Source of the DNA: Mycobacterium stomatepiae | Lineage (GTDB): Bacteria > Actinomycetota > Actinomycetes > Mycobacteriales > Mycobacteriaceae | Length of the DNA: 64,000 nt | Assembly (NCBI RefSeq): GCF_010731715.1 | Contig: NZ_AP022587.1 | Span: forward strand, 5,580,001-5,644,000 | Reading direction: 5' to 3' | Shown: positions 1 through 64,000 of the stretch, one piece after another | Numbering within the stretch: the first letter of the stretch is position 1 | How the letters are laid out: each line of letters opens with the position of its first letter | Notes under the pieces: generated by a model | The model's database searches: none | Seen by the model: the letters and a program-made list of their open reading frames with translations, nothing else | Told to the model about the DNA's origin: nothing | Program-made: the position numbers and the translations under genes

Positions 1-1
1 G

Positions 2-706
2 CAGTTACCCAACTGGACAACCCAGCAGAAGGACGCGGTCGCGGACACCATCGGTGGTCCGGTGCAACTCGAAGCTTCACACGAGAACGCCGCGCCCAAC
101 TTCGGTACCGGGATGGCGCCGTTTTTCCTGACGCTGGCCCTGTTCTTCGGCGCGTTGGTGCTGTGGATGGTGCTGCGGCCCTTGCAGAGTCGTCCGATCG
201 CCGCAGAGGTGCTCGCGCTCCGCGTGGTGCTGGCCAGTTACCTTCCTGCGGCTGCCATCGCGCTTTTCCAGGCGGTCATTCTGTATTGCGTGGTTCGATT
301 CGCCCTCGGGATGCACGCGGTGCATCCGGTGGCCATGTTGGGTTTCATGGTGCTGATCTCCGCGGCATTCGTGGCCGCGACGCAGGCGATCAACGCGCTG
401 GTCGGTCCGGCGGTGGGCCGGGTGCTGATCATGGCCCTGCTGATGCTGCAGCTCGTCAGCGCCGGCGGCATGTACCCCGTGGAGACCACGTCACGGCCCT
501 TCCAGATTTTGCATCGCTTCGACCCGATGACCTACGGCGTCAACGGGCTGCGGCAGCTCATCCTCGGCGGTATCGACGTCCGGCTCTGGCAGGCGATCGT
601 CGTGCTGGTGGTGATAACGGCCGTCTCCCTGGCGATTTCATCGGTGTCCGCACGAAGAGACCGAACCTGGAATGTCAGCAGGCTGATCCCGGCGATCAAG
701 ATGTAG
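2..706 (+). CDS. YhgE/Pip-type ABC-2-like membrane protein, C-terminal part
   Basis: The reading frame is open from the window edge, so the N-terminus is missing; an internal GTG at 62 is not the true start. The visible 234 residues hold about five or six hydrophobic helices in the pattern of the C-terminal ABC-2-type membrane domain of YhgE/Pip (phage infection protein) family exporters, which normally carry a long extracytoplasmic N-terminal part. Examples are the run beginning FFLTLALFFGALVLW and the sequence SAGGMYPVE followed by an RFDPMTYGVNGLR loop that is typical of the family. Inner-membrane location is inferred; the transported substrate is unknown. A short gap separates its stop from the convergent alcohol dehydrogenase gene. 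Confidence 0.7.
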   Translation, partial: QLPNWTTQQKDAVADTIGGPVQLEASHENAAPNFGTGMAPFFLTLALFFGALVLWMVLRPLQSRPIAAEVLALRVVLASYLPAAAIALFQAVILYCVVRFALGMHAVHPVAMLGFMVLISAAFVAATQAINALVGPAVGRVLIMALLMLQLVSAGGMYPVETTSRPFQILHRFDPMTYGVNGLRQLILGGIDVRLWQAIVVLVVITAVSLAISSVSARRDRTWNVSRLIPAIKM

Positions 707-714
707 CTACTGAC

Positions 715-1872
715 CTATTCGATGCCGAAATCGATGACGCCCCGGACGATCTTGCCGTTGCGCAGATCGTCGTAGGCTTCGTTGATGTCGTCGAGCCGGT
801 ATCGCCGGGTGATCATCTCGTCGAGCTGCAGCTGGCCGGTCTGGTAGAGCCGGGCCAGCCGGAAGACGTCGGCCCTCGGGTTGCACGAACCGAATACGGT
901 GCCGGCGAGCGACTTGTTCGACAGGATGAAGTCCTGCAGGTCGATGTTCACCGAGCTGGTCAACTGCGAGGTCATGCCGGTCAGCACGCAGGTTCCGCCC
1001 TTGCGGGTGAGTCGCACCGCGTCGCGGACATCCTCGGGCGTGATCAGTGACGGCGAGACCACGACGGCGTCGGCCATCACGCCGTAGCTCAGCTCGCGCA
1101 CCAGATCGATTGCCTCGACCGCGGTTGCGGCGGTGTGAGTGGCGCCGAACCGCAACGCCGACTTCTGTTTGAATTCCACCGGATCGACCGCGACGATGTG
1201 CGCGGCACCGCCTACCCGGGCGCCCTGGATCGCGCCCGTACCGATTCCACCGACACCGATCACGACGACGGCGTCACCCGGTCGCATGTTGGAGCGGTTG
1301 GTCACCGAACCGAACCCGGTCGGTATCGCGCAGGACAACAGCGCGCTGGGCACCAGCGGCAGGTGTGGCTCGATCTTCACCAGCGAATTCATTGACACCA
1401 CAGTGTGTTTGGAAAACGCTCCCACCTTGGCCAGGTGGCCCAGCGGCTTACCGTCGGCGGTGTGATGGCGGTAGGTCCCGTCGGTCGGCATGCCCGGCGT
1501 CAGCACGCTGGCACCCATGTCGCAGATGTACTCCATACCGCTCGCGCACCAGCGGCATTGGCCGCACACCGCGACGAACGACATCACCACGTGGTCACCC
1601 GGCACGAATTCCGTTACGCCGTCCCCCACTTCGCGCACGACACCCGAACCTTCGTGACCGCCGATCATCGGGAACATGGTGGGCAATCCGAGCGAGCGCA
1701 GCATCTCGTTGGGCGCCGACATGTCGCCCTTGAGTATGTGATCGTCGGAGTGGCACATCCCGGCCGCGGCCATCTCGACCAGAACCTCGCCCGCGCGCGG
1801 CGCGTCCAGTTCGAAATCCTCGACAGACCAGGGCCCGCCGACGTCGTGCAGGATCGCCGCCCGGCTTTTCAT
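715..1872 (-). CDS. Zinc-dependent alcohol dehydrogenase, NDMA-dependent (mycofactocin-linked) type
   Basis: A 385-residue medium-chain dehydrogenase. Catalytic zinc ligands C40-H41 and the GHEG motif (72-75) are present, as are four structural-zinc cysteines (C103, C106, C109, C117) and a Rossmann GVGGIG motif near residue 206. Length and the GASVLTPGMPTDGTYRH-like region fit the NDMA-dependent alcohol dehydrogenases, in which NAD stays tightly bound and is thought to be re-oxidised through the redox peptide mycofactocin. It starts inside the stop of the upstream P450 gene (4-bp ATGA overlap), so the two are translationally coupled. A likely role is oxidation of the alcohol made by the P450. 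The substrate is unknown. Confidence 0.85.
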   Translation of the reverse strand: MKSRAAILHDVGGPWSVEDFELDAPRAGEVLVEMAAAGMCHSDDHILKGDMSAPNEMLRSLGLPTMFPMIGGHEGSGVVREVGDGVTEFVPGDHVVMSFVAVCGQCRWCASGMEYICDMGASVLTPGMPTDGTYRHHTADGKPLGHLAKVGAFSKHTVVSMNSLVKIEPHLPLVPSALLSCAIPTGFGSVTNRSNMRPGDAVVVIGVGGIGTGAIQGARVGGAAHIVAVDPVEFKQKSALRFGATHTAATAVEAIDLVRELSYGVMADAVVVSPSLITPEDVRDAVRLTRKGGTCVLTGMTSQLTSSVNIDLQDFILSNKSLAGTVFGSCNPRADVFRLARLYQTGQLQLDEMITRRYRLDDINEAYDDLRNGKIVRGVIDFGIE

Positions 1873-3095
1873 GCGGCGGGGGTGAACGTGACGGGGAGCT
1901 TGTTCGGCGACCGGAAGGTGAGACCGATGATCCTGGACTCCTCACCGGTGCCGTCGTCGGGAACGAACGCGAGATCCGAAACCCGGTCGAGCAGACTGTT
2001 CAACATGACCCGGGTTTCCAGCCGGGCCAAATGCATTCCCAGGCACATGTGGATGCCGCCGGCGAACGCGATGTGCGCCTGGCGCGGCCGGTGGATATCG
2101 AAGCGATTGGCGTCGGGCCAACGACTTTCGTCTCGATTGGCGGAGCCCATGCACATGTCGATCTGCGCGCCCGCGGGGATTGTCTTGCCGCCGATTTCGA
2201 CTTCCTCGGTGGTGGTGCGCATGACCATGGTCAGTGGCGTCTCGACTCGCAGGCCTTCCTCGATCGCGGCCGGGATCAGCGACCGGTCCTGCCGGACCAT
2301 CTCCAGTTGCTCGGGGTGGGTCAGCAGCAGGTACAACAGGTTGTCCGACGACCGGTAGGTCGTCTCCAGCCCGGCAGGCAGCAGCAGGCGCAAGAACGCG
2401 ATGATCGCGTCGTCGGTGAGTTTCTCGCCGTCGATCTCGGCGGCGACCAGGTCGCCGATGATGTCGTTGGTGATCCGGCGCCGGCGCTGCTCCACCTGCT
2501 CGAGGAAGTAGCCATGCAACTCGGTCGCGGCGTTGAGCCCCGCCATGATGTCGGTCGGAATCGAGATGAGGTCAAGCGACAGCCGCCGGAACATGTCGAG
2601 ATCCTCCGGGGGCAGCCCGAGCAGCACCGAGATGATCCGGGTCGGGAACTCGAACGTCAGCGCCTTCACCAGGTCGGCGTGACAGTCGTGCTTGATTTCG
2701 TCGATCAGCTGGTCGCACACCGGACCGATGACCGACGGCTCCCATCGTTCCAGCGCGGCGGCTCGAAAAGCCTTGGCCACCAAGCTGCGATGGTCGTGGT
2801 GTTCCTTGCCGCCCATCGCCAGGATGGTGTGACCCATGACCAAACCGATGGTCTTCTCGTAGGCGGCCGACGTGAACACCCGATCGTCGCGGAAGGCTTG
2901 GAACACACCGTCATAGCCGAACAGCGCCCACTCGTCGCTCGGCCGCAGCTCCTCCGGCATCTGAGAGTGATCCCCGAGCGCGCCGTGCCAGACCGGATCG
3001 GTACGCCGCATGTACTCGTAGAACGGATAGGGACTGGTCTCACCGGTGAAATCGAGGGTGACGGGCTGGCCGACGGGGTCGGTGCTTAACGGCAT
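1869..3095 (-). CDS. Cytochrome P450
   Basis: A complete 408-residue soluble bacterial P450. The I-helix oxygen-binding region is AGLET at 241-245, the EXXR motif is EGLR at 280-283, and the heme-binding loop is FAGGIHMCLG with the thiolate ligand at C351. It would hydroxylate a hydrophobic substrate with electrons from a ferredoxin; the small Rieske protein encoded divergently at 3278 is a possible but unproven redox partner. It is the first gene of a two-gene operon with the alcohol dehydrogenase. The promoter lies in the 180-bp divergent region that contains an AT-rich palindrome. The CYP family cannot be assigned from the sequence alone. Confidence 0.92.
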   Translation of the reverse strand: MPLSTDPVGQPVTLDFTGETSPYPFYEYMRRTDPVWHGALGDHSQMPEELRPSDEWALFGYDGVFQAFRDDRVFTSAAYEKTIGLVMGHTILAMGGKEHHDHRSLVAKAFRAAALERWEPSVIGPVCDQLIDEIKHDCHADLVKALTFEFPTRIISVLLGLPPEDLDMFRRLSLDLISIPTDIMAGLNAATELHGYFLEQVEQRRRRITNDIIGDLVAAEIDGEKLTDDAIIAFLRLLLPAGLETTYRSSDNLLYLLLTHPEQLEMVRQDRSLIPAAIEEGLRVETPLTMVMRTTTEEVEIGGKTIPAGAQIDMCMGSANRDESRWPDANRFDIHRPRQAHIAFAGGIHMCLGMHLARLETRVMLNSLLDRVSDLAFVPDDGTGEESRIIGLTFRSPNKLPVTFTPAA

Positions 3096-3187
3096 CAGCG
3101 CTCCTCCTGAGCAACCGGTAAGGCCGTTGACGCGGGCCGGTCCTGACCGCCCCGGCGTCTTCGGCGGGTGTGTCCGAGTGGATTTTC

Positions 3188-3207
3188 GCTATCATAGTAT
3201 AAATAGC
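3188..3207. promoter_or_regulatory. AT-rich inverted repeat, candidate operator/promoter
   Basis: GCTAT, ten bases, ATAGC in the divergent region between the P450 and Rieske-amidohydrolase operons. It contains the 18-bp sequence CTATCATAGTATAAATAG that recurs, in degenerate form, upstream of other catabolic genes in this window. The TATAAAT part could also serve as a -10 element. Confidence 0.5.
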
Positions 3208-3277
3208 AAGGCTTGTGATGGTTACCGTAACGGGCTCAGTATTGATCTTGGTAGGTTCAGGAGGCGGTGATTCTCAA

Positions 3278-3637
3278 GTGGCCCAGCGGCGATTCGTGTG
3301 CTTCCTCGACGAGCTGCCGCCCGGCGAGATGAAACTCGTCGACATCGGCAAGTTCGGCGTGGGCGTGTACAACGTGCGCGGCGCCCTGTACGCGATCGTG
3401 AACTACTGCTCGCACGAAGGCGCCCCGCTCTGCCTGGGTCTGCTCGGGGGCACCACCGAGTCGGCGCCGGAGGCACCCGGCGGGATACGCCGGGTGCGCG
3501 ACGGACAGATCGTCCGATGCCCTTGGCACAACTGGGAATTCGATATCACCACCGGGCAGAACCTCGCCGACCCAAAGCGCCGCGTGCGGACTTACCCGGT
3601 CGACGTCACCGACGAAGAAGTGTACCTCACCGCATGA
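3278..3637 (+). CDS. Rieske [2Fe-2S] ferredoxin-like protein
   Basis: A small (119-residue) Rieske-domain protein. I start it at GTG 3278 because an AGGAGG lies at 3259-3264; the longer frame from 3215 would add a hydrophobic, non-conserved leader that spans this ribosome-binding site. Cluster ligands are C44-x-H46 and C81-x2-H84. The spacing between the two ligand pairs is 34 residues, about twice the usual 16-18, because of a Gly/Glu/Pro-rich insertion. It may carry electrons to an oxygenase or P450. Its stop overlaps the start of the following amidohydrolase (ATGA), so the three genes of this operon are coupled. Confidence 0.82.
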   Translation: MAQRRFVCFLDELPPGEMKLVDIGKFGVGVYNVRGALYAIVNYCSHEGAPLCLGLLGGTTESAPEAPGGIRRVRDGQIVRCPWHNWEFDITTGQNLADPKRRVRTYPVDVTDEEVYLTA

Positions 3638-4689
3638 GCCCCATGGTTATAGATACCAATGTGCAGCCGCACTTCCGCTACAACGCCGAGATCCGGCGCT
3701 ACCTCCCCGACGTCCATCGACTGCGCGCGATCCCCGATGTCGAGCAGCAGTGGTATCAAGCCCCGGGCGGCGACTACCGACAAGACCTCTACGGCGAGCA
3801 CTACCCGGGATCGGATCCCGAAACCCTGAGTCGCCACGTGCTTGAAGACTCCGGGGTTGACTACGCAATCTTGAACCCGTTGACGCGCGGCAACATCGCC
3901 GATTACCTGCTCAACAGCAGGATCTGCGCCGCGGTCAACGACTGGCTGCTCGATCGCTGGCTCGAGCCCGACACCACCGACCGGTTTCGGGGCACCATCC
4001 GGGTCAATCCCGAAGACCCGCGCGGCGCGGTCGCCGAGATCGAACGGCTGGCCGATCATCCGAAGCTGGTGCAAGTCGGTGTTCCGATGCAGTCGCGCGA
4101 GCCGTACGGCAAGCCGATGTTCGAGCCCATCTGGGAGGCCGCCGCGGCGCACGGACTGCCCGTCGCGGTGCACATCAACGGAGGCAACGGCGTCGACTTT
4201 GCGCCCACCTTCGCCGGACACGCGCACACCTACCCCGGATACGCGGCCTTCATGCCGCTGAACTACTTCGTGCATCTGTCCACGCTGATCGTCGAGGGCG
4301 TGTTCGGCCGGCTCCCCGGACTGAAATTCGTCTTCGCCGACGGCGGCTACGACATCCTCACCCCGTTGCTGTGGCGGCTCGACACGTTCTGGCTGTCGAT
4401 GCGCGACCAGACCCCGTGGGTAGACCGCTATCCCAGTGAGTACCTGCCGGGCCATGTCCGGTTCTGCTCGTCGGCATTCGACGGGCCACCCGAGGCGAGC
4501 CACACGCAGCGCTGGATGGAGTTCAGCGGCAAGTCGGAGCTGTTGATGTACGGGTCGAGCTATCCGCACTGGTCCGCGTCGCCGCCGGCGGCGCTGGCCG
4601 AAAACCTCGATGAAGCCCAGCGCGAGAAGGTGTTGTGGCGAAACGCGAGTGAGCTTTACGGGCTTGGAGCAAGGGAGCGAGCGCAATGA
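3634..4689 (+). CDS. Amidohydrolase-2 family protein lacking metal ligands (probable pseudoenzyme)
   Basis: A TIM-barrel amidohydrolase (PF04909/ACMSD-like) of 351 residues, starting at the ATG that overlaps the Rieske stop. Two of the family's metal ligands are replaced: the N-terminal DxDxH motif reads D7-T-N-V-Q11, and the strand-8 SDYPH motif reads S308-S-Y-P-H312, so the catalytic Asp is Ser309. The strand-5 and strand-6 histidines appear retained (VAVHING, NYFVHLS). The next gene is a full-length paralogue with every ligand intact. I infer a non-catalytic partner subunit or an unusual activity. Members of the family act as decarboxylases or hydrolases on carboxylated substrates. Confidence 0.8.
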   Translation: MSPMVIDTNVQPHFRYNAEIRRYLPDVHRLRAIPDVEQQWYQAPGGDYRQDLYGEHYPGSDPETLSRHVLEDSGVDYAILNPLTRGNIADYLLNSRICAAVNDWLLDRWLEPDTTDRFRGTIRVNPEDPRGAVAEIERLADHPKLVQVGVPMQSREPYGKPMFEPIWEAAAAHGLPVAVHINGGNGVDFAPTFAGHAHTYPGYAAFMPLNYFVHLSTLIVEGVFGRLPGLKFVFADGGYDILTPLLWRLDTFWLSMRDQTPWVDRYPSEYLPGHVRFCSSAFDGPPEASHTQRWMEFSGKSELLMYGSSYPHWSASPPAALAENLDEAQREKVLWRNASELYGLGARERAQ

Positions 4690-5849
4690 CCACGATCGAA
4701 CGAGTCGAATCGCAAAACGGCCATGACGACCACTTCGCGGTCACCATCGTCGACACCGACGTGCACCCCTTGCCGGTCTCGACCGATGTGCTCAAGTCGT
4801 ATGCACCGGCGGAGTGGGTGGATCAGATCTGGCCGACCGGGAATGCGGTCAGCCCGATGTCGTATTTCTACGACACCCCGGATTCATTCAAGACGTCGTC
4901 GCTGCGGATGGACTCGTGGCCGCCCAACGGGGGAGTCGCGGGCAGTGACCCGGACTACGCCGCCCAGCAGCTACTGGTCGATGCCGGCGTCAGCATCGCG
5001 TCGCTGGAGCCGATGTGCGACGCGCAGCTACCGCAGGCCGAGCACGTGCTGAAGTCCACGTACAACGATTGGCTCGCCGACGTCTGGCTGGACAAGGGCA
5101 ACACCCACGGCCGCTGGCGCGGCTCGATCAGCGTCAGCGCGCAGACGCCGGAATACGCCGCCCGCGAAGTCGAACGCTGGGCCGGACATCCCTACATGTC
5201 CCAGGTGCTGATGACGCCGCAGACCCGCGGAATCCCTTTCGGCAACCCGCATTTCGATCCGCTCTACGAGGCCGCGTCGCGCAACGGGCTGCCGATCTCC
5301 ACCCACCTGATGGGTCAGACACCGTTCGAATTGATCCCGCTGTATCCGGTCGGCAATCCCGCGCACTGGCACGACTTCTTCGCGTCGTGGCCGCTGCTAT
5401 ATGTGTCGCATCTGATGAGCCTGGTGTTCGACGGCGCGTTCGACCGGCACCCCGATCTGCGGGTGGTGTTCATCGAGGGCGGCTTCACCTGGGCGATGCC
5501 GGTGATGTCACGAATGGACCGGATCTGGGAAGCCTGCCGAGCCGATTTGCCGCAGGTGCGACGCCGTCCGTCGGACTATGTGCGCGAGCACGTTCGCTTC
5601 ACCACGCAGCCTCTGGAAGACGTCGACACCGTCGAGTTCCGCGAGTATCTGGACATGATGGACCTCGGCGACAATCTCATGTTCTCGACCGACTACCCGC
5701 ACTGGAGCTATGACTCGCCGACGTACGCGATCAACCGGTTCCCCGCCGACCAGCGGGAGCGGATCATGCGCGGCAATGCGATGGCCCTGTACGGGTTGCC
5801 GGCGACCGTGCGGGCACTGCCGGGCGAGACCGTCAGCCGGGACGGCTGA
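4686..5849 (+). CDS. Amidohydrolase-2 family metal-dependent hydrolase/decarboxylase
   Basis: A 387-residue PF04909 protein with the complete metal site: D23-T-D25-V-H27 at the N-terminus, a His in ISTHLMG, a His in YVSHLMS, and D336 in STDYPHW. It starts within the stop of the preceding degenerate paralogue (ATGA overlap). The operon order is Rieske ferredoxin, inactive paralogue, active paralogue, which suggests a hetero-oligomeric enzyme. Proteins of this group in mycobacteria are uncharacterised; by analogy with ACMSD a non-oxidative decarboxylation or C-N/C-C hydrolysis is possible. The substrate is unknown. Confidence 0.85.
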   Translation: MTTIERVESQNGHDDHFAVTIVDTDVHPLPVSTDVLKSYAPAEWVDQIWPTGNAVSPMSYFYDTPDSFKTSSLRMDSWPPNGGVAGSDPDYAAQQLLVDAGVSIASLEPMCDAQLPQAEHVLKSTYNDWLADVWLDKGNTHGRWRGSISVSAQTPEYAAREVERWAGHPYMSQVLMTPQTRGIPFGNPHFDPLYEAASRNGLPISTHLMGQTPFELIPLYPVGNPAHWHDFFASWPLLYVSHLMSLVFDGAFDRHPDLRVVFIEGGFTWAMPVMSRMDRIWEACRADLPQVRRRPSDYVREHVRFTTQPLEDVDTVEFREYLDMMDLGDNLMFSTDYPHWSYDSPTYAINRFPADQRERIMRGNAMALYGLPATVRALPGETVSRDG

Positions 5850-5852
5850 GTC

Positions 5853-5876
5853 GCCCGGGCGGTTTGCTCGCCGGGC
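5853..5876 (+). terminator. Possible hairpin terminator after the amidohydrolase operon
   Basis: GCCCGGGCG and CGCCGGGC form a strong stem, with one bulge, around a 7-base loop just after the amidohydrolase stop. There is no T-run, which is common for mycobacterial terminators, so support is structural only. Confidence 0.35.
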
Positions 5877-5995
5877 CTAGGGCTCTGCGTGAGACCGGGT
5901 GGCCGGTCAGGTCTACCGTAAATATGGTTTCCGACATGGCCTCCCGCCAGCCCCGGACGACCGCCCGCACCATGAGCCCCGGAAGTTGAGAGGGT

Positions 5996-6961
5996 ATGAC
6001 ACAAACGGATCTGACCCGCCCGCAAGGTATTAACCGCCTCGACCCGGTGCTGCGCGACGCCGCGAGCGAGCTGGGCATCGTCGAATTCCGTGCCGAGACA
6101 CTGGCCGACGAGCGGGAGCGGGCCGACCGGTCGGCCGCCGAGCGGGCCGCGGCCGTCGACACCGAGGGAGTGTCGATCGAATCTCGCTCGATCTCCGGCG
6201 CGGGTGGCCAGCAGCTGAACCTGCGTTTCTACCGGGGCCGCATCGAAGGCGGCGCGGGGGCGCCGTTGCTGGTCTGCGCCCACGGCGGCGGGTTCGTCAG
6301 CGGCAACCTCGACACCGACCACGCCCAGTGCGTGGAGCTGGCTCGCGAGGGCGGTTGTCTGGTGGTTTCGGTCGACTACCGGCTGGCGCCCGAGAATCCG
6401 GCCCCGGCGGCACTCGACGACGTCGAGGCGGGGATGTACTACGCGATCCGGAACTGCGCGGAGCTGAACATCGATTCGAGCCGCCTGGCCGTGATGGGCC
6501 GGGATGCCGGGGCCGCCCTGGTCGCGAGCCTGGCCCAGCGGATGTTCGACAACGAGGGGCCGCAGATCCGGATGCAGATCCTGCATCAGCCGATGCTGGA
6601 CAGCGATGCGACGCCGTCGCGGCGCGAGTTTCAGCGCACCCCGGGGCTCAACGGCCCGGCGGTCAGCCGGGCGTGGGGTCACTACCTCGGCCCGGCCAGC
6701 GCCAGCGGTCAGCACGTCCCCTCGCACCGAGCGAATCTGGAGGGCCTGCCGCCGACGTTCATCAGCTGCTCCGAGATCGACCCGTGCCGCGACGAAGCCA
6801 TCGACTACGCCAACCGGCTGCTGCATGCCTTCGTCCACGCCGAATTGCATGTCATCGCGGCGACATTCAATGGTTTCGATTCGATGGTGCCGGATTGGGT
6901 TGTCTCGCGGGAGAACCGGGCCCTTCACGCGCAATCGGTTCGCCGCGTATTCGGGATGTAG
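5996..6961 (+). CDS. Hormone-sensitive-lipase-like alpha/beta hydrolase with degenerate catalytic triad
   Basis: A 321-residue protein of the HSL/Lip family. The oxyanion motif HGGG (96-99) and the DPxRDE motif (D262, D266) are present. The nucleophile motif, normally GDSAG, reads GRDAG, with Asp170 in the Ser position, and the catalytic His of the HGF(D) motif is Asn292 in NGFD. Two of the three triad residues are therefore missing in an otherwise full-length open frame, so esterase activity is unlikely. A structural, binding or altered catalytic role is possible. It starts at ATG 5996 after a purine-rich GAGAGGG and is not obviously in an operon with its neighbours. Confidence 0.82.
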   Translation: MTQTDLTRPQGINRLDPVLRDAASELGIVEFRAETLADERERADRSAAERAAAVDTEGVSIESRSISGAGGQQLNLRFYRGRIEGGAGAPLLVCAHGGGFVSGNLDTDHAQCVELAREGGCLVVSVDYRLAPENPAPAALDDVEAGMYYAIRNCAELNIDSSRLAVMGRDAGAALVASLAQRMFDNEGPQIRMQILHQPMLDSDATPSRREFQRTPGLNGPAVSRAWGHYLGPASASGQHVPSHRANLEGLPPTFISCSEIDPCRDEAIDYANRLLHAFVHAELHVIAATFNGFDSMVPDWVVSRENRALHAQSVRRVFGM

Positions 6962-7080
6962 CTGCTCGACCGGGTTATCGACCCAGCGCCGGTAGCGCCT
7001 GCGGTATCGTCATTTGCTAATATCGAGAACGTGATTCTTGGCGGCGGCGACCTGGTGTCGCGGAAGGGTTTGTCGGCACC

Positions 7081-8247
7081 ATGACCGTCGTCGACTCACC
7101 CGAGAAGGCACTCTTCGTCTCGACTACCCAGTCGTTTTTGCAGAAGGAAATGCCGCTGGCTCGCGTCCGTGAGCTGCATGCGGCGGGGACTTCCTTCGAC
7201 CCGGCCTGGTGGCAGCGCGCCGCACAACTTGGCTGGACGGGCCTGCTCGTTCCGGAGGAGTTGGGCGGCGGCAGCGTCTCGGAGAGCGGGGTCGCGGACT
7301 TGGCCGCGATCGCGGAATTGCTCGGTAAGACCCTCGCGCCCGGGCCGTTGTACCCGGTCGCCGTCGTGCTCACCGCGCTTGCCGAGTGCACCGATGCGCA
7401 GGCACACGCGGCCGTCATCGAGTCGCTGATCGCCGGCGAGGCCGTGGCATCCTGGGCGGTCTCGGAACCCGGCCGCGGTTGGGAGCCGCTGGACCCATCG
7501 GTGACGGCCACCCCGACCGCCGCCGGCTACTGTCTTGAAGGCACCAAGGACCGCGTCGAGGCCGGCGCCCAGAGCAGCCTGCTGCTCGTGGTGGCGCGCT
7601 GCGGCCCCGATGGTTCGGAGATCCGTCAGTTCTTGGTCCCGACCGACGCGCCCGGCGTTCGGGTCGAGCCCCAGCAGTCCGTCGATCTGGTCAAGCAATA
7701 CGCGCGAGTGCATTTCGACGGCGTGGTCGTGGACTCGGCCGCGGCCGTCGGCAGCGCCGCGGAGACCGCCGCGCTGATCGACCGGCAGAGCCAGATCGCC
7801 CAGGTGCTGCAGTGCGCGGAGGTGGTCGGCGTCGTGCAAACGGTGTTCGACTTCACCGTCCAGTGGGCGCTGGACCGGCACACGTTCGGCCGCCCGCTGG
7901 CGTCCTACCAAGCGCTCAAACACGGCTTCGCCGACATGAAGTTGTGGCTGGAGGCGTGCCGCGCCACCACGGCCGCGGCGGTCGCCGACGTCGCCGACCG
8001 CTCACCCGCGGCAGGCCTGTCGGCCAGCATCGCCAAGTCCTACGTCTCAGAGATGGCAGGGCGCATCGTCCAGGGATGTGTGCAGATGCATGGCGGGATC
8101 GGCGTCACCTGGGAACACGACCTGCACCTCTACCTGAGGCGAGTGACGTTGTACCGCGCGCTGTTCGGCACTCCGGAGGAACACAACCTGCGGGTGTACG
8201 AGGCGGAGAAGGCCGACCGCTGCGCGGCCGGGCGTGCGACGACATGA
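7081..8247 (+). CDS. Acyl-CoA dehydrogenase (FadE), short-type subunit
   Basis: A 388-residue FAD-dependent acyl-CoA dehydrogenase family member. C-terminal motifs DRHTFGRPLASYQALKH and QMHGGIGVTWEHD (about residues 335-347) are characteristic. It forms a two-gene operon with the next fadE (ATGA overlap). In mycobacteria, adjacent unlike fadE genes commonly encode alpha2beta2 heterotetramers that dehydrogenate bulky acyl-CoAs such as steroid side-chain intermediates. I infer the same here, with this protein as the partner resembling ChsE2-type subunits. The substrate is not determined. Confidence 0.88.
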   Translation: MTVVDSPEKALFVSTTQSFLQKEMPLARVRELHAAGTSFDPAWWQRAAQLGWTGLLVPEELGGGSVSESGVADLAAIAELLGKTLAPGPLYPVAVVLTALAECTDAQAHAAVIESLIAGEAVASWAVSEPGRGWEPLDPSVTATPTAAGYCLEGTKDRVEAGAQSSLLLVVARCGPDGSEIRQFLVPTDAPGVRVEPQQSVDLVKQYARVHFDGVVVDSAAAVGSAAETAALIDRQSQIAQVLQCAEVVGVVQTVFDFTVQWALDRHTFGRPLASYQALKHGFADMKLWLEACRATTAAAVADVADRSPAAGLSASIAKSYVSEMAGRIVQGCVQMHGGIGVTWEHDLHLYLRRVTLYRALFGTPEEHNLRVYEAEKADRCAAGRATT

Positions 8248-9479
8248 CGCCGACGGAATCAGTGGCGGAGTTCGCCGCCCGCGCCCGAGTGTGGTTGGCC
8301 GACAACATGCCGCCCATCGACCCGGAGTTGCCGCCGCCCGCGCCGCGCGACGACGAGGACGCCTGGAAACGGGCCCGCGAACTGCAAAAGTTGCTCTACG
8401 AAGGCGGATTCGCCGGCATCTGCTTTCCGCGTGAATACGGCGGCCTGGGTCTGGACTATGCCTACCAGAGGGCATTCGACGACGAATCCCTGCGCTACGA
8501 AATGCCGTTGATTCTCAACATTCCGACGTTCACCATCTGCTGCGCGACCTTACTCGACACCGGTACCGAAGAGCAGAAGAAGCGGCACATCGCCGCGGCA
8601 CTGCGCGGTGACGAGGTGCTGGTGCAGCTGCTCAGTGAACCCAGCGGCGGATCGGATCTGGCCGGCGTCATCACCGGGGCCGAACGGCGCGGTGATCGCT
8701 GGGTGATCGACGGCGCCAAGACCTGGAGCACCAGTGCGTTCGCCGCCGACTACGGACTGTGCCTGGCCCGCACGGATTGGGATGTGCCCAAGCACGAAGG
8801 CCTCACCATGTTCCTGGTACCGATCAAACATCCGGGAATCACGTTGCGCCACATCACCATGCTCAGCGGCTCCACCGAGTTTTGCGAGGAGTTCTTCGAC
8901 GGCGTGGACGTCGGCGACGACGCGGTTGTGGGCGAAGTCAACGGCGGCTGGGCGGTGGCCTCGCGGCAGCTGTATCACGAGCGCCGGGCGGTCGGTCAAG
9001 GCTCGGAGTTCGCCAGCGGTAGCGGCAGCGAGGGCGGCAACGCCAATCCCGTTGACTACGTTGCCCTTTTGGAGAAGACGGGCCAGGCCGGCAACGAACG
9101 CGCGCGGGAGATGGCCGGTCGGGCGCTGGTGCACCGGGCGGTGGCCGAGCAGCTGATCGACCATGTTTCCCGCAACGTCCGCGACGGTGCGCTGCCGCCC
9201 TCGGCGGGAACGCTGATTCGGCTGTTCCACGCCGAGGCCGTGCAAACCGACGTCGACACCGCGATGGCGATCGCGGGAGCGGCCGGCGTGGTCGGCGAGA
9301 TCGGCGACGGCCTGGAGACCGGACTGCGCTACCTGGTGCGCCAAAGCGTCGCCATCGGTGGCGGCACAACGGAGATGGCGCGCAACGTGATCGGAGAGCG
9401 GGTGCTGGGATTCCCACGCGAATACGCCGCCGACCGCGGGGTGCCGTTCAATCGGGTCCGGCACGGCCAGACCCGATGA
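8244..9479 (+). CDS. Acyl-CoA dehydrogenase (FadE), second subunit of pair
   Basis: A 411-residue protein started at the ATG that overlaps the stop of the upstream fadE; a longer open frame upstream is only the shadow of that gene. The family motifs are FPREYGGLGLDY (about 59-70), SEPSGGSDLAG (about 132) and, near the C-terminus, GGGTTEMARNVIGERVLG. The position equivalent to the catalytic Glu of medium-chain dehydrogenase is Gly here, so the base, if present, lies elsewhere or in the partner. It probably works as a heteromer with the preceding protein in beta-oxidation of an unusual acyl-CoA. Confidence 0.88.
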   Translation: MTPTESVAEFAARARVWLADNMPPIDPELPPPAPRDDEDAWKRARELQKLLYEGGFAGICFPREYGGLGLDYAYQRAFDDESLRYEMPLILNIPTFTICCATLLDTGTEEQKKRHIAAALRGDEVLVQLLSEPSGGSDLAGVITGAERRGDRWVIDGAKTWSTSAFAADYGLCLARTDWDVPKHEGLTMFLVPIKHPGITLRHITMLSGSTEFCEEFFDGVDVGDDAVVGEVNGGWAVASRQLYHERRAVGQGSEFASGSGSEGGNANPVDYVALLEKTGQAGNERAREMAGRALVHRAVAEQLIDHVSRNVRDGALPPSAGTLIRLFHAEAVQTDVDTAMAIAGAAGVVGEIGDGLETGLRYLVRQSVAIGGGTTEMARNVIGERVLGFPREYAADRGVPFNRVRHGQTR

Positions 9480-9486
9480 TCGCGGG

Positions 9487-11502
<2,016 letters not shown>

Positions 11503-11611
11503 CTAGCAATGCGACGTTCTATTCGACACACGCAAGTAATCAGATTAGCAATGGCTCGGGGTTGGCTGCTGGATCAGTTTGCTAACGGCCTGTGACATTG
11601 CCGACAGGCGC

Positions 11612-12042
11612 TCAGGCGACGGCGGTGGCCAACGCGGTGTCGACGGTCGGGTGGAGCGGCAAAACCGCGCTGAGGTTGCAGGCCTGGATGACTCGGGCGA
11701 CCGCGGGGTCGCAGCTCACCAGCCGCAGCGCGACGCCGCGAGCGCGGCACCGCTCGGACTCGGCGGCGAGGACGGCGAACGCACAGCAACCCATGAAGTT
11801 AAGGCCGTTGATGTCGACGATGAAGGGGCCCGGGGACGTGGCCACGGCGGCGGACTCCTCGACCAGCGCCGCCATGTGTGCTCGTTGACGGCGTCGACCT
11901 CGCCGCCCGCGCGGATGATCACGACCGCGCCGCTGCGCTGGGTTGCCGCGCGCAACGTGCTATGCGGATCGCCCAGTTCGGAAACCAACCTTGGGCTCAG
12001 CGCCACCCGGGTTACTGATGACTCGACCGGGGCCAGGTTCAT
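11612..12042 (-). pseudogene. rsfA: Anti-anti-sigma factor RsfA-like, frameshifted
   Basis: Two overlapping minus-strand frames together spell one STAS-domain protein like M. tuberculosis RsfA (Rv1365c). The first frame runs from ATG 12042 through GAVVIIRAGGEVDAVNEHTW. The C-terminal half continues in another frame with FIVDINGLNFMGCCAFAVLA up to the stop at 11612. The switch lies around 11868-11880 (ACATGGCGGCGC on the coding strand) and corresponds to a net loss of one base. RsfA normally binds the anti-sigma factor UsfX and frees SigF, with redox-active cysteines; the GCC pair is still visible here. I see no classical slippery site, so mutation or sequence error is likelier than programmed frameshifting. 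Confidence 0.8.
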
Positions 12043-12188
12043 CGTGCACTCCTAACCGGCCGCTTCAACGAGACCGTACTGAATGTCGCTGACGACATCC
12101 GCGTTCGGAGGGAAGCTTCTTTTCGATAGCAAGGCCGAAGGCCGCGTCTATAGTCCCGCGGCCGACCAGCACATATAAAGCGCCCGGA

Positions 12189-13394
12189 TCAGGCCGAGAC
12201 CGGCTTCTTGGCCGGCTCGGCGACCTTCATCAGCTTCATCAGGTTGCCGCCCATGATCTTGGCAATGTCTTCCTGGCTGAAGTCGGTGAGCTCGTCGACG
12301 AAAGTGATCGGGTCCTTCAGGCCTTCGGGGTGCGGCCAGTCCGAGCCGAACAGCACCCGGTCGGTACCCACCATGTTGACGATCTCGGTGAACCGGTCCT
12401 CCCAGAACGGGGTGATGTAGACGCACCGCTTGAACGCCTCGACCGGATCCTCGGTGAACGACTGCGGCATCTTCTTGTAGACGCCCTTGAGGCCCTTGAA
12501 CAGGTCCGGCACCCAGTCGGCGCCGTTCTCGATGGACAGGATGCGCAGCTCCGGGTTGCGCGACAAGGCGCCGTGGCAGACCAGGGCACCCATTGCGTCC
12601 AAGATCGGTCGATGGCCCATCGCGAAGCTGCGGAAGGCCGTCGGCTTGAACGGCAGGAACTCGTCTCCGGGCTCCCACACGTTGGCGAATTCCGAGTAGC
12701 CGCTGTCCGACGCGTGCATCGAGACCGGTATCTCGGCCTTGATTCAGGCCTGCCAGAACGGGTCGAATTCCTCCAGGCCGAACGACCGGCTGCCCTTGTA
12801 TCCGGGCACCGGGGCCGGGCGGACCAGCACGGTCCGAGCGCCGCGCTCCAGGCACCACTGCAGTTCCTCGAGGGCGCGGTCGACGATCGGCAGGGTGATC
12901 ACCGGGGTGGCGAAAATGCGGTCCTGGTAGTTGAACGACCACTGCTCGTGCATCCACTCGTTGAGCGCGTGGATGACGTCGTGGGTCATCTCCGGGTCGT
13001 CCTTCATGCGCTCTTCGACCAGGCTGGCCAGCGTCGGGAACATCAGCGCGTAGTCGATGCCCAGCTCATCCATCACTTCGAGGCGCGCACCCGGCTCGCG
13101 GAAGGCGGGGATGGCCTTCATCGGCTCGCCGAGGATCTCGCGGTAGCTCTTACCCTGGGCGCCGTTGCGGAAGTAGTCCTCTTGGGAGCCGGGGCGGGCG
13201 ACCACCTCGAACGTCGGGTTGGGGATGTACTCGCTGATGTGGCCGCGCACCACGATCTTGGTGCGGCCGCGAACCTGCACGTAGTCGATCACGCGCTTGC
13301 GGTTCTCCGGGAGGAACTTGGTCAGCGCCTCCTGCGGCTCGTACATGTGGTTGTCGGCGTCGAAGACGGGGAAGGGAAGCTCGCGCGAGGGCAT
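12189..13394 (-). pseudogene. Amidohydrolase-2 family protein interrupted by in-frame TGA
   Basis: A continuous frame from ATG 13394 (AAGGAG 7 bases upstream) to 12189 encodes about 400 residues of a PF04909 amidohydrolase, interrupted only by TGA at 12744-12746 (codon 217, between DPFWQA and IKAEIPVSMHASDSG). The metal ligands are intact on both sides: FDADNH near the start, H in SMHAS, and GSDWPHPEG near the end. This is a point nonsense change in a recently functional gene, or a sequencing error. Selenocysteine is conceivable at a UGA but nothing in the sequence supports it. The gene follows a TetR-type gene and has a palindrome just upstream, so it was probably controlled by that regulator. 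Confidence 0.85.
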
Positions 13395-13426
13395 AGCGAT
13401 CTCCTTGAGGGCTGGATTCTCATTCG

Positions 13427-13445
13427 GTGGTAATAACGTTACCAC
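13427..13445. promoter_or_regulatory. Inverted repeat, candidate operator of the TetR-hotdog regulator
   Basis: GTGGTAA, five bases, TTACCAC, with an inner TAACGTTA palindrome, 33 bp upstream of the amidohydrolase start and downstream of the TetR gene. Size and symmetry suit a TetR-family operator. Confidence 0.55.
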
Positions 13446-13470
13446 TCCGGCGCCACAACCTGTATCGGCG

Positions 13471-14493
13471 CTAGTTGTCCGTCCGGAGACCCTTGGGTGT
13501 CGCGCCGTTGATGATGGCGAAATTCACCGTCGCGGTGGCGGCGAGTTCGTAGTCGTCGCCGAAAATGTCGACCTGCATGACCATCGCCCGCCGGCCGGCG
13601 CGCAGCATCCGGGGCACCGCTCGCGCGCCCTGCCGGATCGGCCGCAAATAGCGGACGAACAGGTCGGCGGTCGTCATCGTGGTGCCTTCTTGCAGGTAGT
13701 CCAGGCCGAACTGGCCACCGGCCACGTCGACGAGGGTGGCGATCAGGCCGCCCTGCAAGGCCCCGGAGGAGTTGACCACGTTCGGGCTCACCGGCATCGT
13801 CATCGCGAACTCGCCGTTGTGGGAGCCCGCGCGCATGCCGATCTGGGCGAACAGTTCGGCCAGCGACGGCGTGCCGGTTTCGTCGTCGATGTCCCGGATG
13901 CCTAACGCGCGGCTGCAGAAGTCGTAGAGCTGGCCGGTGTCGACCGGAGTGCCGTTCAGTTCGGCGCCCAGCCAGTGCAGCCGCTGCGCTCCCATCACCG
14001 TCTGCATGACGATCGCGGCCGACGCACCGACATCGAGCGCCGGGTTGAACACCCCCTCGGTGATGCCCTGTCCGACGATGTCGCGAATCAGTTGATACAA
14101 GGGGGACAGCACGCGGGCGTATTCGCGGGGCCGCGTATCGGCCAGATGCTGGTTGTAGAGACCCAGCGCCCGGTTGAGGCTGTCCTGGGTGCTCGATTCC
14201 GGTTGCTGGCTGATCCGGTCGATCACCAGCTTCAGTGCCGCGGTGCTGTCCAGGCCGGCGGCTTCGGCGCGCCAGGCCAGCACCGACTGCGAGATGGTCC
14301 TGTCGAACAGCGCCAGCAGCAGTTCGTCCTTGCTGCCGAAATGCTGGTAGAAGGCCCGCAGTGACGTCTTGGAGCGGGCGACCACCTCCTGCACGGTGAA
14401 GTCGGTGCGCCCAGTCTCGCCCAGAATTTCCACGGCCGTCTTGATGAACCGATCGCCGCGGGTCACTTCGGCTTCGTCGCTGGGGGCGGTCAT
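13471..14493 (-). CDS. TetR-family regulator fused to a hotdog thioesterase-like domain
   Basis: A 340-residue protein. Residues about 15-60 form a TetR DNA-binding domain (TVQEVVARSKTSLRAFYQHFGSKDELL) and the helical ligand domain runs to about 200. The last 125 residues resemble PaaI/hotdog acyl-CoA thioesterases, with the fold's signature SSGALQGGLIATLVDVAGG and then TTADLFVRYLRP. Ordinary TetR proteins are about 190-220 residues, so this is a genuine fusion. I infer that the hotdog domain senses or hydrolyses an acyl-CoA ligand and that the protein regulates the adjacent amidohydrolase through the palindrome at 13427-13445. Confidence 0.85.
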   Translation of the reverse strand: MTAPSDEAEVTRGDRFIKTAVEILGETGRTDFTVQEVVARSKTSLRAFYQHFGSKDELLLALFDRTISQSVLAWRAEAAGLDSTAALKLVIDRISQQPESSTQDSLNRALGLYNQHLADTRPREYARVLSPLYQLIRDIVGQGITEGVFNPALDVGASAAIVMQTVMGAQRLHWLGAELNGTPVDTGQLYDFCSRALGIRDIDDETGTPSLAELFAQIGMRAGSHNGEFAMTMPVSPNVVNSSGALQGGLIATLVDVAGGQFGLDYLQEGTTMTTADLFVRYLRPIRQGARAVPRMLRAGRRAMVMQVDIFGDDYELAATATVNFAIINGATPKGLRTDN

Positions 14494-14617
14494 ATGCGCT
14501 GGGTCCCCTTCCGTCGCGCATTCGCGCGCTTCGAGAATGAGGTTACCGCGCGCGTCACCACGCCGTGCGGGGTCGGCCGCGGACGGCGCGGCCCCGTGCG
14601 TCGTGGGATCGGCGTGC

Positions 14618-14977
14618 CTACTCGGGGCTCGAGGGCTCGAGCTCGGGCTCGGTCTCGGCGTCGATCACCGTGTCGACCTCAAGTTCGGACTGGCTCTCGG
14701 ACTCAGCCTCCGGGGACCGCTTCTTCAGTTTGCCGGCGAGCACCGCGACACCGCCGGCGGCGAGCAGGACGGGCCACTCGACGACAGCGATCAGCCCGAC
14801 CGCCGCGGCGACGACCGCGGTCCGGGGGCGGATGTGGCCCTCCCGCATGCCGGCGCGAATGTCCCTTGTCGTAACGACGACGCCCTCCGCGATCGCGGTC
14901 CCGATCTGGCTAACTGTTGAAACCGTCTGGTCGGCAACCGAGTTCGCTGATTTTGTGGCTCGTTCGATGAGCGTCAC
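14618..14977 (-). CDS. Small membrane protein with helical hairpin, divergent from the ATPase
   Basis: A 119-residue protein with no enzyme motif. A polar amphipathic N-terminus (ERATKSANSVADQTVSTVS) is followed by a hydrophobic hairpin (residues about 53-82, AVGLIAVVEWPVLLAAGGVAVLAG) and a very acidic Glu/Ser-rich tail. The hairpin resembles the one in the 135-residue protein encoded just after the ATPase, including the buried E-x-P. The two small genes bracket the P-type ATPase, so they may act with it in the membrane. Coding support comes from the codon pattern and the start ATG facing the shared promoter region. Confidence 0.65.
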   Translation of the reverse strand: MTLIERATKSANSVADQTVSTVSQIGTAIAEGVVVTTRDIRAGMREGHIRPRTAVVAAAVGLIAVVEWPVLLAAGGVAVLAGKLKKRSPEAESESQSELEVDTVIDAETEPELEPSSPE

Positions 14978-15047
14978 TGTGCCCCCTCAAGATTCGAATT
15001 GTTGTGCGTGTGGCCAATAATTTGTCGTCCGTTTGCTTTTCGGATTC

Positions 15048-15066
15048 TCTAAGTCGCGCTCTTAGA
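15048..15066. promoter_or_regulatory. Perfect inverted repeat in the divergent ATPase promoter region
   Basis: TCTAAG, seven bases, CTTAGA in the 180-bp region between the small membrane gene and the ATPase gene. A second, imperfect repeat (GTAGCACGC/ACGTACTAC) lies at 15086-15103. Either could be an operator for a metal- or stress-responsive regulator; none is encoded next to it. Confidence 0.4.
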
Positions 15067-15157
15067 TCCTCTCAGTCCTTACGGTGTAGCACGCACGTAC
15101 TACTTCGACGAGTCTGCTGCGTGAATCTGCCATGTCGAAGCTAACTATCGGGAGAGA

Positions 15158-18100
15158 GTGAAAAGCACAAATATGGTCATCGGGCCGATCGTCTCGGGGC
15201 TTCGAAGGGCGGTCGCAGGCGGCGTGGCCGCGGCAGCTGAGTTGGTGGGCGGGGACCGTCCCCGCCGCCGCTGGGCCGGCAACGGCCGGGGGTGGATCGA
15301 GCTGCGCATGCCCGACGAGGATCGGTTGTCCGAGTACGCGACCGTCCTGGAGGACACGATCGGCAGCACCACCGGTGTCGCACGCACCCAGGTGAACTGG
15401 CCGCTCTCGCGCCTGATCGTGGACATCGACGAAAACGGACCGACAGTAGACGATTTGGCCCTGATGGTGGAGGCGATCGAGCGGGCCTTCACCGAGAGAC
15501 CCGAGCCAGACGAGCTATCCGAATTCGAAACGCGATCACCGGCCCGGCTGCCGGTGATCGACATTCCCGGGGACGGCGCGGAGGTCGTCAATCGGATGAG
15601 TCTGCTCGGGGCCAAGGCGTTGTCGCTGGGTGTGACGACATTCCTTCAGGTGACACGGATGCCCAGGCTGCCGCGCGCCTTCGCCGCCGCGACGACTTTC
15701 GCCGAGGCGCAGCCCGACGTGCGCCGGGTGTTCGAGCGGGCCCTGGGCCGTGGGCGCGCCGACGCGCTGCTCGCGTTGGGCACTGCCATCACGCAGTCGC
15801 TCGGCCACACCCCGTCGGTGATCGCCGCCGACATGTGCCTTCGGAGCCTGCGCCTCATAGAAGCGCTGTCGGCCGTCGAGGCGTGGAATGAGCACGAACC
15901 TCATTTGGCGCTCAGCGCGGAGTGCGAAGCGTATCCCCAGACGCGACGGCCTCGGCCCGTGCCGGACACGGCATCGGAGAACTACGCCCGCGCAGCAACC
16001 GCGGCGGGCCTGGCCGGCGCCATTGCGCTGACGGTCAGCGGCGGGGCCGCACTGGCGAGCGAGGCGGTCATCGTCGCCGCGCCGCGCGCGCTCAACTATG
16101 CCCGCGAGTCGTTCGCCACCACGTTCTGCGCCGGCCTGAACCGCTACCACCACACCCTGGTGATGCGGCCCGACGCGATCCGGCGCCTCGACGGTGTCGA
16201 CGTGCTCATTGTCGAGCCCGCGGTGCTGATCGGTGAGACGCTGCGCGTCGCCGAGATCAGCGGCGTGGACGGGGAACTGCGCACCAAGGTGTGGCAGTGC
16301 GCCCAGAACGATGTCAACGACGGTCTGCTCGGTGCCGGCGTGCACACCGGGTGCTCGCTGTCGCCCGCGCACCAGTTGCCGGAGCTGCGCGACCTCGAGG
16401 TCGTGGTGGCGCGCAACGCGGATCCCTATGCCAAACCGCTGATGGCGGCCGCGCGTGCCGCCGATCTGAAGCTCATTTCGGTGGACAAGGCCGATGCCGG
16501 GCACCTGCGCGGGACGTTCGACGAACTGCTGCCCGTCGAGGACGACGACGTAGATCTCGCTATCTACGGTGCGGTCCGGCAATTGCAGGCTGACGGAAGG
16601 ATCGTCGCCGTCGTCGGGCGCGACCTTCGACTGGCCTTCGCGGCCGCGGACCTCGCGCTGGCCGTCTGGCCCGCCGGGCGGGCGGCGCCCGCGTGGACGG
16701 CCGACGTCTTGATGCCGGATCTCAAGGTTGCCTGCCGGATTGTCGGCGCCATCCCGGCGGCAAAGTCGGCCGCGCGGCGGGGTGTCGAGTTGGCCGCTGC
16801 CGGAACGCTTTTGGGCTCGTTGACGCTGTTGCCGGGTGTTCGGGCGGCGGGCGTGCGGCCGAGTATCGCGGCCGCCGCGATCGCGCTGATCCCCGGATAC
16901 GCGATCGGCCGAGGAGTGTCCAGGCGGCCCGATCCGGCCGCGGCGTCGGACACGGAATGGCATGCGCTGGACGCGGATCAGGCGCAGGAACACATCCGCG
17001 CGCTGTGGTCCAATCTTGCCGACACGGTAGCCGCCGCGGCGGCCCAGGTTCCGAAGACGCGGATGCAGGCGCTGGCCGCCGGTTTCGCGGACATCGGCAA
17101 GGACGTCGTCGAGGCGATGTGGCACGAGATGCAGGATCCGCTCACCCCGATCCTGGCCACCGGGGCGATGGCGAGCGCACTCGTCGGTTCGCCGATGGAC
17201 GGTGTTCTGGTCGGGATCGTGCTGGTGGGCAGCGCTGCGATTGCCGCGGCGCAACGCCTCAGCTCGGATCGCCAGCTGAACAAGATGCTCAGCGCCCAGG
17301 CGCCGCTCGCCCGCGTCATCACGGGCCGCGACCAGTTCGAGATGGTGGGGACCGAGCACTTGTCGCCGGGGACCATCATCGAGGTCCGGGCCGGCGAGGT
17401 CGTTCCCGCCGACGCGCGCGTGCTGAGCGCCGTCGCCGTGGAGGTCGACGAGTCGTCGCTGACGGGCGAATCGCTGCCGGTGACCAAGAACCCTGCCCCG
17501 ACGCCGGGCCGTCCGCTGGCCGAACGCGCCTGCATGATCTACGAGGGCGCGACGGTACTCAGTGGCGTGTGCCGCGCGGTGATCGTCGCGGTCGGCGACG
17601 CGACCGCCGCGGGCCGGGCCATGGCGCTGGCCCCGCGCCGGCGCGACGAGGTCGGCCTGCACGCGCAGCTGGCCGCGGTGACCGCAAAGGTGTTGCCCTG
17701 GACGCTGACCGGTGGCGTCGGCGTGATCGCCACCGCGTTGCTGCGCGGCTCGGGCATCAAGGAGGCCGTAACCAGCGGCGTGTACTGTGCGGTCGCCGCC
17801 GTGCCGGAAGGTCTGCCGTTGGTGGCGACCCTGGCGCAGCGTGAGGCGGCCCGGCGGCTGACCGAGCGGAGCGTCCTGGTCCGGGCGCCGCGGTCGGTCG
17901 AAACTCTGGGCCGCGTCGAGGTGGTCTGCTTCGACAAGACCGGGACGCTCAGCGAAAACCGTCTCGTGGTAACAAACGTTTCCGCACAGCCGGGTTTCGA
18001 CGAGGACGTCATCCTCGAGCGCGCGGCGCTGGCCACCCCGGTGGCGGTCACCGAGCACGCTCCGCTGCAGGCGACGGATGCCGCCGTCGTCAATCGGGCC

Positions 18101-19603
18101 GGAAGCCAGCCGAAGCGCGACTGCGAGTTGCCGTTCCGCGCAGGCCGAGCCTACGCGGCCGGGCTGGCCGGCGATACCCTCGCGGTCAAGGGCGGCCCGG
18201 AGATCGTCCTGTCGGCCTGCGTGGAGGGCCAGGACGACGACCTGCGCGCGGAGCTGTTGGCGCACGTCCACGAGATGGCGACGTGCGGCCTGCGGGTGAT
18301 CGCGGTCGCCGACAAGACGTTGACGGACCCCGAACTCGAGATCGCGGCGGACAAGGGGCTGGAACCGTTGTGCCGCAACGGACTACGTCTGCTCGGGTTT
18401 CTCGGGATCACCGACACGCCGCGGCCGGACGCGCGGGAACTCCTGCTCGGGCTGGCCAAACGGGACATCGGCGTGCGCGTGATCACGGGGGACCACCCGG
18501 CCACCGCACGCGCCATCGCGCGCGAGATCGGGCTCGACGTCCCCCAAGACTGCATCATCACGGGCGCGCGCTGGGAGCGGTTGTCGATCGCAGAGCGGGC
18601 CGAGGTCGTCAAGACCAATGTGATCTATGTGCGGATGTCACCCGAGCAGAAGGTCCAGATCGTCCAGCAGATCAGCAATTCCGGCGTCGTGACTGCGATG
18701 GTGGGCGACGGCGCCAACGACGCCGCCGCCATCCGTGCCGCGGCGGTGGGCGTCGGCGTGTCCTCGCACGGCAGTGACCCGGCCCGCGGCGCCGCCGACG
18801 TAGTGCTGACCGAAGGCCGCGTCGGAAGCCTGCTGGAGGCGATCGAGGAAGGTCACCGGCTGTGGCAGCAAGCGCAGGCCGCGGTCGGAATGTTATTGGG
18901 TGGCAACGCCGGTGAGGTTGCGTTCAACATGTACGGGACGATGGTCCGCGGCACGGCGCCGCTGACCGCCAGGCAGATCCTGCTGGTGAACATCCTGACC
19001 GACGCGTTCCCGACGACCGCGGTTGCGGTGAGCGCGGTCCGCAACATGCGACCGCCGTCGGAGCGCGGGATCAACATGGACGATCTGATGCAGACCGTCG
19101 CCATCCGCGGCGCCGCGACCACCCTTGGCGCGAGCGCTTCGTGGAGCCTGGCCACCTTTACCCGCGCGGCTCCGCAGCGTGCGTCGACGGTCGGTCTGGT
19201 GGGCTTGGTCACCACGCAGCTCGGGCAGACGCTGCTGGATTCACGCGATCCGCTGGTGGTCAGCACCGTCGTCGGCACCTTCGTCGCGATGGGCGCGCTG
19301 ATCACGACCCCGGGCCTGAGCCAGCTCGTCGGTTGCGTGCCGCTGGGTCCACTGGGGTGGATCGAAGGTGTGGCGCCGGCCGTGGCGCTCACCGTGCTCA
19401 CGGCCACCAAGCCGGACTTGTTGCTGCGGATGGCATCGATGATCGGGAAGCGCGTCTCGAAGTACGGCAACGAGGCCGACAGCGTCTTGACCAACATGGT
19501 GGGCTCGCTAACGACGTGGGCCCAGGAAATCCCGGGTATGGACAGTGGCAACGACGTTAAACGCGACCGGGCGCCGAAATTGGAACTGACACCAGCCGGT
19601 TAA
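15158..19603 (+). CDS. Giant cation-transporting P-type ATPase (CtpH/CtpI type)
   Basis: A 1,481-residue P-type ATPase begun at GTG 15158 after GGGAGAGA. The core motifs are all present: TGES at 769-772, PEGL at 883-886 in the ion-binding helix (as in Ca2+/P2-type pumps), the phosphorylated Asp926 in DKTGT, and the hinge GDGAND at 1183-1188. About 620 extra N-terminal residues precede the conserved core. Such very large pumps, known in mycobacteria as CtpH and CtpI (about 1,540-1,630 residues), have unproven specificity. PEGL points to a non-heavy-metal cation such as Ca2+, but this is inference. Two small membrane proteins flank it. Confidence 0.9.
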   Translation: MKSTNMVIGPIVSGLRRAVAGGVAAAAELVGGDRPRRRWAGNGRGWIELRMPDEDRLSEYATVLEDTIGSTTGVARTQVNWPLSRLIVDIDENGPTVDDLALMVEAIERAFTERPEPDELSEFETRSPARLPVIDIPGDGAEVVNRMSLLGAKALSLGVTTFLQVTRMPRLPRAFAAATTFAEAQPDVRRVFERALGRGRADALLALGTAITQSLGHTPSVIAADMCLRSLRLIEALSAVEAWNEHEPHLALSAECEAYPQTRRPRPVPDTASENYARAATAAGLAGAIALTVSGGAALASEAVIVAAPRALNYARESFATTFCAGLNRYHHTLVMRPDAIRRLDGVDVLIVEPAVLIGETLRVAEISGVDGELRTKVWQCAQNDVNDGLLGAGVHTGCSLSPAHQLPELRDLEVVVARNADPYAKPLMAAARAADLKLISVDKADAGHLRGTFDELLPVEDDDVDLAIYGAVRQLQADGRIVAVVGRDLRLAFAAADLALAVWPAGRAAPAWTADVLMPDLKVACRIVGAIPAAKSAARRGVELAAAGTLLGSLTLLPGVRAAGVRPSIAAAAIALIPGYAIGRGVSRRPDPAAASDTEWHALDADQAQEHIRALWSNLADTVAAAAAQVPKTRMQALAAGFADIGKDVVEAMWHEMQDPLTPILATGAMASALVGSPMDGVLVGIVLVGSAAIAAAQRLSSDRQLNKMLSAQAPLARVITGRDQFEMVGTEHLSPGTIIEVRAGEVVPADARVLSAVAVEVDESSLTGESLPVTKNPAPTPGRPLAERACMIYEGATVLSGVCRAVIVAVGDATAAGRAMALAPRRRDEVGLHAQLAAVTAKVLPWTLTGGVGVIATALLRGSGIKEAVTSGVYCAVAAVPEGLPLVATLAQREAARRLTERSVLVRAPRSVETLGRVEVVCFDKTGTLSENRLVVTNVSAQPGFDEDVILERAALATPVAVTEHAPLQATDAAVVNRAGSQPKRDCELPFRAGRAYAAGLAGDTLAVKGGPEIVLSACVEGQDDDLRAELLAHVHEMATCGLRVIAVADKTLTDPELEIAADKGLEPLCRNGLRLLGFLGITDTPRPDARELLLGLAKRDIGVRVITGDHPATARAIAREIGLDVPQDCIITGARWERLSIAERAEVVKTNVIYVRMSPEQKVQIVQQISNSGVVTAMVGDGANDAAAIRAAAVGVGVSSHGSDPARGAADVVLTEGRVGSLLEAIEEGHRLWQQAQAAVGMLLGGNAGEVAFNMYGTMVRGTAPLTARQILLVNILTDAFPTTAVAVSAVRNMRPPSERGINMDDLMQTVAIRGAATTLGASASWSLATFTRAAPQRASTVGLVGLVTTQLGQTLLDSRDPLVVSTVVGTFVAMGALITTPGLSQLVGCVPLGPLGWIEGVAPAVALTVLTATKPDLLLRMASMIGKRVSKYGNEADSVLTNMVGSLTTWAQEIPGMDSGNDVKRDRAPKLELTPAG

Positions 19604-19630
19604 CTGACGACACGACGGAGAGAGACTGAC

Positions 19631-20038
19631 ATGACCACGCTGGACCAAGACCAAAATAGCTCGGCTCCAACGAGTTCCGATGCAGACATGCTGCACGAAG
19701 ATCTACAGGAAGAGCTGCGGTCGGGACCGACCTTCGCGCAGCGGTGGGCGGCCTACGCCGAGGCGCACCCGAACTCTAAGCGCGCCCGGACCCTGGGCAC
19801 CCTGCGGGAGCTGGAATCACGGGCGATCGAATTGCCGATCATCGGAAAGTTCCACCGGCCCGACAAACACGACATTGTCTATATCGCGGGACTGGCCGCG
19901 CTGCTTGCGCTCGGCGCGGTCGAGCTGCCGATCGCACTCGTCGTGCTGGGCGGGCACGTGTTGGTCAAGCAACACTCCAGCCGTTCGCTGGCTGCGGTCG
20001 GTGAAGTCATGGAAGACGTCTTCGGCCACCACATCTAG
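19631..20038 (+). CDS. Small membrane protein downstream of the P-type ATPase
   Basis: A 135-residue protein starting 28 bp after the ATPase stop, after GGAGAGAGA. A soluble N-terminal half contains FAQRWAAYAEAHPNSKRARTL-like basic helices; a hydrophobic hairpin follows at about 80-113 (AGLAALLALGAVELPIALVVLGGHVLV) with a short His-rich end (FGHHI). The hairpin resembles that of the protein encoded divergently at 14618-14977. Close spacing implies cotranscription with the ATPase, and I infer an accessory or regulatory subunit. Its stop overlaps tail-to-tail with the next, convergent gene. Confidence 0.72.
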   Translation: MTTLDQDQNSSAPTSSDADMLHEDLQEELRSGPTFAQRWAAYAEAHPNSKRARTLGTLRELESRAIELPIIGKFHRPDKHDIVYIAGLAALLALGAVELPIALVVLGGHVLVKQHSSRSLAAVGEVMEDVFGHHI

Positions 20039-21462
20039 AACCGCGGCGGCTCGCCGTCTGGTGGATGGCCTGATGAGTCGAGTTGTGTTGAAGCCGAAAT
20101 CAGTTCGCGCACCTTGCGGTTTCGCCGTCGCTCGGCGGTGATGTAGTCGTGGCGGTACTTGGCGCGGGTGCGACGCCGCCTCGGCATCATGGCGGCCCGG
20201 TCGGTGCAGCGGTCGGGTCGCACGGGCGAGGCCGCCTCACCAGTGGGCGCGCACAAGTCCGGAAACAGCAGTGCGCTGCCGGGTGCGGTCACATGAGTGT
20301 GCCCGGACGGCGCCGTCCAGACGACCGTACCGTCGGGTAGCTGTCGATCTCGCCAGCCCCAAAAGGTCTTGACCAAATGATGAAAGCGGCACAGGCACTT
20401 GAGATTCGACGCGTGAGTGCGTCCCCCTAGGGAGTGGGGGATGGTGTGGTCGAGATCGCTTTCGGTGGCCGGCTGGTCGCACCCGGGGAATCGGCAGGTC
20501 AGATCGCGGCAACGCACGAACTCGGCCAGGGCCCGCGAGGGGACGTATCCTCGCTCGGCCGGCGCATCTCCGGGATGCGTCAGCTGCTGCAGCTTCGCCG
20601 ACTCGGCCAGCTGCGTGATCAGCTCGGCGGGGATCAGCACATCGGTGCCGATGACCACACCAGGCTCCGGTGCGTTGCCGTCGACGGTGGACTGGTTGGC
20701 GACCACGTGGATGACCACGGGGCTCGGCACCGGCATCGTGCTCGCGACGCACGTCGGCTGACCGCAGCGGCACGTCAGTCGGTCCGCTCCGGCCGCCAAT
20801 GCGCCCAGGGCGTCGGCCCGGCGCTGCTTGACGGTGCGCGGATCTCGTTCGCACACGGTGCGCGCCAAGGCATTCAATCGCGCGTCCACCCCGCGGGCAT
20901 CGGTGGTGACGAGTCTGCCGAAGACCTCGGTCAAGCCGTCGCCGCCTTCCCAGAGGGAGAACTCGCGGTCCGCCTGCCGCTCGCGGGTACGCCGAACCGC
21001 GTCGCGGTCCACCCTGGCCACCACTCGATCGACCGCGGCGTTGAGTCGGCCCCGGGTCATCGACGGCCACTGTCGCACCTTCGCCGCGAGTTTGGCGTCG
21101 ACCGCGGCCATGATCTCGGGGTCGGTGATCAAGTCGGTGCGATAGACGATCGCCTGGAATGTCGAGTAACTGATGTCGCCGGCGATAAAGGCAGCACCTA
21201 TGCGCGGCAGACGGTTTCGCATAGCGCGCGAATAGTTCAGGTAACTCGAAGCCAGCCCTTGACTGATGTGCAACGCCGCGGCGACCTCCGCGGAGATCGC
21301 ATCCCAGGTGTCGCTCACCCAGGACTCGCGTTCCCCGCACTCGCGCAACCGCAGCAGATCCAGTTCACCGATCGCCGCGAGCCGTGCGCCTGCCGCCTGG
21401 TTCTCCGCACGCGACGCCGCCCGGATTCGATCGACGAGCTCCGCCGCCCCAGCATCGAACAT
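20035..21462 (-). CDS. REP13E12-type DUF222 / HNH endonuclease domain protein
   Basis: A 475-residue protein of the 13E12 repeat family, which is multicopy in mycobacterial genomes. The long DUF222 region (about 1-310) is followed by an HNH nuclease signature, DLDHTIPHSLGGRTH then NLKCLCRFHH, and CRFPGCD supplies zinc cysteines. A basic tail (MMPRRRRTRAKYRHD) follows. The family is often located at integration sites and its members undergo recombination; its function is unproven. It is convergent with and overlaps by 4 bp the stop of the small membrane protein gene. Confidence 0.87.
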   Translation of the reverse strand: MFDAGAAELVDRIRAASRAENQAAGARLAAIGELDLLRLRECGERESWVSDTWDAISAEVAAALHISQGLASSYLNYSRAMRNRLPRIGAAFIAGDISYSTFQAIVYRTDLITDPEIMAAVDAKLAAKVRQWPSMTRGRLNAAVDRVVARVDRDAVRRTRERQADREFSLWEGGDGLTEVFGRLVTTDARGVDARLNALARTVCERDPRTVKQRRADALGALAAGADRLTCRCGQPTCVASTMPVPSPVVIHVVANQSTVDGNAPEPGVVIGTDVLIPAELITQLAESAKLQQLTHPGDAPAERGYVPSRALAEFVRCRDLTCRFPGCDQPATESDLDHTIPHSLGGRTHASNLKCLCRFHHLVKTFWGWRDRQLPDGTVVWTAPSGHTHVTAPGSALLFPDLCAPTGEAASPVRPDRCTDRAAMMPRRRRTRAKYRHDYITAERRRNRKVRELISASTQLDSSGHPPDGEPPRF

Positions 21463-21495
21463 ACATTCGAGTATGGTGCGGGGGTCCGACAGGTG

Positions 21496-22995
21496 CTACC
21501 CGCCCCGGGCGGCGATCATCGCCGATCGATTGACCTTGGTGGCCGCCGTGCGCGGGATCGTGTCGACGAACTCGACCGTCTTGGGCGCCTTGTAGGGCGC
21601 CAGACGGTTCTTGGCGTACTCGATCACTTGGGTCTCATCCAGTGCCGCGCCGTCGGCGGCCTGCACCACCGCGTGCACGCGCCGTCCCCACCGCTCGTCG
21701 GCGAGTCCGATCACGACGACATCGGCGATGCCGGGATGGCCGGCGAGGGCCGACTCGACCTCTGCCGGAAAGACATTCGCGCCGCCGCTGACGATCATGT
21801 CGACCCGGCGGTCGACCAGATAGAGGAAGCCGTCCTCGTCGAGGTGGCCGATGTCGCCGGCGGAACGAAAGCCGTCGTCGGTCGAGGGCAGCGGCGGTGC
21901 ACCGCCGAGATAGCGGTAGCCCGCGCTCATCGGCGCCCGCAGATAGATGTCGCCGTCTTGACCGGTGGGCACCGGATTCTTGTCGGCATCCAGAATCCGG
22001 ATCTCGGTGTCGCGGAAGCCGCGTCCGACGCTGCCGGGGTGCGACAGCCACTCGTCGCCCCGCAGTGCGGTGAGCCCGAGATTCTCGGTCATACCGTACG
22101 CAGTCACGATCCGCTCGGGGCTCAGCAGCTCGAACCAGGTGTGCAGCAGCGACGGCGGCATCACCGCGGCGCCCTGCAGAATGAACGCGACGCTGGACAG
22201 GTCGCGTTGCCGGACGTCTGGCCGCGCCGCGATGCGGGCCAACATCGTCGGCGTGGCGGTGAAATTGGTGATCCGATGCCGTTCGATTACGTCCAAAACC
22301 AATGCGGCATCGAACGTTTCGAGTATCACCAGGTGATTTCCGCCGAGCAGCATCAGGAAGGTCGCGAAACCGTTGGTGTGATACATCGGCGCCGGCACCA
22401 TGATGGTCTGCGGCATCTGCACCGGTGCCCAGTTGGTGATGAACGGTTCGCCCTGCTCGGGAATCCACAGCGACGGCGCCAGGTTGAGGATCACCTTCGG
22501 CACGCCGGTGGATCCGCTGCTGCAGATCCCGTTCGCGGTAGGGGAGATGGCCTCGGGCAGCGGGTCGTCGGACTCGCCGGCCGCGCGTGCGTCCAGCTCC
22601 CACCGGGTCTGCTCGTCGACGACGACGGCGGGGTCGATCACCGCGCGCACCCGATCCCGCTCCCACTCCGGCAGATCCCAGCGCATGGGGATCGGGACCG
22701 CGCCGATTTTCCAGCACCCCATCGTGGCCAGCACCAGGTGCGCCGAGTTCGGGATTGGCAGTGCGAGAAGGGAACCCGTTTGTGCCCCGGCGGCCGCCAG
22801 GGCGCGGCCCCATTGGTTGGCCCGGGCGTCGAGCTCACCGAACGTCAGCGCCGCCGCGGTGCCGTCCAGCGCGACAACCGTCACCGCCGCCGTGTCGCGC
22901 TGGTCTTCGGCGAGCCTGGCAAGCTTGGTGCAGAACGGCACTCCGTTTTCGAACGGGTTGGGTGTCACCCCGGCCGTGGCGGACTCTGTGCTCAT
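21496..22995 (-). CDS. Acyl-CoA synthetase / AMP-dependent ligase (FadD-like)
   Basis: A roughly 499-residue ANL-superfamily ligase, started at MSTESATAG (ATG 22995); a start at 23016 would extend into the repeat upstream. The P-loop-like SSGSTGVPKV, the YGMTENLG motif, SAGDIGHLDEDGFLYLVDR and a C-terminal catalytic lysine in RTAATKVNRSA are all present. It would adenylate a carboxylic acid and transfer it to CoA. It is the last gene of a minus-strand operon with four acyl-CoA dehydrogenases, so ligation followed by dehydrogenation of the same compound class is likely. Confidence 0.9.
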   Translation of the reverse strand: MSTESATAGVTPNPFENGVPFCTKLARLAEDQRDTAAVTVVALDGTAAALTFGELDARANQWGRALAAAGAQTGSLLALPIPNSAHLVLATMGCWKIGAVPIPMRWDLPEWERDRVRAVIDPAVVVDEQTRWELDARAAGESDDPLPEAISPTANGICSSGSTGVPKVILNLAPSLWIPEQGEPFITNWAPVQMPQTIMVPAPMYHTNGFATFLMLLGGNHLVILETFDAALVLDVIERHRITNFTATPTMLARIAARPDVRQRDLSSVAFILQGAAVMPPSLLHTWFELLSPERIVTAYGMTENLGLTALRGDEWLSHPGSVGRGFRDTEIRILDADKNPVPTGQDGDIYLRAPMSAGYRYLGGAPPLPSTDDGFRSAGDIGHLDEDGFLYLVDRRVDMIVSGGANVFPAEVESALAGHPGIADVVVIGLADERWGRRVHAVVQAADGAALDETQVIEYAKNRLAPYKAPKTVEFVDTIPRTAATKVNRSAMIAARGG

Positions 22996-23002
22996 ATGCG
23001 CC

Positions 23003-23062
23003 GCTCTCCCCCGCAAGCGGGAGGTGCCCCCACTTCATCGCTGCGCTCTGCATCGTCGCCGG
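23003..23062. repeat. GC-rich hairpin, likely a dispersed mycobacterial intergenic repeat
   Basis: The 73-bp gap between fadE and fadD holds CTCCCCCGC AA GCGGGAG (hairpin 23006-23023), then GGTGCCCCCAC and the CGCTGCGCTCTGCATCGTCG stretch. From memory this combination recurs in non-tuberculous mycobacterial intergenic regions; only one copy is visible here, so its repeat status is inferred. Confidence 0.4.
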
Positions 23063-23068
23063 CGCGCG

Positions 23069-24004
23069 TCATGCGGATACGGGCTCGCTGAACAACGTCT
23101 CGAAAGAGCCGTTCCGCACATCGGAGATCAGGCGCAGTCCGAGCGCCTCGGTGCCCAGGGGAAGGCGGATCAGCGGCTGGGTGTGCCGGTCGAGCACGCT
23201 GACGTCGGACTCGTCGCAGAAGCCCAGCGCACCGAGCAACTGGTGGGAGGTGCGCAGCACCTGCCGTGCGGTGTCGGTGGCCTTGAACCGCAGCACCAGC
23301 GCGTCGGCGGAATGCACCTGCACCGGCAGCGATTCCGGCCGGCATATGGTGTATTTCGCCAGCTCGTACAGGCCGCGAACCGCGACCGAGGCATCCGCGA
23401 CGGCGAACCGGACGGCCTGGAAGTCCGCCAGCGGCTTGCGGAACTGGATGCGGGCCTGCACATGGTCGGTGACGATCTGCAGCGAGCGCTGCATTGCTCC
23501 CAGAATCCACCATGATCCCAGCACGAGATGAAGATTAACGTCGGCGGCCGCAACTATCCCATCGGGTGCGCTTAACGAGGCCGGCACCAGGAAGGGGCCC
23601 AACTTTGCGTTCGTGCGCGACGCGATCTGCAGACGGTAGCGGTTACCGTCCAGGTCCGCGCCGACCCAGTCACCGGGCAGATCGCCGTGGTCGACCCGCG
23701 GCGCCTCGGGATTGATCAGGGCCAGGCGGGCCCCGTCGATGGCCAGCAGCTCGTCGACGAGCGGGTAGGGCAACGCGTGCGCGCCGGCGGTTTGACACAG
23801 CACCGCCGCGGCCAGCCGGTCGTCGGGTCCGGACCGGACATCGAGCTCGAATGCGCCGAGTTCGTCCAGGGCGGCGCGGGCCGCGTCCCGAACGCTGTGA
23901 TCTCGCTCGGCGCGCAGCGCGGCCTGCGGCCCGCCCAGCCGGTAGAACCGCTTGGCGGCAACCGTTGCGTAGTCGCTAATATCCTGTGGCAGTGTGGTTT
24001 TCAT
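23069..24004 (-). CDS. Acyl-CoA dehydrogenase (FadE), short-type subunit
   Basis: A 311-residue protein beginning at ATG 24004, which overlaps the stop of the upstream (broken) fadE. It is shorter than a standard 380-residue dehydrogenase and has a degenerate N-terminal part. The C-terminal domain keeps ARIQFRKPLADFQAVRFAVAD and the helical HQLLGALGFCDESDVSVLDRH region. Such short FadE proteins typically pair with a longer FadE as heterotetramers. Its partner may be the neighbouring gene now carrying a stop codon. Confidence 0.85.
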   Translation of the reverse strand: MKTTLPQDISDYATVAAKRFYRLGGPQAALRAERDHSVRDAARAALDELGAFELDVRSGPDDRLAAAVLCQTAGAHALPYPLVDELLAIDGARLALINPEAPRVDHGDLPGDWVGADLDGNRYRLQIASRTNAKLGPFLVPASLSAPDGIVAAADVNLHLVLGSWWILGAMQRSLQIVTDHVQARIQFRKPLADFQAVRFAVADASVAVRGLYELAKYTICRPESLPVQVHSADALVLRFKATDTARQVLRTSHQLLGALGFCDESDVSVLDRHTQPLIRLPLGTEALGLRLISDVRNGSFETLFSEPVSA

Positions 24005-25149
24005 CGGTGCTCTCCCAGTGCATCCCGGGCCACCAGCATGCGTTGGACCTCGATGGTGCCCGATGCCACGGTGGCCGCTTGCGCGTAGCGCCAATGGTCT
24101 TCGATCGCCCCGTGCAGTGCCGACGACGCCCCGCTGTCCAGCGCGACCGGGCCCAGCACGTCGAACAGCAACTCGGCCACTTGCTGATCGCACGTGGTGG
24201 TGGCGATGCGGGCGGCGCTGGCCGCTGCCCCCGCGGACGGATCGTCCTGCAGCGACACCGCGCGATAGGCCAGCAGCCGGGCCACCCGCAAGTCGACCAG
24301 TGCCCGGACCCACCGGGCCCTAAGCGATTCGGGGAGCTCGTCCCACTTCTCGCCGAGCTCGCTTTGCATCCGGTGCAGCAGCGACTCGCAGCGCGCTTAG
24401 CGCGCGATACCGACCCGCTCGAAGGCGAGCGCTTCACGCATCACCCGCCAGCCGTCACCCGGCTCACCGAGGACGTCGCCGGGGAATGCCTGCACATCGT
24501 CGAGGAACATCTCGTTGAGGTGATGCGGTCCCAGCATCGACGGGATTCCCCGTACCGTGAAACCCTTGCGGTCCATCGGGATCAGAAAAAGAGTGAGCCG
24601 CTTGTGCTTTGGGGCGTCGGGGTCGGTGCACGTCGCCAGCACGCACCACGACGCCATCTGCGCGTAAGACGTCCACACCTTCTGACCGGTGATGCGCCAG
24701 CCGTCGCCGTCCGGTACGGCGCGGGTCCGCAACGACACGAGGTCGGTTCCGGCCTCCGGCTCGGAAAACCCTTGGCACCAAATGACATCACCGGAGGCGA
24801 TGGCCGCCAGGTGCTTTGTCTTCTGTTCTTCGGTGCCGTAACGCATCAGTGCCGGACCAACCCAGTTGACGCCCATGTACTGCGGACCACGCGGCTCGTG
24901 CTGGGCCCACATCTCCTCGCGCAGCACCGTCTGCTGCCAGACCGAACCACCGCCGCCGCCATGCTCTTTCGGCCAGGCCAGGGCCAGCAGTCCCTCGACG
25001 GCCAGCAGCTTGCAGAACGTCTCGGTGGTGGCGAGGTCTTGCGGATCCTCTGTGCAGGCACCCAGAAAATCGGGCGGTACGTGGTGAGCGATCAACTCGC
25101 GCAGGCGGTGTCGCAGTTCGACGGCGTCGTCGCCGAGGTCGTAATCCAT
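24001..25149 (-). pseudogene. Acyl-CoA dehydrogenase (FadE) interrupted by in-frame TAA
   Basis: A single frame from ATG 25149 to the stop at 24001 encodes a 382-residue acyl-CoA dehydrogenase except for TAA at 24397-24399 (codon 251). The stop sits exactly where family members have Tyr in ERVGIARYARCE; here the sequence reads ERVGIAR-stop-ARCESLL, consistent with TAC to TAA. Motifs on both sides are intact: PKEHGGGGGSVWQQ, FSEPEAGTDLVSLRTRA, TSYAQ, and after the stop ATVASGTIEVQRMLVAR. The surrounding operon still reads through, with ATGA overlap to the next gene. Loss of this subunit would probably inactivate its heteromeric partner. Confidence 0.88.
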
Positions 25150-25151
25150 CA

Positions 25152-26261
25152 CTATCCCTTCGGCAGCCCGAGCAGTCGCTCGGCGATGATGTTGCGCTGC
25201 ACCTCCGACGTGCCGCCGTAGATGGTGGCGGCCAGCGCGTCCTGGCGTTCGAGCAGCAGATCCGGGTCGCTGGCCGAACGCGGCCCTTCGGCCGCGGCCG
25301 CAAGTTCCCAAACCCGTTGTAAGGTAACCGATCCGAGTAGCTTCATAATGTCGGCTTCCGGGCTGGGCCGTCCGGCCAGCTCGTTGCCCAGCGCGCGGTA
25401 TCCGGTGGCTCGCAGCGCCTCGGCGTCGGCAAGCAGCGACCCGAGCTCGGTGCAAAGGTCCTGATCTTCGGCTCCGGCCTTGCGCACCGCGTTGAGCCCG
25501 CGCTTGATCTCGACCCAGTTCATGATCCAGATCATCTGGCGCTCATGGTGCAGCGACGACAGCGCGACGTTCCAACCACCGTTCTCCGGGCCCAGCAGGC
25601 TTTCCGCCGGAACCTCGACGTCGTCGAGCAAGACCTCACAGAACGTCTCGTCCGAGATCGACGACATCCGAATGGGCTCGATGCGCACGCCGGGCGAGTG
25701 CAGATCGAGGATCAGGCAGGAGATGCCTCGGTGTTTGGGCGCATCCGGATCGGTGCGCGCATAGAGCGTGCACCAACGCGATTCGTGGGCCTGCGTGGTC
25801 CAGATCTTGTGACCTTTGACCCGGAAGGCAGCACCGTCGCGTTCGGCGCGGGTGCGCAGTCCGGCGAAATCCGATCCCGCGTCCGGCTCGGACATGCCGA
25901 GTGCCCACCATTCGTCGCCGCGCAGCAGTGGCACTAGCAGGCGTTCGATCTGGGCGGGGGTGCCGAACTGGCGGATGCCGGGCGCGGCGACGCCGGGCCC
26001 CTGAATGTTGGGCAGCTTGGGCGCCGACCGCACCGCGCCCTCGATCCGCATCTCCATCGCGTCGCGCAGGCCCAGCGATCGCCCACCGTGTTCGCGTGGC
26101 CAGGTGGGCTGCAGCCAGCCTGCTTCGAAGGCGGCCCGCTGGTAGTCGCGACGCAGTGGGATGTCCCAGCGATATTCGCTGTAGTTGTCGTAGTAGTCGT
26201 TGGGCAGCAACGCGGCCAACCAGTCGACGAACTCGCCGACCGCTTCGGATGCGGTGGTCAT
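25152..26261 (-). CDS. Acyl-CoA dehydrogenase (FadE), long-type subunit
   Basis: A 369-residue acyl-CoA dehydrogenase with WPREHGGRSLGLRDA, MSEPDAGSDFAGLRTRAERDG, KIWTTQAHES and the C-terminal IYGGTSEVQRNIIAERLLGL. The residue corresponding to the usual catalytic Glu before the GT motif is Gly. It starts inside the stop of the first gene of the operon and ends 2 bp before the start of the next fadE. I infer a heteromeric partner of the 358-residue FadE encoded just upstream. Confidence 0.9.
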   Translation of the reverse strand: MTTASEAVGEFVDWLAALLPNDYYDNYSEYRWDIPLRRDYQRAAFEAGWLQPTWPREHGGRSLGLRDAMEMRIEGAVRSAPKLPNIQGPGVAAPGIRQFGTPAQIERLLVPLLRGDEWWALGMSEPDAGSDFAGLRTRAERDGAAFRVKGHKIWTTQAHESRWCTLYARTDPDAPKHRGISCLILDLHSPGVRIEPIRMSSISDETFCEVLLDDVEVPAESLLGPENGGWNVALSSLHHERQMIWIMNWVEIKRGLNAVRKAGAEDQDLCTELGSLLADAEALRATGYRALGNELAGRPSPEADIMKLLGSVTLQRVWELAAAAEGPRSASDPDLLLERQDALAATIYGGTSEVQRNIIAERLLGLPKG

Positions 26262-27334
26262 GCCGAGATCCCGTCGAAGTCTCCGGCGAAACGGCAGCCC
26301 AGCTCGTGATAGAGCGCGCGACTGTCCCCCAACAGTGCTGCGCCCTGCCAGGCGTGCCGGACGTAGAGGTGCGCGTCGTGCTCCCAGGTCTGCCCCAGCG
26401 CACCGTGCACCTGGACCGCGGTGCGGGCACAGACTGCCGCGGCGTCGCCGGCCGCCGCCTTGGCCAGTGCCGCGGCGGTCCAGGCGTCCGCGGGTGCGGT
26501 GTTTGGATCGGCGAGGCGCGCCGCGGCTGCGTAGGTGAGGCTGCGGGCGCGCTCGACACCGACATAGTTGTCGGCCAGCGCGTGCTTGATTCCCTGAAAT
26601 GCGCCGATCGGCGTGCCGAACTGATGGCGTGACTTCGCGTGCCCGACGGACAGGTTAAGCGCGGCGCCGGCCATGCCGACCAGATCGGCGGCGACGGCGA
26701 CCAGCGGAGCGGTCAACGCCGACTCGAGGTCGACGGGCGCGACGGCCAAGGGTTCGGCGTCGATCTCGACGTCGGCCAACGGTTGGGCGGGATCGGTGGA
26801 CTCGCCCGCGGTGATCGTCACGCCGTCGCCGGTGCGCACCACCACCGCGACGTAGCCGTCGAGGGAATTGGCCAACGTGACGATCAACTCCGCCCGCGAC
26901 GCGTTGGGGACCGCGACCGCTCGGCCGCGCACGCGTCCGCCGCGCAGCGTCACCGGCGGGCCGGGCAGCCGAGATCCCTTGGCGTGCACCGCCAGGGTGG
27001 CAATAACTCCGCGGGCGACGTCGGTGAGCACCTCGTCCAGACCGCCCGACCGCAACACACCCGCGGCCAGACCGACGCTGCTGAGCAACGGAATTGGCGC
27101 CAGCGCGGCGCCACACTCCTCGAGAACGACGGAGAGTTCGACGGGCCCGTAGTCACCGCCCGCTGGCGCGGCGAGCTCGGTCCAACCGAGGTCAACTACG
27201 GTCTTCCACAGAGCGCGCCAGCGCTCCGGATCCGTCAGGGCCTGACGGGCGGCATCGGGAGGACATTCGGTACGCAGGATGCCACGCACCGCGTCGCGCA
27301 GCGACAGCTGATCCGAAGTCAGTCCGACGTCCAT
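26258..27334 (-). CDS. Acyl-CoA dehydrogenase (FadE), first gene of operon
   Basis: A 358-residue acyl-CoA dehydrogenase family protein. The N-terminal half is loosely conserved (LTSDQLSLRDAVRGILR, then FGTPIGAFQGIKHALADNYVG). The C-terminal motif QVHGALGQTWEHDAHLYVRHA is typical of the ChsE2-like partner subunit. It leads a tightly packed operon of four fadE genes and one fadD. The promoter region between it and the divergent flavin oxidoreductase is 59 bp and contains one of the shared AT-rich boxes. Confidence 0.9.
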   Translation of the reverse strand: MDVGLTSDQLSLRDAVRGILRTECPPDAARQALTDPERWRALWKTVVDLGWTELAAPAGGDYGPVELSVVLEECGAALAPIPLLSSVGLAAGVLRSGGLDEVLTDVARGVIATLAVHAKGSRLPGPPVTLRGGRVRGRAVAVPNASRAELIVTLANSLDGYVAVVVRTGDGVTITAGESTDPAQPLADVEIDAEPLAVAPVDLESALTAPLVAVAADLVGMAGAALNLSVGHAKSRHQFGTPIGAFQGIKHALADNYVGVERARSLTYAAAARLADPNTAPADAWTAAALAKAAAGDAAAVCARTAVQVHGALGQTWEHDAHLYVRHAWQGAALLGDSRALYHELGCRFAGDFDGISA

Positions 27335-27341
27335 AAAGCCC

Positions 27342-27359
27342 CTAACATAACAAAGATAG
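27342..27359. promoter_or_regulatory. Shared AT-rich box in the fadE / oxidoreductase divergent promoter
   Basis: CTAACATAACAAAGATAG, 15 of 18 bases identical to the box at 41735-41752. It lies between divergent genes and is followed by TAAACTAG, which adds dyad character. Confidence 0.45.
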
Positions 27360-27393
27360 TAAACTAGCGACGCGGACGAGCATAGGTGGGCGC

Positions 27394-28272
27394 ATGGTCG
27401 AGTGGTATCTGTTCCTGCCGCAAGTGCGGCTGTCCGTGGGTGACATCACCGAGCGGGCCCGTCATGCCGAAGCCACTGGCTTCGATGGCATAGCGTTCAT
27501 CGATCACCTCGAGGCGCCCGGGTTGCCCGGCGAAAGTATTTGGGAGGCAATGGCCGTCGCGACCTGGGTGGCGGCCAAGACCGAGCGGCTGCGAATCGGC
27601 CATCTGGTGCTGTGCGACGCGTTCCGACATCCCGCCGTGCTTGCCAAGCAAGCCGTCAGCCTCTCGGATGCCTCGGACGGCAGGTTCGACCTAGGCCTCG
27701 GCTCCGGATCCTGGCCCGCGGAGTTCACCAGATTCGATGTCGGTCAGCAGGATCCGGTGGCCCGGGTTCAGCAGCTCGGCCGCCATTTGGCCTTGATCAG
27801 GCAGTACTGGGGCGATGCAGCCGGAGGGGCCGGCGACGGCGCGGTTCAGTTGCCGAAGCGCAACCACCCGATACCGCTGGTTCTGGGTGGCAGCGGTCCC
27901 TGCATGATGGAACTCGTTCGCAATTACGCGGATTGGTGGAATCTGCAGGCCAACTACATCGACCGGTTGCCCAAGCTGGCCCCGTCGGCGGGCAGCGCCC
28001 GGATTTCGGTCCAGCAGATGATCGGCTTCGTCCGGTCGGGCGCCGATCCCGCCACCGTGCGTGAGCTCAGCACCCGTCGATTCGGCAACCTGGGGGCGGG
28101 GCTGGTCTGTGGTGACGCCGACGAGCTGATCCAGTACTTCGCGGATCTGGCCGCCCAGCGGGTCGAGCGCTTCTACGTGTGGTTCGCCGATTTCGCGAAC
28201 CCGGAGTCGCTGCGTGAGTTCGGCGAAACGGTGATCAAGACGTTCCCTGGCGCCGGCGGCGGGCCTCGTTAG
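27394..28272 (+). CDS. LLM-class flavin/F420-dependent oxidoreductase
   Basis: A 292-residue luciferase-like monooxygenase (TIM-barrel) protein. Typical family segments are ARHAEATGFDGIAFIDHLE, RLRIGHLVLCDAFRHPAVLAKQ, LSDASDGRFDLGLGSGSW and PLVLGGSGPCMMELVRNYADWWN. In mycobacteria most such proteins use F420 or FMN to reduce or oxidise a secondary substrate. It is divergent from the fadE operon, which suggests coordinated expression through the shared AT-rich box. Its 3' end overlaps the convergent SDR gene by 38 bp. Confidence 0.87.
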   Translation: MVEWYLFLPQVRLSVGDITERARHAEATGFDGIAFIDHLEAPGLPGESIWEAMAVATWVAAKTERLRIGHLVLCDAFRHPAVLAKQAVSLSDASDGRFDLGLGSGSWPAEFTRFDVGQQDPVARVQQLGRHLALIRQYWGDAAGGAGDGAVQLPKRNHPIPLVLGGSGPCMMELVRNYADWWNLQANYIDRLPKLAPSAGSARISVQQMIGFVRSGADPATVRELSTRRFGNLGAGLVCGDADELIQYFADLAAQRVERFYVWFADFANPESLREFGETVIKTFPGAGGGPR

Positions 28273-28954
28273 GGACGACCGGCGGTCGGGCATACGGACC
28301 GCGCTGCACCGCGGAAAGCCGGATCTCCGGCAGGTCGACCGACGGGTCCACGGTGTCCAGCCAGGCGACGGCCGCGGCCACGTCGGAGATCTGAATCGCG
28401 TACATCTCGAAGGGAACGTCCTGCAGCATCTCGGTTTCCACCGGGCCGGGTGTCACGATGTGCACGGCGATGCCGTCGCGGTCGACTTCGAGCGCCAGGG
28501 CGCGGGCGAACGCGTTCATACCGGCTTTCGACGCGGAGTAGGCGGTGCGCGCCGGCATCGGCTCGTGCGCGGCCGACGACGAGATGAACACGAACCGGGA
28601 GCCCGCGCGCATCCGCGGCAACACCGCCGCGGTCACCACGAAGCACGAATCCAGGTTGGCCGACATGATGGTCTGCCATTGCTCGAAGGTCTGCTTGCGC
28701 GCATACGTTCCGCCGAGCGCCCCTGCGGCATGGACGACGAGGTCGATCGTCTCCAAAGTGCTTATCGCGGTGGCAAATCCGTCGGGATCGGAGGCGTCGG
28801 CCAGGATGTGACGCGCCCCGATCTCCTCGGCCGCCGTGCGCAGCGGCTCCGCGCGCCGCGCGACCAGCACCACGTCATAGCCCAGTTCGGCAAGCCTGCG
28901 CCCGCAGCCCTTTCCGATCCCGCCGCTGCCGCCGGTGACCAACGCGGTTCGCAT
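28235..28954 (-). CDS. Short-chain dehydrogenase/reductase (SDR)
   Basis: A 239-residue SDR begun at ATG 28954 (MRTALVTGG), since the cofactor motif TGGSGGIGKG starts at residue 7 and anything earlier is a shadow frame of the regulator gene. The NAAG-type motif appears as HAAGALGG, the catalytic Ser in FISSSAAHEP, and Y-x3-K in AYSASKAGMN; PGPVETEM follows. It would interconvert an alcohol and a ketone with NAD(P)H. It lies just downstream of, and on the same strand as, a GntR/FCD regulator gene, and is probably cotranscribed with it. Confidence 0.9.
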   Translation of the reverse strand: MRTALVTGGSGGIGKGCGRRLAELGYDVVLVARRAEPLRTAAEEIGARHILADASDPDGFATAISTLETIDLVVHAAGALGGTYARKQTFEQWQTIMSANLDSCFVVTAAVLPRMRAGSRFVFISSSAAHEPMPARTAYSASKAGMNAFARALALEVDRDGIAVHIVTPGPVETEMLQDVPFEMYAIQISDVAAAVAWLDTVDPSVDLPEIRLSAVQRGPYARPPVVPNEARRRRQGTS

Positions 28955-28971
28955 GCCGATGGGTGGCTTCC

Positions 28972-29844
28972 TTAGGACTGCCGCAGATCCCGCGGGCGTG
29001 GCCCCGAACGAGAAAGAGACTGCGGCGACAACGCATAGATCCGTTGCGCCGGCCGACCGGCCAGCACATAGGTCTGCGTATCGGCGAGGTGACGACCCGC
29101 GATGCGCCGAGCCCGGTCGACGTCGCCCTCCGCAATGGTCTCGGCGAGCTTGACATGCGTGTTGAGCACCGCGCGCCGCTGCGCCAGCGAGGGGTAGGTG
29201 CCACGCGCCGCGCTCTCGTCGGCCCACTGCTTTTCGTGGCTGCTCCACAGCGTCTCGAGGCTGCCGACGACCGCGATGATGGTGTGATTTCCGCAGCCCT
29301 GCACGATGAGATCGTGGAATTGGCGGCCAATCTCGGTGAACAGGCGCCCGTCGTCGAGGTGCTCGGCCATGGAATCGTTGACCTGCTTGAGTTCCGGCAC
29401 GAGGGTGTCCGCCCGGTCCGGCCGCTGAGCCGCCAGCGCGGCGCACGCGGGCTCGAGCTCCTGCAGTGCCATGCCGAGGTCGGCGACTTGAACGGACTCG
29501 CTCTGCAGCAACAGGCCGAGCATGTAGGCCGCGCTGGTCTTGGCGGGTGCGTGCACGACGGCGCCGCCGCGGTTACCGCGGCGCACCGAGACCAGGCCCT
29601 CGGTCTCGAGGATGCGCAGCGCTTCGCGCAGCGAGACCAGGCTGACGTTGAACTGTTCGACGAGTACTTCCTGGCGCGGCAGCAGGTCGCCGTCGGCAAG
29701 CTCGCCGTCGATGATCTGGCGACGCAATTCGTCGGCTACGATCTCGGCGATCCTCGGCGCCGACAACCGGCGACGGGCATCGGGACCAATTCCCAGAGCG
29801 GGCATCCAATCCTCGCAGTCGCGGCAGGGAGAGCTTCGCGGCAC
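28972..29844 (-). CDS. GntR-family (FadR/FCD subgroup) transcriptional regulator
   Basis: A winged-helix GntR domain (about 28-95, with LRRQIIDGELADGDLLPRQ and SLVSLREALRILETEGLVSVRRG) is followed by an FCD ligand domain (about 110-250), whose metal/ligand residues include D and H in FTEIGRQFHDLI and H in AEGDVDRARRIAGRHL. Total length is 290; ATG 29805 (MPALGIG) is an equally good start. Family members are repressors that release DNA on binding a carboxylate or acyl-CoA. An AT-rich box lies in the 85-bp divergent gap to the CoA-transferase gene, so autoregulation is likely. It is a candidate regulator of the other boxes. Confidence 0.9.
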   Translation of the reverse strand: MPRSSPCRDCEDWMPALGIGPDARRRLSAPRIAEIVADELRRQIIDGELADGDLLPRQEVLVEQFNVSLVSLREALRILETEGLVSVRRGNRGGAVVHAPAKTSAAYMLGLLLQSESVQVADLGMALQELEPACAALAAQRPDRADTLVPELKQVNDSMAEHLDDGRLFTEIGRQFHDLIVQGCGNHTIIAVVGSLETLWSSHEKQWADESAARGTYPSLAQRRAVLNTHVKLAETIAEGDVDRARRIAGRHLADTQTYVLAGRPAQRIYALSPQSLSRSGPRPRDLRQS

Positions 29845-29869
29845 CCGGCGCGCGTACTCAGCTGGCTTA

Positions 29870-29898
29870 GCTATTTTAGCAGTAATGATATAAATAGC
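29870..29898. promoter_or_regulatory. Shared AT-rich box between GntR/FCD gene and CoA-transferase
   Basis: The region GCTATTTTAGCAGTAATGATATAAATAGC has GCTAT/ATAGC ends and includes CAGTAATGATATAAATAG (29880-29897), 13 of 18 matches to the box at 3189-3206. Its position next to a regulator gene suggests an operator. Confidence 0.5.
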
Positions 29899-29929
29899 AT
29901 CTCTGATCGCGTGTCGATCGGAAGGGCGG

Positions 29930-32320
29930 ATGCAATTGAGCCAGGGGTCTGACGACCGTCCGACACCGCTGCATGAACTGCGTGTTGTCGAGATCAGCGA
30001 CCGGATAGCTGGGAGCTACTGCGGCAAGTTGCTGGTCGACGTCGGAGCGCAGGTGCGCAAAATCGAACCGCCGCAAGGAGATTGGCTGCGACGTTATTCG
30101 GCGTCCTGCTCGCCGGTGCCGGACGACCAGGCCTCGCCGTTCTACAGCTACCTCAACGCGGGCAAGCGCAGCATGACGTTTGCGCCGGGCTCGGCGCGAT
30201 TTCGGGCCGAGTTGGCGGCCGCCGACGTGATCATCCTCACCGCCGGCCCGGCGGGCGCGTCGGCGCTGGGCGTCGATCCGCGCGAGCTGCTGGCGGATGC
30301 GCCGCGGGCGGTCGTCGTCACGATCTCCGACTTCGGCTGGACCGGGCGGTATGCCGACCGCGCCGCCAGCGAATTCACTTTGCAGGCCTGGGCGGGGTCG
30401 CCCGGTTTCCGCGGCGACCCGGCCGGTCCGCCGATCTCGATCGGCGGCGACCTGGGGGAGTACATGGGCGGGGTGTTCGCCGCGTTCGGCGCGCTGGCCG
30501 TGCGCCGCCGCGTCGAGCACGGCGGCCCCGGTGAGCATCTCGACCTGTCCATGCTCGAGGCGATGACGTTGATGCAGAGCAGCGAGTGGCTGCATTCGCA
30601 GCTACTGCGGGTGCCGCCGATCAGCCGCACCACCGAAGTCCCGTCGATCGAGCCGGCCAAGGACGGTTACGTCGGGATCACCATGGTCACCGGCCAGCAG
30701 TGGCTCGACTTCCTGGCGATGGTCGAGTGCCCGCAGCTAGAAGAGATTGAGCAGTTGCGTTTTCAGATCGGCCGTTGGGGCTATCGCGATCTGATCCGCG
30801 AGCAGATCGGGCCGTGGCTGGCGCAGCGGACCGTCGCCGAGGTCGTCGAACTCGGCCAGCTGTTCCGGCTGCCGATCGCGGCGCTGGGCAACGGCGCCAC
30901 GATCCGTGAGATGGAATACGCGACCGAACGCAGGGTATTCCGGCCAAACCCCGCCGGTTTTCATCAGCCCCGCCCGCCGTGGCTGATGTCGGCGTGCGCG
31001 GCGCCTCCGGTCGGCGATACCGTCGCCCCGGGCGCCAATAACGACGAATCACCCTGGCGTACACGAGATCACGAGCGCGCGCTGACACGCGGCACTATGC
31101 CGTTGGAAGGCGTGAGGATCGTCGACCTGACCGCCTTCTGGGCCGGACCCGCGGCGACCCACCTGCTGGCGGCCTTCGGCGCCGAGGTGATCAAGGTCGA
31201 GTCGATCCAGCGCCCCGACGGGATTCGGTACTCCGGCGGGATGCGCAAAGACGTGGACGACTGGTGGGAGTACGGCTGGGTATTCCACGCGATGAACACC
31301 AACAAGCGCTCGGTCACTTTGGATTTGGGTTGCGACGAGGGCCGACGTCTGTTCAAGAAACTGGCGGCCGGCGCCGACGTCGTGATCGAGAACTTCTCAC
31401 CGCGCGTGATGGACCAGTTCGGGCTCACCGCCGACGTGTTGCTCGAGGTCAATCCCAAACTCGTCGTCGCCCGCATGCCCGCGTTCGGGCTGGACGGCCC
31501 CTGGCGCGAACGAGTCGGATTCGCCCCCACGATGGAACAGCTCGCCGGGCTGGCCTGGGTGACCGGACTGCCGGATGCCCCGCCGGTGACGCCCCGCGGC
31601 GCCTGCGACCCGCTGGCCGGCGTGCACGCCGCTTTCGCGGTGCTGGCCGCGCTGAACTTCGCCGAACGCACCGGAACCGGTCAGCAGCTCGAGCTGCCGA
31701 TGCTCGAAACGGTGCTGAACGCCACCGCGATACAGGCGATCGAATCCGAGGTCTTCGGAAAGACGTTGAGCCGCCGCGGCAATCGCGGTTTCGGCGGGTT
31801 GATCCAGAACCTCTACCGGTGCGCCGGCGATGACGACTGGATTGCGGTCACCGTGCGCGAGGACCCGCAGTGGTCGGCGCTCGTCGAAGTGATGGGGCGA
31901 CCGGCCTGGTGTGACGAGGACCTGGCCACGGCCGCCGCCCGGCGCGAGCGCGCCGACGACATCGATCATCGGCTGCAGGAGTGGTTCGCCGGGCAGCCCT
32001 TGGAGTCGACGGTGGAGCGGTTGGCAAGCGCGGGTGTTCCCGCCGCGCCGGTGGTTTCGCCGTCGTTGGTGACCGAGAACCCCCAACTGCGCGACCGGGG
32101 TTTCTTCGAGACGCTGCAGCATTCGAGCATCGGGTCAGCCCTATACCCGCGCCCGCCGTTCGCATTGTTGTCCGGTCAGGACCGGTGGCTACTACGCCCG
32201 CCGCCGTTGTTGGGCGAGCACAATGGAGAAATACTGCGCGATCGGTGCGGGCTGACCGACGAAGAACTAGCGAACCTGGCCGCCAGCGGGGTGATCGGAA
32301 CCCGCCCCAAGGGCCTATAA
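29930..32320 (+). CDS. Double-domain class III CoA-transferase (CaiB/BaiF fusion)
   Basis: A 796-residue protein with two complete CaiB/BaiF domains in tandem (about 15-385 and 390-790); most family members have one domain of about 400 residues and dimerise. The candidate catalytic Asp is in GGDLGEYMGGVFAAFGAL in domain 1 and in GACDPLAGVHAAFAVLAAL in domain 2. Other shared segments are GKLLVDVGAQVRKIEPP and HLLAAFGAEVIKVES. The enzyme class moves CoA between carboxylic acids without ATP. The ferredoxin gene follows after 11 bp. It probably activates a catabolic intermediate; the substrate is unknown. Confidence 0.9.
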   Translation: MQLSQGSDDRPTPLHELRVVEISDRIAGSYCGKLLVDVGAQVRKIEPPQGDWLRRYSASCSPVPDDQASPFYSYLNAGKRSMTFAPGSARFRAELAAADVIILTAGPAGASALGVDPRELLADAPRAVVVTISDFGWTGRYADRAASEFTLQAWAGSPGFRGDPAGPPISIGGDLGEYMGGVFAAFGALAVRRRVEHGGPGEHLDLSMLEAMTLMQSSEWLHSQLLRVPPISRTTEVPSIEPAKDGYVGITMVTGQQWLDFLAMVECPQLEEIEQLRFQIGRWGYRDLIREQIGPWLAQRTVAEVVELGQLFRLPIAALGNGATIREMEYATERRVFRPNPAGFHQPRPPWLMSACAAPPVGDTVAPGANNDESPWRTRDHERALTRGTMPLEGVRIVDLTAFWAGPAATHLLAAFGAEVIKVESIQRPDGIRYSGGMRKDVDDWWEYGWVFHAMNTNKRSVTLDLGCDEGRRLFKKLAAGADVVIENFSPRVMDQFGLTADVLLEVNPKLVVARMPAFGLDGPWRERVGFAPTMEQLAGLAWVTGLPDAPPVTPRGACDPLAGVHAAFAVLAALNFAERTGTGQQLELPMLETVLNATAIQAIESEVFGKTLSRRGNRGFGGLIQNLYRCAGDDDWIAVTVREDPQWSALVEVMGRPAWCDEDLATAAARRERADDIDHRLQEWFAGQPLESTVERLASAGVPAAPVVSPSLVTENPQLRDRGFFETLQHSSIGSALYPRPPFALLSGQDRWLLRPPPLLGEHNGEILRDRCGLTDEELANLAASGVIGTRPKGL

Positions 32321-32331
32321 GGAGGCAACTG

Positions 32332-32523
32332 ATGCGCGTGACCGTCGACGAGACCTTGTGTGAGGCACAAGGCTTCTGTGAATCGCTCGCCCCGGACGTG
32401 TTCGAACTCGGCGACGAGGACGTGGTGCAGATCGCGGACGGCGAAGTGGCGCCGGACCGCGAGATCGACGTCCGCGCCGCGGTCGACCAGTGTCCGAAGG
32501 CCGCGCTGCGCCTGATCGACTGA
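32332..32523 (+). CDS. Small ferredoxin, [3Fe-4S]-type
   Basis: A 63-residue acidic ferredoxin begun at ATG 32332 with a strong AAGGAGG at 32319-32325; longer upstream frames are shadows of the CoA-transferase gene. Cluster cysteines are C10, C16 and the C of DQCPKAAL, the three-cysteine pattern of P450-associated ferredoxins. SLAPDVFELGDED follows the second Cys as usual. It probably donates electrons to a P450 or oxygenase; no P450 is adjacent, but the broken P450 at 34.4-35.6 kb may have been its partner before the IS insertion separated them. Confidence 0.88.
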   Translation: MRVTVDETLCEAQGFCESLAPDVFELGDEDVVQIADGEVAPDREIDVRAAVDQCPKAALRLID

Positions 32524-32540
32524 GCTAGCGCCGCGCCGAT

Positions 32541-32578
32541 TCGCCGAGCGTGCATTGAGCGCGAAAAATCCGCGGTGG
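32541..32578. repeat. Left half of a dispersed palindrome split by the IS element
   Basis: TCGCCGAGCGTGCA (32541-32554) is complementary, with one mismatch, to TGCACGTTCGGCGA (33906-33919) on the other side of the IS. The core AGCGCGAAAAATCCGCGGTGG (32558-32578) is repeated as AGCGCTGAAAATTCGCGCTGG at 33884-33904 (17 of 21). Confidence 0.6.
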
Positions 32579-32579
32579 A

Positions 32580-33879
32580 TTCAAGGTTTGGTTGCAACAG
32601 TTGTGTCTGTCGGGGTGGACAGTAGCTTGTTGAGGCGGTTGGTGGGGTTGTCCCAGTTGAAGCGTTTTCGGGGTCGTCCGTTGAGTTCGTCGGCGACGTA
32701 GGCGAGGTGTTCGGCGTCGTGCACCGAAAGGTCGGTGCCCTTTGGAAAGTATTGCCGTAGTAGGCCGTTGGTGTTCTCATTGCTACCGCGCTGCCAGGGT
32801 GAGTGGGGATCGCAGAAGTAAACCTCGATGCCGGTGTCGATGCTGATGCGGGCGTGGTGGGCCATTTCGTGGCCTTGGTCCCAGGTCACGGTGCGGCGCA
32901 AGGTGGCGGGCAGGTCTTTGACCGCGGCGATCATGGCCTCGGCGACGGCCTCGGCGCTACGGGTATGGGGTAGGTGCAGCAGTCGGACATATCCGGTGGA
33001 ACGTTCAACCAGCGTGCCGATTTGAGAGGCCTGGTCCTTGCCGATGATCAGGTCTCCTTCCCAATGGCCTGGCACGGCGCGGTCGTTAGCTTCGGCGGGC
33101 CGCTCACTGATGTTGACCATGCCTTGGATACGGCCGCGGCCGTCACCGGCGCGGCCCGTCGGCGCGGTTTACGCAACGCGCGCCCGGTGCGCAGGCATGT
33201 CCTCAGTTCCCGGCGCAGTTCTCCGCGCCCTTGCACGTAAAGCGCCTGGTAGATGGTTTCGTGGGACACCTGCATCTCCGGGCGGTCAGGATAGGTCGCG
33301 GTCAATACCCCGGCGATCTGTTCGGGGCTGTACTTGTTGACCAACAACGCTTGCACCTCGGCCCGCAATTGCTCACAGCGGCCCAACTTGCCGGTCTTGG
33401 GTCGACGCGCCCGTTGCTCGCTGCGCCGCTGAGCGATGCGCGCCGAGTAGCCCGACTTCGCGTCCCAACCGGCCCGGCGGGCCCTGAACCGATACCGGGC
33501 GCGATAACGGCCCACATGCCCTCGCATGACACCGTTGTGGGCAATCTCGCGCATGATCGTCGACGGCGCCCGGCCCAACCGGCGCGCCATCGAACGGATC
33601 GACTCACCGTGCGCGGTGCCGATCATGATCTGTTCACGCTCATCCGCCGACAGCCGCGGCCGTCGCTGTCCTTGAGGCTTTGACCATCGTGGATTCACAC
33701 CACCAAACCTGCGAAACCACTTGCTACCGCACGTCGCCGACACGCCGACCGCCACCCCGGCATCCTCCGAGGACCATCCCGCAGCGATCAAATCCCAATA
33801 CCGCCGCTGCACCACCAACAACTGAGGCTGACCCGTCATCAACACCCCTAACTACGAAGTGTTGCAACCACCCCTTGAA
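32580..33879 (-). mobile_element. IS30-family insertion sequence, about 1.3 kb
   Basis: A complete element bounded by imperfect inverted repeats: TTCAAGGTTTGGTTGCAACA from 32580 and its counterpart TTCAAGGGGTGGTTGCAACA read inward from 33879 (18 of 20 identical). It carries a single transposase gene in two frames. The IS30 transposase of E. coli is known to favour palindromic targets, and this copy sits in a dispersed palindrome. Both flanks carry a similar 21-bp core, which could be an old target duplication or symmetry of the target itself. Confidence 0.85.
32581..33845 (-). pseudogene. IS30-family transposase, frameshifted
   Basis: The N-terminal frame (33845 downward) has the IS30 helix-turn-helix region, SADEREQIMIGTAHGESIRS then MARRLGRAPSTIMREIAHNG, and SPEQIAGVL with VSHETIYQALY. 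After RKPRRRA the frame is lost. The DDE integrase domain continues in a second frame: GHWEGDLIIGK (first Asp), TWDQGHEMAHH (second Asp) and CDPHSPWQRGSNENTNGLLRQYFPKGTD (Glu). The switch falls around 33120-33160 and needs a net -1 shift. IS30 transposases are normally one frame, so this copy is probably inactive unless the shift is programmed; no obvious slippery heptamer is seen. The stop codon lies inside the left inverted repeat. Confidence 0.85.
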
Positions 33880-33883
33880 CTCA

Positions 33884-33919
33884 AGCGCTGAAAATTCGCG
33901 CTGGCTGCACGTTCGGCGA
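33884..33919. repeat. Right half of the dispersed palindrome split by the IS element
   Basis: Core AGCGCTGAAAATTCGCGCTGG followed by TGCACGTTCGGCGA, pairing with the left half at 32541-32578. Without the IS this would be one 50-bp hairpin between the ferredoxin and SnoaL-like genes. Confidence 0.6.
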
Positions 33920-33957
33920 GCGTGAATCCTGTCGGCGGCGCACCGTAGAGTGCGGAC

Positions 33958-34398
33958 ATGCCGCCGAGGGAAATGTCCAAGTACGCCGCCATGCAGCCCT
34001 ACTTCGAGCTTGTCGTCGGGGGCCTCGACGGTCTGGTCGACGGGACCGACTTTTTCGACATCCACGCCGAGAACGCGGTGGTCGAGTTCGTGATCACCGT
34101 CCCGACGTATCCGAGGAAAATCGTCGGGCGCGATGCGTTGGCCGAATTGTATGCCGATTACGGGGATTCGATCGTGCAGAGCCACAGCAGCGACGTGCAC
34201 CGCTACTTCGACCCCGAGAAGTCCACGGTGATTCTCGAGTACACGATGCACGGCACCGTGGTGCAGACGGGCGGCCCCTACGTCAACCGATTCGTCTCGG
34301 TCATCACCATCGAGGACCGAAAGATCGTGCACTGGCGTGATTACCTGGATCCGCTGGCCGTGTTCGCCGCGTTCGGCCAGGGACCCGCCCCGTACTGA
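33958..34398 (+). CDS. SnoaL/NTF2-like protein
   Basis: A 146-residue protein with the alpha+beta cone pattern of SnoaL-like/NTF2 proteins: an N-terminal helix, DGTDFFDIHAENAVVEFVI, GRDALAELYADYG, and terminal strands NRFVSVITIEDRKIVHWRDYLDPLAVF. The last motif (W-R-D-Y-x-D-P) is typical of the limonene-epoxide-hydrolase/ketosteroid-isomerase-like branch. The activity cannot be named. ATG 33973 (MSKYAAMQPYF) is an alternative start that fits the fold equally well. It is convergent with the broken P450. Confidence 0.82.
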   Translation: MPPREMSKYAAMQPYFELVVGGLDGLVDGTDFFDIHAENAVVEFVITVPTYPRKIVGRDALAELYADYGDSIVQSHSSDVHRYFDPEKSTVILEYTMHGTVVQTGGPYVNRFVSVITIEDRKIVHWRDYLDPLAVFAAFGQGPAPY

Positions 34399-34399
34399 C

Positions 34400-35638
34400 T
34401 CAACGCCGTGCGGTCAGCGAGATCGCCATCTCGTCGTAGATCGACATGTTGGTGGTCAGGTTGGGATACGACACCGTGGCGGGCCCGATTTCGAGGCGAT
34501 CGCAGCGCAGCAGCAGCTCATCGAGCACCGCCCGCAGTTCGGCGCGCGCCAGCATCGCACCCAGGCAGTGATGTGGCCCGCCGCCGCCGAACGCGACATG
34601 CGGGTTGGGCTACCGGCCGATGTCGAAGGTGAACGGGGACGCGAACACCTCCTCGTCGCGGTTGGCCGAGCGCAGCATCGACACCACCCGATCGCCCGCG
34701 GGAATCTGCTGGCCGTCCATCTCGACGTCGACCTTCGCGGTGCGCGTCCAGTACGCCACGGGTGACGCCCAGCGCAGCACCTCCTCGACGGCGCTGGGGC
34801 GCAGCGCTTCCTGCTCGCGATAGCGCTCGATCTGCTCCGGGTTGGCGACGAACGCCTGCAGCCCCATGGCCAGTGCGTTTTTGGTGGTGTCACTGCCGGC
34901 GAAGGCCAGCACGAAGAAGAAGAACTCCAGCTCGTTTTCGGGCAGGCTGAACTGCTCGCCGTCGTCGCCGGTGATCACCGCGGACGCCAGCGTGCTCCAG
35001 ATGTAGTCGGTCGGGTTGCCCCGCTTGTCGGCAGTGAGCTCCATCGCGTACCCGAAGACCGATGCGAAGAGCTCGAGTTCTACCTGCCCGCTCGGGCTCG
35101 CCTCGGGCGCAAGCGCCTTCAGGATGCGTTCGAAGATGTCGAAGATTCGCGGCCGGTCCTCGTCGGGGATGCCGATGATGTCGCCGATCACCGTCATCGG
35201 CAACGCGTCCGCGACGTCCTCGATCCAATCCCCGCCGCCCTTGGCGAGCAGGCCGTCGATCATCTGCGCCGCGCGCGCCCGAATGCCATCCTCCAGCTTG
35301 GCGATTGCGCGCGGAGTGAACGCGTTCGAGATGAGCTTGCGGCGCTTGTTCAGCTCCGGCGGGTCCAGCGTGATGATCGTCGGGTACGCCGAAAACATGG
35401 CGACGGGCTGGATCAGTGGCCCGTCGCCCGCGGTGAACGACTCGGTGTCGCGGTGCAGCCGAACCGCGTGCCGGTGTTTGGTTGCCACCCAGAAATCGCG
35501 GTGTACGGTCTGGGCCACGCCCGGCGTCAGCTCGTGCCGGAAAAGCGGCCTGTCATGCCGTAATTCGGCGAACAAGTCGTCGGGAAAACCGTTACGCCAC
35601 AAGGCGAAATCGGATAGGTCCTCTGCCGCAGCAGTCAT
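34400..35638 (-). pseudogene. Cytochrome P450 interrupted by in-frame TAG
   Basis: A frame from ATG 35638 to the stop at 34400 encodes a 412-codon P450, broken by TAG at 34610-34612 (codon 343). The upstream part has AGSDTT in the I-helix and EEVLR as EXXR. The heme-binding loop lies only after the stop (PNPHVAFGGGGPHHCLGA), so the truncated product cannot bind heme. Before the stop the sequence is FTFDIGR; relatives usually read GRQPNPH, so CAG to TAG is likely. The upstream AT-rich promoter region is shared with the divergent Rieske oxygenase gene. Confidence 0.9.
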
Positions 35639-35701
35639 GCGCAACTCCGCTCGCTTTGCCAACACGCGGCGACCGGCTGACGCCGCGTTGACGTTCAATG
35701 A

Positions 35702-35719
35702 TTAAAATAGTAAGAATAG
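35702..35719. promoter_or_regulatory. Shared AT-rich box in the P450 / Rieske oxygenase divergent promoter
   Basis: TTAAAATAGTAAGAATAG, 13 of 18 identical to the 3189-3206 box, centred between two divergent oxygenase genes. Confidence 0.45.
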
Positions 35720-35763
35720 ACTTTAGTCGTCGAAACGCGGTGAGGTAAGAGCGGCCCGGCCGC

Positions 35764-36888
35764 GTGGGAAACGGAGTTCTCGTGAATACGATTCCAGAGC
35801 CAGACCCGTCGGAACGTGAGTTCGGACCGTCCGGCATCGCGCTGTCCACGTATCGGTTCCCGACGGGGTGGTTCATCGTCGCCTTCGCGAGCGACGTCAA
35901 GCCCGGCGACGTCAAGCGCCTGCACTACTTCGGCGAGGAATTGGTCCTGTTTCGCACCGCGTCCGGCAAGGTCAGCGTGCTGGACGCGTACTGCCAGCAC
36001 CTCGGCGCCAACATGGGTGTCGGCGGCACCGTCGAAGACGAAAACATCGTCTGCCCCTGGCACGGCTGGCAGTGGCGCGGCGACGGCAGCAACGCGCTGA
36101 TCCCGTACAGCAAGATCGGATGCAAGAACAACGTCCGCATCCGCACCTACCCGACCGTGGAGTGGTACGGCTTCATCCTGGTCTGGCACGAACGCCACGG
36201 CCGCGCGCCCTACTGGCAACCGCCGGCGCTGCCCGAACTGGAAACCGGCGAGTACTACCCGCTGCACCCACACAGCCGGATGCTCAACCGGGTCAAGGTG
36301 CATGCGCAGATGATCATCGAGAACGCGGCCGACCCCTATCACGTCCAGTACGTGCACAAGGCCGCCAACCCGGCCAACACCGCCTCGTTCGAGGTGGCGG
36401 GTTATCACCTGCACGCCACCGTCAACGCCCACTTCGGCGGCGGCCGGGCCAAGACGTGGTTGACCCCCAACGGGCCGGTCGACGCCAAGATCATCTACGA
36501 CAACTACTCGTTGGGGCTCGGACTCGTCCGGTTCCCGAGTGACCTGGTGGCCACCATCGAGGTCACCGGGCAGACCCCGGTCGACGAGGACTACACCGAC
36601 TACTTCTACACACAGGCCTCGGTCCGCGAACCCGGCGACACCGGCGACCAGCCGACCGGCCGGGCCGCGAAATTCCTGGCGCTGCAACAAGAGGTCATCA
36701 AACAGGACTTCTTCACCTGGGAGAACATGAAGTACCTGGAGAAGCCGAACCTGGCTCCCGAGGAGGCACACGACTACGCGGCCCTGCGCCGCTGGGCGCA
36801 CCGCTTCTACCCGGGGACGGAGCCCTCACCCAGCGACTTCGGGTACACCGCCGCAGGTGAACCCGACCCGGCGGCCGCGAAAGCCTAA
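35764..36888 (+). CDS. Rieske oxygenase, KshA-like (3-ketosteroid 9alpha-hydroxylase type)
   Basis: A 374-residue Rieske non-heme iron oxygenase. Rieske ligands C77-x-H79 and C97-x2-H100; mononuclear iron site D190, H193, H198 in ENAADPYHVQYVHK. The segment VLDAYCQHLGANMGVGGTV and the overall length resemble KshA, the terminal oxygenase of mycobacterial ketosteroid 9alpha-hydroxylase. It needs a reductase (KshB-type), which is not encoded nearby. It starts at GTG 35764, with GTG 35782 as an alternative. It directly abuts an AMP-ligase gene (GTG one base after its stop), so the two are coupled. Confidence 0.85.
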   Translation: MGNGVLVNTIPEPDPSEREFGPSGIALSTYRFPTGWFIVAFASDVKPGDVKRLHYFGEELVLFRTASGKVSVLDAYCQHLGANMGVGGTVEDENIVCPWHGWQWRGDGSNALIPYSKIGCKNNVRIRTYPTVEWYGFILVWHERHGRAPYWQPPALPELETGEYYPLHPHSRMLNRVKVHAQMIIENAADPYHVQYVHKAANPANTASFEVAGYHLHATVNAHFGGGRAKTWLTPNGPVDAKIIYDNYSLGLGLVRFPSDLVATIEVTGQTPVDEDYTDYFYTQASVREPGDTGDQPTGRAAKFLALQQEVIKQDFFTWENMKYLEKPNLAPEEAHDYAALRRWAHRFYPGTEPSPSDFGYTAAGEPDPAAAKA

Positions 36889-38478
36889 GTGGCACAGATT
36901 CATTCGGTTCGTGGCAAGCCCCTTGGGCCGTCCGATTTCGGCGTGGACCGCTTCACCGTCCCGGCCGTGCTGGATCGCCGGGCCCAGCAGTACCCCGATC
37001 GCGTGATGATGTCGATCGCCGGCACCGAGGTGACATTCGAGCAGATGCGCCGGCGCTCGCGCGCGGTCGCCGACCTGCTGCGCGAATTCGGGGTGGGGCG
37101 CGGCGACGGCGTGGCGTTGTTCACCGGCACCTGCCCGGAATGGGTGTACTTCTGGCTGGGCGCGGCCCGCATCGGCGCGGTGAGCGCGGCGGTCAATGCC
37201 GCCAACAAGGGGGACTTCCTCGTGCACACCCTGCGGTTGTCGCGGGCCAAGGTGATTCTCACCGACGCCGAGCGCCGTGCCCGCGTCGACGAGGTCGCCG
37301 ACCGGCTGGACGCGGTGACCGACATTGTGGTGCTGGATGATTCGCTGAGCCACGCGCTTATGCGCGAGGCCGGCTGTGTCGACGATCCCGGGGAGCCCGA
37401 CGAGGTCGGGGCGCTGTTCTACACGTCGGGCACCACAGGGCCATCGAAAGCCGTTGCCACGAGCTGGAATTATCTGTTCTCGGTCGCCGCGACCGTGGTG
37501 TCGTCCTGGGAGTTGCGGCCGGGGGAGGCGTTGTGGACGGCGATGCCGCTCTTCCACCTGAGCGCCGCGCCGAGCGTGCTGGCCCCAATGCTGACCGGTG
37601 GGACAACCGTGCTGGCGCAGTCCTTTCACCCCGGCCAGGTGTGGGACGACATCCGCGCCCACGACGCAGTCGGCTTTGCCGGGGCCGGCGCGATGGTGTC
37701 GATGCTGTACAACCTGCCCGCCGATCCGCGCGACGCGCAGCTGCCGCTGCGGTTCATCTCCGCCGCGCCGATCGACGCCGGTTCCTACCACGACATCGAA
37801 AAGCGCTACGGCTGACGCATTGTCACGATGTACGGGATGACCGAAGCCTTCCCGATCGCGGTCAAGGGGGTGGCCGACGAGGGCGTTCCCGGAACGTCGG
37901 GCCGGCCCAATCCCAACTTCGACGTGCGCATCGTGGACGACGGCGGCAACCCGCTGCCCACCGGCGAAGTAGGTGAGATCGCCTGCCGGCCCAGGCACCC
38001 GCACGTGATGAGTGAGGGCTACCTCGGCCGCGACGGCCAGGTGGACCCGCACCCGGAATGGTTTCGCACCGGAGATCTCGGCCGGCTCGACACGGATCAG
38101 AACCTCACATATCTGGATCGCATCAAGGATTCGCTGCGCAGGCGCGGTGAGAACATCTCCTCGGTCGAAGTGGAGCGCGTCGTCATGGGTCATCCCGCGG
38201 TGGCTGAAGCCGCTGCGGTCGCGGTGCCCAGCGAACTCGGCGAGGACGACATCCTGATCGTGGTGGCGCTGCGCCCGGACGCCGCCCTGGATTGCGCCGA
38301 GTTGCTCGACTTCTGCGCCGCCCGGATGCCGTACTTCTGCGTGCCCCGATACGTCGAGCAGGTCAACGAACTCCCAAAGAACGTTATCGGACGGGTGCGT
38401 AAAGATTTACTACGAGCCAAGGGTTTGAGTTCCGGGGTCTGGGATCGAGAAGAATACGGATATATTGTTAAGCGCTAA
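36889..38478 (+). pseudogene. AMP-dependent acyl-CoA synthetase interrupted by in-frame TGA
   Basis: A frame from GTG 36889 to 38478 encodes a 529-residue ANL ligase broken by TGA at 37813-37815 (codon 309, between DIEKRYG and RIVTMYGMTE). The upstream part has the AMP-binding loop ALFYTSGTTGPSKAV. The downstream part has YGMTEAFP, WFRTGDLGRLD, RIKDSLRRRGENISS and the catalytic Lys region LPKNVIGRVRKDLL. Both halves are well preserved, so the change is recent or a sequence error. It directly follows the Rieske oxygenase gene and probably activated the hydroxylated acid product or its precursor. Confidence 0.88.
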
Positions 38479-38539
38479 GTAAAGTCGATGTTACGTAGTT
38501 CGTTTCTTTTTTCCTTCGGGGAGAGGCTGGCGAGTAGAA

Positions 38540-38965
38540 ATGACGTTGTCCTACCAGCAGGAACAGTTCCTGCAAGCCGCGACCGGACGCGATGCGATCT
38601 TGAATTTGAACGCCCGGCACAATCGCGCTTACTCCGACGGCGACCGCGATAGCTGGATCGCGACGTTCCGTCATTCCGGTGCCAGCTTCGTGCGGGGCGG
38701 TGAACTGTTTGCCGATCTGCGTTTGGCGTTCGATGGCGGCGAAGGACAGCGCCTGGTGACAATCGATCACGAGATCGCCGTCGAGGGGGTCCACGCGATG
38801 CAGCGTTGTGTTGCCGTGCTTTTCTCGGCAGCCTTCGGCGACACCACGTTGCGCGCCACCGGGACATACCGGGATGAGCTGATCTACGAGCGTGGCGGCT
38901 GGTACTACACGTCGCGCAACCTCTCCTGGGATCTGGTGCCCAGCCGGCACCCGCTTGTCATGTGA
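38540..38965 (+). CDS. SnoaL-like (NTF2-fold) protein
   Basis: A 141-residue NTF2-like protein with LNARHNRAYSDGDRDSWIATF near the N-terminus (an Asp/Asn/Trp-rich pocket helix), TIDHEIAVEGVHAMQRCVAVLF and a final TGTYRDELIYERGGWYYTSRNLSWD sheet. This pattern resembles the small subunits and SnoaL_4 proteins found next to ring-hydroxylating or dehydratase genes. It might be a hydratase/isomerase or a structural partner. Its stop overlaps a GTG that would begin the next gene, suggesting coupling. Confidence 0.8.
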   Translation: MTLSYQQEQFLQAATGRDAILNLNARHNRAYSDGDRDSWIATFRHSGASFVRGGELFADLRLAFDGGEGQRLVTIDHEIAVEGVHAMQRCVAVLFSAAFGDTTLRATGTYRDELIYERGGWYYTSRNLSWDLVPSRHPLVM

Positions 38966-38978
38966 GCGACACCGATAC

Positions 38979-39506
38979 GTGGATCGTGATCTCAGCTACG
39001 AATTAGCCTTCGGCACATACGAAGACGCGCTGCGCATGGTCGGTGCGACAAGCGAACCGCGGACCGCGGTGAATCCGGTCAGCGGGGCGCGCATTCAGTT
39101 GTATGCCTCGATGATTCACGACGGCAATCGTTCGTACTGGGACCGGGATTTCGCGCGGGAGCGGTGGGGAGGCCTGCTGGCCCCGCTGGGTCTGTTGATG
39201 GGCTGGCTGATACCCCCGCCGTGGGAGCCCGGCGGCCGGCGCGCGGCGTCGCTGATCTTGCGTGTGCCGTTGCCGGGCACCACATTCATCAATGCCGCCA
39301 ATGACGTCGAGTTCCTGGAACCGATCGTTGAGGGTGACGTGCTGACCAGTGTCGAGGAATTGGTGTCGGTCTCACCGGAGAAGCAGACCCGGTTGGGGGT
39401 AGGGCATTTCATCGAGACGTTGGAGACCTACCGCCGTGAGGACGGGACCGTCGTCGCCCGATCGCGAAATACGTTGTTTCGCTTCACCCCGGGAGCGCCG
39501 GCGTGA
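38979..39506 (+). CDS. MaoC-like hotdog subunit (N-terminal dehydratase type)
   Basis: About 175 residues of a MaoC/FAS1-DH-like hotdog protein: AFGTYEDALRMVGATS, the helix around GLLAPLGLLMGWLIPPPWEPGG and LPGTTFINAANDVEFLEPIVEGDVL, which is typical of (R)-hydratase N-terminal domains. The N-terminus is uncertain. GTG 38979 is the first in-frame start, but the GTG coupled to the upstream stop (38962, reading VSDTDTW) is in another frame that ends after 14 codons, so a small indel near 38985 is possible. It is followed by a C-terminal-type MaoC gene with a 4-bp overlap, as in heterodimeric enoyl-CoA hydratases such as ChsH1-ChsH2. Confidence 0.75.
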   Translation: MDRDLSYELAFGTYEDALRMVGATSEPRTAVNPVSGARIQLYASMIHDGNRSYWDRDFARERWGGLLAPLGLLMGWLIPPPWEPGGRRAASLILRVPLPGTTFINAANDVEFLEPIVEGDVLTSVEELVSVSPEKQTRLGVGHFIETLETYRREDGTVVARSRNTLFRFTPGAPA

Positions 39507-39949
39507 CCGCTGCGGATCTGGACTGGAACGAGATCACCGTTCCCGTCGAGCTGCCCGAGGTGGTCGATGAGATCGGCTACCAGCGGGTGGTGGAGAACGC
39601 CGGAGCGACCTGGGACTATTTTCCGGGCCACTTCGATCCCGAATACGCCCAAAGTCAGGGAAGCCCAACGATTTATCTCAACACCATGCATTTGGCCGGA
39701 TTCGCCGACCGGGTCGCTACCGATTGGGCGGGGCCGAGCAGTCGGGTGGTGCGCCGGTCTTTAAGGCTGGTGAGTTCCGTCTACGCCGGTGACACGATGA
39801 TCGGCCGGGGCCGGGCCGTGGCCAAGCGGCGCGACGCATCGGTGGACCCACCGCGCTACCTGGTCGAGATCACGATCGAAGTGACCAACCAGCACGGGGC
39901 ACTGTGCTGTCCGGTCGAGCTCACGTTGCAACTGCCCGAACGTGTTTGA
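39503..39949 (+). CDS. MaoC-like dehydratase/hydratase subunit
   Basis: A 148-residue hotdog protein starting at GTG 39503, inside the stop of the preceding gene. The hydratase-2-like active-site segment appears as ATWDYFPGHFDPEYAQSQGSP, where canonical MaoC has D-x-N-P-x-H. Here Asp and His are both present (W-D-Y-F-P-G-H) in the variant form seen in ChsH2-like subunits. HLAGFADR and the strand RRSLRLVSSVYAGDTM follow. With the upstream hotdog protein it probably forms a heteromeric enoyl-CoA hydratase. Some 260 bases follow before the convergent aldehyde dehydrogenase; I see no convincing gene there. Confidence 0.8.
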   Translation: MTAADLDWNEITVPVELPEVVDEIGYQRVVENAGATWDYFPGHFDPEYAQSQGSPTIYLNTMHLAGFADRVATDWAGPSSRVVRRSLRLVSSVYAGDTMIGRGRAVAKRRDASVDPPRYLVEITIEVTNQHGALCCPVELTLQLPERV

Positions 39950-40212
39950 CAGCACAGCCGCGCTGCATTTGGCAGTGTGTCGACGCTTCGGCGAGGCGGT
40001 CGTGTCGGCCGAGTGCAAATGGGATCGTCGCACCCCATGCGAGGTATGGGACGCCCGGGCGCCGCTCGAGCAGGTGATCGGCTTTCGTGACGTACTTCTG
40101 CTGCGGCCCTTGGGATTAAAGCCCGACCGGCCCGGTGATCCGCAGGTGCTATGGCAACTGACCTATGAAACTGCTTGCGCGCCTTGGCCACAATCCGTTC
40201 TGGCCGAGCAGT

Positions 40213-41679
40213 TCATAGCGGCGGCAGTTGTCCCTTGCACACCAGCGTCTGAAGTTCGACGTACTTGTGGAGGCCCTCCGGGCCGAATTCGCGCCCGATG
40301 CCCGACTGCTTGAAACCCCCGAAGGGGGCGCCGATATCGAGCGTGTACATATTGATGCCGTAAGTGCCGGTGCGCACCCCTGCGGCGACCTCCAGGCCGT
40401 GCGCGATGTCCGACGTCCACACCGAACCAGCCAGTCCGTAGTCGGTCTCGTTGGCGATCCGGATCGCGTCGGCCTCGTCGCGGTAGCGCAGCACCGTCAG
40501 CACCGGGCCGAAGATCTCCTCCCGGGCGATGCGCATGTCGTTGGTGGCGTCGGCGAATAGCGTTGGCCGCACGTACCATCCGCGATCGGTCGGGCTGTCC
40601 TCACCGCCCAGCACGACGCGTGCGCCCTCGCGTTTCCCGGACTTGATGTAGTCCTGAACCCGGCGCTGTTGCCGTTGGGCCACCAGCGGGCCGATGTCGG
40701 TGGCCTCGTCGGCCGGGTCGCCGACGTTCAGCGACGACATCATGCCGGCCAGCGCGTCGACGACGTCGTCATGACGCTTGTCGCTGACCAGGATGCGGGT
40801 CTGGGCGACACAGGCCTGGCCGTTGTTCATCAGGCCGGCCGACTTCAACCCCGCGACCGTCTTGTCGATATCGGCGTCGTCGAGAATGATCGCCGCGGAC
40901 TTCCCGCCCAATTCCAGGCTCACTCGCTTGAGCTGCTCTCCGCACAGCGTGGCGATGCGGCGCCCGACCGCACTGGAACCGGTGAACGCTATCTTGTCCA
41001 CGCCGGGGTGGCGGACCAGCGCCTCGCCGATTTCGGGTCCGCCGGGCAGCACCGACACCACGCCTTCGGGCAGGTCGAGCTGCTCGATCATTTCGGCCAA
41101 CCACAAAGCGTCCAAAGGTGTTTCGGGGGCCGGTTTGAGGATCACCGTGCATCCCGCGATCAAAGCCGGGATCAACTTCGGCATGATCAGGAACTGAGGA
41201 ACGTTCCACGGCACGATCGCGCCTACCACCCCGACCGGGGCCCTGCGCAGGTGCACCTCACCGAGGACGCCGTGGCGGCGTTCCGTCCAGGGAAACGCGC
41301 GGGCGTCCGCGAGGGTGAGATGGATCATCGTCGCCGCGGCCGCCGCTTGGCCGAGTCGGCTGAAGGTGCGCGGGGATCCCATTTCTTCGGTGATCAGGTC
41401 GGCCATCTCGTCGATGTGCCCGCCGTAGATCCCGGCCAGCTGTTCGACTTTGGCCATCCGTTCGGCATGGGTCATGCGCGGCCACGGGCCGTGGTCGAAG
41501 GCCTGGCGCGCCGCGGTGACGGCGGCGTCGAGGTCCTCGGGCCCGGCCACCTGAACGTGGCCGACCGGTTCCTCCGAATGCGGCGAAATCACGGCCAGCT
41601 GCTGCGGATTAGCGGGCTTGCGCCACTGCCCTCCGACGAAGAGTTCGGCATAGGTCCGATGGTCGGATTTTTCTGTCAT
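40213..41679 (-). CDS. Aldehyde dehydrogenase, NAD(P)-dependent
   Basis: A 488-residue ALDH superfamily member. Catalytic Cys290 in [11 protein letters not shown] and general base Glu256 in LELGGKSA are intact. The NAD-binding GSSAVGRRI, the cofactor-anchoring IVPWNVPQF and the C-terminal [14 protein letters not shown] are all present. It would oxidise an aldehyde to a carboxylate in the surrounding catabolic set, for example after P450 or alcohol dehydrogenase action. It is divergent from the CrtC/AttH-like gene across a 101-bp region with an AT-rich box. Confidence 0.93.
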
Positions 41680-41724
41680 CGGGGCGCTTCCTTGGGACGG
41701 GGATGAGGCCGTGACCGTAACTTC

Positions 41725-41752
41725 GCTATTGACGCTAACATAGCAAAGAATA
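41725..41752. promoter_or_regulatory. Palindrome plus shared AT-rich box in the ALDH / CrtC-like divergent promoter
   Basis: GCTAT, ten bases, ATAGC at 41725-41744 has the same arms and spacing as at 3188-3207. It overlaps CTAACATAGCAAAGAATA (41735-41752), which is almost the same as the box at 27342-27359. Confidence 0.55.
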
Positions 41753-41780
41753 AGGATAGCGCCGTGGCAAGGAAGCCGAT

Positions 41781-43133
41781 ATGAACACCGATTGGCGCAG
41801 GTACCCGTATCAGCTGGTGCCCGGTGACGACCAGCTGGATTTCCCCGAGGCCGAGGGCGAACACCCCGACCAGGAGTCCGACACCTGGTTCATCGCCGGA
41901 CAGTTGCAGGCCGTCGAGAGCGACCGGTCGTTCGCGTTCCTGACCATCTTCAACAAGAACCAACCCGGGGGGACCGTCGTCGCCGACTTCTACACGATGG
42001 CGCTGTTCGACCTCGACACCGGCGATTACGGCACCTACACCGATTACGACATGCCGCCGAAGAACATGGAGCCGGGCGCGCAGCGCAAATTGTTCATGGC
42101 CGCAGGCTATCTCGACATCAGCTATCAGAGCAGCGTCGGTACCGCGTCGTGGACCACCTGCCGTGACGCCGACGACCAGTTGCTGCCCTACACCTATCGA
42201 GTCAGCCTGGTCGGCCGGGATCACCAGGGACGGTCCATGCGGCTGGACTTGGTCGTCACCCCGACGCGCGCGCCGACGCCGGTGGGGGCGTCGACCTACA
42301 ACGGGAAGATCACCTGCTTCGGTCAAGACGACACGTATTCGTATTTCCAGAGCGGGATGTCGATGACCGGGACGCTACGCTGGGGCGAGACGGTCGAGCA
42401 GGTTTCCGGTAGCGCCGGACATGTCGACCGGCAGTGGTTTCCGAAGTATGCGGGCGGCGGCGGAAGCGGGGGAGACCCGCGGGCTCGCTCGCACGAATGG
42501 CGGACTATCAATTTCGACAACGGCGTCGACCTCAGCATCTGGCGGCAGTTCGACCGGACGAATGGCAACGCGTTGCAACCCTTTACCGGTGTGACGACGA
42601 GTCATCCCGATCCCGCCATCGCGCCGGAGTGCGCCGAGGACGTGGAGGTCACCGTGAGCAGCTATGTGCGCTGGCCACTTACCGTGCGTCCGCTGATGCG
42701 CCCGCTGGCCCCGGCTCGGTACATGCCCGACCGGCACCGGATCACCTGCGCCACACTGCAACTGGACCTCATCGGCGAGCCGCTGGTGCCGGCCCCGGCA
42801 CATGGTCTGCCGATCGAGTACATGGAAGGCCCGTACCGCTACCAGGGGACGTTATGGGGAAAACCCGTGAGCGGCTTCGCCTTCAACGAGCGTTCGCTGG
42901 CCATGTATCGGGACTGGGAATTGGTGGAGGTGCTGGCCACCACAGTGGCCGACGTCGATCCCGGCCTGCAGTCGGTGGTCGATCAGCTGGTGGGATTGGT
43001 GGCCGCGGGACGTCGCGGCGCAGCCGTGGAATTGTTGGCCGGGATGCTTCCCGTGCAAAACGACACGTTGGCAACGCTTCTCGAAGATTTGATCGCCGTG
43101 CTGTCCCAGGAGGACTCAGCCGACGGAAGCTGA
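41781..43133 (+). CDS. CrtC/AttH-like lipocalin-fold protein (putative hydratase)
   Basis: A 450-residue protein whose body matches the AttH/CrtC (hydroxyneurosporene synthase-like) double-lipocalin pattern: DTWFIAGQLQ with SFAFLTIFNK near the start, then SGSAGHVDRQWFPKY, SHEWRTINFDNGVDLSIWRQFDR and IEYMEGPYRYQG in the C-terminal half. The H-x-D-R-Q-W motif is the family's hallmark. CrtC hydrates carotenoid double bonds; the mycobacterial proteins are uncharacterised and may act on terpenoid or steroid-like substrates. No signal peptide is visible. It is convergent with the Rieske oxygenase, with an 18-bp overlap. Confidence 0.7.
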   Translation: MNTDWRRYPYQLVPGDDQLDFPEAEGEHPDQESDTWFIAGQLQAVESDRSFAFLTIFNKNQPGGTVVADFYTMALFDLDTGDYGTYTDYDMPPKNMEPGAQRKLFMAAGYLDISYQSSVGTASWTTCRDADDQLLPYTYRVSLVGRDHQGRSMRLDLVVTPTRAPTPVGASTYNGKITCFGQDDTYSYFQSGMSMTGTLRWGETVEQVSGSAGHVDRQWFPKYAGGGGSGGDPRARSHEWRTINFDNGVDLSIWRQFDRTNGNALQPFTGVTTSHPDPAIAPECAEDVEVTVSSYVRWPLTVRPLMRPLAPARYMPDRHRITCATLQLDLIGEPLVPAPAHGLPIEYMEGPYRYQGTLWGKPVSGFAFNERSLAMYRDWELVEVLATTVADVDPGLQSVVDQLVGLVAAGRRGAAVELLAGMLPVQNDTLATLLEDLIAVLSQEDSADGS

Positions 43134-44267
43134 GGCGGCCAGCGCCTCGGCCCACGTGATGTGGCGGTGCTGCAGCCCCGGCTCGTTGCGGCCGAACACC
43201 AGGTGATCGCGTGCGCCCGACATGAGATTGGCCTGCAGGCCCTCGACCAGCCGGTAGTCTTCGTCGCGCACCGTCGCGTGCGCGTACTCGAACACGGCTT
43301 GCGCGCCGGCCGCCACCGATTCCTCCGAAAGGTCCAGCGGCGTCGAATTCTGGTGCACGGTAATCGATCTGCCGGGCTCATCGCCGGGGTAGATACGGAA
43401 CAGCTCGCCGTTGGCGATCGTCACCGACAGCACGATGTTGGGGAACAGCGCGTAGATCACCACCATGTTGTGGAACGGGTCCCACTGCTCCTCGGGAACA
43501 TTCTCCAGCTCCAGGATCGCGTTGAGCGGGAAGATCAATCGGTGGTGGGGCCCGTAGGAATCGAAAACCGCGCAGTTGCTGCGGGCGATGGTAGCGAAGG
43601 TGTCGCGGTGCACGGTGGCGAAGTGGTAGTTCTCGGCGAAGGTGTCGACGGCCAGCTTCCAGTTGATCGGGGCGTCGAGCACCTTCTCGCCCAACGGAGA
43701 CCAGCGGCCGATGCCCCACGAGTCGAGCTCGTCGGCCAGCGGCCCTAGGTGCGCGGCAACGTCCAGGGTGGCGTCCTTATCCAGTGCCACCCAGAGGAAC
43801 CCGGCGAACTCGGCGGCGGGCAGTTCGGTCAGTGAGTCGGACTTGACCGTCGCGTCCGGGAAGCCCTCGCGACCCGGCAGGCCGACCAGCTTGCCGGTGT
43901 TGTCGTAGGTCCACGCGTGATAGGGACAGCTGAACCGCTTCGCGGTGCCGCAGCCGGTCACGACGGGCGACTGGCGATGCAGGCAGACATTGTCGAACGC
44001 CCGGACCACCTCGTCGGAGGTTCTGGTGAGCAGGATCGACCGCCCCATCACCGTCTTGGTGCAGTAGGCGCCGGGTGCCGCGAGCTCCGAGACGTAACCG
44101 ACGAGTTGCGGGCTGGCGAGCAGCAACGCCCTGTCACTGAGGTGGCGCTGCATCGAGGTGTAGTCGCTGGCGTCGACCGTGTGCGGTCGCGGAGCCAGGT
44201 CGGTGGTCTTGTCGCGGGCCAACTTCAAGGCCCGTCGGGTCAGGTCGATGAGCTGGTCATGGTCCAT
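43116..44267 (-). CDS. Aromatic-ring-hydroxylating-type Rieske oxygenase, alpha subunit
   Basis: A 383-residue Rieske oxygenase with ligands C95-x-H97 and C114-x2-H117 (the usual 16-residue spacing) and an iron-site motif FAENYHFATVH giving His215 and His220. It resembles the single-component alpha subunits that demethylate or hydroxylate carboxylated or choline-like substrates rather than KshA. No ferredoxin, reductase or beta subunit lies next to it, so it must use electron donors encoded elsewhere. Its 5' region carries one of the AT-rich boxes. Confidence 0.88.
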   Translation of the reverse strand: MDHDQLIDLTRRALKLARDKTTDLAPRPHTVDASDYTSMQRHLSDRALLLASPQLVGYVSELAAPGAYCTKTVMGRSILLTRTSDEVVRAFDNVCLHRQSPVVTGCGTAKRFSCPYHAWTYDNTGKLVGLPGREGFPDATVKSDSLTELPAAEFAGFLWVALDKDATLDVAAHLGPLADELDSWGIGRWSPLGEKVLDAPINWKLAVDTFAENYHFATVHRDTFATIARSNCAVFDSYGPHHRLIFPLNAILELENVPEEQWDPFHNMVVIYALFPNIVLSVTIANGELFRIYPGDEPGRSITVHQNSTPLDLSEESVAAGAQAVFEYAHATVRDEDYRLVEGLQANLMSGARDHLVFGRNEPGLQHRHITWAEALAASASVG

Positions 44268-44604
44268 CCGAAGCCCCTTGTGCCGCTAACTTTGTAAAGT
44301 TAATAGTGACAATAACAATGGACTCCGCGACCTGGATCGGCGGCATGGACGAGGCGCTTCCGTGCCGCGGCCGTCGAGTGCGCGCTGGCGGCGCGATTTC
44401 GGCGCTTTTGCCGCCCTGGACGCGCACTGAACGCCGTAACGCAACACCTCGACGGCGGAGGAGGCCGAATCGGCGCTCAGCAGCGTGGTGACCGCGCCGC
44501 CGCACCGCCAAACTCCAACGACAAACAGCTCCAACGAGATGTGATCGACCTGTGATCAGCGTGACTGATGTGTCTATTGATGTTTGTGTCGTACCCTGTG
44601 CGAT
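44268..44604. promoter_or_regulatory. Intergenic region with AT-rich box between Rieske oxygenase and Rv2525c-like gene
   Basis: 337 bp without a gene. AGTTAATAGTGACAATAA at 44298-44315 is the weakest match to the shared AT-rich box (10 of 18) and lies just upstream of the Rieske oxygenase start. The rest is GC-rich and I see no further hairpin, repeat or coding pattern. The divergent promoter of the Tat-exported protein must lie in its right half. Confidence 0.4.
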
Positions 44605-45324
44605 GTGTCGATTTCGCGTCGTGACGTGCTCAAATTCGCGGCGGCGGCCCCGGCGTTGGTCGGCCTGGGCGTCGCGGCGTCGTCGTTGAGCGCGCCAGCG
44701 GCCTCGGCATCGCTTGGCACCCTGCTGGACTACGCCGCGGGCGTGATCCCGGCAAGTCAGATCCGCGCCGCCGGCGCCGTCGGGTCGATCCGTTATGTCT
44801 CTGACCGGCGGCCGGGCGGCAACTGGATGCTGGGCAAGCCGATCCAGGTCGCGGAAGCGCGTGATCTGAACAGCAACGGGCTCAAGATCGTTTCCTGCTA
44901 TCAGTACGGCAAGGGCAATTCCGCCGACTGGCTGGGCGGCGCCAGCGCTGGGCTGCAACACGCCCAGCGGGGGATGCAGTTACACGCCGCCGCAGGTGGT
45001 CCGCCCGACGCGCCGATTTACGCGTCGATCGACGACGACCCGTCCTATGAGCAGTACAAGAGCCAGGTAGCGCCGTACCTGCGGTCCTGGGAATCGGTGA
45101 TCGGACATCAGCGGACGGGCGTTTACGCCAACTCGAAGACGATTGATTGGGCCCTGCACGACGGCCTGGGTTCCTGCTTCTGGCAGCACAACTGGGGCTC
45201 GCCCAAGGGCTACGCCCACCCGGCGGCCAATTTGCACCAGGTCGAGATCGATAAGCGCAGCGTGGGCGGCGTCGCGGTGGACATCAACGAGATCCTCAAG
45301 CCCCAATTCGGGCAGTGGGCCTAG
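44605..45324 (+). CDS. Tat-exported DUF1906 glycoside-hydrolase-like protein (Rv2525c homologue)
   Basis: A 239-residue protein begun at GTG 44605; the earlier TTG at 44584 would put seven unlikely residues before the signal. A twin-arginine signal, SRRDVLKFAAAAPALVGLGVAAS, ends near APAASA. The DUF1906 barrel follows, with SIRYVSDRRPGGNWMLGKPI, IVSCYQYG and PIYASIDDDPS carrying acidic barrel residues. In M. tuberculosis Rv2525c has the same length, is Tat-exported and lies beside fas, as here; it is thought to act on the cell envelope. Gene order and length make the assignment firm. Confidence 0.9.
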   Translation: MSISRRDVLKFAAAAPALVGLGVAASSLSAPAASASLGTLLDYAAGVIPASQIRAAGAVGSIRYVSDRRPGGNWMLGKPIQVAEARDLNSNGLKIVSCYQYGKGNSADWLGGASAGLQHAQRGMQLHAAAGGPPDAPIYASIDDDPSYEQYKSQVAPYLRSWESVIGHQRTGVYANSKTIDWALHDGLGSCFWQHNWGSPKGYAHPAANLHQVEIDKRSVGGVAVDINEILKPQFGQWA

Positions 45325-45885
45325 CAACTGCGCGCCCTCGCACAGAATCCTGACCGCATAGCCTATCCGGCCGGGCTTGTGCAAGCCGATTCCAGCAAAC
45401 ACTCGTTCGCCGCTTGTCGCGCCGCGCGGCCGGCGGCGGGCGCGCGGCGGCTGGGCGGCCGTGGCGCATCGGGCGGCGCGCACTACAAATTCTTAACATA
45501 ACGATTTGATAACAATGCCGCCTTGAACAGCGCAGTTATAGCTACTCGACCGTAACCACCTGCATGCAGGACGTTTGTTCTGGATACCCGGAAGGGCGGT
45601 TAATCCGGGTGTTACCCACGACACGGTTACCCGTGCGTAGAACTCACCAGTAACCGATCTGCGCCGAAAAACGACCGGAATCCTTATGACACTCTTAGTA
45701 CAGCCGATGCAGTCCGCCGCGCCGCTTGGTCGACATGGGTGGCCCGCCGACAACACACCGGTCAGCCGCTAGTCGGGCTGCGATTCAAAGCGGAATCGAC
45801 CCAAAGCCAGCTGGGGCTCCGCTCGCCGGGCTCTCAGCAGGCCGAACGATCCGATACGTGAAGACGCAACAGGGAGATACACAAG
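45325..45885. promoter_or_regulatory. fas upstream region with clustered GTAACC half-sites and a 12-bp palindrome
   Basis: 561 bp without a convincing gene. From 45552 to 45655 there are repeated half-sites: GTAACC (45552), GGTTAA (45598), GTTACCC (45611 and 45626, 15 bp apart) and AGTAACC (45649-45655). CCTGCATGCAGG at 45559-45570 is a perfect palindrome. In M. tuberculosis fas is controlled by FasR (activator) through inverted repeats upstream; whether these sequences are FasR sites I cannot confirm. The stretch 45400-45480 is only GC-rich, and 45660-45885 shows nothing beyond the 5' leader. Confidence 0.5.
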
Positions 45886-48800
45886 GTGACGATCCACGAG
45901 CACGACCGGGTGTCCGCTGACCGCGAAGAAAATGGACCGCACAGCTCCCATGCTCTGGTCGACCGGCTGACGGCGGGCGAGCCATACGCCGTCGCATTCG
46001 GCGGTCAGGGCAGCGCCTGGTTGGAAACCCTGGAAGAACTGGTGTCCTCGGCGGGCATCGAGACCGACATCGCCACACTGGTCGGCGAGGCGGAACTGCT
46101 GCTCGAGCCGGTGGCCAAAGAGCTGGTCGTGGTGCGTCCGATCGGCTTCGAGCCGCTGCAGTGGGTGCGCGCGCTGGCGGCCGAGGACCCGACCCCCGCA
46201 GACAAGCACCTGACGTCGGCCGCGGTGTCGATGCCCGGCGTGCTGCTCACCCAGATCGCGGCCGGGCGTGCCCTGGCGCGACAGGGCATGGACTGGACCG
46301 CGACCCCGCCGGTCGCCGTCGCCGGCCACTCTCAGGGCGTGCTCGCCGTCGAGGCGTTCAAGGCCGAGGGTGCGCGCGACGTCGAGCTGCTGGCCCTGGC
46401 CCAGCTGATCGGCGCGGCCGGGACGCTGGTCGCCCGTCGGCGCGGCATCTCCGTGCTCGGCGACCGCCCGCCGATGGTCTCGGTCACCAACGCCGACCCC
46501 GAGCGCATCCGCCAGCTGCTGGACGAGTTCGCCCAGGACGTGCGCACCGTGCTGCCGCCGGTCTTGTCGATCCGCAATGGCCGGCGTTCGGTCGTGATCA
46601 CCGGCACGCCGGAGCAGCTGTCCCGCTTCGAGCTGTACTGCCAGCAGATCTCCGAGAAAGAAGAAGCCGAGCGCAAGAACAAGTTGCGCGGCGGCGACGT
46701 CTTCGCGCCGGTCTTCGACCCGGTTCAGGTCGAGGCGGGCTTCCACACGCCGCGGCTGGCCGACGGTATCGACATCGTCGGCGGCTGGGCGGAGAAGGTC
46801 GGCCTCGACGTCGAGCTGGCCCGGCGACTGACCGACGCCATCCTGGTCAGCGGCGTCGACTGGGTCGACGAGATCACCGGGGTGCACGACGCCGGCGCGC
46901 GCTGGATTCTCGACCTGGGTCCCGGCGACATCCTGACCCGCCTCACCGCACCGGTGATCCGTGGCCTCGGCGTCGGCATCGTGCCGGCCGCCACCCGCGG
47001 CGGTCAGCGCAACCTCTTCACCGTCGGGGCCACCCCCGAGGTGGCACGGCCCTGGTCGAGCTACGCGCCGACCGTCGTGACCCTGCCCGATGGCCGCGTC
47101 AAGCTCTCGACGAAGTTCACCCGGCTGACCGGGCGTTCGCCGATCCTGCTCGCGGGCATGACCCCGACCACGGTTGACGCCAAGATCGTCGCCGCCGCGG
47201 CCAACGCCGGACACTGGGCCGAGCTGGCCGGTGGCGGACAGGTCACCGAAGAGATCTTCAGTGCCCGCATCGAGGAGCTGTCCGGGCTGCTCGAAGAGGG
47301 CCGCACCTACCAGTTCAACACCCTGTTCCTCGACCCCTACCTTTGGAAGCTTCAGGTCGGCGGCAAGCGCCTCGTGCAGAAGGCCCGCCAAGCCGGTGCG
47401 GCGATCGACGGCTTGGTGATCAGCGCCGGGATCCCGGACCTCGAGGAAGCCGTCGAACTGATCGACGAGCTCAACGAGGTCGGCATCAGCCACGTCGTGT
47501 TCAAGCCCGGCACCATCGAGCAGATCCGCTCGGTCATCCGCATCGCCACCGAGGCGCCCACCAAATCGGTGATCGTGCACATCGAGGGTGGGCGCGCCGG
47601 CGGTCACCACTCGTGGGAGGACCTCGACGATCTGCTGCTGGCGACCTACTCGGAGCTGCGCTCACGCTCCAACATCACCGTCTGTGTCGGTGGCGGCATC
47701 GGCACGCCCGAGCGGGCGGCCGAATACCTGTCCGGACGGTGGTCGCAGTCCTACGGCTTCCCGTCGATGCCGATCGACGGCATCCTGGTCGGCACCGCGG
47801 CGATGGCGACGCTGGAGGCGACCACGTCGCCGTCGGTCAAGCAGATGCTGGTCGAGACCACCGGCACCGACCAGTGGATCGGCGCCGGAAAAGCCCAGGG
47901 CGGCATGGCTTCCAGCCGCAGCCAGCTCGGTGCCGACATCCACGAGATCGACAACGCCGCGTCGCGTTGCGGCCGCCTGCTCGACGAGGTCGCCGGTGAC
48001 GCCGACGCCGTTGCCGAGCGCCGCGACGAGATCATCGCCGCGATGGCCGGCACCGCCAAGCCCTACTTCGGCGATGTCGCCGAGATGACCTACCTGCAAT
48101 GGCTGCAGCGCTACGTCGAGCTCGCGATCGGTGAGGGCAACTCGACGGCGGACACCGCCTCGCCCGGCAGCCCGTGGCTGGCAGACACCTGGCGCGACCG
48201 CTTCCAGCAGATGCTGCAGCGCGCCGAGGCCCGGCTGCACCAGCAGGACCACGGCCCGATCGAGACGCTCTTCAATGACGACGCGCTGCTGGAGAACCCG
48301 CAGGCCGCCATCGCCGCGCTGGTTGACGGCTACCCCGACGCGGAATCCGTTGTGCTGCATCCCGCCGACGTGCCCTTCTTCAACACGCTGTGCAAGACAC
48401 TGGGTAAGCCGGTCAACTTCGTCCCCGTCATCGACAAGGACGTGCGGCGCTGGTGGCGCAGTGACTCGCTGTGGCAGGCGCACGACGCTCGCTACGACGC
48501 CGACCAGGTCTGCATCATCCCCGGCACCGCCGCGGTCGCCGGCATCACCCGGGTCGACGAGCCCGTCGGTGAACTGCTCGACCGCTTCGAGCGGGCCGCC
48601 ATCGACGACGTGCTGCGCGCCGGTGGCGAGGCGACAGCCGTCCGGTCGCGCCGGGTGGGCCGCCCGGATGTGAGCGGGCCACTGGCCGTCGTGCTCGACG
48701 CCCCCGATGTGCTGTGGGCCGGGCGCACCGCCACTAACCCGGTGCATCGCATCGCCGATCCGGCCGACTGGCTGGTTCACGAGGGTCAGCGTGCCACGCA

Positions 48801-51800
48801 CTCGTCGACTGGAGCTCGCCTGCAGGTCAAGTCTGACGGTGGGGCCGGCAACGAGCAGGTCGTGCTGAGTATCCCGATCTCCGGGGTATGGATCGACATC
48901 CCATTCACGTTGAACGCCAACACAATTGACGGTGGTGCGCCGATCATCTCCACCGACGACGCTACCGCCGCGATGCGCGCGGTGCTGGCGATCGCCGCCG
49001 GCGTCGACGGGCCGGAGTTTCTCCCGCAGGTGACCGACGGGACGGCCACCGTGACGGTGGACTGGGACCCGGAGCGGGTCGCCGACCACACCGGCGTCAC
49101 GGCCACCTTCGGCGAGCGCCTGGCGCCCAGCCTCACCACGGTGCCCGACGCGTTGGTCGGCCTGTGCTGGCCGGCGGTCTTCGCCACGATCGGTGCCGCG
49201 GTCACCGAGGACGGTGACCCGGTCGTCGAGGGCCTGTTGAGCCTGGTGCACCTGGACCACGCCGCCCACGTCGTCGGCAAGCTGCCCGAGCAACCGGCCC
49301 AATTGGCGGTTGCCGCAACGGCTTCCGCCGCGCTCGACACCGACATGGGCCGGGTCGTTCCGATCTCGGTGACGGTGACAGGTCCCGACGGTAAGGCGAT
49401 CGCGACCCTCGAGGAACGGTTTGCGATCCTTGGGCGTACCGGTTCCGCCGAACTCACCGACCCGTCCCGGGCCGGTGGCGCGGTGTCGAAGAACACGACC
49501 GACACCCCGCGCCGGCGCCGCCGCGACGTCGCGATGACCGCGCCGGTCGACATGCGGCCGTTCGCCGTGGTGTCCGGTGACCACAACCCGATCCACACCG
49601 ACCGGGCGGCCGCGCTGCTGGCCGGGCTGGGATCGCCCATCGTGCACGGCATGTGGCTGTCGGCCGCCGCCCAGCACACGGTGACCGCCACCGACGGACA
49701 GGCCCGCCCGCCGGCCCGCCTGATCGGCTGGACCGCCCGATTCCTGGGCATGGTGCTCCCGGGTGACGAGGTCGACTTCCGGGTCGACCGCGTCGGAATC
49801 GACCAGGGCGCAGAGGTTTTGGAGGTCACCGCCAAGGTCGGCACCGACCTGGTGATGTCGGCGACCGCGCGACTGGCCGCACCCAAGACCGTCTATGCGT
49901 TCCCCGGCCAGGGCATCCAGCACAAGGGCATGGGCATGGAGGTCCGCGCCCGGTCCAAGGCCGCCCGCAAGATCTGGGACGACGCGGACAAGTTCACCCG
50001 CGACACCCTGGGCTTCTCGGTGCTGCACGTGGTGCGCGACAACCCGACCAGCCTGATCGCCAGCGGTGTGCACTACCACCACCCCGACGGCGTGCTGTAC
50101 CTGACGCAGTTCACTCAGGTCGCGATGGCCACCGTGGCCGCCGCGCAGGTCGCCGAGATGCGCGAGCAGGGTGCGTTCGTCGAGGGCGCCATCGCCTGCG
50201 GTCACTCGGTCGGTGAATACACCGCACTGGCCTGTGTGCTCGGCGTCTACGAGCTGGAAGCGCTGCTGGAGACCGTGTTCCACCGCGGCTCGAACATGCA
50301 CGACATCGTGCCGCGTGACGCGATGGGCCGCTCCAACTACCGGTTGGCCGCGATCCGCCCCTCGCAGATCGACCTGCCCGACGACGAGGTGACCGACTTC
50401 GTCGCCGAAATCGCCGAGCGCACCGGGGAATTCCTGGAGATCGTGAACTTCAACCTGCGCGGCTCGCAATACGCGATCGCCGGCACCGTGCGCGGTCTCG
50501 AAGCCCTCGAGGAAGAAGTGGAGAAACGCCGCCAGGTCAGCGGCGGCAAGCGCTCGTTCATCCTGGTGCCGGGCATCGACGTGCCCTTCCACTCGAGGGT
50601 GTTGCGGGTCGGCGTTGCCGACTTCCGCCGCTCGCTGGAGCGGGTCATGCCGCGCGACCAGGATCCCGAGCTGGTCATCGGGCGCTACATCCCCAACCTG
50701 GTGCCGCGGCCGTTCACGCTGGATCGCGACTTCATCCAGGAGATCCGCGATCTGGTGCCGGCCGAACCGCTCGACCCGATCCTGGCCGACTACGACACCT
50801 GGCTTGCCGAGCGGCCGCGTGAGATGGCCCGCACGGTCTTCATCGAGCTGTTGGCCTGGCAGTTCGCCAGCCCGGTGCGCTGGATCGAAACCCAAGACCT
50901 GCTCTTCATCGAGGAGGCCGCCGGTGGTCTGGGCGTGGAGCGGTTCGTCGAGATCGGTGTGAAGTCCGCGCCGACCGTAGCCGGATTGGCCACCAACACT
51001 CTCAAGCTGCCCGAATATGCCCACAGCACAGTCGAAGTGCTCAACGCCGAGCGTGACGCGGCGGTGTTGTTCGCCAACGACACCGACCCCGAGCCGGAGG
51101 CCGAGGACGTCGCGGAGCCGGCCACCGAGGCGGGCGCACCGGCAGAAGCCGCGCCGGCCGCCGCCGCTCCGGCTCCCGCCGCAGCTCCGTCTGGTGCTCC
51201 ACGTCCCGATGACATCGGATTCGACGCGGCCGATGCGACTTTGGCGCTGATCGCGCTGTCGGCGAAGATGCGCATCGACCAGATCGAGCAGCTGGACTCC
51301 ATCGAGTCCATCACCGACGGCGCATCGTCGCGGCGTAACCAGCTGCTGGTCGACCTGGGTTCGGAGCTGAACCTGGGTGCCATCGACGGCGCCGCCGAAG
51401 CCGACCTGGCCGGGCTACGCGCGCAGGTGACCAAGCTCGCACGCACCTACAAGCCCTACGGCCCAGTGCTTTCCGACGCGATCAACGACCAGCTGCGCAC
51501 GGTCCTCGGGCCGTCCGGCAAGCGGCCGGCCGCCATCATCGAGCGGGTCACCAAGACCTGGGAGCTCGGCGAGGGCTGGGCCAAGCACGTCGTCGTCGAG
51601 GTCGCGCTGGGAACCCGCGAGGGCACCAGCGTGCGCGGCGGTGCCATGGGGCACCTGCACGAAGGTGCGCTGGCCGACGCCGCTGCCGTCGACAAGGCCA
51701 TCGACGCCGCCGTTGCCTCAGTCGCTGCGCGCCACGGTGTTTCGGTGGCGCTGCCCTCGGCCGGCGGTGGCGGCGGGGCGACGATCGACGCCGCCGCACT

Positions 51801-54800
51801 CAGCGAGTTCACCGACCAGATCACCGGCCGGGACGGCGTACTCGCTTCGGCGGCCCGCCTGGTGCTCGGCCAGCTGGGGCTGGACGACACGGTCAGCGCC
51901 GCGCCGGTGGCCACCGATGCCGAGCTGATCGACTTGGTCACCGCCGAATTAGGTTCGGAATGGCCACGTTTGGTGGCACCGGCATTCGACGCCAAGAAGG
52001 CCGTCGTCTTCGACGACCGCTGGGCCAGCGCCCGCGAGGATCTGGTCAAGCTGTGGCTGACCGACGAGGGTGACATCGACGCGGACTGGGTGCGGTTGTC
52101 CGAGCGCTTCGAGGGTGCCGGCCACGTCGTCGCTACCCAGGCCACGTGGTGGCAGGGCAAGGCGCTGGCGGCCGGTCGTCAGATCCACGCCTCCCTGTTC
52201 GGCCGCATTGCCGCGGGCGCGGAGAACCCGGACCCCGGCCCCTACCACAGTGAGGTCGCGGTGGTCACCGGAGCGTCGAAGGGTTCGATCGCCGCGTCGG
52301 TCGTGGCACGTCTGCTCGACGGCGGTGCCACCGTCATCGCGACGACGTCCAAGCTCGACGAGGAGCGGCTGGCGTTCTACCGCACGCTGTACCGCGACCA
52401 CGCCAGGTTCGGCGGGGCGCTGTGGGTGGTCGCGGCCAACATGGCCTCGTACTCCGATATCGACGCCCTGGTGGAATGGGTCGGCACCGAGCAGAACGAA
52501 AGCCTTGGGCCGCAATCGATTCACATCAAGGACGCCCAGACGCCGACGCTGCTGTTCCCGTTCGCCGCACCGCGGGTGGCCGGCGACCTGTCGGAGGCCG
52601 GTTCGCGCTCCGAGATGGAGATGAAGGTTCTGCTGTGGGCCGTACAGCGGCTGATCGGCGGCCTCTCGAAGATCGGCGCCGAGCGTGACATCGCGTCGCG
52701 GTTGCACGTGGTGCTGCCGGGCTCGCCCAACCGCGGAATGTTCGGCGGCGACGGCGCTTACGGTGAGGCCAAGGCCGCGCTGGACGCGCTGGTGAGTCGC
52801 TGGCATGCCGAATCCTCGTGGGCCGCGCGAGTCAGCTTGGCGCACGCGCTGATTGGTTGGACGCGTGGCACCGGACTGATGGGTCACAACGACGCGATCG
52901 TCACTGCCGTCGAGGAGGCCGGTGTCACCACCTACTCCACCGACGAGATGGCCGGGATGCTGCTGGCTCTGTGCGACGTGGAGTCGAAGGTGGCCGCGGC
53001 CGGCAAGCCGATCGAGGTCGACCTGACCGGCGGCCTCGGCGAGGTTGAGCTCGACATGGCCGAGCTGGCCGCCAACGCACGCGAGCAGGCAACTGCCACA
53101 AGCGAAGAGGCTGACGACGAGGCGGCCGAGGGCACCCTTGCGGCGTTGCCGTCCCCGCCGCGCGGATTCACCCCGGCGCCGGCACCGGAATGGGCCGATC
53201 TCGACCTCGACCCCGCCGATCTCGTGGTGATCGTCGGCGGCGCCGAACTCGGCCCGTACGGCTCGTCGCGCACCCGGTTCGAGATGGAGGTCGACAACCA
53301 GTTGTCGGCAGCCGGTGTGCTCGAGCTGGCCTGGACCACCGGCCTGATCCGCTGGGAGGACGACCCGCAACCGGGTTGGTACGACTCACAATCCGGTGAT
53401 CTGATCGACGAGGCCGAACTGGTCGAGCGCTACCACGACACCGTCGTCGAGCGCTGCGGCATCCGCGAGTTCGTCGACGACGGGTCGATCGACCCCGACC
53501 ACGCGTCGCCCTTGCTGGTCTCGGTGTTCCTGGAGAAGGACTTCGCGTTCGTCGTCTCCTCGGAGGCCGACGCCCGCGCCTTCGCCGAGTTCGACTCCGA
53601 GCACACGGTCATCCGGCCCGTGCCCGACTCCAGTGACTGGCAGGTTATCCGCAAGGCGGGCACCGAGATTCGGGTGCCGCGCAAGAACAAGTTGTCACGT
53701 GTTGTCGGCGGCCAGGTCCCGACCGGGTTCGACCCGACGGTGTGGGGCATCAGCCAGGACATGCTCAGTTCCATTGACCGCCTTGCGGTGTGGAACATCG
53801 TCGCCACCGTCGACGCGTTCCTGAGCGCCGGGTTCAGCCCGGCCGAGGTAATGCGTTACGTGCATCCGAGCCTGGTGGCCAACACCATGGGCACCGGCAT
53901 GGGCGGCGGTACCTCAATGCAGACGATGTACCACGGAAACCTGTTGGGCCGTAACAAGCCGAACGACATCTTCCAAGAAGTGCTGCCGAATATCGTTGCC
54001 GCACACGTGGTTCAGTCCTACATTGGCAGCTACGGGTCGATGATCCACCCGGTTGCCGCCTGCGCGACGGCCGCGGTGTCGGTCGAGGAGGGCATGGACA
54101 AGATCCGGCTCGGCAAGGCCGAGCTGGTGGTGGCCGGCGGTATCGACGACCTGACGCTGGAAGGCATCATCGGCTTCGGTGACATGTCGGCCACCGCCGA
54201 CACCGACATGATGCGCGGCCGCGGCATTGCCGACTCGAAGTTCTCCCGGGCCAACGATCGGCGGCGGTTGGGCTTCGTCGAGGCGCAAGGTGGCGGCACC
54301 ATCCTGCTGGCGCGCGGTGACCTGGCGCTCAAGATGGGGCTTCCGGTGCTCGCGGTGGTTGGTTTCGCGCAGTCCTACGCCGACGGTGTGCACACCTCGA
54401 TCCCGGCACCGGGACTCGGCGCCCTGGGCGCGGGCCGGGGCGGCAAGGACTCGCCGCTGGCACGCGAGCTCGCGAAGCTCGGCGTGGGACCCGACGACAT
54501 CGCGGTGATCTCCAAGCACGACACCTCGACGCTGGCCAACGACCCCAACGAGACCGAGCTGCACGAGCGCCTCGCCGACTCGATGGGTCGGTCTGAGGGT
54601 GCTCCGCTGTTCATCGTGTCGCAGAAGAGCCTCACCGGGCACGCCAAGGGCGGCGCGGCGGTCTTCCAGATGATGGGGCTGTGCCAGATGTTGCGCGACG
54701 GGGTGATCCCCCCCAACCGCAGCCTGGATTGCGTCGACGACGAACTGTCCGGCTCGGCTCACTTCGTCTGGGTGCGGGACACCTTGCGGCTCGGCGGGAA

Positions 54801-55122
54801 GTTCCCGCTCAAGGCCGGGATGCTGACCAGCCTCGGGTTCGGTCACGTGTCGGGTCTGGTCGCGCTGGTGCACCCGCAGGCGTTCATCGCAACGCTGGAC
54901 CCGGAGCAGCGGGAGGACTACCAGCGCCGCGCGGACGCCCGCCTGCTGGCCGGCCAGCGCCGGCTGGTGTCGGCCATCGCCGGTGGCGAGCCGATGTACC
55001 AGCGGCCGCCGGACCGTCGCTTCGACCACAGTGCGCCGGAGAAGCGTCAGGAGGCTTCGATGCTGCTGAACCCGGTCGCGCGACTGGGTGAGGACGACGC
55101 CTACGAGGTGTCTGCCGGATGA
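45886..55122 (+). CDS. fas: Type I fatty acid synthase
   Basis: A 3,078-residue multifunctional FAS-I, very similar to M. tuberculosis FAS (3,069 residues). It begins at GTG 45886 (MTIHEHDRVSADR), 5 bases after an AAGG. Domains in order: acetyltransferase with GHSQG (Ser149), enoyl reductase (about 400-900, e.g. GGRAGGHHSWEDLDD), dehydratase with the hotdog motif SGDHNPIHTD (about 1229-1238), malonyl/palmitoyl transferase with GHSVGEY (Ser1441), an Ala/Pro-rich linker (about 1735-1775), ACP with DLGSEL (phosphopantetheinylated Ser1826), ketoreductase (TGASKGS about 2127) and ketosynthase with Cys2726 (ACATAAV), KHDTSTLAND and SLTGHAKGG. It makes C16-C26 acyl-CoAs that feed mycolate synthesis. 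All active sites are intact. Confidence 0.99.
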   Translation: MTIHEHDRVSADREENGPHSSHALVDRLTAGEPYAVAFGGQGSAWLETLEELVSSAGIETDIATLVGEAELLLEPVAKELVVVRPIGFEPLQWVRALAAEDPTPADKHLTSAAVSMPGVLLTQIAAGRALARQGMDWTATPPVAVAGHSQGVLAVEAFKAEGARDVELLALAQLIGAAGTLVARRRGISVLGDRPPMVSVTNADPERIRQLLDEFAQDVRTVLPPVLSIRNGRRSVVITGTPEQLSRFELYCQQISEKEEAERKNKLRGGDVFAPVFDPVQVEAGFHTPRLADGIDIVGGWAEKVGLDVELARRLTDAILVSGVDWVDEITGVHDAGARWILDLGPGDILTRLTAPVIRGLGVGIVPAATRGGQRNLFTVGATPEVARPWSSYAPTVVTLPDGRVKLSTKFTRLTGRSPILLAGMTPTTVDAKIVAAAANAGHWAELAGGGQVTEEIFSARIEELSGLLEEGRTYQFNTLFLDPYLWKLQVGGKRLVQKARQAGAAIDGLVISAGIPDLEEAVELIDELNEVGISHVVFKPGTIEQIRSVIRIATEAPTKSVIVHIEGGRAGGHHSWEDLDDLLLATYSELRSRSNITVCVGGGIGTPERAAEYLSGRWSQSYGFPSMPIDGILVGTAAMATLEATTSPSVKQMLVETTGTDQWIGAGKAQGGMASSRSQLGADIHEIDNAASRCGRLLDEVAGDADAVAERRDEIIAAMAGTAKPYFGDVAEMTYLQWLQRYVELAIGEGNSTADTASPGSPWLADTWRDRFQQMLQRAEARLHQQDHGPIETLFNDDALLENPQAAIAALVDGYPDAESVVLHPADVPFFNTLCKTLGKPVNFVPVIDKDVRRWWRSDSLWQAHDARYDADQVCIIPGTAAVAGITRVDEPVGELLDRFERAAIDDVLRAGGEATAVRSRRVGRPDVSGPLAVVLDAPDVLWAGRTATNPVHRIADPADWLVHEGQRATHSSTGARLQVKSDGGAGNEQVVLSIPISGVWIDIPFTLNANTIDGGAPIISTDDATAAMRAVLAIAAGVDGPEFLPQVTDGTATVTVDWDPERVADHTGVTATFGERLAPSLTTVPDALVGLCWPAVFATIGAAVTEDGDPVVEGLLSLVHLDHAAHVVGKLPEQPAQLAVAATASAALDTDMGRVVPISVTVTGPDGKAIATLEERFAILGRTGSAELTDPSRAGGAVSKNTTDTPRRRRRDVAMTAPVDMRPFAVVSGDHNPIHTDRAAALLAGLGSPIVHGMWLSAAAQHTVTATDGQARPPARLIGWTARFLGMVLPGDEVDFRVDRVGIDQGAEVLEVTAKVGTDLVMSATARLAAPKTVYAFPGQGIQHKGMGMEVRARSKAARKIWDDADKFTRDTLGFSVLHVVRDNPTSLIASGVHYHHPDGVLYLTQFTQVAMATVAAAQVAEMREQGAFVEGAIACGHSVGEYTALACVLGVYELEALLETVFHRGSNMHDIVPRDAMGRSNYRLAAIRPSQIDLPDDEVTDFVAEIAERTGEFLEIVNFNLRGSQYAIAGTVRGLEALEEEVEKRRQVSGGKRSFILVPGIDVPFHSRVLRVGVADFRRSLERVMPRDQDPELVIGRYIPNLVPRPFTLDRDFIQEIRDLVPAEPLDPILADYDTWLAERPREMARTVFIELLAWQFASPVRWIETQDLLFIEEAAGGLGVERFVEIGVKSAPTVAGLATNTLKLPEYAHSTVEVLNAERDAAVLFANDTDPEPEAEDVAEPATEAGAPAEAAPAAAAPAPAAAPSGAPRPDDIGFDAADATLALIALSAKMRIDQIEQLDSIESITDGASSRRNQLLVDLGSELNLGAIDGAAEADLAGLRAQVTKLARTYKPYGPVLSDAINDQLRTVLGPSGKRPAAIIERVTKTWELGEGWAKHVVVEVALGTREGTSVRGGAMGHLHEGALADAAAVDKAIDAAVASVAARHGVSVALPSAGGGGGATIDAAALSEFTDQITGRDGVLASAARLVLGQLGLDDTVSAAPVATDAELIDLVTAELGSEWPRLVAPAFDAKKAVVFDDRWASAREDLVKLWLTDEGDIDADWVRLSERFEGAGHVVATQATWWQGKALAAGRQIHASLFGRIAAGAENPDPGPYHSEVAVVTGASKGSIAASVVARLLDGGATVIATTSKLDEERLAFYRTLYRDHARFGGALWVVAANMASYSDIDALVEWVGTEQNESLGPQSIHIKDAQTPTLLFPFAAPRVAGDLSEAGSRSEMEMKVLLWAVQRLIGGLSKIGAERDIASRLHVVLPGSPNRGMFGGDGAYGEAKAALDALVSRWHAESSWAARVSLAHALIGWTRGTGLMGHNDAIVTAVEEAGVTTYSTDEMAGMLLALCDVESKVAAAGKPIEVDLTGGLGEVELDMAELAANAREQATATSEEADDEAAEGTLAALPSPPRGFTPAPAPEWADLDLDPADLVVIVGGAELGPYGSSRTRFEMEVDNQLSAAGVLELAWTTGLIRWEDDPQPGWYDSQSGDLIDEAELVERYHDTVVERCGIREFVDDGSIDPDHASPLLVSVFLEKDFAFVVSSEADARAFAEFDSEHTVIRPVPDSSDWQVIRKAGTEIRVPRKNKLSRVVGGQVPTGFDPTVWGISQDMLSSIDRLAVWNIVATVDAFLSAGFSPAEVMRYVHPSLVANTMGTGMGGGTSMQTMYHGNLLGRNKPNDIFQEVLPNIVAAHVVQSYIGSYGSMIHPVAACATAAVSVEEGMDKIRLGKAELVVAGGIDDLTLEGIIGFGDMSATADTDMMRGRGIADSKFSRANDRRRLGFVEAQGGGTILLARGDLALKMGLPVLAVVGFAQSYADGVHTSIPAPGLGALGAGRGGKDSPLARELAKLGVGPDDIAVISKHDTSTLANDPNETELHERLADSMGRSEGAPLFIVSQKSLTGHAKGGAAVFQMMGLCQMLRDGVIPPNRSLDCVDDELSGSAHFVWVRDTLRLGGKFPLKAGMLTSLGFGHVSGLVALVHPQAFIATLDPEQREDYQRRADARLLAGQRRLVSAIAGGEPMYQRPPDRRFDHSAPEKRQEASMLLNPVARLGEDDAYEVSAG

Positions 55123-55150
55123 CTTCGGTGATCGGTTAACCTGGCCGGCC

Positions 55151-55543
55151 ATGGGCATTGTCGGTGTGGGGATCGATCTCGTCTCCATTCCGGATTTCGC
55201 CGACCAGGTTGACCAACCGGGAACGGTGTTCTCCGAAACGTTTACGCCGGGTGAGCGTCGCGACGCCTCGGACAAGAGTTCGTCGGCGGCGCGTCACTTG
55301 GCCGCACGATGGGCCGCGAAGGAAGCCGTGATCAAGGCCTGGTCCGGGTCACGGTTCTCGCAGCGGCCGATCCTGCGCGAGGACATTCACCGTGACATCG
55401 AGGTCGTCACGGACATGTGGGGACGGCCGCGGGTGCGGTTGACCGGCGACATCGCCAAGCATCTGGCCGACGTGACGATCCATGTGTCGCTGACGCACGA
55501 AGGGGACACTGCCGCCGCGGTCGCGATCATCGAAACGCCGTGA
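55151..55543 (+). CDS. acpS: Holo-[acyl-carrier-protein] synthase
   Basis: A 130-residue phosphopantetheinyl transferase begun at ATG 55151 (MGIVGVGIDLV), 28 bp after the fas stop. It transfers the 4'-phosphopantetheine arm from CoA to the ACP serine of FAS-I. The magnesium-binding Asp in GIDLVSI and the WAAKEAVIKA motif are intact, and the sequence is near-identical to M. tuberculosis AcpS at the same position. A frame from 55088 is longer but has no family similarity in the extra residues. Confidence 0.97.
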   Translation: MGIVGVGIDLVSIPDFADQVDQPGTVFSETFTPGERRDASDKSSSAARHLAARWAAKEAVIKAWSGSRFSQRPILREDIHRDIEVVTDMWGRPRVRLTGDIAKHLADVTIHVSLTHEGDTAAAVAIIETP

Positions 55544-55565
55544 GGCGCCGACTAGCCTCGAGGGC

Positions 55566-56897
55566 ATGAGCGATCTGGTTGAGCGCGTCCGCGACGTCTT
55601 GCCGTCGGTGCGCCGCGATCTCGAGGACCTGGTACGGATCGAATCGGTGTGGGCCGACCCCGGGCGCCGCGACGAGGTGCATCGCAGCGCGCAGGCGGTA
55701 GCGGATCTGTTGTCTCAGGCAGGTTTTGGCGACGTGCGGATCATCAGCGAGGGCGGCGCCCCGGCCGTCATCGCACACCATCCAGCACCCGCCGGCGCGC
55801 CGACCGTGCTGCTGTACGCCCACCACGACGTGCAACCCGAAGGCGACCGCGAGCAGTGGGCGTCGCCGCCGTTCGAGCCGACCGAGCGCAACGGGCGGCT
55901 CTACGGGCGCGGCAGCGCCGACGACAAGGCGGGTATCGCAACGCATTTAGCCGCGTTCCGGGCGCATGGCGGCCAGCCGCCGGTGGGTGTGACGGTCTTC
56001 GTCGAAGGGGAAGAGGAATCCGGGTCGCCGTCGCTGGGCCGGCTGCTGGCGGCCCACCGCGACGCGCTGGCAGCCGACGTGATCGTCATCGCCGACTCGG
56101 ACAACTGGAGCACCGAAATCCCGGCGCTGACGATCACCCTGCGCGGTCTGGTCGACTGCGTGGTCGAGGTCGCCACCCTCGACCACGGGCTGCACTCCGG
56201 CATTTGGGGCGGCGTGGTGCCCGACGCGCTGAGCGTGCTGGTGCGACTTTTGGCCAGTCTGCACGACGACGACGGGAACGTGGCCGTCGCCGGCCTGCAC
56301 GAAAGCACCGCGGCGGCCGTGGATTACCCGCCCGAGCGGGTGCGCGCCGACTCGGGGCTGCTGGACGGGGTGTCGGAGATTGGCTCGGGTTCGGCTCCGC
56401 AGCGGTTGTGGGCTAAGCCGGCGATCACAGTGATCGGCATCGACACGACGCCGATCGACAAAGCGTCGAACACGCTGATCCCGCGCGCGGCCGCGAAGAT
56501 CAGCATGCGGGTCGCGCCCGGCGGCGACGCCGCCGCACACCTGGACGCGCTCACCGCTCACCTGCACAAGCACGTGCGGTGGGGTGCGCACGTCAGCGTC
56601 ACCCGCGGCGATATCGGGGAGCCCTACGCGATCGATGCCAGCGGCAGCGTCTACGACGCGGCGCGAGCGGCCTTCCGGCAGGCGTGGCGCACCGACGCGA
56701 TCGACATGGGTATGGGCGGATCGATCCCGTTCATCGCCGAATTCGCCGAGGCGTTCCCGCAGGCGAAGATCCTCGTCACCGGCGTGGAAGATCCCGCCAC
56801 CCAGGCGCACAGCATCAACGAGAGCCTGCACCTGGGTGTGCTGGAACGCGCGGCCATCGCCGAGGCGCTGCTGCTGGCCAACCTGGCCGGCGCTTAA
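55566..56897 (+). CDS. M20-family metallopeptidase/deacylase (Rv2522c-like)
   Basis: A 443-residue M20/ArgE/DapE-type hydrolase. Metal-site motifs are YAHHDVQP (about 85-92), GRGSADDKAG (from 115) and VEGEEESGSPS. It starts 22 bp after acpS, and the order fas-acpS-M20 is conserved in M. tuberculosis (Rv2522c). In this family two zinc ions hydrolyse an amide, often a dipeptide or N-acyl-amino acid; the physiological substrate and any link to FAS are unknown. Its stop overlaps tail-to-tail the convergent extradiol dioxygenase gene by 4 bp. Confidence 0.9.
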   Translation: MSDLVERVRDVLPSVRRDLEDLVRIESVWADPGRRDEVHRSAQAVADLLSQAGFGDVRIISEGGAPAVIAHHPAPAGAPTVLLYAHHDVQPEGDREQWASPPFEPTERNGRLYGRGSADDKAGIATHLAAFRAHGGQPPVGVTVFVEGEEESGSPSLGRLLAAHRDALAADVIVIADSDNWSTEIPALTITLRGLVDCVVEVATLDHGLHSGIWGGVVPDALSVLVRLLASLHDDDGNVAVAGLHESTAAAVDYPPERVRADSGLLDGVSEIGSGSAPQRLWAKPAITVIGIDTTPIDKASNTLIPRAAAKISMRVAPGGDAAAHLDALTAHLHKHVRWGAHVSVTRGDIGEPYAIDASGSVYDAARAAFRQAWRTDAIDMGMGGSIPFIAEFAEAFPQAKILVTGVEDPATQAHSINESLHLGVLERAAIAEALLLANLAGA

Positions 56898-57907
56898 TCG
56901 TCGGCGATCCCGGGCGCGCAAAGCGCCGCGACCGTGTCCTCCCGCTGCAGCACCGAGCGCGCTGTCACCGCAAACTGGTTGAGCTTGTCGATGACGGTTT
57001 GCCCTTCCGGCTGGTGGCCCCAAATGCTGATGCCCTGGTGGGTGGTGGGGCTCCAGGTGCTTTCGTCGACGACGATCGGGTTCCACCCCACCTCCCACTC
57101 GAATCCCGACGGCGTCAGGGCGTAGTAGGACAGCTCCTTGTCGTTGGTGTGCTGGCCGACCGAAAGGGCCGTCCCGAATCCCAGTTCTTTGACCCGCTGA
57201 TAGGAGGTGACCATGTCGTCGAGTGAGGCCACCTGGAGGTTGACGTGCTGGACGCGGGTGCGAATCGGATTGATTGGCAAGGCATTCACCGAAGCGATTG
57301 CCACGGAATGGTGTCGTTCGTTGACCCGCAGGAAGCGGATCTTGAGCTTCAAGCCGTTGATGGTTTCGTCGATGTAGTCCGAGAGGCGCGCGTCGAACAC
57401 ATGGTTGTAGTAGCCGCGGACGAGTTGCGGTTTCTTGGTGGGGAGGGCCACATGGCCCATGCCGCCTGCGCCGGTGACGAATCCACTGCCCGGCACGTCC
57501 AGGGACAGCGGCGCGGTGCGCGCGGTGGTGTAGATCTCCTGGCCGAGACCGTTGGGGCCGGGGAACCGCAGGAAGCGCTCGACCCCGCGGAGCTTCGCCT
57601 CTTCGTCGGTGCCCTCGAGGGCAGGCACGCCGTGGTCGGCGACGCGCCGACTGATTTCGTCGAACGTCGCGTGGCCGTCGAGCTGCCAACCCAGCGCGAC
57701 CACGTCCTCGGCCGGTCCCCGCCGCAGCAGCACGCGACATTCGTTGTCGTCGAGGCGGAATCGAACCGTGTCGGGAGCCATGTCGTCGAGGTGCATGCCG
57801 ATCGCGTCGCGGCCGAAGCGCTTCCAATCGCTGATCTTGTTGGTTTCAATCACGACGTAACCCAGGTGCACGCTTCCGAACACCGAAAGTGGTTGTGTGG
57901 TAGTCAT
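56894..57907 (-). CDS. Type I extradiol ring-cleavage dioxygenase
   Basis: A 337-residue two-domain VOC-fold dioxygenase like BphC/HsaC. Iron ligands are H152 (GMGHVAL), H221 (RVQHVNL) and E272 (GFEWEVGW); the signature YYALTPSGFEWE is complete and catalytic His199/His200 sits in NERHHS. It cleaves a catechol next to the two hydroxyls to give a yellow ring-open acid. It is the third gene of a minus-strand operon with an FAD hydroxylase and a C-C hydrolase, which supply and consume its substrate and product. The natural catechol is not known; a phenylpropionate-type or steroid-ring catechol is likeliest. Confidence 0.93.
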   Translation of the reverse strand: MTTTQPLSVFGSVHLGYVVIETNKISDWKRFGRDAIGMHLDDMAPDTVRFRLDDNECRVLLRRGPAEDVVALGWQLDGHATFDEISRRVADHGVPALEGTDEEAKLRGVERFLRFPGPNGLGQEIYTTARTAPLSLDVPGSGFVTGAGGMGHVALPTKKPQLVRGYYNHVFDARLSDYIDETINGLKLKIRFLRVNERHHSVAIASVNALPINPIRTRVQHVNLQVASLDDMVTSYQRVKELGFGTALSVGQHTNDKELSYYALTPSGFEWEVGWNPIVVDESTWSPTTHQGISIWGHQPEGQTVIDKLNQFAVTARSVLQREDTVAALCAPGIADD

Positions 57908-57916
57908 CCTGGATCC

Positions 57917-58762
57917 TCAGCTTTTCAGGAACGCGGAGGTGACCGCGTTGAACAAGTCGGCACGCTCCCACTGGACCCAGTGTCCGGTGTTGGCGGCGAG
58001 CAGGACGTCGGCGTTGGGCAGCCGGTCGGCCAGCATTGCGGCGCCGCTGGGTTTGTTGACCTTGTCGTCGCGCCCCCAGACGATCAACGTCGGCGTCGAG
58101 AGACTGACGAGCCTGCGGTCGCGGGTGAAGTCCATCCGCCACAGGGTGCGCAACCCGGACGGGCGTTGTAGGGGCGGGTTGGCGACGACCTCGGGATCGA
58201 TCGATGCCTCGTAACGGGATTCGATCAGCGAGTCGGGCACCGCGACCGCATCATACACCAGGTACGAGCGGATGAAGGTGCGCAGCTTCTCGAGGCTCGG
58301 TCCCTCACCCCGGTAGTAGCCCAGCAGATTTTTCAGGCCGGCGCTGGGGAGCCCCCGGCTTGTCCCGACGCCTCCGGGACCCATCAGCACGAGTTTGTTC
58401 ACTCGGTACGGGGTGTCCAGCGCGAGCCGCAGCGCGCAGGATCCGCCGTAGGAGTTACCGACCAGGTGCGCGCTGTCGATGCCGAGCTCGTCGAGCATCC
58501 CCCGGATGTGATCGGCGAGGTATCCGAACGGATCTCGCCGGTCGACACCCTTGGTGGAGCGGCCGTAGCCGGGCATGTCGGGAACGATGACCCGGAAGTT
58601 CTCGGCGAGTGGCTCGATGTTGCGCGTGTAGTTCGACACGCCCGACGCGCCCGGTCCGCCGCCGTGCAACAGCACCACGGCGGGGCCGCTGCCGGTCTCG
58701 GCGACGAAGATTTCTCTCCCGTTGACCCGGACGCTGCGTTCCGTGAGTGTGGCGGTAGTCAT
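57917..58762 (-). CDS. Meta-cleavage product hydrolase (MhpC/HsaD-like alpha/beta hydrolase)
   Basis: A 281-residue alpha/beta hydrolase with the C-C hydrolase hallmarks HGGGPGASG (oxyanion region) and nucleophile Ser104 in GNSYGG, with Asp232/233 in WGRDDKV and His261 in NTGHWVQWE. It hydrolyses the carbon-carbon bond of the ring-cleaved vinylogous diketone to give a 2-hydroxypenta-2,4-dienoate and an acid. The gene is 9 bp from the dioxygenase gene and 10 bp from the hydroxylase gene, so all three are cotranscribed. Confidence 0.93.
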   Translation of the reverse strand: MTTATLTERSVRVNGREIFVAETGSGPAVVLLHGGGPGASGVSNYTRNIEPLAENFRVIVPDMPGYGRSTKGVDRRDPFGYLADHIRGMLDELGIDSAHLVGNSYGGSCALRLALDTPYRVNKLVLMGPGGVGTSRGLPSAGLKNLLGYYRGEGPSLEKLRTFIRSYLVYDAVAVPDSLIESRYEASIDPEVVANPPLQRPSGLRTLWRMDFTRDRRLVSLSTPTLIVWGRDDKVNKPSGAAMLADRLPNADVLLAANTGHWVQWERADLFNAVTSAFLKS

Positions 58763-58772
58763 GTTGTCTCCC

Positions 58773-60320
58773 TTACGAGTTGAAGCCGGCCGGTGGCGGT
58801 GGCAGTGGTTGGCGGTCAGTGGCGCCGGCGTAGACGAAGCCGTCGGGCCGAACAGCCACCGCAGCGGCGCCCTTCTTGTTCAGCCAGGCGCTCAGCACTC
58901 CCTCGCTGTCGACGACGGAGTCGGCACGCGGGACGCTGCCGGGCGGGGCGACTTGCAAGACCGGCACGCCCGCGGCCCGCCAGTCCGGGCATTCGGATCG
59001 GCCGCCGGTGTGCAGCACGGTCCAGCGGCCGCCGACCACGTCATCGAGGCGCACGCTGTCGCCTTTTTCATCGAAGACCCAAGGCTGCGGGATGAGCCAG
59101 CCGACGGCCCGGTTCCCGTTGCGCGCGAGCAGACCGTCTCGGTAGCGGGCGTCGGGTAGCCAGCGGTGATTGCGCAGCCACGTCGTGAAGTACGGCACCT
59201 TGCTGGCGGCGCGAAACAAGTGATTGCGGGCCGCCGCCCGGAACCGGTTGCGCTCGATGATCAGCTTGCCGGTCTTGACCGCGCGATCGGTTACTTCTTT
59301 TACGTGCGGCAGCCGCTCGCACTGATAGCTGTCGAGCACGGCTTCCGGTAGCGAGCCGTTCAACACGGCCCCCAACTTCCAGCACAGGTTTGCCACATCG
59401 CGCACGCCGGCGCACATGCCCTGGCCGATCCATGGGGGCATAGCGTGTGCGGCGTCGCCGGCCAGGAATACCCGGCCCACCCGCCACCGGTCAGCGAATC
59501 GGACGTGGTGGCTGTAGCAGGCGAAGCCGAGGATCTGCACGTTCTCCGGCGATATCCCCTGGCGGCGCAGCACCTTCCAGATCGCGTCGTCCGACAGCAG
59601 ATCGCGCTCATCCTCCTCATCGCGCACCGGAAACTCCCAGCGATGGTGTCCTAGCGGAGTGGGGCAGTCCACAGTGGGCCGCTCAGGGTTGCAATGGAAG
59701 CGAAGCCGATCATGGCCCGGCCACTCCTTGAGCACTTTCGTGTCGATGACGATCCAACGCTCGGCGTAGGTGCGACCGCTGAACCCGACACCCAACTGCG
59801 CGCGAGTGGCGCTGGAACCGCCGTCGGCGGCGATCACGTAGGACGCGCGGATCCGGCGAAGCTGGTCAGTAGTGAGGTTGGCAAGCAGCAACTCGACGTG
59901 ATCGTCCTTCTGGACCAGCCGCAGGCATTCGTGCTTGAGCAGGACGGACACATTGGGGAAGCGGTCAACTCCGTCGCGCAGCACCTTCTCCAGCGCGGGT
60001 TGGTAGATGAACTGCTGTGGGGGATGGCCGTTGCCCCTCGAGATGGGCATCAACCTGACGAACGGCACACCGTTGGCATCGACGAACGCCGCTCCGCAGC
60101 CGGGCAGCATGTCGGCGTTGAGGCGGTCGGCAAGCCCCACCTGCTGCCAGATGCGGACGACCTCTTCGTCGGTGGAGATGGCGCGCGCACGCGCATAGAT
60201 GTCGGGGTCGCGTTCCACCACGACGACGTTGAGGCCCAACTGGCCCAACAGGTTGGCCGCGGTGCAGCCGACCGGGCCGTAGCCGACGACCGCCACGTCA
60301 TAGGTTTTCCGCTCTGTCAT
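58773..60320 (-). CDS. FAD-dependent aromatic hydroxylase (MhpA-like)
   Basis: A 515-residue class A flavoprotein monooxygenase. The FAD ADP-binding motif is VGYGPVGCTAANLLGQLGL near the start, the DG motif is ADGGSSATRAQLGVG, and the GD motif is FLAGDAAHAMPPWIGQGMCAG. Length and the C-terminal thioredoxin-like extension fit MhpA-type 3-(3-hydroxyphenyl)propionate hydroxylases. It would convert a phenol to the catechol used by the extradiol enzyme, with NAD(P)H and oxygen. It is the first gene of the minus-strand operon, divergent from a TetR gene. Confidence 0.92.
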   Translation of the reverse strand: MTERKTYDVAVVGYGPVGCTAANLLGQLGLNVVVVERDPDIYARARAISTDEEVVRIWQQVGLADRLNADMLPGCGAAFVDANGVPFVRLMPISRGNGHPPQQFIYQPALEKVLRDGVDRFPNVSVLLKHECLRLVQKDDHVELLLANLTTDQLRRIRASYVIAADGGSSATRAQLGVGFSGRTYAERWIVIDTKVLKEWPGHDRLRFHCNPERPTVDCPTPLGHHRWEFPVRDEEDERDLLSDDAIWKVLRRQGISPENVQILGFACYSHHVRFADRWRVGRVFLAGDAAHAMPPWIGQGMCAGVRDVANLCWKLGAVLNGSLPEAVLDSYQCERLPHVKEVTDRAVKTGKLIIERNRFRAAARNHLFRAASKVPYFTTWLRNHRWLPDARYRDGLLARNGNRAVGWLIPQPWVFDEKGDSVRLDDVVGGRWTVLHTGGRSECPDWRAAGVPVLQVAPPGSVPRADSVVDSEGVLSAWLNKKGAAAVAVRPDGFVYAGATDRQPLPPPPAGFNS

Positions 60321-60347
60321 CTCCGGGCCCCTTCGCCAGCTTGTTAA

Positions 60348-60363
60348 TGTAGCGATCCATACA
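60348..60363. promoter_or_regulatory. Imperfect palindrome, candidate TetR operator
   Basis: TGTAGCGATCCATACA, with TGTA/TACA arms and a GATC centre (6 of 8 pairs), in the 87-bp divergent gap between the hydroxylase and TetR genes. Downstream CAGTAAGTTTTTATAG could be a -10 region. Confidence 0.5.
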
Positions 60364-60407
60364 GTAAGTTTTTATAGCGTGAGCGTCAACACCCACAAGG
60401 AGGGAAC

Positions 60408-61064
60408 GTGACGGCAAAACCCGAAAAGTCGGGCGCGACCAGCCCTCGCGGTCACAGGCGCACCCGGGCCAACGGGGAACAGTCGCGCGAGCGGATCCTC
60501 GATGCGGCGACCGAGGTCGCCACCGAACGCGGCTACGAAGGAACCACAATCTCCCTGGTCAGCAAGAAGAGCGGCCTGCCGCCGACTTCCATTTACTGGC
60601 ACTTCGCCGACAAGGACGACCTGATCGCCGCCGTCATCGAGCGAAGTTTCGCCCGCTGGCTGGCGGCGTTGGATCTGCCCGCCGGCGCAATGGCCGCAGA
60701 GCGGGTGACCGAGCTCGGGATGCAGGTGGCCAAGGCGCTGCTGGATGCGCCCGACTTCATCCGCCTGGGCCTGATGCTGGCGCTGGAGCGCCGCCCGGTC
60801 GAGCCGCGCGCGAGGGAGATGTTCCTACACGTCCGCGACGCGGCCTTTCACCGGTTCGAGGCGATCGTGCGTGACGTCGCCCCGGGGCTTGACGAGGAGA
60901 GCGTGCGACTGCTGACCACCTATGCGATCGCCGGCGCCGATGGCCTGTTCATCGCCAAGGAGGTCGGCGGCGATTCGGTCGACTTGATCAAGCTGTTCGA
61001 CCTGCATGCCCGCCTGGTCTTCCAGTCGGCGATGAAGCTTTTGGAATCTGGAGAACCGACATGA
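60408..61064 (+). CDS. TetR-family regulator of the meta-cleavage cluster
   Basis: A 218-residue TetR protein with an N-terminal basic tail (GHRRTRANGEQSRERIL) and a helix-turn-helix at about 35-75 (ERGYEGTTISLVSKKS, GLPPTSIYWHFADKDDL). The C-terminal ligand domain has no assignable motif. It is transcribed divergently from the hydroxylase operon and overlaps the start of the hydratase gene (ATGA), so it heads the plus-strand half of the pathway. It is likely a repressor relieved by a pathway intermediate. Confidence 0.92.
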   Translation: MTAKPEKSGATSPRGHRRTRANGEQSRERILDAATEVATERGYEGTTISLVSKKSGLPPTSIYWHFADKDDLIAAVIERSFARWLAALDLPAGAMAAERVTELGMQVAKALLDAPDFIRLGLMLALERRPVEPRAREMFLHVRDAAFHRFEAIVRDVAPGLDEESVRLLTTYAIAGADGLFIAKEVGGDSVDLIKLFDLHARLVFQSAMKLLESGEPT

Positions 61065-61858
61065 TCGACGTGACCGCACGGGACCCGCGACTCGACGAGG
61101 CCGCCCAGCGGCTGTATACGGCACTGGTGGGCAGCAGTCCCATCCCGCCGCTGACCGAGACCTATCCGAATCTCGGTGTGGCGCAGGCCTATTCGGTACA
61201 GCGGCGCAACTTGGCCCGTCTCCTGGCTGACGGCGCGCTGCTGTGCGGCCACAAGATCGGGCTGACCTCCGCGCCGATGCAAAGCCTGCTGGGTGTCAGC
61301 GAGCCCGACTTCGGCTACATCCTCGACAGCATGATGCTGGCCGACGGGGCTTCGGTGCCCAGGGCTGCGTTCTGTGCGCCGCGGGTGGAACCCGAAGTGG
61401 CGTTTCTCCTGCGGGCGCCGCTGCGTGGTCCGGGGGTGACCGTCGCCGAGGTGATGGCGGCCACCGAAGCGGTGGCCGCGGCGCTGGAGATCGTGGACAG
61501 CCGCATCGCCGACTGGCGGATCACGCTGGCGGACACCGTTGCCGACAACGCCAGCTCTGGCGCGGTGGTGCTCGGCGAGTGGGTACCGATCTCCGACGCG
61601 TCGCCGCTGTCCGGCACCACCGCGGCGCTCTACCTGAACGACGCGCTGGTCGGAAAGGCACAGGGTACCGCCGTCATGGGCGATCCGGCCGTGGCCGTCG
61701 CGTGGCTGGCGAACGCCCTGGCCGAGTACGGAACCGGGATCGACGCAGGGCAGTTCGTGATGTCCGGCTCTTACACCGGGGCCGCGTTTATCGGGGCCGG
61801 CGACCGCGCGGCGGCGACGATCACCGCCCTGGGCGCCGTCCGCGTCACGTTCGAGTAG
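61061..61858 (+). CDS. 2-hydroxypenta-2,4-dienoate hydratase (MhpD/HsaE-like)
   Basis: A 265-residue fumarylacetoacetate-hydrolase-like hydratase. Characteristic segments are [28 protein letters not shown] and [11 protein letters not shown], which hold the metal-binding Glu pair. [25 protein letters not shown] is the typical active-site stretch. It adds water to the dienoate released by the C-C hydrolase to give 4-hydroxy-2-oxovalerate. It begins inside the TetR stop, and an 11-bp gap separates it from the acetaldehyde dehydrogenase gene. Confidence 0.93.
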
Positions 61859-61869
61859 AGGAGAAATCC

Positions 61870-62817
61870 ATGACCAGTCAACAATTCGCGGTGGCGATCA
61901 TCGGGTCCGGCAACATCGGCACCGACCTGATGCTCAAGATCCTGCGCGGTGGCGGACCGCTGACGATGGCGGCGTTGATCGGCATCGACCCGACCTCCGA
62001 CGGGCTGGCCCGGGCGCAGCGGGCCGGCGTGCCGACGTCTGCGCAGGGCGTCGACGGGCTGCTGGCGATGCCGGGCTTCGACCAGATCCGGTTGGTGTTC
62101 GACGCCACGTCCGCCGAAGCTCACGTCAAGCACTGGGAAGCCCTGCGCCACACCGGTGTACGTGTGCTCGACCTCACCCCCGCCGCCATCGGCCCGTTCT
62201 GTGTGCCGGTGGTCAACCTGGAGGACCACATCGACGAGCCCAACCTGAACATGGTGACCTGTGGCGGGCAGGCCACCGTCCCGATTGTGGCCGCGGTGAA
62301 TCAGGTGGCGCCGGTGTCCTACGCCGAGATCGTGTCGGCGATCTCGTCGAAGTCCGCCGGCCCGGGCACCCGGGCCAACATCGACGAGTTCACCGAGACC
62401 ACTGCCACCGCGCTGAAGGTCGTCGGCGGCGCGCAGCGCGGCAAAGCGGTGATCGTCCTGAACCCGGCCGATCCGCCGGTCATCATGCGCAACACGGTGT
62501 ACTGCCTGGTGGAAGGCGACTGCGACCAAACCGTCATCGAAGCGTCCATCGCGGCGATGATCGAGCGGGTCCAGGGCTACGTTCCCGGTTATCGGCTCAA
62601 GCAGCCGGCGCAGTTCGAGACCTTCGGTCCCGAAAAGCCGCTGCACATTCCCGAGACCGGGAAGTTCATCGGCACCAGGGTCACCACGCTGCTGCAGGTG
62701 ACGGGCGCCGCGGATTACCTTCCCGCGTACGCCGGCAACCTCGACATCATGACCTCCGCTGCGCTGGCGACCGCCAAAAGCATTGCCGCCCATGAGATGA
62801 CGAAGGTAGGAGTGTAA
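61870..62817 (+). CDS. Acetaldehyde dehydrogenase (acylating), MhpF/HsaG-like
   Basis: A 315-residue enzyme begun at ATG 61870 after GAGGAGA; longer upstream frames are hydratase shadows. Rossmann motif [11 protein letters not shown] is at residues 10-20, and the catalytic Cys lies in [12 protein letters not shown]. It oxidises acetaldehyde with NAD+ and CoA to acetyl-CoA. In the family it forms a channelled complex with the aldolase encoded next (2-bp gap); here the aldolase gene is frameshifted, so the complex may be incomplete. Confidence 0.95.
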
Positions 62818-62819
62818 CC

Positions 62820-63837
62820 ATGGGCGAGCGGCTCTATATCAGCGACGTCACGCTGCGGGACGGGATGCACGCGGTTCGCCACCAATACACGCTGCGGCAG
62901 GTCGCCGACATCGCCGCGGCGTTGGACGCCGCGGGCGTCGATTCGATCGAGGTCGCCCATGGCGACGGGCTGGGCGGCTCAAGCTGCGTTTACGGCTTCG
63001 GCGGCCACACCGACCTGGAGTGGATCGAGGCGGTCGCCAACGTGGTCCGCCGGGCGAAGATCGCGACCCTGATCCTGCCGGGAATCGGTACGATCCGGGA
63101 CCTGGCCGCGGCGCATCGGGCCGGGGCCGGCGTGGTGCGGGTCGCCAGCCACTGCACCGAGGCCGATATCTCCGCACACCACATCGCCGCGGCCCGCGAG
63201 ATGGGCATGGACACCGTCGGATTCCTGATGATGAGCCACCTGACCACCCCGCAGGCGCTGGCCGAGCAGGCCAAGTTTGATGGAGGGCTTCGGGGCCGGC
63301 TGCGTGTACGTCGTCGACTCCGGCGGCGCCATGACCATGCGCGACGTCGCCGAGCGGGTCGACGCTGTGCGCCAAAACCTTTGCCCGGAAACCGAAATGG
63401 GCATCCATGCGCACCACAACCTGTCTCTGGGCGTGGCTAACTCGATGGTCGCCGTCGAGCACGGGTGTCGTCGTGTCGACGCGTCCCTGGCCGGGATGGG
63501 TGCCGGCGCGGGCAACGCCCCGCTGGAGGTTTTCATCGCGGTCGCCACCCGCATGGGCTGGGAGCACGGCTGCGATCTCAATGCCCTCGAGGATGCCGCC
63601 GACGACCTCGTCCGCCCGCTGCAGGAACGTCCGGTGCGGGTCGATCGCAAGACGCTGACGCTCGGCTATGCTGGTGTGTACTCCAGCTTCCTGCGCCATG
63701 CGGAGGCGGCGGCGGAGCGGTTCGGTGTCGACGCGCGGACGCTGCTCGTCGAGGCCGGCCGTCGGAGAATGGTCGGCGGCCAGGAAGACATGCTCGTCGA
63801 CATCGCCCTGGACCTGTCGGGCGCGGCGCCGCGCTGA
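62820..63837 (+). pseudogene. 4-hydroxy-2-oxovalerate aldolase (MhpE/HsaF-like), frameshifted
   Basis: The first frame (from ATG 62820) encodes the DRE-TIM-type aldolase N-terminus: [45 protein letters not shown] and [17 protein letters not shown]. The rest of the protein follows in another frame: [37 protein letters not shown] (metal His pair) and [14 protein letters not shown], ending at 63837. At 63263-63275 the sequence AAGTTTGATGG would restore the usual K-L-M-E if one T of the TTT were removed, so a single-base insertion explains the break. The total of about 339 codons matches the family. Sequence error in a short T-run should be excluded. Confidence 0.88.
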
Positions 63838-63863
63838 CCGTTTCCGAGCGTTTTCGGCGCGGC

Positions 63864-64000
63864 TCACGCCTCGTCGAGCACCGGAAACAGCAGCTGCTGC
63901 CGATCAGTATGGCGCGCGGCCTTCGGGAGTCGGGCATCAATCGGTAGAAGCCTGCGCGGATGCGGCGCATATCGGCGAGAAAGTACACGGTCAGCATGAC
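63864..64000 (-). CDS. Possible 3' end of a minus-strand gene running off the window
   Basis: Downstream of the aldolase the minus strand has coding-like codon use in two frames. From the window edge the frame reading LTVYFLADMRRIRAGFYRLMPD has high third-position GC. Nearer the end a second frame reading RHTDRQQLLFPVLDEA ends with TGA at 63864-63866. This could be the tail of one protein with a frameshift, or chance. I cannot name a product. Confidence 0.25.
   Translation of the reverse strand, partial: HADRVLSRRYAPHPRRLLPIDARLPKAARHTDRQQLLFPVLDEA

Follow-up and report, generated by a model that had tools for sequence, protein, structure and literature searches.

A conserved AT-rich dyad as the putative operator of a local GntR/FCD regulon in a catabolic gene cluster of Mycobacterium stomatepiae

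Background

When related AT-rich sequences recur in front of neighbouring catabolic genes, the question arises whether they represent the operators of a common regulator or resemble each other only as promoters do. Such sequences occur in a 64,000-nucleotide stretch of Mycobacterium stomatepiae DNA (contig NZ_AP022587.1, positions 5,580,001 to 5,644,000; hereafter the window, whose own numbering is used), for which a preliminary description proposed a local regulon. In the KstR-type regulons of mycobacterial steroid breakdown, oxygenase, fadE and fadD genes are governed by a single regulator through operators scattered among them; the KstR-type regulators belong to the TetR family and have a different operator. 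No description of the operator considered here was found in an open-licence literature library, from which many journals are absent.

The six boxes and the genes of the cluster

The preliminary description placed six 18-mers at starts 3189, 27342, 29880, 35702, 41735 and 44298, where each is indeed found, exactly once in the window. The two GCTAT-N10-ATAGC dyads it reported are likewise present, at site 1, with 3189-3206 as its core, and at site 5, with 41726-41743 as its core. After footprinting, the registers beginning at 41735 (site 5) and 44298 (site 6) were abandoned in favour of the dyad registers 41726-41743 and 44286-44303. Boxes are given without strand, and gene families are Pfam assignments unless otherwise indicated.

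Site 1 (CTATCATAGTATAAATAG, 3189-3206), where the dyad extends one base further on each side, is located between a cytochrome P450 gene (1869-3095, minus strand), followed by an alcohol dehydrogenase gene (715-1872), and a Rieske ferredoxin-like ORF (3278-3637, plus strand), recognised by eye from the CSH...CPWH pattern in its translation. This ORF is the first plus-strand gene at the site and precedes two amidohydrolases (Amidohydro_2; about 3634-4689 and 4686-5849, plus strand). The ORF used as query (3298-4689) begins with approximately 112 codons that read the Rieske ferredoxin frame out of phase, and still served to anchor the site. Site 2 (CTAACATAACAAAGATAG, 27342-27359) separates an acyl-CoA dehydrogenase gene (fadE; 26258-27334, minus strand), with a second one at 25152-26261, from a luciferase-like (LLM) oxidoreductase gene (27394-28272, plus strand). 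Site 3 (29870-29897) comprises GCTATTTTAGC (29870-29880) and CAGTAATGATATAAATAG (29880-29897), between the gene of the GntR/FCD regulator, the proposed box binder (28972-29844, minus strand), and that of a 796-aa family III CoA-transferase (29930-32320, plus strand). Site 4 (TTAAAATAGTAAGAATAG, 35702-35719) lies between a second P450 gene (34610-35698, minus strand; 362 aa as read, start uncertain) and a KshA-like Rieske oxygenase gene (35764-36888, plus strand; Pfam KshA_C and Rieske, KshA structures at 1.5e-32), beyond which an AMP-binding acyl-CoA ligase in two ORFs (36889-37815 and 37828-38478, plus strand) and SnoaL_4-type, FAS1-dehydratase-type and MaoC-type proteins (38540-39949, plus strand) are encoded. 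Site 5 (CTATTGACGCTAACATAG, 41726-41743) is flanked by genes for an aldehyde dehydrogenase (40213-41679, minus strand) and a 450-aa protein without Pfam, NCBIfam or PDB match (41781-43133, plus strand), while the weak and tentative site 6 (CTAACTTTGTAAAGTTAA, 44286-44303) is found upstream of a ring-hydroxylating oxygenase alpha subunit gene (43116-44267, minus strand).

The shared element reads CTAW-N10-WTAG, frequently with a nested CTA-N3-TAG, and its spacing has sharp maxima, at N10 and N1; sites 3 and 6 match the consensus poorly. The boxes overlap -10-like sequences of the divergent promoters, and these putative operators are more accurately worded as operators on top of promoters than as not being promoters.

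Rarity of the box in the genome

A matrix was built from sites 1-4 and their variants in relatives, with sites 5 and 6 left out. All thirteen window matches scoring above 9.1 fall within the six regions. For sites 1-4 the scores are 27.1-32.7, values that are circular given the make-up of the matrix, and in 400 kb taken from elsewhere in the genome the best score is 20.6, with none of at least 22. Sites 5 and 6 reach at most 13.7, and the same 400 kb contains five matches of at least 13.5, so that by matrix score alone these two sites do not exceed chance. Among 80 named loci (the best 80 of 124 relatives found), two matches scoring at least 22 occur in 11 and three in 69, counts that are partly circular as the variants are in the matrix. 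At least one such match is present in 19/20 more distant loci, which were chosen for holding the regulator and were not used in the matrix.

Across the whole genome, ATRRTAWARATAG with at most one mismatch has nine matches, five of them inside the window (1 % of the genome), two of these five overlapping at site 4; both exact matches are in the window. The reversed control gives seven matches, and ATRRTAWARATAG is itself derived from these sites. The preliminary description held that equally frequent matches at unrelated AT-rich promoters would reveal a generic -10 region, a reading disfavoured by these scans. The looser CTAW-N10-WTAG is found at 17 places, 14 of them outside the window, and its reversed control is commoner (80 places). 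The outside places score between -4.1 and 12.8, the three best (11.4, 11.8 and 12.8, the last about 9 kb past the end of the window) being comparable to the dyad of site 5 (12.6). Because three of the 14 score as high as that dyad, CTAW-N10-WTAG alone is not diagnostic, and it was rejected as a finder of regulon members genome-wide. Further members may exist beyond the window.

Conservation of the boxes in relatives

Footprints at sites 1-5 draw on 29 to 80 relatives per site, the upper figure being the best 80 of 124. Identity within the 18-bp box, compared with that of 20 + 20 flanking columns, is 0.95 versus 0.51 at site 1, 0.89 versus 0.75 at site 2, 0.94 versus 0.68 at site 3, 0.91 versus 0.74 at site 4, 0.95 versus 0.58 at site 5 and 0.57 versus 0.48 at site 6 (at sites 1, 5 and 6, one of the rows compared is a copy from the genome itself). 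With this copy subtracted, 14/29 aligned relatives are identical at site 1, seven more differing by a single G-to-A change, and 16/29 are identical at site 5. The footprint of site 2 is alignable in 78/80 named loci, where the commonest form is CTAACATAATAAAAATAG (45/76 distinct rows), and that of site 4 in 55/80. The extended core of site 3, with two one-base variants allowed, is found in 67/80 and CTGCTAARATAGCTAA in 73/80, these loci again being the best 80 of 124. At site 6 none of 27 relatives is identical, and CTAACTTTATAAAGTTAA occurs in 2/27. Thus, footprinting supports sites 1-5 and not site 6.

A separate set of more distant loci, part of which we presume may derive from fast growers, lies outside the 80 named loci. 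Among these, CTAAAATAGTAAAAATAG is found at the promoter of site 4 in L193, L202 and L204, the CTAT-N10-ATAG dyad of site 5 is retained in L193, L194 and L204, and CTATCATTATAAAAATAG occurs in L193 at the ring-hydroxylating oxygenase gene, which site 6 precedes in the window. Strong boxes are present at the P450/Ksh and amidohydrolase/P450 promoters of L193 and L204, where the orientation of the box relative to the P450/amidohydrolase pair is reversed with respect to the window. This recurrence at matching promoters of more distant genomes supports a local regulon.

Co-occurrence of the box and the regulator

In a census of 148 genomes of the genus (the present one included; not independent samples), using a box pattern designed on genomes having the regulator, 72 have both the box and a close relative of the GntR/FCD regulator, one has the regulator only, one the box only and 74 have neither. 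The longer box is thus also lacking from 74 of the 75 genomes in which no close relative of the regulator is present, which speaks against a generic -10 element. In the lone regulator-only genome, the regulator gene is in two pieces and the boxes are weakened (scores of about 20). The box in the genome without regulator (G114), which has no cluster protein nearby, was taken as chance. The 450-aa protein is encoded in 60/148 genomes at E 1e-100, and all 60 have the box. Co-occurrence of box and regulator would also be expected if the entire cluster were simply co-inherited.

For autoregulation, a matrix made without site 3 was applied upstream of regulator genes. Its median score is 17.4 upstream of the regulator's own gene (n = 80 named loci, the best 80 of 124), 14.45 upstream of 28 other regulators of at least 60 % identity, 2.9 upstream of thirteen more distant paralogs and -1.2 in 400 random windows. 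The best upstream scores of the more distant FCD paralogs (45-53 %) range from -4.9 to 9.9. GTCCAC words, some perhaps within coding sequence, are found upstream of nine of the thirteen.

The gntR/CoA-transferase promoter of the distant loci fits loosely, most scores being 10-16. In five loci (L030, L032, L037, L041 and L230) the CoA-transferase gene is kilobases away and the box remains beside the regulator, and regulator copies adjoining other genes retain such boxes in L205 and L236. Upstream of the copies in L206, L207 and L237 the scores are only 6.6-7.0 and 10.2. A Mycobacterium branderi plasmid carries a regulator copy (82.6 %) and a Ksh-fadD pair, and the stretches of 12.8 and 12.6 kb read there contain no box scoring at least 12. 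In the compact cluster of L193, no regulator besides GntR/FCD was found among the genes identified.

The regulator and its DNA-reading residues

A GntR winged-helix domain (5.1e-17) and an FCD domain (3.3e-20), both above the Pfam cut-off, place the regulator in the FadR/FCD subfamily. Its nearest solved relative by sequence is NanR (E 1.5e-11); it is not identified as NanR itself, scoring 83.5 bits against a cut-off of 260 with the NCBIfam NanR model, and the boxes are symmetric rather than direct GGTATA repeats. In PMC4494728, the operators of the subfamily are given as TKGT-N3-ACMA with a usual GT-N3-AC core, to which NanR and BioR are known exceptions, and Arg (FadR Arg-35) as the commonest residue at HTH position 28. 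The present boxes, if they are the regulator's operators, lack this core and read CTA-N3-TAG or CTAW-N10-WTAG.

Alignment to NanR and LldR shows Glu59 in place of the position 28 arginine and Leu69 in place of the recognition-helix arginine of NanR and LldR. Of 139 close-relative rows (some species twice), 131 have Glu at position 59, the other eight having Asp, Lys or Ala, and all 139 have Leu69; three further rows lack the region. The thirteen distant paralogs have Asp at HTH position 28 and neither arginine. As these paralogs also lack the arginines, the connection between arginine loss and the unusual core of the putative operator is only suggestive.

The system resembles the FadR subfamily in its domains, in the 3-nt centre of its dyad (CTA-N3-TAG) and in a site common to divergent genes, the regulator's own among them, but differs in having TA/TA where GT/AC is expected, in the two replaced arginines and in the extra outer half-sites, 9 bp away, of some boxes. 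The Escherichia coli NanR operator, (GGTATA)3, is similarly an AT-rich repeat outside the GT-N3-AC rule and binds several dimers (PMC8012715); its repeats are direct whereas those here are symmetric, and the half-sites differ; the comparison covers the present regulator without its N-terminal extension. BioR, a further FadR-subfamily member, likewise departs from the family rule with its AT-rich dyad TTATMKATAA (PMC4494728), which is shorter than the present boxes, has a 2-nt centre and serves other target genes. The regulator and boxes described here adjoin catabolic genes, and the targets of BioR are biotin genes.

A putative local regulon and alternative explanations

Comparison of sequences establishes the existence of the boxes, their conservation at sites 1-5, their specificity and their co-occurrence with the regulator. 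Operator-like boxes precede the regulator's own gene and neighbouring operons, and we consider it about 75 % probable that they are the putative operators of a local, autoregulated regulon of the GntR/FCD regulator. The regulon proposed in the preliminary description is supported for sites 1-5, with their conserved footprints, divergent promoters and a box that tracks the regulator, and is doubtful for the weak site 6.

That the boxes are operators of another regulator, whose gene lies elsewhere and has been inherited along with the cluster, is the least improbable of the alternatives, though unlikely. Binding by GntR/FCD is proposed from neighbourhood and co-occurrence only, the box has no canonical GT-N3-AC core, and TetR-type proteins are also encoded in the window (13471-14493 and 60408-61064). 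Against this, GntR/FCD is the sole regulator among the identified genes of the compact cluster L193, some boxes stay with its gene when the neighbours differ, and the absence of the NanR/LldR arginines fits an unusual operator.

It is less probable still that the boxes are mere divergent core promoters, whose overlapping -10 elements look alike through AT-richness. The -10-like words TATAAAT, TATGTT and TAAAAT do lie inside the boxes, on each strand, and TGCTAAAATAG is found within the gntR promoter; however, the boxes are rare elsewhere in the genome and in genomes without the regulator, their spacing is exact, and their orientation relative to the P450/amidohydrolase pair is reversed in L193 and L204. 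Silencing of acquired genes by a nucleoid protein bound to AT-rich patches would suit AT-rich islands amid a 67 % GC genome, but is very improbable in view of the base-level conservation, the fixed spacing and the near one-to-one match with one regulator.

Under the GntR/FCD reading, a regulator dimer would recognise the CTAW-N10-WTAG dyad, and the fullest form, CTA-N6-CTA-N3-TAG-N6-TAG, in which one 18-bp dyad overlaps a second at an offset of 9 bp, could accommodate two dimers. Since the boxes coincide with or adjoin the -10-like sequences of divergent promoters, the bound regulator would most likely block RNA polymerase in either direction. Such blocking, as repression rather than activation, would extend to the regulator's own gene. 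The FCD domain may bind an intermediate of the pathway, with a carboxylate or acyl-type compound as the probable ligand; this would free the protein, and the genes for the oxygenases, CoA ligase, CoA-transferase and acyl-CoA dehydrogenases would be induced jointly. We tentatively suggest, as a possibility that on balance we doubt, that a mycobacterial FCD branch without the two GT/AC-reading arginines reads the symmetric four-half-site array as two overlapping dimers, controlling a breakdown pathway that includes the 450-aa protein.

Conclusions

A catabolic cluster with two P450s, Rieske oxygenases, a CoA ligase, a CoA-transferase and acyl-CoA dehydrogenases is tied here to one putative switch and operator, and joint induction of its genes for oxygenases and fatty-acid-type breakdown is probable. 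The box predicts cluster members in other species, and the short DNA pieces are directly testable. The system may be a natural case in which both the DNA-reading residues of an FCD regulator and its operator core depart from the family rule, which would help in understanding how specificity shifts among GntR regulators; if true, the four-half-site array would be a symmetric counterpart of the repeated operator of NanR.

The AT-rich boxes and their gene context

The six AT-rich 18-mers claimed in the preliminary description were all found exactly at their starts in the 6.21 Mb single-contig genome of Mycobacterium stomatepiae (67 % GC). The boxes (sites 1-6, at 3189-3206, 27342-27359, 29870-29897, 35702-35719, 41726-41743 and 44286-44303, the last two being given here in a shifted register) lie in a breakdown-type cluster encoding two cytochromes P450, a KshA-like Rieske oxygenase (Ksh; 35764-36888) and a ring-hydroxylating oxygenase, along with acyl-CoA dehydrogenases, a split AMP-ligase, a CoA-transferase, MaoC/SnoaL-type proteins, amidohydrolases, an aldehyde dehydrogenase and one GntR/FCD regulator (28972-29844, minus strand), which shares 98 % identity with its M. 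ahvazicum counterpart over residues 10-290. Five of the six box regions are situated between divergent cluster genes; the sixth is flanked by the ring-hydroxylating oxygenase on one side and an Rv2525c-like protein on the other. The boxes are found on -10-like sequence, approximately 3 to 93 bp from the listed ORF starts, which are predicted only. The sequence GTTACCGTAAC occurs downstream of site 1 (3221-3231), while ACCGTAAC, present in three copies in the window, adjoins site 5 (41714-41721) and is retained near site 1 in a number of relatives.

TetR-type proteins are likewise encoded in the window. A 340-aa protein (13471-14493, minus strand; matched in loci L230 and L231 with 83-86 % identity) has a TetR DNA-binding domain at its N-terminus and a 4HBT thioesterase domain at its C-terminus, and is an unusual regulator-enzyme fusion. 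A P-type ATPase of 1481 aa (15158-19603, plus strand) separates cluster parts that are near each other in the distant locus L193. An ORF between cluster genes (33048-33845, minus strand) contains an HTH_38 domain and is possibly part of an insertion element (IS30 link). The acyl-CoA ligase (36889-38478) and an amidohydrolase (12189-13445) each comprise two adjacent ORFs, suggesting broken genes or frame errors. The 450-aa protein (41781-43133, plus strand) has no match in Pfam, NCBIfam or PDB, and occurs in 60 of 148 genus genomes, all 60 of which contain the box.

Conservation and specificity of the boxes

Box identity among relatives exceeded that of the flanks at sites 1-5 (0.89-0.95 versus 0.51-0.75), with a smaller difference at site 6 (0.57 versus 0.48). 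In the gntR/CoA-transferase region (site 3) a block around CTTAGCTATTTTAGCAGTAATGRTATAAATAGC is retained among the named loci (the best 80 of 124), with the extended core, variants allowed, in 67 of these 80. For the fadE/LLM region (site 2; LLM, a luciferase-like oxidoreductase at 27394-28272), 78 relatives could be aligned and most of them retain CTAACATAATAAARATAGTAAACTAGC. For the P450/Ksh region (site 4), 55 relatives gave 53 distinct rows, 51 of which retain YTAARATAGTAAAAATAG. The aldehyde dehydrogenase region (site 5) contains CGCTATTGACGCTAACATAGC or near variants (exact 18-mer in 16/29 relatives), and the P450/ferredoxin region (site 1) CGCTATCATARTATAAATAGCAA, with R at that position in 21/29 relatives.

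Allowing one mismatch, ATRRTAWARATAG has nine matches in the genome, five within the 1 % represented by the window (two overlapping at site 4), against seven for the reversed pattern; since the pattern was derived from these sites, this shows specificity and not independent enrichment. A position weight matrix built from sites 1-4 and their variants in relatives scored 27.1-32.7 at these four sites, its own training material, against a maximum of 20.6 in 400 kb of other DNA from the genome. Sites 5 and 6 scored up to 13.7, which five background matches equalled or nearly so, and the case for these two sites thus rests on other evidence. The site 5 string of the preliminary description has no second match in the genome with up to three mismatches. 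Elsewhere in the genome, however, there are three loose dyads with matrix scores similar to that of site 5; one of them, CTAATCTAAGATGATTAG (C1:5652794-5652811, matrix score 12.8), is located approximately 9 kb past the window end.

The matrix was further applied to 20 loci from more remote genomes of the genus, picked for carrying the regulator, after being built without distant-locus sequences and without G121, a genome among the 20. At least one match scoring 22 or more was found in 19/20 loci and none in the 400 kb background, and the top match was CTAAAATAGTAAAAATAG or CTAAAATAGTAAAGATAG in 17/20. In loci L193 and L204, as in the window, strong boxes occupy the Ksh/P450 and amidohydrolase/P450 intergenic regions. 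The amidohydrolase/P450 box is reversed relative to the genes when compared with the window, as would be expected of an operator and not of a strand-specific promoter element. L193 also contains CTATCATTATAAAAATAG upstream of the ring-hydroxylating oxygenase and CTATGTTTGTATTAATAG between the 450-aa protein and aldehyde dehydrogenase genes. The gntR promoter of the distant loci fits the consensus loosely.

When CTAW-Nk-WTAG was surveyed (k = 0 to 15), peaks were observed at k = 10 (window 3, 400 kb background 0, 20 distant loci 43) and k = 1 (3, 0 and 34, respectively), which combine into CTA-N6-CTA-N3-TAG-N6-TAG. This element is complete (12/12 half-site bases) at two promoters examined, in L192 and L193, and partial (8-10 bases) at the nine other regions scored; among 2000 random 60-bp windows, three reach nine bases and none ten, but the sites were picked beforehand and the count is descriptive rather than a test.

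Association with the GntR/FCD regulator

Across 148 genus genomes, including that of M. stomatepiae, close relatives of the regulator (at least 60 % identity) and the box CTAWMATWRTAWARATAG (up to one mismatch) occur together in 72 and are both absent from 74, with one genome containing only the regulator (G088) and one only the box (G114); the reversed control matched in one genome. The Fisher value of 3.6e-40 ignores shared descent and is not readable as a probability; much of this co-occurrence could be due to common ancestry of the cluster. Thirteen genomes contain the regulator without the 450-aa protein (E 1e-100), and twelve of these have the box, which thus tracks the regulator more than the 450-aa gene. 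The genes identified in L193 include no second regulator. In the 3.2 Mb mycobacterial genome G088 (L229) the regulator is in two pieces, fadE and LLM give fragmentary matches, the boxes are weakened, and the regulon appears to be decaying. Two observations count against the association: weak sites lie upstream of the regulator copies in L206, L207 and L237, and the M. branderi plasmid pJCM12687 (864 kb; L238 and L239) encodes a regulator homolog and, approximately 344 kb away, a Ksh-fadD pair, with no box scoring 12 or more in the 12.8 and 12.6 kb read around them. Regulator matches at E 1e-70 or better occur in 7/151 family genomes, all of this genus, and weaker relatives (47-49 %) on Rhodococcus and Novosphingobium plasmids.

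Predicted operator recognition and regulation

FadR-subfamily operators follow the rule TKGT-N3-ACMA, and an Arg residue in HTH position 28 (FadR Arg-35) prefers G (PMC4494728). The putative operator differs in that TA replaces GT, with the 3-nt spacing unchanged. Position 28 is Glu59 in this regulator rather than Arg, and in alignments the recognition-helix Arg of both NanR and LldR is replaced by Leu69, which is invariant in all 139 close-relative rows covering the position. In 13 more distant paralogs the latter position is occupied by Lys, Tyr or His, and position 28 by Asp. The residue change matching the operator change is suggestive but not proof, particularly since these paralogs also lack both arginines. 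The nearest solved relative is NanR, three dimers of which cooperate on a repeated AT-rich operator (PMC8012715), providing a precedent for the multi-dimer binding proposed at the boxes. As the boxes overlie -10-like sequence near predicted starts, repression by occlusion would be the likelier mode of action. The subfamily binds carboxylic acids and the like (PMC4494728), and the ligand may be of this type.

The local regulon proposed in the preliminary description is thus upheld at the level of sequence, with the footprints, distant loci and regulator co-occurrence arguing that the boxes are a real, specific and conserved operator set, which most probably belongs to the GntR/FCD regulator as its putative binder. 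While the regulon is ordinary in kind, the operator and the residues expected to read it are unusual.
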